Shown here one piece after another: positions 1 to 39,059 of a stretch of 39,059 bases of DNA. This stretch comes from a virus: positions 1-39,059 of IMG/VR virus record IMGVR_UViG_3300032241_001347; one strand, written 5' to 3'. Below the pieces are notes generated by a model. It ran no database searches, had not been told where the DNA came from, and saw only the letters and a list, made by a program, of their open reading frames with translations. Positions within the stretch are counted from its first letter, which is position 1. Every line of letters starts with the position of its first letter. Both the position numbers and the translations under genes were made by a program.

Positions 1-183
1 AGCAATAATGCTAGTAGATTCAAGGTAACTCATCTCACCATTCTTTTGATTTCCACCACGATACTTTGCAATGACTTCACCCATTGCCCATGCTACTGAG
101 TTTTTTGCATGGTAGGTAATTGCGTCATCGTATGAGATCCACTTACGGGGAACTCCTGACACATCTAGTGCTAATACTGCCAC
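1..183 (-). CDS. N-terminus of putative HNH-type endonuclease (partial)
   Basis: The frame opens with GTG at 183 and stays open for 61 codons to the window edge, so only the N-terminus is seen. A strong Shine-Dalgarno (AAAAAGGAG, about 191-199) sits 7 bases upstream and fixes the GTG start. The peptide begins VAVLALDVSGVPRKWISYDD and continues with AITYHAKNSVAWAMGE and a YRGG motif. From memory this opening is typical of a family of phage and bacterial proteins whose C-terminal half carries an HNH nuclease domain; the catalytic part is outside the window, so the nuclease call is by resemblance only. It lies directly downstream of the tRNA cluster, a place where T4-like phages often carry such genes. 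Confidence 0.55.
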   Translation of the reverse strand, partial: MAVLALDVSGVPRKWISYDDAITYHAKNSVAWAMGEVIAKYRGGNQKNGEMSYLESTSIIA

Positions 184-216
184 GATTAAACTCCTTTTTG
201 GTATAGTCACTACTAC

Positions 217-224
217 TATTTAGT
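217..224 (-). promoter_or_regulatory. possible T4-like late promoter upstream of the HNH-like gene
   Basis: The minus strand reads ACTAAATA here, 6 of 8 matches to the T4 late promoter box TATAAATA, between tRNA-Arg(CCG) and the GTG start at 183. In AT-rich DNA such matches arise by chance. Confidence 0.2.
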
Positions 225-233
225 TACTACGAG

Positions 234-305
234 TGGGTCCTACAGGAATCGAACCTGTATAACCACGATCGGAACATGGTATTCTATCCATTGAATTAAA
301 GACCC
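234..305 (-). tRNA. tRNA-Arg (anticodon CCG)
   Basis: A full cloverleaf folds: acceptor GGGTCTT with AGGACCC, D stem ATTC/GAAT, anticodon stem CCATG/CGTGG around loop TTCCGAT (anticodon CCG) and T stem ACAGG/CCTGT with loop TTCGATT. The discriminator is A. It is the only tRNA in the cluster that does not encode its CCA end (CTC follows). It reads CGG. Confidence 0.92.
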
Positions 306-310
306 AATAT

Positions 311-387
311 TGGTACCCCAAGAAGGATTTGAACCTTCAACATCTTTCTTTTGAAGAGAGTGCGTCTTCCAGTTGCGCCATTGGGGT
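311..387 (-). tRNA. tRNA-Leu (anticodon CAA) with a short variable arm
   Basis: The acceptor is ACCCCAA/TTGGGGT, followed by A and an encoded CCA. The T stem is GAAGG/CCTTC. The anticodon loop is TTCAAAA (anticodon CAA, codon UUG), with a C-A mismatch in the middle of the stem CTCTC/GAAAG. The D arm and anticodon entry (TGGCGCAACTGG, then AGACGCA, then TTCAAAA) match the pattern of bacterial tRNA-Leu(CAA). However the variable region is only about 5 nt (ATGTT), where bacterial leucine tRNAs carry a long class II arm. Identity as leucine rests on anticodon and D-arm resemblance. Confidence 0.8.
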
Positions 388-396
388 ATTTTGTAT

Positions 397-472
397 TGGT
401 GTCGCCTCGAGGTTTTGATCCCCGTTCTTCGGTGCTTCAAACCGACGCTATGACCACATCAGCTAAGGCGAC
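397..472 (-). tRNA. tRNA-Phe (anticodon GAA)
   Basis: Acceptor GTCGCCT/AGGCGAC with discriminator A and encoded CCA; D stem GCTG/TAGC; anticodon stem TCGGT/ACCGA around TTGAAGC; T stem CGGGG/CCTCG. The T loop ATCAAAA departs from the usual TTCRANN. Confidence 0.9.
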
Positions 473-475
473 ATT

Positions 476-552
476 TGGGGTGGCTGATGGGAATCGAACC
501 CACGAATATCGGAATCACAATCCGAGGTCTTAACCGCTTGACGACAGCCACC
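476..552 (-). tRNA. tRNA-His (anticodon GTG)
   Basis: Acceptor GTGGCTG/CAGCCAC, with the extra 5' G at 552 able to pair with C73, the histidine identity element. The anticodon loop TTGTGAT lies in stem TCGGA/TCCGA. CCA is encoded (478-476). Only 3 nt separate it from tRNA-Phe. Confidence 0.93.
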
Positions 553-560
553 ATAAAAAA

Positions 561-714
561 GATTTCTGAGAGCCACACTATCCTCCTGAGAGGACTCATG
601 TGATTGTCTCGTATAAGCGAGTTTAACTACCACAAATAGCAGCCTGGCGTTTTCACATACCCCATGATATGTTATGCTAAGTGGGACTCAAGCTTATCGT
701 CTATCTCAGAATTT
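561..714 (-). ncRNA. candidate structured RNA in the tRNA cluster (RNA-1)
   Basis: A 162-nt gap between tRNA-His and tRNA-Met/Ile, where other gaps in the cluster are 3-9 nt. The ends pair as an 8-bp closing helix (564-571 with 704-711, TTCTGAGA/TCTCAGAA). Inside are three clean hairpins: TCCTC-CTGA-GAGGA (581-594), CTCG-TATAAG-CGAG (608-621) and ACATA/TATGT (655-672). On the minus strand the 3' side ends in a T-rich run (AAATCTTTTTT). No cloverleaf, open frame or known riboswitch core was recognised. T4 also carries two stable non-tRNA RNAs in its tRNA region, which makes this type of element plausible; no homology is claimed. Confidence 0.45.
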
Positions 715-789
715 TGGTAGTGATAGTTAGAATTGAACTAACGACCTTATCCGTATGAAGGATCTGCTCTTCCTCTGAGCTATATCACC
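715..789 (-). tRNA. tRNA with anticodon CAT (Met or lysidine-modified Ile)
   Basis: Acceptor GGTGATA/TATCACT (the first pair is G-U), discriminator A, encoded CCA; D stem GCTC/GAGC; anticodon loop TTCATAC in stem ATCC/GGAT with an open first pair; T stem GTTAG/CTAAC. It lacks initiator features. Anticodon CAT can be elongator Met or Ile2 read after TilS modification; the sequence alone does not decide. Confidence 0.88.
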
Positions 790-797
790 ATATTAAA

Positions 798-992
798 TAA
801 TTGTTAACAAATACTATCACACGTTTAAGAGGGTTCGACCTTTTCGCCCTCCCCATATCTGTGTTCATTCTCCGGCTAAGAGACCCGTCGTATAACTATC
901 ACTAGTCACGATACATCCAAGAAATATGGGGTCAAATTACCTAATAGTTCGGCCGAAGGGCCACTTCATTTTATCGCTTTTGTTAACAATTA
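798..992 (-). ncRNA. candidate structured RNA closed by a 14-bp perfect inverted repeat (RNA-2)
   Basis: The 206-nt gap between tRNA-Met/Ile and tRNA-Arg(ACG) is bounded by TAATTGTTAACAAA (798-811) and its exact complement TTTGTTAACAATTA (979-992). Nested inside, the minus strand can pair CCCCATAT with ATATGGGG over about 75 nt. It also forms GGCC-CTTC-GGCC, GAGGG/CCCTC around GCGAAAAGGTCGAA, TCTC-TTAGCCG-GAGA and TATCGT/ATACGA. This is far more nested pairing than expected by chance in AT-rich spacer. There is no open frame and no tRNA. The function is unknown. Confidence 0.5.
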
Positions 993-995
993 ACT

Positions 996-1072
996 TGGTG
1001 CGTCTGGCAGGATTCGAACCCACGACCCCTTAGTTCGTAGCCAAGTACTCTATCCAACTGAGCTACAGACGC
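996..1072 (-). tRNA. tRNA-Arg (anticodon ACG)
   Basis: Acceptor GCGTCTG/CAGACGC, discriminator A, encoded CCA; anticodon loop CTACGAA in stem CTTGG/CTAAG; T arm GTGGG-TTCGAAT-CCTGC. A34 would need host TadA deamination to read the CGN codons. It is the second arginine tRNA of the cluster. Confidence 0.93.
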
Positions 1073-1077
1073 ATGTT

Positions 1078-1151
1078 TGGCAGGCCTACTTGGGATCGAA
1101 CCAAGGACGACGGAATCAAAATCCGTTGTGATACCATTTCACCATAGACCA
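1078..1151 (-). tRNA. tRNA-Gln (anticodon TTG)
   Basis: Anticodon loop TTTTGAT in stem ACGGA/TCCGT; D stem GTGA/TCAC; T arm CTTGG-TTCGATC-CCAAG; discriminator G and encoded CCA. The acceptor is TGGTCTA/TAGGCCT, so the first pair is an open T-T, in line with the weak first pair usual for glutamine tRNAs. It is the first tRNA of the cluster in transcription order. Confidence 0.92.
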
Positions 1152-1163
1152 ATAAATTTGTAA

Positions 1164-1275
1164 ACACTCTGGGTTAATATACTGTTCAGGCATATTAAAT
1201 GTTTATCCCAAAGTGTGTATTAAAAAGCACAGTTTGCGGCATCTCAGCCCATGTCAGTTCTATGCTTTTTAATAC
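1164..1275 (-). ncRNA. two abutting hairpins upstream of tRNA-Gln (RNA-3 candidate)
   Basis: Hairpin A (1164-1216) pairs ACACTCTGGG with CCCAAAGTGT (one C-A mismatch) and extends inward by TTAATA/TATTAA. Hairpin B (1217-1275) starts at the next base and is a perfect 13-bp inverted repeat, GTATTAAAAAGCA/TGCTTTTTAATAC, with a 33-nt loop. In the minus-strand transcript they lie 5' of tRNA-Gln and could be processing signals or a separate stable RNA. Position 1276-1378 holds weaker hairpins only (for example GCTAG/CTAGC at 1328-1349). Confidence 0.45.
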
Positions 1276-1378
1276 GCTTGAATTTTTCATCTCACAAAAG
1301 AGACTTCATCCTCAAGGCCGCCCGTTTGCTAGTTATTATAGTGTCTAGCGTAGTCCTCGTTACTATCACACACTTGTC

Positions 1379-1540
1379 TTACATAGATTTTGATCGTTCT
1401 ATCAATTTTCTATTAGACTCGGCTAAAAGAGTTGCTCGTTTTAACTTCTCTTGTATCAATTCCTTGACTTTTTCAGGAGTTAAGTGAGTATACTCTCGCC
1501 ATCGTAATTTATCAGTTTTGTATTCTACTTCTTTTCTCAT
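1379..1540 (-). CDS. small charged hypothetical protein, 53 aa
   Basis: ATG at 1538-1540 to TAA at 1379-1381. The peptide is strongly charged and probably helical: it contains LRWREYTHLTPEKVKELIQ, then a Lys/Arg/Glu-rich helix ending KSM. Natural-looking amphipathic composition is the main support; no family was recognised. A GAGG lies 12 bases upstream, which is distant for a ribosome site. A sigma70-like promoter overlaps the start codon region (1522-1550) and a terminator lies just upstream, so if that promoter is the only source of transcript this frame could not be translated from its ATG. Treat as possible. Confidence 0.4.
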   Translation of the reverse strand: MRKEVEYKTDKLRWREYTHLTPEKVKELIQEKLKRATLLAESNRKLIERSKSM

Positions 1541-1550
1541 TTCTTGTCAA
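1522..1550 (-). promoter_or_regulatory. sigma70-like promoter candidate for the tRNA cluster
   Basis: On the minus strand TTGACA (1545-1550), a 17-bp spacer and TAGAAT (1522-1527, one mismatch to TATAAT). It lies just after the terminator at 1583-1617 and would start RNA near 1515, leading into the tRNAs. It conflicts with the 53-codon frame, whose ATG falls in the spacer. Confidence 0.45.
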
Positions 1551-1558
1551 ACCTCATT

Positions 1559-1576
1559 TGTTGTTTTCTTACAACA
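1559..1576 (-). repeat. 6-bp inverted repeat between terminator and the 53-aa frame
   Basis: TGTTGT (1559-1564) and ACAACA (1571-1576) pair perfectly around a 6-nt loop. It sits 9 bp upstream of the TTGACA box and could be an operator or chance. Confidence 0.2.
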
Positions 1577-1582
1577 CTAAAC

Positions 1583-1617
1583 AAAAAACCCTGAGAACTT
1601 TTAGATTCCCAGGGTTT
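1583..1617 (-). terminator. rho-independent terminator
   Basis: On the minus strand AAACCCTG...CAGGGTTTTTTG: outer stem 1610-1617 with 1586-1593, extended inward by GAA/TTC after a G-T pair, then a T run. It ends the short unit that starts at the promoter at 1817-1845 and separates it from the tRNA cluster. Confidence 0.8.
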
Positions 1618-1641
1618 AGAATTTAGTTATATGATGAACTT

Positions 1642-1779
1642 TTATCTATTCCCTGGCCCTCTTTGATCTAGAACAAAATTTGTGCCACGAATACTTGTAG
1701 GATATGATGGTACAAATGACTCTATGGTCGCCCATAAAGTATTATGTTTCATCAATTGGTTACAAGTTTTATTCATCAT
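1642..1779 (-). CDS. small hypothetical protein, 44-45 aa
   Basis: The frame starts at ATG 1777-1779 (or the next codon, 1774-1776) and ends with TAA at 1642-1644. It contains HNTLWATIESFVPSYPTS and ends with FVLDQRGPGNR, which looks like a folded small protein rather than random translation, but no family is recognised. A perfect promoter places the transcript start near 1810, about 30 nt before the ATG, and a terminator follows 25 bp after the stop, so this frame fits exactly in one transcript of about 225 nt. The ribosome site is poor (AGGA about 15 nt upstream). The RNA could instead be non-coding. Confidence 0.45.
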   Translation of the reverse strand: MMNKTCNQLMKHNTLWATIESFVPSYPTSIRGTNFVLDQRGPGNR

Positions 1780-1816
1780 AGTAATTCTATTTAGTCCTGT
1801 TACAAAATATATGCTT

Positions 1817-1845
1817 ATTATATATTGTTTTTTATTTAATGTCAA
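1817..1845 (-). promoter_or_regulatory. perfect sigma70-type promoter (TTGACA-17-TATAAT)
   Basis: On the minus strand TTGACA (1840-1845), a 17-bp spacer (1823-1839) and TATAAT (1817-1822): both hexamers match the bacterial consensus exactly at the optimal spacing. The -35 box overlaps the TGA stop of the upstream gene. It should be read by unmodified host RNA polymerase, as early phage promoters are. Confidence 0.75.
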
Positions 1846-2243
1846 CCAGGAATCACGACTTTTGGGTGTATTTCCCAATTTAGTATTTCTTCATTCCATA
1901 CATAGAATTGACCTGATTGTAGGTTTGAACCATCAGGCTTTTCAACAGGTGGTTTCCATAACCATGTTGGTTCACTTATTGTCCAACTTGGGAATGGTTT
2001 TGGTGCGTAAAATACATCATTTTCTTTATCATAAGTATAACCAATACCTGCATAATTACCACGCAATGCTACACCACCGTCTGGATTTCCATCTTGTCCA
2101 TAGTGTACTCCACCTCTTGTGTTATAACTAGTCTGAACAAAACTTACAGGATCTCCAAACAATCCTGTATCTACAACATCTTGTTCTATTACTAGAACTT
2201 GTGTTACTATACTATTTTCATTTATTTTTGCGAAATGACTCAT
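1842..2243 (-). CDS. conserved hypothetical phage protein, 133 aa
   Basis: The start ATG at 2243 is preceded by AGAGGA five bases upstream. The sequence opens MSHFAKINENSIVTQVLVIE and carries a YNTRGGVHYG stretch, a LRGNYAGIGYTYD segment and a Trp-rich tail (TWLW and later YVWNEEILNWE). From memory this pattern recurs in small proteins of marine T4-like phages of unknown role, sometimes annotated as structural; aromatic motifs ending in YxWNE...NW suggest a beta-rich particle or fibre-associated protein, which is inference. It is the last gene before the consensus promoter, and its TGA overlaps that promoter's -35 box. Confidence 0.75.
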   Translation of the reverse strand: MSHFAKINENSIVTQVLVIEQDVVDTGLFGDPVSFVQTSYNTRGGVHYGQDGNPDGGVALRGNYAGIGYTYDKENDVFYAPKPFPSWTISEPTWLWKPPVEKPDGSNLQSGQFYVWNEEILNWEIHPKVVIPG

Positions 2244-2274
2244 TTATATCCTCTTTTAAAAAAACTGTATTCAG

Positions 2275-2282
2275 TATTTATT
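2275..2282 (-). promoter_or_regulatory. possible T4-like late promoter
   Basis: The minus strand reads AATAAATA, 7 of 8 matches to TATAAATA, about 30 nt upstream of the ATG at 2243 and overlapping the stop of the preceding gene. Position is reasonable for the 133-aa gene; sequence support is weak. Confidence 0.25.
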
Positions 2283-2835
2283 CTTTATAATTATCATCAG
2301 GACAAACTATCCAGCCTAATTTTAATAAATCTTGTTCAATTTCTTCGGTTACCAAACCTTCTGGAACATAAGTACGCCCAGATTCATCTGTAACAGGTTT
2401 AACACTATCTAATCCATATCCTGAGCCTTCTTCTCCTATACCACTACAGTACCAATCAATGTAGTCACCCTTTTCTTGCATGTCGGCAACAATTCCACCA
2501 GCATGTCTCCAACTACAACCCCAAGTTTCTTCAGTAAGAATAGGCCATACATCATTTTTAATGAAGTCTCTATTGCACATGGATGCATATAAGTTTTGTG
2601 CGTAACTGTTACTTTCTTTTACTTTATCACAAATCCACTTAGTGCTACGCAAATCATATTCCATATTATCTTTTTGCCAATCAGGATCTACAAGCTTTTC
2701 TGCCTCTTGTTCTCGCCAAGTCTTGTACATCTCAATATAGTCTGGGTTAGGCTCTTTACCTTTTTCTTCACAACGTTTGATGTACCTTTCTTTTTGAAAA
2801 GTATATCGTTCAGGGCTACTGTTTATTTTTTCCAT
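2278..2835 (-). CDS. conserved hypothetical phage protein, 185 aa
   Basis: Begins at ATG 2835, overlapping the 3' end of the lysin gene by 20 bases; no Shine-Dalgarno is visible, so translation is probably coupled. The N-terminal third is highly charged and helical (QKERYIKRCEEKGKEPNPDY). The middle contains a distinctive ETWGCSWRHAGGIVADM segment followed by GDYIDWYCSGIG, with paired Trp and Cys residues. The C-terminus (EGLVTEEIEQDLLKLGWIVC) looks like a small helical domain. The central segment recalls conserved uncharacterised proteins of marine T4-like phages. There is no signal peptide, membrane segment or known catalytic motif. The position next to the lysin is the only clue to function. 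Confidence 0.75.
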   Translation of the reverse strand: MEKINSSPERYTFQKERYIKRCEEKGKEPNPDYIEMYKTWREQEAEKLVDPDWQKDNMEYDLRSTKWICDKVKESNSYAQNLYASMCNRDFIKNDVWPILTEETWGCSWRHAGGIVADMQEKGDYIDWYCSGIGEEGSGYGLDSVKPVTDESGRTYVPEGLVTEEIEQDLLKLGWIVCPDDNYKE

Positions 2836-3373
2836 TTTGTTTGCTATAAAATATATGATTTCCGATTTGTTTTATCTTATGGTAAGGCCATGAAGAATCA
2901 ATAGATGCGGATAGATTGTGAAAGAATAATGCACTTCTAGGGAGTACTTCTTTGTAACTATCAAATGCTAACACATCATACGCTACTTGTAAACTATTTT
3001 GGTATTGTATATCATGTGTATTGGGAATGCCCTTGCCCTCACATACCCAACTAAATTGACACATTTTAATAACTTCATCATCTTTGTGAACTACGGTAGC
3101 TTGGTATACTACTTTACAGGGAGTATTTCCAAATCCACTGTGCACACGATTCATTACCACACGTGCAACTGCAGCTTTTCCCTCTGTACTTTCATGTCCA
3201 GCTTCATAAAAAATGTTTGTGGCTAAGCATGCCAATTGTTTTGGATCAACTCTATGTGCAACACGTTGCTCCATTTTTAAAATGTCATCTCTTGTTTGGC
3301 TATTAAAGGTCATAGTCAAACATAATGTTATAAACATTAATGACAATAAATTTTTGAATTTTAGTAGTGTCAT
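2816..3373 (-). CDS. SleB-type cell-wall hydrolase (probable endolysin)
   Basis: A 185-aa protein when started at ATG 3373. This start is chosen over the in-frame ATG at 3403 because AAAGGAG lies 4 bases before it and the longer form would hide the signal sequence. Residues 5-25 form a hydrophobic segment (KNLLSLMFITLCLTMTF), a signal peptide or signal-arrest-release anchor. Residues 47-80 carry the Hydrolase_2 (SleB/CwlJ) signature, LACLATNIFYEAGHES then AAVARVVMNRV, with the YEA glutamate as probable catalytic residue; CQFSW follows further on. The family cleaves peptidoglycan glycan strands. The combination of export signal and hydrolase fits a lysin acting from the periplasmic side at the end of infection. 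Confidence 0.85.
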   Translation of the reverse strand: MTLLKFKNLLSLMFITLCLTMTFNSQTRDDILKMEQRVAHRVDPKQLACLATNIFYEAGHESTEGKAAVARVVMNRVHSGFGNTPCKVVYQATVVHKDDEVIKMCQFSWVCEGKGIPNTHDIQYQNSLQVAYDVLAFDSYKEVLPRSALFFHNLSASIDSSWPYHKIKQIGNHIFYSKQNGKNKQ

Positions 3374-3393
3374 GCTACTCCTTTCATTGAAAA

Positions 3394-3412
3394 CAATATT
3401 CATTGAATATTG
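3394..3412 (-). repeat. perfect inverted repeat upstream of the lysin gene
   Basis: CAATATTC (3394-3401), a 3-nt spacer and GAATATTG (3405-3412), 21 bp upstream of the lysin start and just 5' of its ribosome site. It overlaps a TTGACA box (3411-3416) that has no matching -10 at proper spacing. It could be an operator or a leader hairpin. Confidence 0.4.
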
Positions 3413-3429
3413 TCAAGACTACCCAAGAC

Positions 3430-5691
3430 TTAATATGTAATATTATTCTTAAGTAATTCCCAGCAATCACAGTTACATAATGTAACATCGTTGACAGCCG
3501 TGCTAGGCGACAGTATAGGTGATACAACTGTGTTATTTAAATTTATAACATTTAGTGTATCAGGAATCAATGTTGTTGAACTGCTACCACCTGTACTACC
3601 CGGTGTAGTTGCGGCACCAGTATTAATAACCACTGTTGTTACTACTGAGTTACCATTTGTATCTAACACTGGGACTTTTGCTAAAGAACCATTTGCTGGT
3701 TTTAATTTTAATTTAGGTATTTCAACATCGTTATCTAACTCACCACCGATTAATGCTAATCTATTAGCATTTCTAAGTTCACGCATACTTGCAATTAAAC
3801 TATTTCCACCTATAGTGGTTATGTCACTAATGCTTTCTAATGTAGCAACTGATTGATAAGGATCAATATCGACCGCGTACTTTAGTAAATTATCTATGAA
3901 TCCATATACTTCTTGCACAGTAGTTGATAGTGTATCAGTTCCAGTAGGCAAGGCCAAGTCTCTAGCGTTTTGCTCTAACTGTAAACTAGCCGCTAAATTG
4001 TTATACATAAGATTATATGCATCCAATGTTGTACGATTAGCATTATATATATTTTGTATTTCTGTGTTTGCCTCTGTAATCAACGTGTTTAAATCACTAT
4101 CATTTGCATGATCGCTATTTAACAGTGATAACATATTAGAATAGATTGTAGAAAGTGTTGTTACATTAAACGAATTAATATTTACAACTGCATCATTTAA
4201 ATCTTTTAAAGGATAAAAATTTGTCATACATCCAAAGAAATCTCGTACTGTATATTGACCATTGTCTCCTGAGCCCAATGCTAATAATGTTGACGCTTGT
4301 CCTGTAACTACAGGATCAGTGGGTATATTTGAACCATTGACATTTAAACCATTGACATTCTCAAGATTTGCAACTGCTTGACTAAATTTTTCTATATTCA
4401 TAGCCTTGATGTTTTTAACTTGCATCATTGCTTTACTGAATCCATCACAAACAAATGCCAAATCGTTTGGCAAATAACTACTTAGTTTTGTACCTAAGTT
4501 TAATGTATCATCGTTATTCACTCCACCGTTTTTGTATAATAAAAAGTAAGTCTTGCTATTAGTAGGTAATACGATTGGATTAGCTTTAGGATAAGTCAAA
4601 CTTTCATAACTTGAAGGGAATAATTTTTTAGGATCTAACAAATCTGCTAATGAGTTTAATCCAGGAGTGCTACAATTTAATGGTATCAAAATGTTTGCTA
4701 AATCACTATTGACAATTAAATTAAATGCGGCATACAAAGATTTTTGTTGGTCATCTGTTGCAGGTATGCCATTTACAAGTCCAGTGATATCAGTTTGTGT
4801 AAATCCTACACTAATCAATGCTAAATTTAATGAAGGTGTTACTGCTTTATTTGCATTCAATGTACGTAATAAATTGTCTGGTTGTCCAAACTTATCAATT
4901 GACGCCAAATCAATAACACGACCACTAGCAATCAAATCCTGCCCCCAATAAAATGTACTTGAGTTAACACCTGTAATATCACTGCTTATTAGATTATTCA
5001 TATTACTATATGCACCATCCAAGTAAGTTTGTCCTGCAACTAGACTAGTGATTACTTTATTGTGTTGATCTCTAAAACTAACACAAGTATTAAATGTACT
5101 AAAAAAGTCAGCATATGAACCTGTGTTGATAAAAAATTCTTTATATGCTTGCATAGCATACTGTGCTAAGAATCCATTTCTAGTTTCTATTCTAGGTATG
5201 GTTCTAGTATAGTTACTAGGTTTACTATTACCTAAAATTTCACAAACACCACTTCCCATTGAAATCAATTTATTATATGTAGCAACTCTAATGGTACTGT
5301 TGTCAGATTCATCATAAACTTTACCATCACCTACATTAATACCATTTGCAAGAAATTCAGTACCTGGTTTATTTGATTTACTACCTGACATTGTATAATC
5401 AGATGGTACAGGTGTTCCAATGGTTTTAATTATATAGTTTGTACCCTTTACCATATCGGCAGCATTAACGATTGGGTATGTTAAATCAAATGCTTTTTTA
5501 AATATTGCAGGTAAACTGGCTAATACACCTGATACTATACTACCTTGAGCATATGTACCATTTGCAAGATCAGTACCTGTATAAGTGCCAACAAATCCCT
5601 TAGTTGTAGGATTTACTGTTAGACCAGTATTTTGAACAAAAGAACTTAATGCATTTAAATTAAGTGGAGAATATTTACCTGTTAAACTCAT
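3430..5691 (-). CDS. putative virion structural protein, 753 aa
   Basis: The start ATG overlaps the stop of the PAAR gene (ATGA), so the two are translationally coupled. The protein begins MSLTGKYSPLNLNALSSFVQ and is rich in Asn, Ser, Thr and Leu with few charges, typical of phage particle proteins. Segments such as YLDGAYSNMNNLISSDITGV, LIPLNCSTPGLNSLADLLDP and VKNIKAMNIEKFSQ recall, from memory, a large conserved structural protein of marine T4-like phages. Residues from about 690 form a low-complexity Gly/Ser/Thr stretch, and the C-terminus carries a Cys cluster (LCNCDCWELL). Coupling to the spike tip suggests a baseplate or tail-tip role; no enzymatic motif is visible. Confidence 0.7.
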   Translation of the reverse strand: MSLTGKYSPLNLNALSSFVQNTGLTVNPTTKGFVGTYTGTDLANGTYAQGSIVSGVLASLPAIFKKAFDLTYPIVNAADMVKGTNYIIKTIGTPVPSDYTMSGSKSNKPGTEFLANGINVGDGKVYDESDNSTIRVATYNKLISMGSGVCEILGNSKPSNYTRTIPRIETRNGFLAQYAMQAYKEFFINTGSYADFFSTFNTCVSFRDQHNKVITSLVAGQTYLDGAYSNMNNLISSDITGVNSSTFYWGQDLIASGRVIDLASIDKFGQPDNLLRTLNANKAVTPSLNLALISVGFTQTDITGLVNGIPATDDQQKSLYAAFNLIVNSDLANILIPLNCSTPGLNSLADLLDPKKLFPSSYESLTYPKANPIVLPTNSKTYFLLYKNGGVNNDDTLNLGTKLSSYLPNDLAFVCDGFSKAMMQVKNIKAMNIEKFSQAVANLENVNGLNVNGSNIPTDPVVTGQASTLLALGSGDNGQYTVRDFFGCMTNFYPLKDLNDAVVNINSFNVTTLSTIYSNMLSLLNSDHANDSDLNTLITEANTEIQNIYNANRTTLDAYNLMYNNLAASLQLEQNARDLALPTGTDTLSTTVQEVYGFIDNLLKYAVDIDPYQSVATLESISDITTIGGNSLIASMRELRNANRLALIGGELDNDVEIPKLKLKPANGSLAKVPVLDTNGNSVVTTVVINTGAATTPGSTGGSSSTTLIPDTLNVINLNNTVVSPILSPSTAVNDVTLCNCDCWELLKNNITY

Positions 5692-5969
5692 GGTACAAAG
5701 ACGTCCGGGCTGCCTTCAACTATACTATGACCACAATCATTGCCACTACCTACTTTAAGTACTTGTACATTCTCAGCAAATACTGTTGGACTTGCTGAAG
5801 TTGTTTTTGCACTTTCATGCGGTGGATGAGGATTTCCCCAAGGACTATGCGGTGTTATAGGACTAACATGCAAGCCGACAGGGATATTGTTTGCAAACAC
5901 AGTGGCGGCTCCGCGTACAATTGCACCACCTTCTTGATTCTTATCACCCTTACGACTTAATTGAGGCAT
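5688..5969 (-). CDS. PAAR-motif spike tip protein
   Basis: A 93-aa protein with the features of PAAR proteins, which cap the membrane-puncturing spike of contractile tails (T4 gp5.4 type): small size, repeated Pro-Ala/Gly turns (GGAIVRGAATVFANNIPVG, then ASPTVFAENVQVLKVGSG), a His-rich loop (TPHSPWGNPHPPH) and a C-terminal CGHSIVEGSPDVFV. The His and Cys residues are placed to bind the metal at the tip. AGGA five bases before the ATG supports the start; it begins one base after the upstream stop and overlaps the downstream 753-aa gene by four bases. It is a strong indicator of a myovirus-type tail. Confidence 0.88.
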   Translation of the reverse strand: MPQLSRKGDKNQEGGAIVRGAATVFANNIPVGLHVSPITPHSPWGNPHPPHESAKTTSASPTVFAENVQVLKVGSGNDCGHSIVEGSPDVFVP

Positions 5970-5970
5970 A

Positions 5971-6270
5971 TTATCCTAGTATAATTTTCTTTTCTGGAAC
6001 AGTAATTCCAGTAGTTGCTTGAATATATTTCATTTTTACACTATCTTCTGTATGTGCATAAAAAGCAATATTATTAGTATTTAGTGTCACAGGTTTGTCT
6101 GGATCAGCAGTAAACATGCTAGGAATTAATCCTACACCCTGTTGACCGGGGGCAACACTAACTGGATCAGTAATGATTATAAAATTATCTTGTATTTCAG
6201 TAATTTTAGCTATCAACTCTTCTCCGCTGTTTAGTTTAATTGTATAAACTGTATTAATTTCAAAATTCAT
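5971..6270 (-). CDS. small conserved phage protein with Sm-like N-terminus, 99 aa
   Basis: The N-terminal 35 residues (YTIKLNSGEELIAKITEIQ then NFIIITDPVSV) follow the strand pattern of an Sm/LSm-like beta barrel. A Gly/Gln loop (APGQQGVGLIPSMF) and a polar C-terminus follow. Similar small proteins occur in marine T4-like phages without known function. The ATG shares its first base with the last base of the glutaredoxin stop, indicating a coupled operon. Sm-like is a fold guess from strand pattern, not a demonstrated RNA-binding role. Confidence 0.7.
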   Translation of the reverse strand: MNFEINTVYTIKLNSGEELIAKITEIQDNFIIITDPVSVAPGQQGVGLIPSMFTADPDKPVTLNTNNIAFYAHTEDSVKMKYIQATTGITVPEKKIILG

Positions 6271-6500
6271 TAATTGCTTTCTGTTAATTTAGCTTTGAGT
6301 TCTGTGAACCCACCAATCAGTTCTCCGTCTAAGAAAATCTGTGGTACTGTGCGAGCAGTTGGCACTGCCTCTAATAATTCTTCTTTAGTGTACCCATCAC
6401 CAATTTTCTTTTCTTCGTAAGGGATACCTTTACTCTCTAATAATGCTTTTGCTTGCTCACAAAATGTACAATGATACTTACTCCAAACTACTGCTTTCAT
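6270..6500 (-). CDS. glutaredoxin
   Basis: A 76-aa thioredoxin-fold protein from ATG 6500, chosen over the in-frame start at 6539 because AAGGAG lies 6 bases upstream and the longer form would overlap nrdB with a non-homologous extension. The active site is C11-T-F-C14, followed by the cis-proline motif TVPQIF (51-56) and the glutathione-binding GGF (63-65). It is the usual reductant of class Ia ribonucleotide reductase; it lies 10 bp after nrdB, so it most likely recharges this phage's own enzyme. Confidence 0.92.
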   Translation of the reverse strand: MKAVVWSKYHCTFCEQAKALLESKGIPYEEKKIGDGYTKEELLEAVPTARTVPQIFLDGELIGGFTELKAKLTESN

Positions 6501-6510
6501 TTTATTCTCC

Positions 6511-7611
6511 TTATAATATTGGTAATTCATCATATTCAACTACATCACTCATAACACCAATTACGTAATTGGTTGATTCTGTTTCTTGTAGTGCTGACTG
6601 TTTTTTATTGATATTTACATGTTTGTTGAACCATGGAATAGGACTGTGCTTAGGATGATTCTCTGCATATTTAATTCCTATATCCTTTAATCTAACAAAA
6701 GCTGTATAATCTACAAAGTCTTTAAGAATTTCAGCATTCAATCCAATCACAACACCTTTACTGAATAGATAGTCTGCCCATTCTTTTTCTTCACGTATTA
6801 CATCCAAATACATTTCATATACTTCATTTTCACATTCTATTTTTGCATTGGTAAATCTTGGATCATCTTTAACTACGTTGTTAATTAACCAAGCAGTCCA
6901 CTCAGCATGTAATAATTCATCCTGCAGTATTAAACTAATAATATTTCCATTACCAATGTAAATTTTATTTTCAACCATTGCTAAACTTGTTGCAAAACTT
7001 ACCATGAAACGTAATGCCTCTAATGCATAACTTGCATTCAATGCTAACCAAATTGCACGTATATAATCTTTTTCCGGAACATCTTGTCCCAATTCTTTAA
7101 TACAATTTAGTTGATGCAAATTTTGGTAGTGTATGCCAATATTAGAAGCCATTCCTACAATTTCTTGTGTATCGTGTATCTTGTTAAATTCATCTTTTGG
7201 TACACCATAAACATTACGAATAATATGGCTATAAGATTTACTATGAATATTTGTTTCAAAGAAACTCCAGTTACTTACTAATGCTTCCAGTTCAGGAATG
7301 CTAATCACTGGTCCAAACACCTGTGCCGGTGCACGGCCCTGTATCGAGTCAAGCGCAGTCTGGCGTAAAAGATTACTAGTAAATATATGCTTAATAGCAT
7401 CACTACTCTCCTTGTGATCAATCTTATCTTTTGTTAATGAAATCTCTTCAGGTACCCAAAAGAAACCTCTTGCAGTTTCTTCATACTTTGCTAGTTTGGG
7501 ATATTTTACTTCTTCAAAACGTTGAACTGTAACAGGACCTTCAGGGTCCAAAAACATTTTACGTTGTAGATAGTTTGTTTGTTTTTTTAAATTGTATTGT
7601 TCTTTACTCAT
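6511..7611 (-). CDS. nrdB: ribonucleoside-diphosphate reductase, beta subunit (class Ia)
   Basis: The 366-aa radical-generating subunit of ribonucleotide reductase. Diiron ligands and radical tyrosine can be placed against the E. coli enzyme: D88 in LDSIQGR, E119 and H123 around Y127 in FETNIHSKSY, E198 in YALEALRF, and E232 and H235 in QDELLHAEW. An oddity is the first helix, which reads E-T-N-I-H, one residue longer than the usual E-x-x-H. The C-terminus (YDELPIL) is the expected tail docking onto NrdA. It overlaps the preceding small gene by 8 bases and is followed by glutaredoxin. Confidence 0.96.
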   Translation of the reverse strand: MSKEQYNLKKQTNYLQRKMFLDPEGPVTVQRFEEVKYPKLAKYEETARGFFWVPEEISLTKDKIDHKESSDAIKHIFTSNLLRQTALDSIQGRAPAQVFGPVISIPELEALVSNWSFFETNIHSKSYSHIIRNVYGVPKDEFNKIHDTQEIVGMASNIGIHYQNLHQLNCIKELGQDVPEKDYIRAIWLALNASYALEALRFMVSFATSLAMVENKIYIGNGNIISLILQDELLHAEWTAWLINNVVKDDPRFTNAKIECENEVYEMYLDVIREEKEWADYLFSKGVVIGLNAEILKDFVDYTAFVRLKDIGIKYAENHPKHSPIPWFNKHVNINKKQSALQETESTNYVIGVMSDVVEYDELPIL

Positions 7612-7828
7612 AATTATCCGATGTGTCCCATGTGTCTCCGTAATATTCTATAACCAATTGCTTTTCTTCATCTATTATCACACTAGCCACATCATCTTGA
7701 TTTAAAGCCAATACTATCAAAGGATAGTCATCTGGTTTAATGTCAATTGTTTCAGTAACGTTATAGTAATTAAACAGTATTTGTACTTTTTGTTCGTCTG
7801 TCAAATCTTCAGAAAAAGCAATTTTCAT
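7604..7828 (-). CDS. small acidic hypothetical protein, 74 aa
   Basis: Lies between nrdA and nrdB, 13 bp after nrdA and overlapping nrdB by 8 bases. Composition is strongly acidic (DLTDEQKVQILFNYYNVTE near the start, GDTWDTSDNYE at the end), with probable alpha then beta structure (VASVIIDEEKQLVIEYYG). No family recognised. The fixed position inside the reductase operon suggests co-expression; a regulatory link with the reductase is only a possibility. Confidence 0.7.
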   Translation of the reverse strand: MKIAFSEDLTDEQKVQILFNYYNVTETIDIKPDDYPLIVLALNQDDVASVIIDEEKQLVIEYYGDTWDTSDNYE

Positions 7829-7841
7829 TTAAATCTCAATT

Positions 7842-10172
7842 TTATAATACGCAACTTTCACAATATTCATCATCATCTGCAATGTCTTGCTTAATGAATG
7901 GTATAATATTATTAGTTTCTTCTAACGCAACCTTAGAGCCTACTTTATTAATTAAACTATAATAAACAGTCTTTAGTCCCCATTTGTATGCTAACATTAA
8001 ATTCTTAGCAATTAGTGTTCCTGGAACTTTACCTTCTGCAAAATATGCAGGATTGTAGAATGTGTTCGTACTGATACTTTGATCTACGTAGACAGCCAAT
8101 ACACATGCCGTTTTCAAGTACTCAATACAATCTTTTTGATCCCACATCAATTGATAGCGGTTCTTTAAGCGTTTGTATTCTGGAACTACTTGTACAAAAC
8201 TACCAGCTTTACTTTCTTTAACACTAATAAGTTCCATTGGCATTTCAATACCATTTGTTGAATTCAGTACAACACTAGAACTTTCTACAGGAGCAATAGC
8301 CATTAGTGTAGCATTTCTGATTCCATATTGCAATAGATTTTGGCGAAGTGTTTCCCAATCTAAATTGCTACTTGGTGTAAAGTCTGTTAACTCGTTTACA
8401 CCGGGGTTACGTCTTTCCCAAGGAAATACACCTTTACCATAAAAAGTTTGTGCACTTAATTTGCATGCACCTTTTTCTTGTGCTAATTCAACACTAGTTT
8501 CTGTTAAGTAAAATGCTTGATGTTCCATCCAACGTTTAACTTCTGCTAATGCTAATGCTTCACCGTATTTGAAACTACGTCTTGCATGCCAGTATGCTAG
8601 ATTGGTAATACCTACACCTAGTGGTTCAAAATCTAAGTTAGCCAACTTACTTTGTACTGATAGAAAGTCTTGATAACTAAGCAGATTACTTAAACTACGA
8701 ACTAATACTCTACATGCTTTACGCATGTCTTGTGGGTTCTTAAATGCTCCCCAATTTATACTACCAAGAGTGCACAAAGCAATTCGTCCTGTATCATCTT
8801 CGATACGTTGAAAAGGCTTTGTGGGTAATAATATTTCCTGGCAGAGATTGCTTTGATAGATTGGGTTAAGTGTGGTATCAAAACTTCCTTGCGAGATAAC
8901 ATTGTCGATATTGACAAGATAAATTCTGCCTGTATCAGTTCTCTCTTTAAGGATTCCATTTTTGAATATTTCAACCGCTGATATAACCTTTTTCGTCTTT
9001 GTCTTATCTTGTTCATATTTTAAATATAGTTTTTCAAACTCTGCACTATCTTTATAGTAGGCTTCATATAGATCAGGTACTTCATGTGGATCAAACAATG
9101 ACATGTTCTCATTATTCTTATAACGATTCCAAAACATCTTGTTGACTACCACTGAGTAGTCCATTTGACGAACACGTGTTTCTTCAGTACCTTGATTGTT
9201 TTTCAACACAATCAAATCTTCAAACTGTGCATGCCAAATTGGAAATGTAACTGTGCAACTTGCGTTTCGAATTCCACCTTGACTACATGAACGTAAGTCA
9301 CTAAACCATTTCTTTAAAAACGGAATCATACCTGTGTGTTTGATTTCACCATTGCGAATGGGAGCTCCTACTGGACGAATTCTTCCAATCTCTAATCCAA
9401 TGCCAGCACGTTTGCTAGCATACTTTGCCATCATCTCACCTGCGGCAAAAATACTATCTAGTGTGTCATCACTGCTAATAAGCACACATGAACTAAATTG
9501 CTTAGTAGTAGTGCCAAGACCGGCGAGAACGGGAGTAGCCAAAGTAAAATGACCATCACTCGCACACTCATAATATTCTTTAACATATTTTAATCTTTTC
9601 TCTTTAGGTTCATTATGGAATGCCGTTGCAGCAGCGATGGCATAACGTATTTGTGGTGTCTCAAATATCTGACCAGTGGCACGGTTCTGCACTAAGTACT
9701 TTTCGCATAATTGAGCAATAGCCGCATAGGTGTAATTTTCGTCCTTGCCATGGTCGATAAACAAATCAATGATATCCCATTCTTCTTTGGTATACCATTC
9801 TAATAAATCGGTTGTGTACATTCCTAGTTCTGTATTGCTTTTAACAATCTCATATAAACTAGGAGGTGTATAGGTGCCATAAACTTCTTTACGTAACATA
9901 CTGACTTTTTGTCTACCTGCTACATATTGATAGTTTACGTTATTGATATCAGGATTTTCATTTTCATCAATCAAATCAACCATTGCTTTAAGCAACAATT
10001 CATCAATTGTTTTAGTTGTCATTCCATCAAAGAATTGAATCTGTGCTGAAATTTCTATCATGCTCGGGCTTACATTATCGATCCCTCTGCAACCATATGC
10101 TACTTGTCTTTGAATTTTTGAAATATCTAGAGGAACTTTCTCCCCGTTACGTTTAACTACTTGTATTGTCAT
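7842..10172 (-). CDS. nrdA: ribonucleoside-diphosphate reductase, alpha subunit (class Ia)
   Basis: A 776-aa catalytic subunit converting ribonucleoside diphosphates to deoxy forms. Start: ATG 10172, which gives the ATP-cone opening MTIQVVKRNGEKVPLDISK; an in-frame TTG at 10211 would add 13 unrelated residues and overlap the upstream gene. Catalytic residues are present: C229 (FSSCVLIS), N442-L-C444-Q-E446, and C467 (ALCTLGS). The radical-transfer tyrosines are in LKTVYYSLIN, and the redox-active pair C771/C774 is in the C-terminal CESC. The intact N-terminal cone suggests retained dATP/ATP control. No intron or split is seen. It starts 10 bp after the 145-aa gene. Confidence 0.97.
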   Translation of the reverse strand: MTIQVVKRNGEKVPLDISKIQRQVAYGCRGIDNVSPSMIEISAQIQFFDGMTTKTIDELLLKAMVDLIDENENPDINNVNYQYVAGRQKVSMLRKEVYGTYTPPSLYEIVKSNTELGMYTTDLLEWYTKEEWDIIDLFIDHGKDENYTYAAIAQLCEKYLVQNRATGQIFETPQIRYAIAAATAFHNEPKEKRLKYVKEYYECASDGHFTLATPVLAGLGTTTKQFSSCVLISSDDTLDSIFAAGEMMAKYASKRAGIGLEIGRIRPVGAPIRNGEIKHTGMIPFLKKWFSDLRSCSQGGIRNASCTVTFPIWHAQFEDLIVLKNNQGTEETRVRQMDYSVVVNKMFWNRYKNNENMSLFDPHEVPDLYEAYYKDSAEFEKLYLKYEQDKTKTKKVISAVEIFKNGILKERTDTGRIYLVNIDNVISQGSFDTTLNPIYQSNLCQEILLPTKPFQRIEDDTGRIALCTLGSINWGAFKNPQDMRKACRVLVRSLSNLLSYQDFLSVQSKLANLDFEPLGVGITNLAYWHARRSFKYGEALALAEVKRWMEHQAFYLTETSVELAQEKGACKLSAQTFYGKGVFPWERRNPGVNELTDFTPSSNLDWETLRQNLLQYGIRNATLMAIAPVESSSVVLNSTNGIEMPMELISVKESKAGSFVQVVPEYKRLKNRYQLMWDQKDCIEYLKTACVLAVYVDQSISTNTFYNPAYFAEGKVPGTLIAKNLMLAYKWGLKTVYYSLINKVGSKVALEETNNIIPFIKQDIADDDEYCESCVL

Positions 10173-10181
10173 TGTATGCCT

Positions 10182-10211
10182 ATTATAATAATTTTTGTTT
10201 GATATTGTCAA
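10182..10211 (-). promoter_or_regulatory. sigma70-like promoter candidate upstream of nrdA
   Basis: TTGACA (10206-10211), an 18-bp spacer and TATAAT (10182-10187) on the minus strand: both hexamers are perfect. Expected RNA start is near 10175, only about 3 nt before the nrdA ATG, so the transcript would be almost leaderless. It overlaps the coding end of the upstream gene. Chance in AT-rich DNA is possible. Confidence 0.4.
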
Positions 10212-10620
10212 TATCTATGGTACGTTTGATGGTAAAATCTGCTAGACTATTACTTATTACGGTATCGGGATGGTAATTAAGTATATATTTTGCGTTATCA
10301 ACTAGGACTAATATTACATCATCACCCATATTATCCGTTGCTTCGGCTATCTTTAGTGAATCTACACCAATCAATAATAGAGTATAGCATATTCCTAATG
10401 CTCTTGCAACCGTACAATATGTGTTTTCTACCAACAATTCCCATGGATTGGGCCATTGATTTTGATCATACAAATGTAAATGATTACTGACAAGCGGGGC
10501 ACGTTGCCAAAACTTGTCAGTTTCTATACATTTAATTTCTAGTATGGAATTTTCGATTTGTTTTCTGAGGTCATACCAAGCCTGAAGCCTAGTATCGTAA
10601 TTTAATTGAAATACATTCAT
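10183..10620 (-). CDS. conserved hypothetical phage protein, 145 aa
   Basis: Starts MNVFQLNYDTRLQAWYDLR; the middle carries DKFWQRAPLVSNHLH, then WPNPWELLVENTYCTVARAL and a conserved helical segment (TLLLIGVDSLKIAEA), followed by DDVILVLVDNAKYILNYHPD. This layout recalls a conserved uncharacterised protein next to structural or reductase genes in marine T4-like phages. No signal peptide; a hydrophobic stretch at about 76-85 (ICYTLLLIGV) is too short for a clear membrane helix. Spacing to nrdA is 10 bp, so they are likely co-transcribed, although a promoter-like sequence lies at the junction. Confidence 0.78.
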   Translation of the reverse strand: MNVFQLNYDTRLQAWYDLRKQIENSILEIKCIETDKFWQRAPLVSNHLHLYDQNQWPNPWELLVENTYCTVARALGICYTLLLIGVDSLKIAEATDNMGDDVILVLVDNAKYILNYHPDTVISNSLADFTIKRTIDIDNIKQKLL

Positions 10621-10644
10621 AACAAATGTACTTATCTTTTTAAA

Positions 10645-11355
10645 TTACCACTCTAATTTATCGTTACGTTTTGTACTACGACCTTCTAAGGGACGAGCCT
10701 TTATGGTTGTATCAACTTTGTCAATACTGTTATCATACGCATATAAACCTTGATGACTAATATTAAATAAATCTGCTCTTAACATAATGTCTAATGGAGC
10801 ATTTAATCCATTTTTAATAACATAAGCTATCAGATTTTTTGCCATTGCAGGATCAATTGCATATGCATGTGCACGACAAATAAACAAATAATTAGGACCT
10901 TCACTAGCATGTGGGGGTATGGGATATATTTTCCAACCAAGATTCTTCCACTCATTGCCACCTAAATAAACAATCGTGTTGTAATTATCAATTGTTTCAA
11001 ATTTTTTACACATGATTGCATCATGCTCAAGAATAACGATAGGTCTATCCATTGTAGCACAATGAACCCAAAGACTTATATGACTCAATGCACATGCAAC
11101 TTCACCACGTGTCATATAATGATCAGTAATTTTAAGCATGCTCATTACACTATCATGTTCTAAGTGTTTTGGTGCAACAATTTGATTATCAGAACCAGTG
11201 CCATTGTAGGCATCCCACACTTTAAATGGCATGCCTACATCCATACAACTTTGCTGAGAACGTGCACTATATCGTTCACTATTAGGGTTTCCTCTAACAG
11301 TAATAATATAGGCACTTTCTACTAAAGTATCATTACTACGAAATAATTTTAACAT
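10645..11355 (-). CDS. glycosyltransferase family 25-like protein
   Basis: A 236-aa protein with the GT25 (LPS galactosyltransferase type) pattern: an N-terminal strand SAYIITVRGNPNSERY, the signature GEVACALSHISLW (84-96), and the acidic nucleotide-sugar/metal motif ILEHD (108-112), where most relatives have LEDD. A later YLFICRAHAYAIDP segment corresponds to the conserved acceptor region with A-Y. It would transfer a sugar from a nucleotide donor to a glycan or protein. The ATG shares one base with the stop of the preceding glycosyltransferase-methyltransferase gene, so the two enzymes are made together. Acceptor unknown. Confidence 0.82.
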   Translation of the reverse strand: MLKLFRSNDTLVESAYIITVRGNPNSERYSARSQQSCMDVGMPFKVWDAYNGTGSDNQIVAPKHLEHDSVMSMLKITDHYMTRGEVACALSHISLWVHCATMDRPIVILEHDAIMCKKFETIDNYNTIVYLGGNEWKNLGWKIYPIPPHASEGPNYLFICRAHAYAIDPAMAKNLIAYVIKNGLNAPLDIMLRADLFNISHQGLYAYDNSIDKVDTTIKARPLEGRSTKRNDKLEW

Positions 11356-13115
11356 TATTTACTTGTTGGTGTATTTGTTAAAATCTGTGGTGGTTGCTCT
11401 AAAATCTTATCAACTAGTGTTTGATATTCAGAATTATCAATACGAGGTGGTTTGTGAACCTGTATTAAATATTTTGCATTTAGTGCAACATTATTGAAGT
11501 GATTTAATGCATAATTTAATTCATCTTCAGTTATCTCACGTGATTGTAATTTTTGTTGCCATTGTGGGATATAATCAAATTGCATGTCACAAATCTCAAT
11601 ATCAATGTCATGCTCAAACGCTAATGGACTATCACTACCTTTGGTGTTGAATTTTTCCATTAACAAACGTCTATTGAATAAATTAAACATACCCATTGTA
11701 ATCAAACGTTTATGCGTAGGATCATCTAGTGCAGTATCACAACGCCAGTGTGGGCTTTGTACTTCCCATATAGCACCGTTATGACTGATACGATACATTT
11801 CTTTAAGAGCTTTAATAAAGTCTTCACCAGTTTCACCCAAATGTTCTAAGATGTCTTTAGCTACAATGTGATCAAATTCATTGTCTGCAAATTGCCAGGG
11901 GAATTGATCAAAGTCAATTTGTACATCAGGTTTAACAACTGGGCTGATATCTGCATTTACAAATCCATCAATCTTATTGAAGCCAGAACCCATGTTCAAA
12001 CGTTTTGTTACACGGTCTTCGTTAGGCATTTCAATATGCTCTAAACTATATTTTTCTTCTAGTGCCGCATACATTGCTTGGAAAGGTACATTCCATTTTG
12101 ATTTTTCAACTTGACGGAATAACTTAACACAGTTGTAGTATGGACTTCCAGTATTTTCAGGTGAACCATATGTCCATGTGTGATAGGGTAGTACGGGGAC
12201 CATTACCCAAGTTTCTTTACCCATTGCTGCTGAAATATGTGCAATACTTGTGCAACTTGTAATAACAATATCCAAGTTTGCAATAGCAGCCATAGTATCT
12301 TCCCAACTAATCAAGAAGTGTTGCAAATCGGTTACACCTTCAGGCAATGTAACTAAGTTGTGATCTTTTTGCAAACTATAGATTTGTAGTTCAGGATACT
12401 TAGATAAGTTAGTAATGAAGTTCTCAGGGAAACGTCTAAATTGTTGATGTTCAAATTTAGGATTGCCTGCCCAACGAATACCTACTTTAATTTTATCACT
12501 ATTGATCATACCCTTCCATACTTCAACACTATCAGCACGTGGTGTTAGATAAGGTTGATTTGGGAAATTATCAAATGTATGACCTGCTACCCAGCCTGCA
12601 CTAAAGCCTGGAACCCAGAAATCATGAGGTACTGTATGTGCTTCGTTACGTAAAATACATTTTTCAACGCCTTCCATACGTTCAAGCACACTAACTAACT
12701 CTGGTGCACAAGCGATGTATACTTTATCTGCACCTAAATCTTTGTATGATTTTGCAAAACGTGCGTGAATAATTTCATCACCAAATCCACCTTCAAGTGA
12801 TACAATAATGTTCTTACCTTCAATTTTGTGTTGTTCAGGATTATAGATAGGAGCATCTGTACGTAATGGAGGACTTCCATACACATTTAGAAAACGTCCA
12901 TTTTCTAATAGTTTACAACCACCTTGATAATCACCATCTTGAATTAAGAACCATCCACGATTGAAACAATGTCTCATCCAAATGTCTTGCGTATTCTCGC
13001 CCTTTGGGTCAAGAATTTTATCTGCGCCAATCGCCTCTAATTTATCAGAAAGTACACGAGCCTCTTTGTGATATCCTTCCAATTGCAATTTAAGCATCTC
13101 ATCTATTTCATGCAT
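11355..13115 (-). CDS. fused TPR/GT9-like glycosyltransferase and SAM-dependent methyltransferase
   Basis: A 586-aa protein with two halves. Residues 1-85 resemble a short TPR-like helical region (FNRGWFLIQDGDYQGGCKLL). Residues 100-340 look like a GT9/heptosyltransferase-type GT-B fold: IIVSLEGGFGDEIIHARF (103-120), VGIRWAGNPKFEHQQFRRFP (211-230) and ANLDIVITSCTSIAHISAAM (279-298) match its conserved elements. Residues 370-500 form a class I methyltransferase: motif I LNMGSG (373-378), the acidic residue in NADIS (388-391) and FDHIVAKDILEHL (414-426). AAGGAAT before the ATG supports the start. It probably adds and methylates sugars on one acceptor. It lies 63 bp after the giant adhesin gene. 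Confidence 0.8.
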   Translation of the reverse strand: MHEIDEMLKLQLEGYHKEARVLSDKLEAIGADKILDPKGENTQDIWMRHCFNRGWFLIQDGDYQGGCKLLENGRFLNVYGSPPLRTDAPIYNPEQHKIEGKNIIVSLEGGFGDEIIHARFAKSYKDLGADKVYIACAPELVSVLERMEGVEKCILRNEAHTVPHDFWVPGFSAGWVAGHTFDNFPNQPYLTPRADSVEVWKGMINSDKIKVGIRWAGNPKFEHQQFRRFPENFITNLSKYPELQIYSLQKDHNLVTLPEGVTDLQHFLISWEDTMAAIANLDIVITSCTSIAHISAAMGKETWVMVPVLPYHTWTYGSPENTGSPYYNCVKLFRQVEKSKWNVPFQAMYAALEEKYSLEHIEMPNEDRVTKRLNMGSGFNKIDGFVNADISPVVKPDVQIDFDQFPWQFADNEFDHIVAKDILEHLGETGEDFIKALKEMYRISHNGAIWEVQSPHWRCDTALDDPTHKRLITMGMFNLFNRRLLMEKFNTKGSDSPLAFEHDIDIEICDMQFDYIPQWQQKLQSREITEDELNYALNHFNNVALNAKYLIQVHKPPRIDNSEYQTLVDKILEQPPQILTNTPTSK

Positions 13116-13147
13116 GTTTATTCCTTTTAAAAATATATTTTGTATAT

Positions 13148-13155
13148 TACTTATA
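13148..13155 (-). promoter_or_regulatory. possible T4-like late promoter for the glycosylation genes
   Basis: The minus strand reads TATAAGTA, 7 of 8 matches to TATAAATA, in the 63-bp gap between the giant gene's stop and the 586-aa gene, about 33 nt before its ATG. No terminator hairpin is seen in this gap. Confidence 0.3.
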
Positions 13156-13178
13156 CAGAATAAACGAGCATGAAATTT

Positions 13179-16100
13179 TTATTGGATATATCCAGAGTTG
13201 TTATTGCCAGCAATTACTACTTGACTGATTGTACCGATTGCTACCGGGCTAGTAATGAATGAACTATTGATTGCAGTACCGCCTTGTGAAGTATCATTAC
13301 GTCCCCAAGCATACAATACATTACTTGAGTTAGTTGCAAAACTAATGTCATTACCGGCACTAACTTGTATCCAACTTGTACCTGTACTAATTTGAACTGG
13401 GCTACTTGCACCATACACCGCAGTGATTTGCACTGGAGCACTGCGATTATTTGTATCATTAGTACCTAATACACCTGTAGTGTTATAACCTGTGCCATAT
13501 AGTGTACCATACTTATCTTGTAAGAAGCCACTATACAAGCCAAATGCAACAAAGCTTAGTCCACTAGGTACATTAGTTAGATTGGTTCCAACTTGTACAG
13601 GTGAGCTATAACTTACATTGTTGTTAAGTCCCAATTGTCCATAGTTATTTTGGCCCCAAACCCATGCAGTACCGTCAAATTTAATACCTGCAACTGCGCC
13701 AGATACTGGACCTGAAGTAACTATATTTTTCCATATTGCACCAACCTGTACAGGACTACTTGCATTGGTAGTACTGTTATTTCCTAATTGACCATATCCA
13801 TTGTACCCTAAACCAAATAAGTTACCATCACTTCTTAGTAAATAAATAGTTTGTGTTGAAGCTGCAACTTTACTATAAGTAGCTGGTTTTAATTGTCCAG
13901 GTAATGCACCAAGTTGTATTGGTGAATTAGTTGGAAGGCCATAACCTAATTGACCATATCCATTATATCCCCATCCCCATGCAGTACTATCCAAATGTAG
14001 TCCAACGCTAAAGAGATCGCCCGCAGCAATTTGAATCCAACTATTATCTGAACTCACTTGTACTGGACTACTACGATTAGTAGCTGTTGTATCACCCACT
14101 TGGCTATATACATTATATCCCCAACCAAATAGTGCATATGTTGTTGTAATAGCTAATGTATGACTAAATCCTGCACTTACCTGTGCCCAAGATGTATTGG
14201 ATATATAGCTAGTGAATGGGTTAGGCATTATACTTGTAACAGGATTACCGTTCTTAGTAATAGTATTACCAGCGTTATCATTTGTTACACTAGAAGCACT
14301 ACATATGAATAGTGTAGTATTGGTTATCAATGTTAGTGGACTTGTGGGTGGTGTAAATGTTGAAGTATACACGGCAGTACCTTTTACAATACGAACATTT
14401 GTTAACAAACCACTGAAGTAATTGATTGTAGGATCAGTGCCAACATACAATGTTGCAGCAATACTATAAACAGTATTGTCAATTACAAATGCTTGCATCT
14501 TACCATTGATATATAATTCTGTTACACCAGACAAGCGAACTATTGCTACATGTGTCCATGTATTCAACGGTACTCCACCTGCTGTCGTTGCAGTAAAGAC
14601 TTCTGGATACGTTACTTGTGACCAACTGATAGAACCATTGGCATTATATGTTACGCTCCAAGATCCAGAACTGTATGCACTTGGAATACGTTTAGTGATG
14701 ACACGTGTAGTTGCTGCAACTTTTGGTAAAATCCAAAACTCTAATGTAAAGTTTAATGATCCTAAATCTGTGTTAGTTGTTTGATTTATAGTTAAGTAAT
14801 CTGTACTTCCATTAAATGAAGTATTGTAGATGTTAGTGTTAGATGCATTAGTAATTGTATATCCAACTTGTATAGGTGAACTTTTTGCAATATTAGTGTT
14901 ATCACCTAATTGGCCATATGTATTGTCACCCCATGTGAATAATACGCCATCACTACGAATAGCAGCACTATGAGATGAACCAGCAGTTACTGCGTTCCAA
15001 CTACTACCAACACCTATTTGTATTGGACTCACAACATTTGTAAGATTGTTTGTACCTAATTGACCACTTGTATTTAATCCCCAAGCCCACATTGTACCAT
15101 CACCTTTGATAGCCAATGTATGACTCCAACCTGATGCAATCTGTGCCCATGAATAAGGAATTGTTGCTGGTACAGTACCTGCATAGTTGCCCCATCCAAA
15201 TAATCTGTTATTGATATCTATTGCAAGTGCATGTCTATAACCGGCTGCAATAGATGTCCAACTGCTGGTACCAACTGATTGTGGTATTTGAGCATATGTT
15301 TGCTTAAATGCAGCCATTGTAGTGATGTTAGAGTTGTTTGCACTTCCAGCTGGTAAACCATTTTGATATATTTGACCTGTTGATGTACTTCCCCAACCCC
15401 ATAACAAACCAGTTGTATCTGTAACAATACCATTACTGATACCAGCACTTACTAATGTCCAACTTGATGAACTAATTTGTATTGGCACACTTACATATGT
15501 AGTAATTGAAGTATATTGTGTTGGTACTTGTACTGGGCTACTTTGTGTTATTCTAGTACCTAATTGAGCAGTACTACCTAAAGCAAGTTGTCCATTAGCA
15601 TTATAACCCCATGCATATAATAAACCACCTGTTAATGCTACACTATGGCTACCACCGCCACTTACACTAGACCATGAGCTAGTACTGATTTGTACTGGAC
15701 TACTTCTAGAATAGTTTGTTAAATCACCTACTTGATATGCTGCATTATATCCCCAGGCCCATAAACTAGCATCACTACTACGTATTGCTAATGTATGTGA
15801 TAGACCTGCAGCAATTTGATTCCAAGATCCTGACATAATTTGTGTTGGACTTGTGAACATGGTATATGGAGCATTAGTAAACATGTTCATTGTGTTTAAC
15901 TGTACAGGAGATGAAGTTCCAGCAGGTACATAATTGGTACCTAAACCTAATGCACCGGCTGTATTAGTACCTATAACGTAAGGTAAACCACCATTCATCA
16001 CAACAGTAGCACCATTGCCCATTGCAATACTACCTATTACTGTTGTTAGACTACCACTAGGTACTGATATTTGTACTGGGCTACTGCGATTAGTAGTTGT

Positions 16101-19100
16101 GTTGTCACCTAATTGTCCATTACCATTATAACCCCAACTCCATAATGTGTTATCGCTACGTATAGCTATTGAACCTGGATTATTGGTACTTACAAATATC
16201 CAACTACTTGTGCTAATTTGAGTTGGGCTACTGCGATTAATAATATCATTTGTTCCTAATTGACCATATGTACTATTTTGACCCCAGGCCCATAATGTAC
16301 CATCACTACGTATAGCGACAGTTGTATAATCACTTGTTGTTAATTGTTTCCAACTACTAGAACTAATTTGTGTAATTATGCTACGATTAATAATATCATT
16401 TTGTCCCAATTGACCATATGAGTTATCACCCCAGCCCCATAATGTACCGTCTGTGCGAATCGCTAAACTAAAGCTATTACCAACTGAAATACTTGTCCAG
16501 CTTGATGTACCGATTTGTACGGGTGAACTTACTGTACTAGTACCATAAGGTATTTGTACTGGTGACGATGCTATTACACTATTCAACGCATTTGATATAT
16601 AAGGAGATGTTATACCTAAATATGATGTAGCCAACTGTCCATACTCGTCACTACCTAACATGTATCCATAATTAGTACCACCAACTGATTGAATTAATGC
16701 AGTCAAACTTCCACCTGCACTTACTTGACTCCAGCTACTTGTACCGACTTGTGTTGGACTTGAAATATATCTATAATAATTATCTAAACCAATCTGTACA
16801 GGGAAACTACGATACTGAGTATTAGTGCTATCACCTATCTGACCATAATTGTTAAGACCCCAACCATATAACAATCCTGTACTTGTTATACCATGCATGA
16901 AATAATTGTAATTTGCTACAATTTGAGTCCATGATACTGTTGGATAAGAGTTACTGTTATAGAATGGTGTCAATGATTTTACACTAACCCCTGCACCTAT
17001 ACCAAATCCTACACGATATGGACCAGTATCAATTGCTGACGATGCTTGACCTGTCATGAACAATACATAACCAACTGAAGGGATAGCACTAATATTTGTG
17101 CTGCTAGGTTGTGTTAAAGTTAAAGGACCTGTAGGTGGAGTGAAATTACCTGTATACACTGCAATATTATTTGTAATTCTTAAATTACTTACATATCCAT
17201 AGAAGTTCCAATAATTATATGTTGTACCACTGTAAATACAACCTAAACTATAAGTATTGGTTGTGCTTGGTCTAGCAGTCAGTGTACTTGTACCTGTTAT
17301 CGTCTGTAATACACCATTTACATACAATGATATAGCATTGTTATTTACTGATACTGCGATATGATACCATGTACATACATTCATAACAGTATTACCTGTT
17401 GCAAAGAATTGTGTTGACGATGGATTCAACCAATAAAACTGTAATTGTCCAAGATAGTTTGGACCAAATGACCAATTAGCATTACTAGTTGTATATGTAC
17501 CATCCATAATCATATATGGATAGTAACTAGTAGCGCTACCGCCGCCATTAAATTGTGTTTGATAGACCCAAGCTTCAATGGTAAATGTTGTTGAAGCTAT
17601 AGGTATCATTATATTTGCATTACTTGATGTATATGCTGCGTTTTGATTGGCCGCAAGATTAGCACTAAAATATAAACTATAGCTACTTGAACTAGTAGTT
17701 GATAATGCACCTGGACTAGACACTTGTACCGGCAATGACATATTAGTATTATTACCATTACCTAAACTATAGTTAGCATTATATCCCCATGTATATGCAG
17801 TGCCTGTAGTTGTGAGTGCAGCCGTATATGATTGACCTGCACTTACTTGAGTCCAAGACAATGAAGTAAATGAAGTTGTAGGGAATGGATATAAATTATT
17901 AGATGAAACTGAATATGTTGGTCCATTAACTGATGTAAATGAGAAGAATGCGTTATCTATATAAGTTGGATTCTGTGCAGTTAGCAATACTGTTTGACCA
18001 CTAGTAATTGCAGCACTAGGAGATCCATATACATTTGCACTCTGTGTTGCGGTCAATGGAATAGTACTTGGTGTAAAATTTGCAGTATACACTGGATTAC
18101 CGATTACAACACGTAAATTAGACATTGACATGTTACTACCGCTGTTGCCTAAACCACCGTTATCATATAAACCATTGATTACTAATGTAGTACCTGCAGG
18201 TATTGTAGTAGAAGTATTTACTCCGGACGCAACTAAATTACCATTGACAAATAATCTTACTGTACCAGTATTATCTTTTGTAGCTGCAAGATGATACCAT
18301 ACGTTAGCCGGATATACTGCATTACTACTTAGTGAAATTACATAACCATTAGAACCGTTGCCTTGATTAAATGTAAAATAATTAGTTGACCAGTAAAAAG
18401 CTATTGAATTACCGTATGCTGCGCCATTACCAATTGCCAAAAAGTTTCCTCCACTTGATATAGGTAATACCCAGAATTCAAAACAGAACTGTGTAGATGC
18501 GTTACTAACATTAAAGTTAGGATTAACCATATACAAATAATAACCAGAACTAGTGAAATTCCATACATATGCATTGGTAGTCACAGATGCACTAACCTGT
18601 ACAGGTGAGCTACGTAGTGTGACAGTAGCATCACCTACTTGTCCATAATTATTATTACCCCAACTCCATAGTGTATTATCACTACGAACTGCAACAGTAT
18701 GGCTATCACCTGAACTTACTTGAGTCCAATTTGATAAAGTACCAGGGACTGTTTGTAATGTTAACAAGCTAGTCTGACTTGAAAGTATTGCACTAATATT
18801 TGTGCTACTAGATTGAGAGATTGTTAGCGGTGTGATTGGCACTGTGTATGTACCTGTGTAAACTGCAACACCGTTTACAATACGAACATTACTGATATAA
18901 CCACTCCAGAAACCTGCAGTAGATTGACCAGATTGATATCCAATGTATACTGCTTTTCCACCGTCAGTTATGGTTGCTGTTTTTGCAGCAGTAGCTACTT
19001 GTATACCATTTTGATACAAATACAATGTTGCTGAATTTAATACACCAGCTACATGTACCCATTGATTCAATGGTAATAACGTGTTTGATGCTATATTTTG

Positions 19101-22100
19101 TATAGATGTTACTCCATTACCTGAGCCTATATATAGTGCAACATAACCACTACCATTCATTTGAAGACCGTATTGTACATTACTTGTACTAAATACGCCA
19201 TCTTTTTCTAAAATTTGTGCACTTGCATTTATACCAGTCCAATAAACCCATGCTTCAATTGTCCATGCAGTTGCAGAACTAAGATTCAATTGAGTTGATG
19301 TTGGTATTGTATAATAACCTGTTGTACCGTCAAAGTATGAACTAAATCCAGTGCTACCTGGTGTAGCAAATGGTGTAGCAAGAGTAGTGATACCGTACTG
19401 TGTGACAGATGTCATGAATGTGGTACCATTTCTAGTTAAGATATTACTTGCTGAATAAGAACTTGCATCAGTAGGTAAACTATTACCAGTGCCTGGGTTG
19501 GCCTGTGTACGAGGTAAAATATCACCAGTGCCTAATTGACCTTGACCATTGTAACCCCATGCCCATAATGAATTGTCACTACGAACTGCAGCCATATTGC
19601 TTGCACCTACACCAACTTGAGTCCAACTTTGACCGCTTGGTGTTACTCCATAGAATGGTGTAAATGCTGATGTTACAACACTAACTGGTGTTAATGTGTA
19701 GTTGTTGCTACTGTTATCTTTAAATGTATTGTTTTGCAATGTCAACAAAGCCACTGTACCTGTAATACTACTTGCTGCACCTGAACCGGTTGCACCAACA
19801 GTACTTGTTGTTAATGGAGTTGTTAAACTTGGAGTAAAATATTGTGTATATAACGTAGTTCCAGTGTACAAACGCTGACCGTTTGTTACACGTAAATTAG
19901 ACATGTATAATTGATTGAAACTACCACTTAATTCTGTTCCAATAGTAATAGGAGTAACTCTTGCAGTAATAGTAACTGCTGATGAGTATACAAATACTCC
20001 ATTCAAGTAGAAATAAATTGTAGTACCATCATAGGTATAAGCAATGTGACTCCATGTGTTTAGTAGAGGTGCACTGGTTGAACTGTATGTAGTTGTTCCA
20101 TTATATGCACTGATATAACCTGTTGTCACAAGCAAATACAATTGTATTTCTGTTGTTGCACTACTTGCAACTCTTTTACTATATATAATTGAAGCTGCCG
20201 TAAAGTTAACTGGATATACCCATGCTTCAATTGTCCAACTGATACCAGCTAGTGTCAATGGAGTACTATTTGCAATTTGAATATAACCATTTGTGAATGG
20301 ACTAAACCATACACTATATGCAGTACTAGCTGACAACGTTGTAGCGCCTACCATTTGAGGTGTGTACTTTTGATTTGTATCACCTATACCTAATTGACCT
20401 GCATTATTAAGACCCCAAGTCCATAAGCTACCATCACTACGTAAAGCTGCACTATGACTGCTACCAGCATAAACTTGTGTCCAATTGCTTAATGCAGTTA
20501 CAGTAACAGTTGATGTGAACGGTGTAAATGCAGTCATGTATGGTGTACCTGATCTAGTAACCTGATATGCATTAGTACTATTATCAAGATAGAAACCACC
20601 GTTTTGACATACTAATAGTTTAGTTTGTGTACCTGTAATTGCACTGATATTGGTTCCTGCACTTTGTGTTACAGTCAATGGACTTGTCGGTACAGTAAAG
20701 TTTCCAGTGTATACTGCTACACCAATTACCATACGAACATTTGATAGATAACCATTGAAGTATGGATTACCTGATGTATCCCAACGACGGCCAATATAAA
20801 TTGCTGATGATGCAGTACCTGACAACCAACCACTAGTAGACAATTGTGTTGCAACCAATATGCCGTTTACATATAATTGAGAACTATATCCATTGAATAC
20901 GCCTGCAATATGTGACCATTGATTCAATGGAATTTGGAATGGTGATATAACTGAGTTTATCCATTGACTTCCATTCCAAGATCCAAACCATACATAGTTA
21001 GCAACAGTATCTGTATTACCTATCACACTACCAAATGCTAATGTAAAGTTAATAGTTGATGCAACGTCTTCAGTTAAAATAGCACCACCGTTGTTAGTGA
21101 TTGGATATACCCAACCTTCTATTGTAAATGGTTGATATGAATTTGCTAATACAAACGTTGTGTTAGTAACTGTTAAATAATCACCATTAGGTCCGTTGAA
21201 GAACGTACTGTATGCAGTAGGATTACTTATGTTATAATTAACTGCAATCTGTGTTGGTGCATAACGAATACCAAAGTCACCAGTTCCCAATTGACCCCAT
21301 GAATTACTACCCCAACTCCATAGTGTACCATCACTACGTATAGCTAAACTATGACTAATAGATGTGCTGATTTGTGACCAGCTTACACTGGCTTGATTTG
21401 TTGGTAATCCTAACCCTGTGTTAATTTGAACTGGACTACTACGAGAAATCAAGTTAGTTGTATTTGAATATGAGTATCCCAACTGTCCATATCTGTTATC
21501 ACCCCAAGACCATAATGTACCATCACTATGTTTTGCACTACCACCAAGTGATACAGTTGTCCAAGATAGATATTGTGTATTTTGTATACCTGTTTGAATA
21601 TATGTGTTATCGCCCCAAGCCCATAGTTTATTGTTAATGTCTATTGCAGTACTATAATTAGCACCTGCACTTACACTTGTCCATGAGCTAGTGCCTAATT
21701 GTACAGGTGAGCTACGATTGAATTGGTCACCCAATCCTAATTCAGCAGCAAAATTATTACCCCAAACCCATAATGTACCATTAGATTTGATTGCAAGATT
21801 GTGTCCGGTGAAACTAGCACTTATCTGTGTCCAACTAGTTGGGTCAGTTGTGTATGTGTACAAGTTAGCGAATGGTACGCTATTCAATGTTGTTACATTA
21901 CTTACATTTGTAAATGTATATGCATTTGTACTATTATCAATAACTGTTGCATTTTGACCAATTAATAATTGTACGATACCTGTTAAACTACCAGCAACGC
22001 CTGCACCAACTACACCAACAGTACTTGCAGTGAACGGTGCTATTGGAGTATATGTAAAGTAATTGATGTTTGCAGTAGTACCTGTGTACAATGCCTGACC

Positions 22101-25100
22101 ATCAGTCAAACGCATATTTGATATTAAACCATTGAATGGATTATTAGTTGCTGGTGTATTACTGTCAATACCAATACTTAAACTAGCAATATTAGTTGTT
22201 AATGCACCTGATATTGTGCCTGTATTAGCCATTAATATACCATTCATGTACATGTACACAGTTGTGCTAACTCTTGTAACAGCAAAATGTGTCCATGTGA
22301 ATAAAGGTACTACAATGTTTGATGTCAATGCACTTACTGCATAAGTAGTACCATTGTTTGACATATTAACAATAATAGCACCAGTGCTACTCATTGTAAT
22401 ATTGAATGGACCAAATGCTGATTCAGATGCTCTCTTACCAAGAATACCCATTGTAGTATTGTAACGTGTTACATAACACCAAAACTCAATTGTAAAATTA
22501 GCTGCACCAAACGTAAATGTGCTTGCAGTAGCAGTTAAATAATTACTACCGTTGAAATCTAAACTATACCCTGTTGTAGAATAAGTATAGCTACCATTCC
22601 ATGGAGTCAATTGATATCTGTTTACTGTGTCATTTGTTCCCAATTGACCTAGTTGATTATTACCCATTACCCATAGTTTGTTAGTAGTATCAATAACCAT
22701 TGAATAACTATTACCTGCAATTACTTTACTTGCATTCCAACGACTAGTGTAGAAAGGACTCCAAGCTCTGATTGTTGGGCTTGGTGTATATACATAGAAC
22801 GCTGATCCTGAACTACCTTGTGGGATAGTTGAAATTTGGAAATTATTAATACTATTATCAACAAAATAATTATTTTGTAATGTTAAAATAATGACAGTGC
22901 CTGTAATAGCATTTGCAACGCCTGAACCAGTTGCACCTACAGTGCTTGTTGTCAATGGAGTTGTACTTGGTATAAAGTAGTTATCCATAGAGGCTATGTT
23001 CAATGGACCATTTCCATAGATAGCTTGTCCTTTGATAATTCTAAAATTACTGATGAATCCAAAGAAGCTGCTAGTAGTTACACTTGTACCATCATTTCCA
23101 ATAGTCCAATAACTTCCGTTACCATTAACTGAGACACTTGGTAATGACGCTGGACCACCGCCCACTGCTGCTACACCATTAACATATATGTTTACATTAC
23201 CAACATTACGTACAACTGCCAAATGTGTCCATTGTGCATATATCACATTTGCAGTTGTTGCTATATACCAATTACTGTTAATCCATAATGCATAACCTGT
23301 AGCAGTAATACTAGAATTTGTAGCCCACAATGACATTGAGGCCGCATTTGCTTGAGTTGCGTAATTACTCCAAATACATTGACTACTTTGATATTTGAAT
23401 GGTATATAAACCCAACATTCAACTGTAAAGTCAAATGTACTTAATTGAGTGGTTGCGTTCAGTGGGAATTGTACCCAATCACTAACACCATTAAAGAACA
23501 CACTATATGACAATGGATTAGGTAAGCTAGTTCCAAGTGGTGCAACAAGAACTGGCCCTGATCTATAATTCAACTGTGCACTAATACCGTCATTGTTATT
23601 ATAAGTTATATCACTAACTTGACCATATGTGTTATTACCCCAGGCCCATACACTACCGTCAGTTTTAATACCTAACGTATGATATAAACCAGCAGTTACT
23701 TGTGTCCAACTACCACTGATATTGGTTGGTATAGTTTGATTTCCACCATTGACGCCTAATTGTCCATAACTATTACTACCCCAAGTCCATAATCTATTAT
23801 CACTTGTAATAGCTGCAGTATGACTACCACCAACACTAAATTGTATTACTTTTAGATTATTATAGTTAGCAGCGTAAACTGCTTGAGGCACACTATAATT
23901 AGTTGTGTTGTTGTTACCAATTTGTCCAACATTGTTATAACCCCAGCCCCATAGTGTACCGTCACTACGCAATGCATTTATATGTCCATCAAATCCTACT
24001 TGAATTTGTGCCCAAGACAAACTTAATTGATTGACGTTATTACTACCCCAGCCCCATAATGTGCCATCACTACGTATTGCTAATGTATGACTGTTGTATG
24101 TTGCAACTTGACTCCAAGTACTTGTGTTAACTAGTACTGGACTACTACGTGATACGGTATCATTTGTACCTAATTGACCAACACCATTGTATCCCCATGC
24201 CCATAGTGTGCTGTCACTACGTATTGCCAACATGTGAGATTGTCCAACACTTAATGATGTCCAGCTATAGAATCCTATTACTGCCGGTGAGCTATATGTA
24301 GATGTATTGAGTTGTCCTAATTGACCGTTACCGTTATTTCCCCAAGTCCACAATCTACCATCACCGTTGATGAATGCAGTAAATGAAGCTCCTCCGCCAA
24401 TAACTGCTGTACTCAATGTAGAGCCAGTAATACCTAATTGACCTAACATGTTACTGCCCCAACCCCATATAGTATAATCACTACGTAATGCTACTGAGTG
24501 GCTATCACCTGCAGATACTGCAATCCAACTGCTAGTTGAAATTTGTACCGGCGAGCTAGTATAGATTAATCCTGATATAACTTGTACCGGGCTACTTCTA
24601 GCTACCGTAGTACCGTCACCCAATTCACCGTCAGTATTATAACCCCAAGCCCACAATGTACCATCACTACGTTGTACTACAACATGTGATGCACCTGTCA
24701 TAACTTGAGTATAAGAACTGGCGCTAATTTGTACAGGAGAAGACATGCCGTTGGTAGTGTTTAATCCCAGTTGGCCATATCCATTCAAGCCCCAACCCCA
24801 TAGTGTACCATCACTACGAATAGCAACTGAGAATGAACTACCTGAGTAAACTGAATTCCAACTACTTCCTACACCAATCTGTACAGGTGAACTACGTGGT
24901 GTATTAGTATTATCACCTAACTGACCATTATTTTGTAATCCCCAACCCCATAGTTGACCAACTGTATTGATAGCAAATACAGTATAATCTTGTGTTGATA
25001 TCTGTGTCCAACTTCCTGATGGAATTTGCACTGGGCTACTTCTGTTAATTACAGAACCGTCACCTAATTCACCGTCAGGGTTATAACCCCATGTAAATAA

Positions 25101-28100
25101 TAATCCATCACTACGTAATGCAACAGTATGTGATTTACCTGATACCAATTGTTTCCATGATGTGTTATACAATGATGTAAATGGTGTACGTGTTGATGTT
25201 GTTAATGTATGATTTTGTATTAATGTTAATGCATTACTACTATTATCAATAAATGTATTGTTCTGTGCAGTCAATAATACAACTGAACCTGTAATACTTC
25301 CAGCAACACCTGCACCAGTATTAACAATAGTTGTCGGTGATGTGATAGGTGTAATGTTTACATTGAAGTTAGCAGTATACAATGCTTGATTATCAATAAC
25401 ACGAATATTCGTCAAGAATCCGCTATATGGGTGATCCGCACTCCATGCAGAACTGTCAATACCAATAACCATTTGGTTAGTATTAGTCATCAAAGCACCG
25501 CTATTAATAGTACCACTAGCAACACTTATACCATTCAAATATATATTGACTGCAGTTCCATTACGTACTACTGCAACATGATACCATATGTATGTTTGCA
25601 TTGATATTGTTGATGTTAATGCGCTTGGTGTAAATGTTGTTCCAGTTGTTGACATTGAAACAATAATTTGTCCACTTGTATTAACATATATCACGAATGG
25701 TGCATAAGCACTTTCGTTTGCACGTTTACCAAATAATCCCATTTGATATGTAAATGCAGGAGTAAACATCCACCATTCAAATGTGAAATTAAATGTACCT
25801 GTTGTACCTATATTCAACACACTAGTTTGATTAATACTTAGATAATCATAATTGTAATTTGTTGCTACATTGCTACCACCTGTAGCAAAGTTATATTGTT
25901 GACTATAACCCAATGAGTTACTTGGCAATCCAGATAATAATGGTCCGCCTGCATTAGGATTATTGTTATAGAATGTTGGATAATATGGATAAGCAAATGG
26001 GCTATATGCATATGTACCATATGTAACACCAAACATACTTATGACAAAGCTATTACCGCTATTGTCGTATGGAGTAAAGTTTTGACATGTTAATAATGCA
26101 ACTGTTCCTGTAATGCTTGATGCAACACCTGTACCACTAGTACCAACTGTGTTATTGGTGAGTGCACTAGTAGGTACTGTAAATGTAGCAGTATATAATG
26201 CTTGACCTTTAATGACTCTTAGATTACTAATATATCCAGGGAAGAATTGCGATGCAGCTTGTGTTGCACCGATGCCCATTGCACCCTGTACATAGCTAGT
26301 TGGATCATTTACATTCAATCCAATTTGACCACCGTTAACAAATATTCTAGTTATATTACTTTGTCTTGTAAATGCCACATGATACCATGTATATGTATTG
26401 AATACATAAGGTTGAGTGCAACCTTGTGATCCGTTAACTGCTGCAGTACCATATGGATTAACAACGATAGCAGTTAATGCAGTAATACTAAAGACCGGGG
26501 TATTTGCTACACCGCCACCAAAGAATGTCATAGTAGCATTACTTGATGTTGGGAATAACCAAGCTTCAACTGTGTAATCACCTGTACCAAATAAGAATAC
26601 AGTGTTTGTAGGTACTGTTAAATAACCTGTACTACCATTGAAGTACGTGCTATATTGATTTGCAACGTTAGGTGCACTTGGATATAATTGTGCGCTAATC
26701 ATAACTGGGCTACTCTTAGATACATTAGTGTTATCACCTAATTCACCGTATGTATTAGCACCCCATACAAATACTGCATTGTCATTACGAATAGCTGATG
26801 ACCAACTTACCCCTGCATATACTTGATTCCAACTACCAGTATGTAATTGTACTGGACTACTACGTGATGTCGTTGTAGTGTCACCTAACTGCCCTGCATT
26901 ATTATAACCCCAAACCCATAGACTCTTGTCACTAGGTTTAATTGCCAATACGTGATAATCGCCTGCACTAAGTTGTGACCAACTATTACCATATGTTGAT
27001 AATTGAGGAGTAGATATACTACCAGCTGCATTGATAAATCCTAAGTTACCCCATAAACCATAACCCCATACCCACAATGCATTTGAAGCAGTAAGTGCTA
27101 CATTGAAATAACCAGAGCTACCATATGTTGGTTGCGCAAATGTCAATGCAGGTTGTGTTGTTGTGTTAGCCAATTGACCTACACCATTATAACCCCAACC
27201 CCATAATGTACCATCTGTTCTTATTGCTAATGTATGTGACAATCCAGCACCAATAACTGACCAACTGCTTGTGTTAGACAATCTATTTGGTTGTAATTTT
27301 GGATAAGCAGTATATACTTGAGTAGGTGATATAGTAACTGATTGGTATAAGAAGTTTTGATTATAAATATTACCATTACCTAATTGACCATACCAGTTAT
27401 ATCCCCAACCCCAAATTGTATTATCATTACGTATAGTGAGTGCATTGTTAATACCTGCACCAATTGAAGTATAAGAACTGTAACCAGTGTAGTTGTTAAC
27501 ATTTAAGAAGACAGGAGGAACAATATAGTTATTTGTAAGAACATTATTGTTATTAGTAATAGGTGTTTGATTGTAACTTAAATCAACAATACCACCTGTT
27601 TGTAATGTCAATAACTGTGTTTGACCATATGTTAATGCAGATATGTTTGTACCGCTACTTTGAATAGCAGTCAATTGATTTGAAGGTAATGTAAATGTTC
27701 CAGTGTAAACTGCAACACCCTTAACAATTCTTAAATTACTAATAAAACCAGGGAACCAGTATTGTGCACTTGCTATATTAGTTGAACCAATATACATTGT
27801 TGTTGTATCAGTCCAAGTTGTTATAGTAGCAGTTCCAATTGAAGTTCCATTGACATACATTGTCATTGTAGTTCCACTTGCAGTAATAGCAATATGATAC
27901 CATGTACTCAATGAGAATGTAAATGCTTTAGATACTGTGTTTGTTGCAGTACCTGATGTTTTAGATATAAACTGTAATGCAGTATAACTACTAGCAGTAC
28001 CTGTAATATCAACCTCATAACCACTGGTGCTACCTGCATAAGTGTTTAAAATATTAACCCAATAGTTTGAACCATATACAGGTGTATATGAAGTCAAATA

Positions 28101-31100
28101 TATCCATGCTTCTATTGTAAATGTTTGACCTGACAATTGTAAACTAGTTCCACTTGTCATACTTAGATAGTTAGTAGAACCATTAAATTGACCACTATAG
28201 TAATTATTATTGAATGGATTAAACGAACTTATCTGTGGATTCTTAGTTAAGGTCAATGGATTATTGTATATACTATTATCTACAAATGTGTTTGATTGAC
28301 ATGTTAGTAATGTCACTTGACCTGTAATTGCAGTTGCAACATTTGTACCACCTGTTCCAACAGTATTACGTGTCAATGTCTGTGTTGGAGGATTAAAATA
28401 TTGTGTACCTGCGGTTACACTTGTAGGTGTATACAATGCTTGACCCAATACAATACGTAGATTACTAATATACCCATTGAATGTTCCGTCCGCATAAGGA
28501 TCTGCACCAATACGTATCCAACCAATATTAGGAAATGTGTAATTTACAGCTTGTGTACCTAATGCAACACCATTACTGTATAATATTGTTGAACTAGCAC
28601 TAGAACGAACCAATGCAAGATGAGTCCATTGATTAATACCCATTACACCATATCCGGCGTAAATATCAGTTCCGCTATTTGGTACTAAAAATCCTAGTCC
28701 AGCAGAGTTAATATTTTGACCAATACGAATTTCCGCACCAATCGAACCGGCAGTACCAATACTAACCATTGGTATCCATGCTGCAGTTGGTAAGTTAACA
28801 GGGAATGCCCAAAATTCAATTGTAAAATTATTAGAACCAAAATTACTTGCAAATGGTGCTATTAAACTTACACCAAAATAATCCATACTGTTAGTAGTAG
28901 GTAAGAATGAACTACCAAACAATACACTATAATTGCCTGTATTAGTTAATGTTGCATTACCTACTTGTACAGGACTACTTCTACTGTAAATTGTATCATC
29001 ATTGATCATTCCGTATGTATTGCTACCCCATACAAATAATCCACCATCACTACGCAATGCAACAGTATTACTATATGTTGCATTTACTTGAGTCCAACTA
29101 CTAGAACCAATTTGCACTGGGCTACTACGATTGATTATTGTACCATCACCCAATTGTCCGTAGCCATTGTATCCCCAACCCCACAATAAGTTATTACTAT
29201 CAATACCTACATTGAATTGATTACCTGCACTAACTTGAGTCCAACTCTTAGTTGAAATTTGCACTGGTGACAATAGTGTTTGATTTACATTTGTGCCTTG
29301 ACCAACACCTAGTTGAATCATTGTACTACGATTGAAGTTTGTTATTTCACCTAGCTGTCCTACGTTGTTGTATCCCCAACCCCATAATGTACCATCACTA
29401 CGTATACCCATTGTCATACTACTACCTGCATTTACAGTAGTCCATGAACTTTGAACAACTGTTACGTAAGAACTGAATGGGCTTAGTAGTGTTGTTCTTG
29501 CAGGATTACCACCTAAGAATATTTGATAACCATATGCACTATTATCAACAATAGTACTATTTTGACATGTTAATAATGTAGTTTGTCCAGTTAGAATTGC
29601 ACTAATATTTGTACCGCTATTTTGAATAGCTGTTAGTGGACTTGTTGGTACAGTAAATGTACCTGTATAAACTGCAACGCCGTTTACCAAACGTACATTA
29701 GAATAATAGAAATTACCCATGTATACATTTGAGCCTGCACCGGTTGCAATTGCTAAGGGACCAGACGCAGGGATAGTGTTGTTACCTAATTGCCCACCCA
29801 TATATGGATAATAGCCAATATAGAACCCATTATTCAAACCTTGTTCTAGTGATCCAGCTACTGCTACAGTACCTGCGCTTGTACCATTTACAAATAATGT
29901 AATTGTTGTATTGTTACGTACTACCGCAACGTGCGTCCATGCATTGACTGTTGGGGCAGTAGATGTAGTTATAGAATAAGTCCAAGAACCAGATGAGTTA
30001 ACACCTGATTGTGTAGTAGTACCTGTGCCTTGGAATCCAAATACAAAATAATTATTTGTGTTTAATGCAAGAGTCCAACCATTGTTGTCATATTGACCAA
30101 TGTTGCTCATTAGATTTATATTGTAAGCAGGTAGTATTGGGAAGAAAATCCAAGATTCAATTGTAAAGTTATTAAATCCAAAGTTTGCGGGCACTGCGGT
30201 TGTACCTAAGTAACCCCAATTCAAACTTGTGCTATATGCATTTGTATTTGACAATGTATTTTGTGCACTAGTAACTTGTACTGGACTGCTACGATTAGCT
30301 TGTGTACCGTCACCTAATTGTGCAGTTGTATTCATACCCCATGCTAATAATGAATTTGCAGTTGAGTATGCAATAGTATGATATTGTCCAGCACTAATAA
30401 ATGTTGCTGACAATCCTACACCAGAAGCATATGTTACACCTGTAAATGAATTTGGGAACGCATATGATTCAAGAGTTCCAACAAAACCTGATACCAATAC
30501 CCAACCAATATTATCACTAGTTAACTGTGTTATTGTTGCAGTATCAAATGTTAACAAGTTAACACCACTTGCAATAGCTGCACTAGGATTACCATTTGCA
30601 TTTGCAGTTTGTGTAGTTGCTAAAGGTGAAGTGGGAACTGTAAAGTTTGCAGTATACACCGCAGTACCTTGAGTATATCTAAAGTTACTTATGTAGCCTG
30701 TGTATGTTGCTGGACTAAATGATGTTTGGTTAGTAGTATTAACACCAAACCACATACCATTGGGGCTAGCTAAATCATAACGTGCGCTTAACGGCTGAGC
30801 TGCGCCGGCTACAGTAACCGGAGTTCCACCTACGCCATTTAAATATACTGTAGTAAGATTAGCAGCAGTACGAACCAATGCAATATGATACCAAGTGTTT
30901 GCACTTAGTGTAACTGAGCTAGGATAACTTAATGCATAACTTGTTGAAGTTGTATTACTTCCACCACTGATATAGATAGTTGCACCAGTATATCCTATAG
31001 TCACAACAGCTTCTGAAGGATACGCTTGTTTGTATGTTCCCCAGTTAAAGAAATATGTATTATTATTTGCAACAGTAGGATATACCCACATTTCAATTGT

Positions 31101-34100
31101 AAATGCTTGACCTGCTGTAAAGTTTAATGCACTTGTATTGCTAATTGGGAAACCACCGTAGCCTGCAGTAAACAAATAACTATGTGCACTTTGATTTGAT
31201 AACAAACCACCGGCAACTGCGGTTGGTGAAGAGCGATTGACAATATCATTACTTGCCAATTGTCCATAATTATTATATCCCCATGCATATACTGTGCTAA
31301 TGTTAGATGCAATTGCTACACTATGGCTTCCACCTGCAGCAACTTGAGTCCAACTACTTGCACCTAATAATGTTACCCCAGAGAATGGAGTAGCATATAC
31401 TGCTACGGGTGAGCTTGTTGAAGTTATTGTAAGATTGTTTACACTATTATCTCTGAATACACTATTTTGAGCAGTTAATAATGCTGTACCAAATTGACCA
31501 TTCAATGGACCCGGTGACAAATTGGTTACTGTACCTACATTCGTAATAGCAAATGCATTAACACTACTGTCAATAATAGTTGATGCTTGTCCAACTAGTA
31601 ATATAGTTCCTGAACCAAATGGTCCTATAGTAGAAACTGTTGCACCATTATTTGTAATAGTAAGTGCATTTATACTGTTATCAATAATTGTACTAGATTG
31701 ACCTGTTAACAATACTGTACCACCTGTAATTGCAGCAATATTAGTACCAGCATTTTGTGTTATTGCTAATGGACTTGTCGGGACTACATAAGTACCTGTG
31801 TATATTATATTACCATTATTAATTCTTATATTACTAATATATCCTGTAAAGAATGATGTATTATTGTATGTTTGTCTACCAATACTGCTAGGTAAATTGA
31901 TACCAACTGAAATATTAATAGATCCACTTGCACCTGTACCTGTACCATTTACATACATATACATTGTACTACTACTGCTACTTCTACCAACAGTAACATG
32001 ATTCCAAGTATTTACATATACAGTACCTGATGTAATAGCATTTGTGATTGCAGTTGTGCTAGTAGCATATGCAAAAATAAGAGTTCCACCAGTATTGATA
32101 TATAATTGCCATTCACCAACTGTATATGATCCGCTAGGTCCTGATACAAAGTTGTCAATGATAACCGGTGAATTAGCGAATGTTGTGGGATATACCCAAC
32201 ATTCAATATTGAATGGATTAGTTCCAAATACAAATGCATTACCTGGAACTGTTAAGTACGCTGAAGTACCATTAAACAATATACTATTGCCATTTGTAGG
32301 TGTTACACCTGTTATAGCTCCAATGTTCGTAGTAGCACTTTGTGTAGTTGTTAATGCGTTGCTAGGTACAGTAAAGTTAACTGAGTAAATACCAGTACCA
32401 GAAACTACACGAGCATTTGAAATATATCCTGAGAAAAATTCAGTACCAGATGTTGTGGCACCTACTGCGTATGTTGCAGCTTGAATACTAGTTGAATATG
32501 TTGCGGTTCCATTTTGTTGTATTCCATTTAAGAATACTCTTATAATACCACTAATTCTAGTAACGGCTGCATGAACCCATACATTATTGGGTGTTGTTAC
32601 ATTGGTAGATAATACTGTTGCACTATTTGAATAGAATTCAAGAACACCGTATCTAAAACCCATACTAACCTTACCTGCAACTGTATCTGTACTTCTGTTT
32701 GTTATGATATCACAAAACGCAGGTTGTGCAGTTTGATATACCCAAGCTTCCATTGTAAAATCTGCTGTACCAATAGCTTGAATAGGAACAAAAGTAGTTG
32801 GTGTAGTTATGTATTGATTACTACCATTAAACGTCAAATAATAGTTATTAGTAGGTGCATTATATGTTATTGCATTAATGTTAGTTCCACTAGTTTGTGT
32901 AGTAGTCAATGGTGATGTAGGTGGTGTGAATGTACCAGTATAAACACCATAACCAATAACATATCTAACATTGGTTATATAACCATTGAAATAACTAATA
33001 GGTCCATTAAGATCACCTATACCAAAGTATGTACCACCATAGAAATAAGTATCAGGATATGTGATTACAGAAACACCATTGATGTATAAATTTATTACAT
33101 TTGCATTTCTTACTAAGGCTACATGATACCATTGATTGATATTAAAATTATATGTAGATGTATATATTGTACCGTTGGCATATATTTGCCAATTATTATA
33201 GAATGTAGATACTGCAAGAGTTGTCAATGCGGTTCCATAACCGCCTGAACCACCATAAACAGTATATGACTGACTTGATACGGTTGCAGTGGCATAATTG
33301 TTCATATATACAGTAGCAGTACTTGGATTAAATCCAGTTATGATAGTACCTGCAGGTATATATGTTCCTGTAATTGATGCGCCCACTGTTATATAATATG
33401 CACTTTGTGATACACCAGTAAGATAATTCACATTTACTGTTGCATTAGCTGTAAATGTTATAATGGTAGTGCCAAATAAACCTTGACTAGAGTTTTGGAA
33501 TATACCCATTATACCATTGTTGGTTATAGGATATACCCATGCTTCAATTGTAAAATTACCACTACCAAGAGTTAATATATTATTACTACCACTTACTGCT
33601 ACAGTTTGACTTAATGCACTATTAAAGAAAATACTGTATGCTGAGTAGTTTGAAATTCCTGTAGCACCGATTGGTATTGGATAACTACGATTAGTAGTAG
33701 TACCGTCACCTAATTGACCTTGAGCATTATATCCCCAAGTCCATAATGTGTTATTAGAATCTATTGCAAGTGTATGACTTCCACCTGCACTAACTTGTGA
33801 CCAACTATTTGATAAAGCAAATACTTGTATAGGACTAAAATTACTATATGTATTTGATTGACCTAATTGTCCTACATTGTTATTACCCCAACTCCATAGT
33901 GTACCATCACTACGTATAGCAGCACTATGGTAATCACCGGCAGCTACTTGACTCCAGCTATAACCTACACCAATTTGAACTGGACTACTGTATTGACCTA
34001 CACTTACTTGTACAGGTGAACTACGAGATGTAACAGTACCGTCACCTAATTGACCGTAACCATTGTAACCCCATAGATACATTATACCATTAGCATCAAG

Positions 34101-37100
34101 TTGTACTGATTGTGATGTACCTATTGTATTAACTTTTAAACCAGCCCATGAAGTTGATGCACCTATTTGTACAGGACTACTACGTGAAATTAAATTGCCT
34201 ATACCTAATTGACCATAATTATTAAAGCCCCATGCCCACAATGTACCATCTGCACGAACAGCCATTGTATGACTATCACCGGCTGTTACACTTAACCAAG
34301 AAAGATTTGTATAGAATGGTTGTGGATAAGTTACCATTGCAGCTGATCCACTAGGTATCAATTGATATGTATTAGTACTGTTATCTAGTAATGTACTGTT
34401 TTGTAATGTTAATAGTATTGTTCCACTGACTGCTAGTAAAGGAGCAGTAGGAACAGTAAAGTTACTTTGATAAACAGAAGTATCTAAATTGCCTTGTTCC
34501 CAACGCAAATTACTAATATAACCTTTAAAATAATTATAACTACCGAAAGTAGTATGACCAATATACAATTGAGTTGTTGAAGTATATGTACTCCATACGG
34601 TACCAATTGGGAATGTATTTTGCGGTGATTGTGCAACTAAATTACCATTAATGAATAAACTCAATATTGAACCCGACCATGTTGCAGCAAGATGTGTCCA
34701 TGTACTTAATGGTATTGTACTGTTTGTTGTTGAACTTATAATTCCAAACCAAGCAGTTCCATTATAATATCCTATCCATACATATTGCCCTGTATCAACT
34801 GTTCCAATTGCACTACCAAATCCAAATGTGATTGGGATTTGACCAGGATTATTAGTACTTACAATTGCACCACCGTTATATGCAGTTGGATATACCCAAG
34901 CTTCAATAGTAAATGGAGTTGTTGAAGTAGCAAACTGCCCCAACACACTACTATTAATAGTTACATAATCAGTTGAACCGTTTAATGCTAAACTATATGC
35001 ATTAGCTTGAATAACAGGATTCAATACACCAGTACCAATTTGTACAGGGCTACTACGTGAAATAGTATCATTTGTTCCTAGTTCGCCATCATTGTTATAA
35101 CCCCATGACCACAATGTACCGTCAATGCGCAAACCTACTGCAAAAAGTGTTCCACATGCAATTTGTGTCCAGCTAAAACCTACACCTACTTGTACAGGTG
35201 AGCTATATGAATTTGTATTATTTTGTCCTAATTGACCATATCCATTATATCCCCAACCCCATAGTGTACCATCAGTACGAATTGCCATTGCATATAACCA
35301 GCCACCATATACATTTTTATATTTTGCAGGACCTTGAATTACTGGTTGAGCGGCATATCTGTTCTGCGTATTACCTGTACCTAATTCACCTGAAGTATTA
35401 GTACCCCATACAAACAAATAACCATTGTTATCTATTGCATATGCAGATGCACTTACAACCCCTGCACTAGATCCTGCAACTGTTGATGCCACCTGAGACC
35501 AATTGCTTGCGTTACCTATTTGTATTGGACTATTTGATGATATACCAATTGAATTACCCCAACCCCATAGTGTACCGTCTGTACGAATTGCCATTGTACC
35601 GTAATAATTTGTTGCGACACTTGTCCAACTATAATTACCAACTACTTGTTTTGGACTATAATATGTATTTGTATCATTTGTTCCCAATTGACCATATCCA
35701 TTATATCCCCAAGCCCATAATGTATAATCACTACGTAAACCTACAGTAAAATACCAACCAACTGAAACTTGAATCCAAGATTCTAATTTTCCAGCAACAA
35801 GATAACCACTGTTGTTGTTTAGTCCCCAACCCCACATTGTGTTATCACTACGAATAGCAAGTGTATGACTTCCACCTACTGCAACATTTTTCCAAGATAG
35901 ATTACCAACTTGTACCGGACTACTGCGGTTAGTTGTTGATATATCACCAACTTGACCATAACTATTATTACCCCAACCAAATAGTCTACCGTCACTACGA
36001 ATAGCCATTGAATGACTACCTGAGTTTTTATTAACCGCTATTTGTGTCCAAGAGAATGTTGTGTTTGGTTGTGCTAGTTGACCAAATGTATTATCACCCC
36101 ATCCATATAATACTTTAAAATAATTCAATGCTACTACGTGATTTGCACCAGCACTAACTTGACTCCAACTACTGTTACCGATAAGACCAATCTGTACAGG
36201 TGAACTACGTGAGTAATTTGTCATTGACAAATCACCTAATTGACCATTGGTGTTAAGACCCCATGTAAATAATAAACCATCACCACGAATAGCAACTGTA
36301 TAGCTTGGGCCTGCACTTACTGTCAACCAACTACTAGTACCTATTTGTACTTGTGAACTACGTGATATGATATCTGTTGTTCCCAATTGACCCCATGAAT
36401 TACTACCCCACATCCATAATGTACCGTCACCGCGTATGGCAGCAGAATGATCCCATCCTACTGCAATTTGAGAGAATGATGATAAACTGATTTGTACAGG
36501 TGAACTACGACTTATGTTTGTATTGTCACCCAATTGTCCCCAGTTGTTTAATCCCCATACAAATAATGCACCATCACTACGAATAGCAAGTGTGTGATTA
36601 CCTGTTGCAATTTTTGACCATGAGTATTGTACTAATCCACCTAACTCACTAAACGAGTTATCACCCCATGCCCATAAGCTACCATCACTACGTATAGCAG
36701 TTGTGTGACTTGAAGCGGGAGCAACTTGAACCCAACTGTTTGCAAAAATACCATTACCAACAATTGTGGGAGAACCTGAACTTGTAATACTATTATTACC
36801 TAACTGTCCGTAATCATTTCTGCCCCATGCCCACAATGTGCCGTCTGACCTAACACCAAATGTATTGTTTGCACCAGTAAACTGATTTAAGAAAAACTCA
36901 TTGTATGTTCCAAATGAATATGTTGTAAATTGTACGGGTGATGGAGTAGTAAGGCCAGGACCTTGACCGTAATTGTTAGCTCCAGCATAAAAAATTCTAT
37001 TGTCAGGTCTTATCAATACAGTATGATCTTGTCCTGCAGTAACACCTGTCCATGAGTAGTTAACCTGAGTAGCAGCGTTTGCCAATGCATTTGACTGATA

Positions 37101-39059
37101 ACCCCAACCAAATAAATTACCTGTTTTAGTTACACCAAATGTAATTGGATTAGTACCACTGGTCAATAAATTAGCACCAATTGAATTCCATTTATAAGCA
37201 CCAATTTGAATTGGACTATTATAACTTGTTGCATTATTAATACCTAATTGATACGAAGTATTCAATCCCCAACCAAATAATACATTATCTACACGTATTG
37301 CATATGTTGCAAACTGTTGTGCATATACCTGTGTCCAACTACTATTACCTACAATTGTAGGTGCGCTACGAGATGTAGAATCACCCAAACCTAATTGTCC
37401 GTTAGTGTTTAATCCCCATGCAAATAATTTACCGTCATAACGAATAGCAAAACTAGTTTCTTGTCCTGCATTTACTGATGTCCAGCTTTGTGAACTAACT
37501 TGTACAGGACTACTTCTATTTGTAGTAGAACCGTCCCCTACCTCACCGCTAGCATTATATCCAGTTGCCCACAAATATCCTGTACTATCAATCATTATTG
37601 TATGATAGATACTTGTTGCTATTTTACTCCATGAATTACCAATACCAATTTGTGTGGGAGCTGATCTAGGTAATGTATCGTATGTTCCTAATTGACCGTA
37701 ATCATTACGACCCCATGTCCACATTGTACCATCATTACGCACACCGGCTGAACTAGCCCATGTACCATCACCGTATGCACTAATACTTACCCAACTTTGG
37801 CTTCCTAATTGTACTGGACTACTACGTGTAGCTAGGTCACCTAAACCTAATTGACCGTAATTGTTTTGGCCCCATACAAACAACGCACCATCAGTACGCA
37901 ATGCCAATATATGAGTTCCACCGTTAATTATTTGAGTCCAACTATTATTAGGACCAGTGTATGAACCAAATCCTAATTCACCGTATGTGTTATCACCCCA
38001 TGTTTGTAATTGCTTATTGGTATTAAGTGCCATAGAGAAATTCAATCCTGCACTTATTTGTGTATAACTATTACCAATGCCTACTTGTACTGGACTACTT
38101 CTACTGATAAAAGTACCGTCACCAATTTGACCTGCATTATTTTGTCCCCAGGCCCATAGTGTACTATCACTACGTATTGCCAACACATGGCTTTGTCCTG
38201 CACTAATTGCACTCCATGAACTAGTACCTACTTGTATGGGACTTAATACTGAATTACCAGTACCAACTTGTGTTGGACTGCTACGATTAATAGTATCACT
38301 TTGACCCAACTGACCATAGTTATTATAACCCCATATATACATTGAGTTACCTGCAACACCAGCCATATAACTATAACCTGCACTAACTTGACTCCAGCTT
38401 AATAGTCCAAGTTGTACTGGATTACTACTATTAACTGTTGAATTGTTACCTATTTGTCCATAGTTGTTTTGACCCCAAGTCCACAAACTACCATCACTAC
38501 GTATTGCGATAGTAGTATCAAATCCAGCACTAACACTATTCCAACTAAAATTAGTAACTATAACTGGACTAGATAAAGTTACAGTTGCGTTATTACCTAA
38601 TTGTCCTACGTTATTAGTGCCCCAAGCATACAATAATCCATTGCCATCAAGAGCCATTGCATGAGAAACACCCATGGAAATTTTGCTCCATATATTTGAT
38701 CCTATTTGTATTGGACTACTACGTGATTGTAAATCACCTGTACCTAATTGTGAGTAACTGTTATATCCCACAGTCCACAATGATTTATCATATCCCAAGA
38801 ACATCGCTTGAATATTGTTTGCACTAACTGCTGTCCAAAGACCAGGTCCAGCAGTAACCAATACAGGACTACTACAACTTATAGTATTAAACTGACCTAA
38901 TTGTCCATAGTTGTTCAATCCCCAGCTATATAATTGATATAAGTTGTTAATTGCATAAGAAGATTCTCCCGTATCAGGTGTTTTTGCAATGTATATCCAA
39001 CTAGTACCTTGATTGACGCCAATTTGTGTAGGGCTGGATCTATTAGAAGTAGTGTAATC
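13179..39059 (-). CDS. giant RCC1-repeat / LamG-lectin protein, at least 8,626 aa (5' partial)
   Basis: One frame is open from the window edge (39059) to TAA at 13179-13181; there is no start codon in context, since an internal TTG at 38918 sits in the middle of a repeat, so the N-terminus is beyond the window. The sequence is built from about 79 RCC1-type repeats counted by their LWxWGxNxxGQLG core, each followed by a RSSPVQVG strand and a SWTQVSAGxxHTxAIRSDG strand, with 18 LamG-3-type lectin domains (FTIEAWVYP ... GYISNLRIVxGxAVYTGTF). Composition is rich in Ser, Thr, Asn, Gly, Tyr and Trp, and low in charge and Cys, as in secreted adhesins. No signal peptide, peptidase, collagen or chaperone domain is seen; the C-terminus ends inside the last repeat. 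Likely a virion-attached fibre or adhesin binding glycans; the location in the particle is inferred. Confidence 0.85.
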   Translation of the reverse strand, partial: DYTTSNRSSPTQIGVNQGTSWIYIAKTPDTGESSYAINNLYQLYSWGLNNYGQLGQFNTISCSSPVLVTAGPGLWTAVSANNIQAMFLGYDKSLWTVGYNSYSQLGTGDLQSRSSPIQIGSNIWSKISMGVSHAMALDGNGLLYAWGTNNVGQLGNNATVTLSSPVIVTNFSWNSVSAGFDTTIAIRSDGSLWTWGQNNYGQIGNNSTVNSSNPVQLGLLSWSQVSAGYSYMAGVAGNSMYIWGYNNYGQLGQSDTINRSSPTQVGTGNSVLSPIQVGTSSWSAISAGQSHVLAIRSDSTLWAWGQNNAGQIGDGTFISRSSPVQVGIGNSYTQISAGLNFSMALNTNKQLQTWGDNTYGELGFGSYTGPNNSWTQIINGGTHILALRTDGALFVWGQNNYGQLGLGDLATRSSPVQLGSQSWVSISAYGDGTWASSAGVRNDGTMWTWGRNDYGQLGTYDTLPRSAPTQIGIGNSWSKIATSIYHTIMIDSTGYLWATGYNASGEVGDGSTTNRSSPVQVSSQSWTSVNAGQETSFAIRYDGKLFAWGLNTNGQLGLGDSTSRSAPTIVGNSSWTQVYAQQFATYAIRVDNVLFGWGLNTSYQLGINNATSYNSPIQIGAYKWNSIGANLLTSGTNPITFGVTKTGNLFGWGYQSNALANAATQVNYSWTGVTAGQDHTVLIRPDNRIFYAGANNYGQGPGLTTPSPVQFTTYSFGTYNEFFLNQFTGANNTFGVRSDGTLWAWGRNDYGQLGNNSITSSGSPTIVGNGIFANSWVQVAPASSHTTAIRSDGSLWAWGDNSFSELGGLVQYSWSKIATGNHTLAIRSDGALFVWGLNNWGQLGDNTNISRSSPVQISLSSFSQIAVGWDHSAAIRGDGTLWMWGSNSWGQLGTTDIISRSSQVQIGTSSWLTVSAGPSYTVAIRGDGLLFTWGLNTNGQLGDLSMTNYSRSSPVQIGLIGNSSWSQVSAGANHVVALNYFKVLYGWGDNTFGQLAQPNTTFSWTQIAVNKNSGSHSMAIRSDGRLFGWGNNSYGQVGDISTTNRSSPVQVGNLSWKNVAVGGSHTLAIRSDNTMWGWGLNNNSGYLVAGKLESWIQVSVGWYFTVGLRSDYTLWAWGYNGYGQLGTNDTNTYYSPKQVVGNYSWTSVATNYYGTMAIRTDGTLWGWGNSIGISSNSPIQIGNASNWSQVASTVAGSSAGVVSASAYAIDNNGYLFVWGTNTSGELGTGNTQNRYAAQPVIQGPAKYKNVYGGWLYAMAIRTDGTLWGWGYNGYGQLGQNNTNSYSSPVQVGVGFSWTQIACGTLFAVGLRIDGTLWSWGYNNDGELGTNDTISRSSPVQIGTGVLNPVIQANAYSLALNGSTDYVTINSSVLGQFATSTTPFTIEAWVYPTAYNGGAIVSTNNPGQIPITFGFGSAIGTVDTGQYVWIGYYNGTAWFGIISSTTNSTIPLSTWTHLAATWSGSILSLFINGNLVAQSPQNTFPIGTVWSTYTSTTQLYIGHTTFGSYNYFKGYISNLRWEQGNLDTSVYQSNFTVPTAPLLAVSGTILLTLQNSTLLDNSTNTYQLIPSGSAAMVTYPQPFYTNLSWLSVTAGDSHTMAVRADGTLWAWGFNNYGQLGIGNLISRSSPVQIGASTSWAGLKVNTIGTSQSVQLDANGIMYLWGYNGYGQLGDGTVTSRSSPVQVSVGQYSSPVQIGVGYSWSQVAAGDYHSAAIRSDGTLWSWGNNNVGQLGQSNTYSNFSPIQVFALSNSWSQVSAGGSHTLAIDSNNTLWTWGYNAQGQLGDGTTTNRSYPIPIGATGISNYSAYSIFFNSALSQTVAVSGSNNILTLGSGNFTIEAWVYPITNNGIMGIFQNSSQGLFGTTIITFTANATVNVNYLTGVSQSAYYITVGASITGTYIPAGTIITGFNPSTATVYMNNYATATVSSQSYTVYGGSGGYGTALTTLAVSTFYNNWQIYANGTIYTSTYNFNINQWYHVALVRNANVINLYINGVSVITYPDTYFYGGTYFGIGDLNGPISYFNGYITNVRYVIGYGVYTGTFTPPTSPLTTTQTSGTNINAITYNAPTNNYYLTFNGSNQYITTPTTFVPIQAIGTADFTMEAWVYQTAQPAFCDIITNRSTDTVAGKVSMGFRYGVLEFYSNSATVLSTNVTTPNNVWVHAAVTRISGIIRVFLNGIQQNGTATYSTSIQAATYAVGATTSGTEFFSGYISNARVVSGTGIYSVNFTVPSNALTTTQSATTNIGAITGVTPTNGNSILFNGTSAYLTVPGNAFVFGTNPFNIECWVYPTTFANSPVIIDNFVSGPSGSYTVGEWQLYINTGGTLIFAYATSTTAITNAITSGTVYVNTWNHVTVGRSSSSSTMYMYVNGTGTGASGSINISVGINLPSSIGRQTYNNTSFFTGYISNIRINNGNIIYTGTYVVPTSPLAITQNAGTNIAAITGGTVLLTGQSSTIIDNSINALTITNNGATVSTIGPFGSGTILLVGQASTIIDSSVNAFAITNVGTVTNLSPGPLNGQFGTALLTAQNSVFRDNSVNNLTITSTSSPVAVYATPFSGVTLLGASSWTQVAAGGSHSVAIASNISTVYAWGYNNYGQLASNDIVNRSSPTAVAGGLLSNQSAHSYLFTAGYGGFPISNTSALNFTAGQAFTIEMWVYPTVANNNTYFFNWGTYKQAYPSEAVVTIGYTGATIYISGGSNTTSTSYALSYPSSVTLSANTWYHIALVRTAANLTTVYLNGVGGTPVTVAGAAQPLSARYDLASPNGMWFGVNTTNQTSFSPATYTGYISNFRYTQGTAVYTANFTVPTSPLATTQTANANGNPSAAIASGVNLLTFDTATITQLTSDNIGWVLVSGFVGTLESYAFPNSFTGVTYASGVGLSATFISAGQYHTIAYSTANSLLAWGMNTTAQLGDGTQANRSSPVQVTSAQNTLSNTNAYSTSLNWGYLGTTAVPANFGFNNFTIESWIFFPILPAYNINLMSNIGQYDNNGWTLALNTNNYFVFGFQGTGTTTQSGVNSSGSWTYSITTSTAPTVNAWTHVAVVRNNTTITLFVNGTSAGTVAVAGSLEQGLNNGFYIGYYPYMGGQLGNNTIPASGPLAIATGAGSNVYMGNFYYSNVRLVNGVAVYTGTFTVPTSPLTAIQNSGTNISAILTGQTTLLTCQNSTIVDNSAYGYQIFLGGNPARTTLLSPFSSYVTVVQSSWTTVNAGSSMTMGIRSDGTLWGWGYNNVGQLGEITNFNRSTMIQLGVGQGTNVNQTLLSPVQISTKSWTQVSAGNQFNVGIDSNNLLWGWGYNGYGQLGDGTIINRSSPVQIGSSSWTQVNATYSNTVALRSDGGLFVWGSNTYGMINDDTIYSRSSPVQVGNATLTNTGNYSVLFGSSFLPTTNSMDYFGVSLIAPFASNFGSNNFTIEFWAFPVNLPTAAWIPMVSIGTAGSIGAEIRIGQNINSAGLGFLVPNSGTDIYAGYGVMGINQWTHLALVRSSASSTILYSNGVALGTQAVNYTFPNIGWIRIGADPYADGTFNGYISNLRIVLGQALYTPTSVTAGTQYFNPPTQTLTRNTVGTGGTNVATAITGQVTLLTCQSNTFVDNSIYNNPLTLTKNPQISSFNPFNNNYYSGQFNGSTNYLSMTSGTSLQLSGQTFTIEAWIYLTSYTPVYGSNYWVNILNTYAGSTSGYEVDITGTASSYTALQFISKTSGTATNTVSKAFTFSLSTWYHIAITASGTTMTMYVNGTSIGTATITTWTDTTTMYIGSTNIASAQYWFPGFISNLRIVKGVAVYTGTFTLPSNQLTAIQSSGTNISALTYGQTQLLTLQTGGIVDLSYNQTPITNNNNVLTNNYIVPPVFLNVNNYTGYSSYTSIGAGINNALTIRNDNTIWGWGYNWYGQLGNGNIYNQNFLYQSVTISPTQVYTAYPKLQPNRLSNTSSWSVIGAGLSHTLAIRTDGTLWGWGYNGVGQLANTTTQPALTFAQPTYGSSGYFNVALTASNALWVWGYGLWGNLGFINAAGSISTPQLSTYGNSWSQLSAGDYHVLAIKPSDKSLWVWGYNNAGQLGDTTTTSRSSPVQLHTGSWNQVYAGVSWSSAIRNDNAVFVWGANTYGELGDNTNVSKSSPVMISAQLYPSAPNVANQYSTYFNGSTGYLTVPTNTVFLFGTGDYTVEAWLFPTSSNATMTFFGGGVANTPVFSITALTAIVVNPYGTAAVNGSQGCTQPYVFNTYTWYHVAFTRQSNITRIFVNGGQIGLNVNDPTSYVQGAMGIGATQAASQFFPGYISNLRVIKGQALYTATFTVPTSALTNNTVGTSGTGVASSITGTVALLTCQNFTPYDNSGNSFVISMFGVTYGTYAYSPFAYPYYPTFYNNNPNAGGPLLSGLPSNSLGYSQQYNFATGGSNVATNYNYDYLSINQTSVLNIGTTGTFNFTFEWWMFTPAFTYQMGLFGKRANESAYAPFVIYVNTSGQIIVSMSTTGTTFTPSALTSTISMQTYIWYHVAVVRNGTAVNIYLNGISVASGTINSGALMTNTNQMVIGIDSSAWSADHPYSGFLTNIRVIDNQALYTANFNVNITPITSPTTIVNTGAGVAGSITGSVVLLTAQNNTFIDNSSNALTLIQNHTLTTSTRTPFTSLYNTSWKQLVSGKSHTVALRSDGLLFTWGYNPDGELGDGSVINRSSPVQIPSGSWTQISTQDYTVFAINTVGQLWGWGLQNNGQLGDNTNTPRSSPVQIGVGSSWNSVYSGSSFSVAIRSDGTLWGWGLNGYGQLGLNTTNGMSSPVQISASSYTQVMTGASHVVVQRSDGTLWAWGYNTDGELGDGTTVARSSPVQVISGLIYTSSPVQISTSSWIAVSAGDSHSVALRSDYTIWGWGSNMLGQLGITGSTLSTAVIGGGASFTAFINGDGRLWTWGNNGNGQLGQLNTSTYSSPAVIGFYSWTSLSVGQSHMLAIRSDSTLWAWGYNGVGQLGTNDTVSRSSPVLVNTSTWSQVATYNSHTLAIRSDGTLWGWGSNNVNQLSLSWAQIQVGFDGHINALRSDGTLWGWGYNNVGQIGNNNTTNYSVPQAVYAANYNNLKVIQFSVGGSHTAAITSDNRLWTWGSNSYGQLGVNGGNQTIPTNISGSWTQVTAGLYHTLGIKTDGSVWAWGNNTYGQVSDITYNNNDGISAQLNYRSGPVLVAPLGTSLPNPLSYSVFFNGVSDWVQFPLNATTQLSTFDFTVECWVYIPFKYQSSQCIWSNYATQANAASMSLWATNSSITATGYALWINSNWYIATTANVIYAQWTHLAVVRNVGNVNIYVNGVAAVGGGPASLPSVSVNGNGSYWTIGNDGTSVTTSSFFGFISNFRIIKGQAIYGNGPLNIASMDNYFIPSTTPLTTSTVGATGSGVANAITGTVIILTLQNNYFVDNSINNFQISTIPQGSSGSAFYVYTPSPTIRAWSPFYTSRWNASKVIAGNSYSMVIDTTNKLWVMGNNQLGQLGTNDTVNRYQLTPWNGSYTYSTTGYSLDFNGSNYLTATASTFTFGAANFTIEFWCYVTRYNTTMGILGKRASESAFGPFNITMSSTGAIIVNMSNNGTTYAVSALTSNIVVPLFTWTHFAVTRVSTTVYMYMNGILMANTGTISGALTTNIASLSIGIDSNTPATNNPFNGLISNMRLTDGQALYTGTTANINYFTYTPIAPFTASTVGVVGAGVAGSLTGIVQLLIGQNATVIDNSTNAYTFTNVSNVTTLNSVPFANLYTYTTDPTSWTQISASFTGHNLAIKSNGTLWVWGNNFAAELGLGDQFNRSSPVQLGTSSWTSVSAGANYSTAIDINNKLWAWGDNTYIQTGIQNTQYLSWTTVSLGGSAKHSDGTLWSWGDNRYGQLGYSYSNTTNLISRSSPVQINTGLGLPTNQASVSWSQISTSISHSLAIRSDGTLWSWGSNSWGQLGTGDFGIRYAPTQIAVNYNISNPTAYSTFFNGPNGDYLTVTNTTFVLANSYQPFTIEGWVYPITNNGGAILTEDVASTINFTLAFGSVIGNTDTVANYVWFGSWNGSQWINSVISPFQIPLNQWSHIAGVFNGYSSQLYVNGILVATQLSTSGWLSGTASSAIYIGRRWDTSGNPYFNGYLSNVRMVIGVAVYTGNFTVPTSPLTVTQSAGTNISAITGTQTKLLVCQNGGFYLDNSTNAYQVTRSGTPYMTAFTPFTSTVTVTALSNWTQVYAGSSHSAALRSDGSLWTWGLNNAGQLGIGDTNQKYTPQMVGATTLSASTAYSVWFSPFTNGYIQIANSTPLTLAGISWTIEAWVYPVNFTAASIIYSKRVASSATTEIQLYLLVTTGYISAYNGTTTYSSTSAPLLNTWSHIAYTYDGTTIYFYLNGVFVYSSAVTITARVTPITIGTELSGSFNQLYMSNLRVTNGQRLYTGTTLYTQYFTPSLTTPLTTSTVGATGSGAASSITGTVALLTLQNNTFKDNSSNNYTLTPVSVVTSAFTPFYGVTPSGQSWTQVGVGASNMAAVRSDNSLWAWGYNGQGQLGTGDILPRTQANPGTGNSLPTDASSYSASNILTRNGTTFMTSVTQYGITTLATPFATPGSTGFSSYFDGTTGYYTIPTSTQLNLSSATAWTIEAWVYWTGINASAQILEKDGVFSTSNVQYGLQMNGSGYVALYIGSGNGVTSIQNIASNTLLPLNQWVHVAGVLNSATLYLYQNGIQVATAAKTATITDGGKAVYIGYQSGQSTAGFWSGYISNVRIVNGVAVYTGTYTVPITPLTISQSSSTNISAILSSQTSLLTLQTVPGTLSNWTQVSSGDSHTVAVRSDNTLWSWGNNNYGQVGDATVTLRSSPVQVSASVTTNAYVWNFTSSGYYLYMVNPNFNVSNASTQFCFEFWVLPISSGGNFLAIGNGAAYGNSIAFYWSTNYFTFNQGNGSNGYVISLSSNAVYPANVWYHLAATKDNTGTVRLFVNGNLVASGVNTSTTIPAGTTLVINGLYDNGGLGNSGSNMSMSNLRVVIGNPVYTANFTPSTIPLTATQSANVYGSPSAAITSGQTVLLTAQNPTYIDNAFFSFTSVNGPTYSVSSNNLYPFPTTSFTSLSWTQVSAGQSYTAALTTTGTAYTWGYNANYSLGNGNNTNMSLPVQVSSPGALSTTSSSSYSLYFSANLAANQNAAYTSSNANIMIPIASTTFTIEAWVYQTQFNGGGSATSYYPYMIMDGTYTTSNANWSFGPNYLGQLQFYWLNPSSTQFFATGNTVMNVCTWYHIAVSVNNNAISLYVNGVLQTITGTSTLTARPSTTNTYSLGCIYSGTTYNYWNFYGYVSNLRITNNIAVYTGNFTPPTGPLTLTQPSSTNISAIPSVGYVLFMTGQASSAIDTGPYRVGFGIGAGVSVKSLTPFYNSNSYPTVSWTQIVANYNYFMHGITSTGLLYGWGLNNYGQIGDSTNTQYRSFPVQIGLDNYYRYISSPTQVGTSSWSQVSAGGSLTALIQSVGGTNYGYMLGSDEYGQLATSYLGITSPYISNALNSVIASSPVQIPYGTSTVSSPVQIGTSSWTSISVGNSFSLAIRTDGTLWGWGDNSYGQLGQNDIINRSIITQISSSSWKQLTTSDYTTVAIRSDGTLWAWGQNSTYGQLGTNDIINRSSPTQISTSSWIFVSTNNPGSIAIRSDNTLWSWGYNGNGQLGDNTTTNRSSPVQISVPSGSLTTVIGSIAMGNGATVVMNGGLPYVIGTNTAGALGLGTNYVPAGTSSPVQLNTMNMFTNAPYTMFTSPTQIMSGSWNQIAAGLSHTLAIRSSDASLWAWGYNAAYQVGDLTNYSRSSPVQISTSSWSSVSGGGSHSVALTGGLLYAWGYNANGQLALGSTAQLGTRITQSSPVQVPTQYTSITTYVSVPIQISSSSWTLVSAGISNGIVTDTTGLLWGWGSTSTGQIYQNGLPAGSANNSNITTMAAFKQTYAQIPQSVGTSSWTSIAAGYRHALAIDINNRLFGWGNYAGTVPATIPYSWAQIASGWSHTLAIKGDGTMWAWGLNTSGQLGTNNLTNVVSPIQIGVGSSWNAVTAGSSHSAAIRSDGVLFTWGDNTYGQLGDNTNIAKSSPIQVGYTITNASNTNIYNTSFNGSTDYLTINQTTNTDLGSLNFTLEFWILPKVAATTRVITKRIPSAYSSGSWSVTYNANGSISWSQVTYPEVFTATTAGGVPLNTWTHVAIVRLSGVTELYINGKMQAFVIDNTVYSIAATLYVGTDPTINYFSGLLTNVRIVKGTAVYTSTFTPPTSPLTLITNTTLFICSASSVTNDNAGNTITKNGNPVTSIMPNPFTSYISNTSWAQVSAGFSHTLAITTTYALFGWGYNVYSQVGDTTATNRSSPVQVSSDNSWIQIAAGDLFSVGLHLDSTAWGWGYNGYGQLGYGLPTNSPIQLGALPGQLKPATYSKVAASTQTIYLLRSDGNLFGLGYNGYGQLGNNSTTNASSPVQVGAIWKNIVTSGPVSGAVAGIKFDGTAWVWGQNNYGQLGLNNNVSYSSPVQVGTNLTNVPSGLSFVAFGLYSGFLQDKYGTLYGTGYNTTGVLGTNDTNNRSAPVQITAVYGASSPVQISTGTSWIQVSAGNDISFATNSSNVLYAWGRNDTSQGGTAINSSFITSPVAIGTISQVVIAGNNNSGYIQ
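13182..14189 (-). repeat. C-terminal RCC1 run of 6 repeats
   Basis: Cores LFGWGYNVYSQVG to LYAWGRNDTSQGG. The protein stops 34 residues after the last core (ending NNNSGYIQ), in the middle of the repeat, with no distinct C-terminal domain. Confidence 0.85.
14190..14869 (-). other. LamG domain 18
   Basis: YNTSFNGSTDYLTINQT, FTLEFWILPK (near 14740), TWTHVAIVRLSGVTELYING and NVRIVKGTAVYTSTF. The trailing linker is shortened (TLFICSASSVTNDNAGN). Confidence 0.8.
14870..16929 (-). repeat. RCC1 run of about 12 repeats
   Basis: Cores from LYGWGLNNYGQIG to LFTWGDNTYGQLG. Several blades are degenerate (GYMLGSDEYGQLA, PYVIGTNTAGALG, LFGWGNYAG), and tandem extra SSPVQ strands occur near 16550 and 15530. 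Confidence 0.8.
16930..21229 (-). other. alternating array: LamG 13 to 17 each separated by one RCC1 repeat
   Basis: LamG motifs FTIEGWVYP (near 21110), WTIEAWVYP (near 20220), WTIEAWVYW (near 19250), FCFEFWVLP (near 18480) and FTIEAWVYQT (near 17575). Single RCC1 cores sit between them at about 20410, 19560, 18660 and 17780, giving a near-regular unit of about 850 bp. A stray linker fragment (NILTRNGTTFMTSVTQYG, near 19420) precedes LamG 15. Confidence 0.8.
21230..23539 (-). other. LamG 11, one RCC1 repeat, LamG 12, four RCC1 repeats
   Basis: LamG 11 (FTVECWVYIP, near 23415), RCC1 core LWVMGNNQLGQLG (near 22665), LamG 12 (FTIEFWCYVT, near 22480), then cores LWVWGNNFAAELG to LWSWGSNSWGQLG (21230-21860). 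Confidence 0.75.
23540..25179 (-). repeat. RCC1 run of about 11 repeats
   Basis: Cores from LFTWGYNPDGELG to VWAWGNNTYGQVS. One repeat is shortened to core plus SLSWAQIQVG, losing its SSPVQ strand (near 24030). Confidence 0.8.
25180..27489 (-). other. five RCC1 repeats, then tandem LamG 9 and 10
   Basis: RCC1 cores IWGWGYNWYGQLG to VFVWGANTYGELG (26690-27490), LamG 9 (YTVEAWLFPT, near 26565) and LamG 10 (FTFEWWMFTP, near 25775). The joint between the two lectins holds an unusual Tyr/Asn/Pro-rich stretch (PYYPTFYNNNPNAGGP, near 25970). Confidence 0.75.
27490..29469 (-). other. three RCC1 repeats, then tandem LamG 7 and 8
   Basis: RCC1 cores LWGWGYNNVGQLG, LWGWGYNGYGQLG and LFVWGSNTYGMI (28950-29465), then LamG 7 (FTIEFWAFPV, near 28815) and LamG 8 (FTIEAWIYLT, near 28105) joined only by the linker. 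Confidence 0.75.
29470..31379 (-). other. LamG domains 5 and 6 alternating with single RCC1 repeats
   Basis: One RCC1 repeat (VYAWGYNNYGQLA, near 31270), LamG 5 (FTIEMWVYP, near 31090), one RCC1 repeat (LLAWGMNTTAQLG, near 30340), then LamG 6 (FTIESWIFFP, near 30155). The linker after LamG 5 is divergent (VNLLTFDTATITQL). Confidence 0.75.
31380..33655 (-). other. tandem LamG domains 2-4, with a nested insertion and three orphan linkers
   Basis: Three lectin domains follow one another without RCC1 repeats: FTIEAWVYPITNNG (near 33540), FTMEAWVYQT (near 32745) and FNIECWVYP (near 32200). Domain 2 is split by about 80 residues (33240-33470) containing ASITGTYIPAGTIITGF, a module type seen in other phage structural proteins. 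After domain 4, three copies of the linker (LLTGQSSTIIDNS, LLVGQASTIIDSS, LLTAQNSVFRDNS) follow in tandem with no LamG between them (about 31400-31735). Confidence 0.75.
33660..34314 (-). repeat. RCC1 run of 4 repeats
   Basis: Cores LWAWGFNNYGQLG, MYLWGYNGYGQLG, LWSWGNNNVGQLG and LWTWGYNAQGQLG between LamG 1 and LamG 2. Confidence 0.8.
34315..35030 (-). other. LamG domain 1 with trailing linker
   Basis: Starts at YSLALNGSTDYVTINSS, has FTIEAWVYPTAYNGG (near 34900), WTHLAATWSGSILSLFINGN and GYISNLRWEQG. It ends with the linker pattern TILLTLQNSTLLDNSTNTYQ before the next SW strand of an RCC1 repeat. Confidence 0.8.
35040..39059 (-). repeat. N-terminal RCC1 run (about 27 repeats)
   Basis: Uninterrupted RCC1-type repeats of about 50 codons (about 150 bp). 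Cores include LWTWGQNNYGQIG and LWMWGSNSWGQLG. Several have an extra tandem SSPVQIG strand (for example NSVLSPIQVGTSSW near 38240). Some repeats are degenerate, such as IFYAGANNYGQG (near 36975) and LWGWGNSIG (near 35560). At the DNA level the segment around the core (rc of ccataatgtaccatcactac) recurs dozens of times with small changes. Confidence 0.85.

Follow-up and report, generated by a model that had tools for sequence, protein, structure and literature searches.

Proteins made of RCC1 repeats have been described in several phages. Synechococcus phage S-SRM01 encodes gp335, gp337 and gp344 (~340–410 aa), which adjoin baseplate wedge and long-tail-fibre genes, and the jumbo coliphage phAPEC6 encodes RCC1-like proteins of 30–42 kDa that have been detected in virions by mass spectrometry (PMC7247149). 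These proteins comprise one propeller each, are encoded by several separate genes and show no LamG domain. The phage RCC1 families PHROG 7220, 4219 and 16766 have been placed in the category 'DNA, RNA and nucleotide metabolism'; what the eukaryotic protein is called is the probable reason. LamG domains are known from tail structural proteins of cyanophages and T4-like phages (PHROG 13163, 8510 and 701), with profiles of up to 6,136 positions (PHROG 701).

Outside phages, tandem RCC1 arrays occur in bacterial multi-propeller proteins, for example in Chryseobacterium, where we observed proteins of ~2,400 aa with ~27 repeats beside a second one of ~1,200 aa (L131, L133 and L135). The long tail fibre of phage T4 (gp34–gp37) is encoded by multiple genes that follow the baseplate genes, and a gene for an assembly chaperone lies close by. 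T4 fibres have trimeric, β-structured shafts. Giant open reading frames of Omnitrophota (e.g. 39,678 aa; PMC10066038) are extremely long, and a part in adhesion or at the surface has been proposed for them.

Here we analyse a phage gene that joins 78 repeats of the same family as the S-SRM01 and phAPEC6 proteins with 18 LamG domains in one chain, in contrast to these single-propeller proteins. It shares its LamG family and, in its relatives, its genome region with the LamG tail structural proteins, its tandem RCC1 arrays with the bacterial proteins, and its extreme length and proposed surface role with the Omnitrophota frames, which are bacterial and much longer. We found no description of this type of RCC1/LamG giant protein in the literature. 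Among the RCC1/LamG structural proteins of phages, the giant can be regarded as an extreme variant made of known parts; the new points are its scale, the mixing of RCC1 with LamG and the multi-gene organization of the probable fibre.

Results and discussion

A giant gene kept open

The window, that is the whole stretch of DNA analysed, is an isolated viral record of 39,059 bases whose edge falls within the giant gene. The original prediction of a 25.9-kb open frame, made without a strand, is confirmed on the minus strand: the gene occupies positions 13179–39059 and comprises 8,626 codons and a stop (~916 kDa), with the stop codon at 13179–13181 and no further stop up to the window edge. The N-terminus of the protein is missing, lying to the right of 39059, and 8,626 aa is a lower bound. 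Given the gene's own base composition, 8,626 stop-free codons would arise by chance with a probability of ~10^-281, and each of the remaining five frames contains 443 to 1,014 stops across the gene. GC content by codon position (0.40/0.52/0.19) is even along the whole length. The earlier proposal that the long product is maintained is thus upheld.

At the DNA level, the repeats are 60–80% alike, and Tandem Repeats Finder reported no strong array within the gene. Assembly is therefore unlikely to have collapsed or expanded identical repeats, and a tandem-duplication artefact was rejected on the same grounds. The diverged repeats and the lack of a strong array show that the gene is old, diverged and kept open.

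RCC1 repeats alternate with LamG domains

Domain content was assessed by a Pfam search of ten slices spanning the giant gene, as the original prediction had advised, and by a model built from the window's own repeats. RCC1, RCC1_2 and Laminin_G_3 matches exceeded the Pfam curated cut-offs, which assigns the repeats to the RCC1 families (PF00415/PF13540) and the other domains to the LamG/concanavalin-A-like lectin family (PF13385). Apart from one sub-threshold match, Pfam found only RCC1-type and LamG-type families in the protein, and the RCC1_2 profile alone gave 72 matches along the gene. The repeat-built model counts 78 RCC1 repeats and 18 full LamG domains, very close to the ~79 and 18 read from the sequence beforehand. 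Mean identity is 43% among the RCC1 repeats and 30% among the LamG domains. The latter bears on the earlier description of the protein as multivalent: the 18 LamG domains are borne out, but 'many-specific' may be the better term at a mean identity of only 30%.

The RCC1 repeats form runs of 27, 4, 1, 1, 3, 5, 11, 1, 4, 1, 1, 1, 1, 11 and 6; past residue 1,343, runs of 1–11 repeats alternate with single, double and triple LamG domains. From the N-terminal side, the layout is as follows (support from the repeat model unless further evidence is given).

35031–39011, minus strand: 27 RCC1 repeats (residues 17–1343); Pfam, repeat model, AlphaFold2 model of residues 74–860
34257–35021, minus strand: LamG domain 1; Pfam, repeat model
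33663–34313, minus strand: 4 RCC1 repeats
31611–33665, minus strand: LamG domains 2–4, in tandem
31215–31364, minus strand: 1 RCC1 repeat
30372–31214, minus strand: LamG domain 5
30270–30416, minus strand: 1 RCC1 repeat
29403–30266, minus strand: LamG domain 6
28956–29459, minus strand: 3 RCC1 repeats
27432–28958, minus strand: LamG domains 7–8
26694–27488, minus strand: 5 RCC1 repeats
25116–26663, minus strand: LamG domains 9–10
23589–25169, minus strand: 11 RCC1 repeats
22734–23534, minus strand: LamG domain 11
22605–22730, minus strand: 1 RCC1 repeat
21807–22601, minus strand: LamG domain 12
21243–21845, minus strand: 4 RCC1 repeats
20442–21242, minus strand: LamG domain 13
20343–20492, minus strand: 1 RCC1 repeat
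19584–20345, minus strand: LamG domain 14
19503–19637, minus strand: 1 RCC1 repeat
18750–19355, minus strand: LamG domain 15
18591–18737, minus strand: 1 RCC1 repeat
17814–18602, minus strand: LamG domain 16
17718–17867, minus strand: 1 RCC1 repeat
16896–17702, minus strand: LamG domain 17
14862–16943, minus strand: 11 RCC1 repeats
14148–14861, minus strand: LamG domain 18
13230–14204, minus strand: 6 RCC1 repeats and C-terminal tail; repeat model, alignment to relatives

A polymorphic toxin or bacterial adhesin was also considered and rejected: the C-terminal slice holds only RCC1 and LamG families, and the context is that of a phage.

Relatives carry the giants in a T4-like tail-fibre locus

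Using the methyltransferase gene next to the giant gene as bait, we found eight contigs, most of them with the same locus. In the relatives, the genomes around this locus are T4-like and encode baseplate, capsid and replication proteins, so that the giant is indeed phage-encoded, as originally predicted. A host-genome origin was rejected, the bacterial RCC1 proteins found being cellular, at most about 2,400 aa long and negative in a search with the LamG motif. The T4-like major capsid protein of one relative (G005, a 144-kb contig) is nearest to those of Methylophilales, Stenotrophomonas and Pelagibacter phages (64–65%), a similarity that does not fix the host.

The region that is a single frame in the window is divided into two or three genes in the relatives, which encode giants of 4,821 and 5,123 aa in G001, of 3,286, 3,105 and 5,117 aa in G006 and its near-twin G003, of at least 4,982 and 4,363 aa in G004, and of 4,224 and 2,277 aa in G005. 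These proteins are reproduced across independent assemblies at >99.8% identity. Strong LamG domains number 3 in G001, 2 in G006, 10 in G004 and 0 in G005, so that the window's 18 is the highest number.

The junction of the last two giant genes in G001, G004 and G006 spans only a few bases and comes after GQLGDG(T/S); the downstream giant begins with the rest of the blade or its linker. Stop and start overlap there (ATGA or TAATG) at the same repeat position, and coupled translation of the giants at these junctions is possible. The window site most like the junction between gene A and gene B of the relatives is tentatively placed at about residue 1675 (nt ~34035), the scores showing no clear separation; neither a stop nor an overlapping start remains at this site.

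A T4-like tail-fibre locus, with the giants following baseplate wedge and fibre-assembly genes, was found in G001, G005 and G006; the window ends inside the giant gene. More specifically, the giants of G001 are preceded, in this order, by proteins of 1,873, 1,321, 1,063, 174 and 178 aa. The 1,873-aa protein contains seven LamG domains and belongs to families annotated as baseplate wedge or virion structural, whereas the 1,321-aa protein has no family match. Over its whole length, the 1,063-aa protein matches PHROG 5838, a cyanophage virion structural/fibre family (E = 0; 46–50% identity to cyanophage proteins), the 174-aa protein is tail-fibre-like and the 178-aa protein is tail-assembly-chaperone-like (PF16778). 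In G005, baseplate hub and wedge homologues lie just upstream of the giants. In Pelagibacter phage Mosig, the corresponding region holds genes for baseplate gp8, a tail assembly chaperone and tail fibres.

The original prediction had also suggested looking upstream for a tail-attachment domain. No large one is seen in the relatives: their first giant starts ~20 residues before the first RCC1 half-blade.

As a side observation, the 1,873-aa protein of G001 (L100:1554–7175) has no RCC1 repeats, unlike the giants in the same tail region, so that a single phage has LamG domains in two distinct structural proteins.

The giants diverge quickly under constraint

Between phages, the giants are 34–44% identical (that is, they differ at 56–66%), whereas most flanking genes are 70–90% identical, with the exception of a 753-aa protein (48–60%) and a small protein without assigned function (61–74%). 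Outside its last ~200 residues, the window's giant shows no collinear homology with those of the relatives; these last residues are in register with the C-termini of the relatives' last giant at ~40% identity. The dN/dS of the giants is about 0.2–0.4, with dS near saturation, which indicates that synonymous changes are favoured and that the sequence is still constrained.

G003 (L107–L109) and G006 (L103–L106) are otherwise nearly identical, but their last giant differs by exactly one 42-residue RCC1 repeat, in frame. This could be a natural length change or a difference in assembly. Fast divergence, constraint and the one-repeat change together form the profile expected of a host-recognition fibre or adhesin.

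Propeller fold and number of blades

Sequence searches with the RCC1 array matched UVR8 (5e-41), HERC2 and RCC1. An AlphaFold2 model of residues 74–860 (787 residues) has a mean pLDDT of 65, with stretches of 80–90, and a pTM of 0.46. When this model was compared with the PDB, the best matches were RCC1-family propellers (RCC1/HERC2/UVR8), with E-values to 4e-32 and TM-scores by target up to ~0.66, the rmsd often exceeding 10 Å. The modelled array may resemble RCC1, UVR8 and HERC2 in fold; the model does not establish closed rings. The LamG-containing C-terminus gave a poor model (mean pLDDT 49; alignment of 7 sequences).

Single RCC1 proteins of other phages start with a half-blade, carry mostly seven WG cores spaced by ~50 residues and end with the complementary closing half-blade. 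In the giants of the relatives, short linkers usually lack the SPVQ strand, and an over-long linker lies exactly seven cores past a short one in 8 cases against 2.6 expected by chance in G001, 8 against 3.1 in G006 and 5 against 2.1 in G004. Because long linkers recur at this distance above chance, we read the giants of these three phages, each taken separately, as probably composed of seven-blade units.

The window's giant has too few short or long linkers to show such spacing. The earlier estimate of roughly eleven propellers agrees with 78 being about 11 × 7 and with the seven-blade register of G001, G006 and G004, but no register appears in the window's own protein and LamG domains split its runs. 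Seven-bladed folding of this protein is putative. If all propellers are seven-bladed, many LamG domains must sit between the blades of one propeller.

A probable host-recognition fibre

Synteny, the pattern of divergence and the tail-assembly-chaperone gene adjoining the giants in relatives lead us to propose that the giant gene probably encodes a host-recognition tail fibre (or a baseplate-anchored adhesin) of a T4-like myovirus, a role that the original prediction had offered as inference. The scaffold would be a chain of RCC1-type β-propellers, and eighteen different LamG (concanavalin-A-like) domains set between the blades would serve as glycan-binding modules, in keeping with the lectin-like nature of these families. 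In relatives, the fibre would be assembled from giant polypeptides of 2.3–5.1 kaa encoded by two or three genes in a row, which join just past the 'GQLGDGT' blade end; in the window's phage, at least 8.6 kaa would form one chain. Such a protein would be part of the virion and attach to the baseplate.

If this role is right, the giants resemble the T4 long tail fibre in being multi-gene, in following the baseplate genes and in having an assembly chaperone gene nearby. They differ in that no T4-type or other classical trimeric fibre shaft, tip or chaperone(-cleaved) domain was seen in the slices of the giant protein with Pfam or PHROGs, which counts against a fibre. So do two further points: the baseplate and chaperone genes upstream of the giants are known from relatives and fall beyond the contig edge in the window, and LamG domains are not confined to fibres but are found in other structural proteins too, while RCC1 propellers bind many kinds of partner.

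The lectin-like domains and the length would also suit a flexible coat or decoration of the virion, borne on its head, neck or tail and sticking to mucus, polysaccharide or particles rather than recognizing a receptor, and the LamG parts match PHROG 'virion structural protein' families; with the relatives' giants placed after baseplate wedge and tail-assembly-chaperone genes, we consider a coat unlikely. Less probable again is a protein that is produced during infection and secreted or placed on the cell surface, for instance to alter the host surface or to block other phages, and that is absent from the virion. It would fit the neighbouring genes for glycosyltransferase family 25 and methyltransferase proteins and the multi-propeller RCC1 proteins that bacteria too possess (up to ~2,400 aa), but the locus is structural in relatives, and the first 40 residues of their first giant, read by eye, contain no clear secretion signal.

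The RCC1 repeats might instead condense or organise phage DNA, as the authors of the phAPEC6 study suggested for its RCC1-like proteins, noting that eukaryotic RCC1 binds chromatin (PMC7247149); the PHROG families matched here are likewise named or filed under nucleic acid metabolism. That proposal was based on the domain name, however, and because the giant protein is slightly acidic rather than basic (pI 6.06; Lys+Arg 2.6%), carries 18 lectin-like domains and belongs to the tail locus in relatives, where giants diverge far faster than most neighbours, we judge such a role highly improbable. We attach equally little weight to the single long frame being an artefact of assembly or annotation that hides two or three shorter genes. 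All four distinct relatives that are complete or nearly so do have two or three genes here, and three slices of the window's giant gene, used as queries, found no second, close assembly of it. Gene fusion, however, requires a precise in-frame loss of the stop, and assembly errors usually break frames; the best candidate junction retains neither stop nor overlapping start, the repeats are too diverged for easy mis-assembly and the relatives' giants agree between independent assemblies.

Within the tail-fibre reading, a more doubtful step is that one uninterrupted polypeptide of at least 0.9 MDa makes up the whole mature fibre, as a monomer in which some eleven RCC1 propellers or more are chained together and eighteen different lectins lie between blades. 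We hold this to be possible rather than likely. If true, this architecture would be unlike that of trimeric β-structured fibres: it could recognize many host glycans and be lengthened or shortened blade by blade, and the chain would be among the longest phage polypeptides known.

Phage RCC1 proteins have been catalogued under DNA metabolism by name; in the giant family they belong to a tail-fibre locus. The relatives' loci, of 6.5–11.5 thousand residues each, illustrate how far the RCC1 design can grow. The family makes it possible to test a fibre design based on β-propellers and exchangeable lectins, which would bear on changes of host range in T4-like phages and on the useful size limit of a single phage protein. 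It also provides natural variants for the study of fibre evolution, which differ in gene number (one, two or three), in lectin number (0–18) and by a length change of one repeat.

Other genes of the window and its relatives

Downstream of the giant gene, the window contains two neighbours on the same strand.

11355–13115, minus strand: protein with a methyltransferase domain; first half glycosyltransferase-like in appearance (putative)
10645–11355, minus strand: glycosyltransferase family 25 protein; conserved neighbour

The methyltransferase-domain gene always lies immediately downstream of the giants in close relatives. Further downstream, on the same strand, follow genes for both ribonucleotide reductase subunits (NrdA assigned by similarity to phage proteins), glutaredoxin, a PAAR-motif protein, the 753-aa protein and a cell wall hydrolase. 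The far end of the window carries seven tRNA genes (Arg, Leu, Phe, His, Met, Arg and Gln; 233–1151, minus strand).

The 753-aa protein (3430–5691, minus strand), encoded between the PAAR-motif and cell-wall-hydrolase genes, had no match in Pfam, PHROG or GenBank phages. Relatives of it occur on 20 viral contigs at 45–98% identity and, where the sequence ends were compared, have an LCNCDCW motif in common. In G006, a run of genes at ~2,300–13,200 (L103) encodes proteins with Cys motifs that look radical SAM-like by eye.
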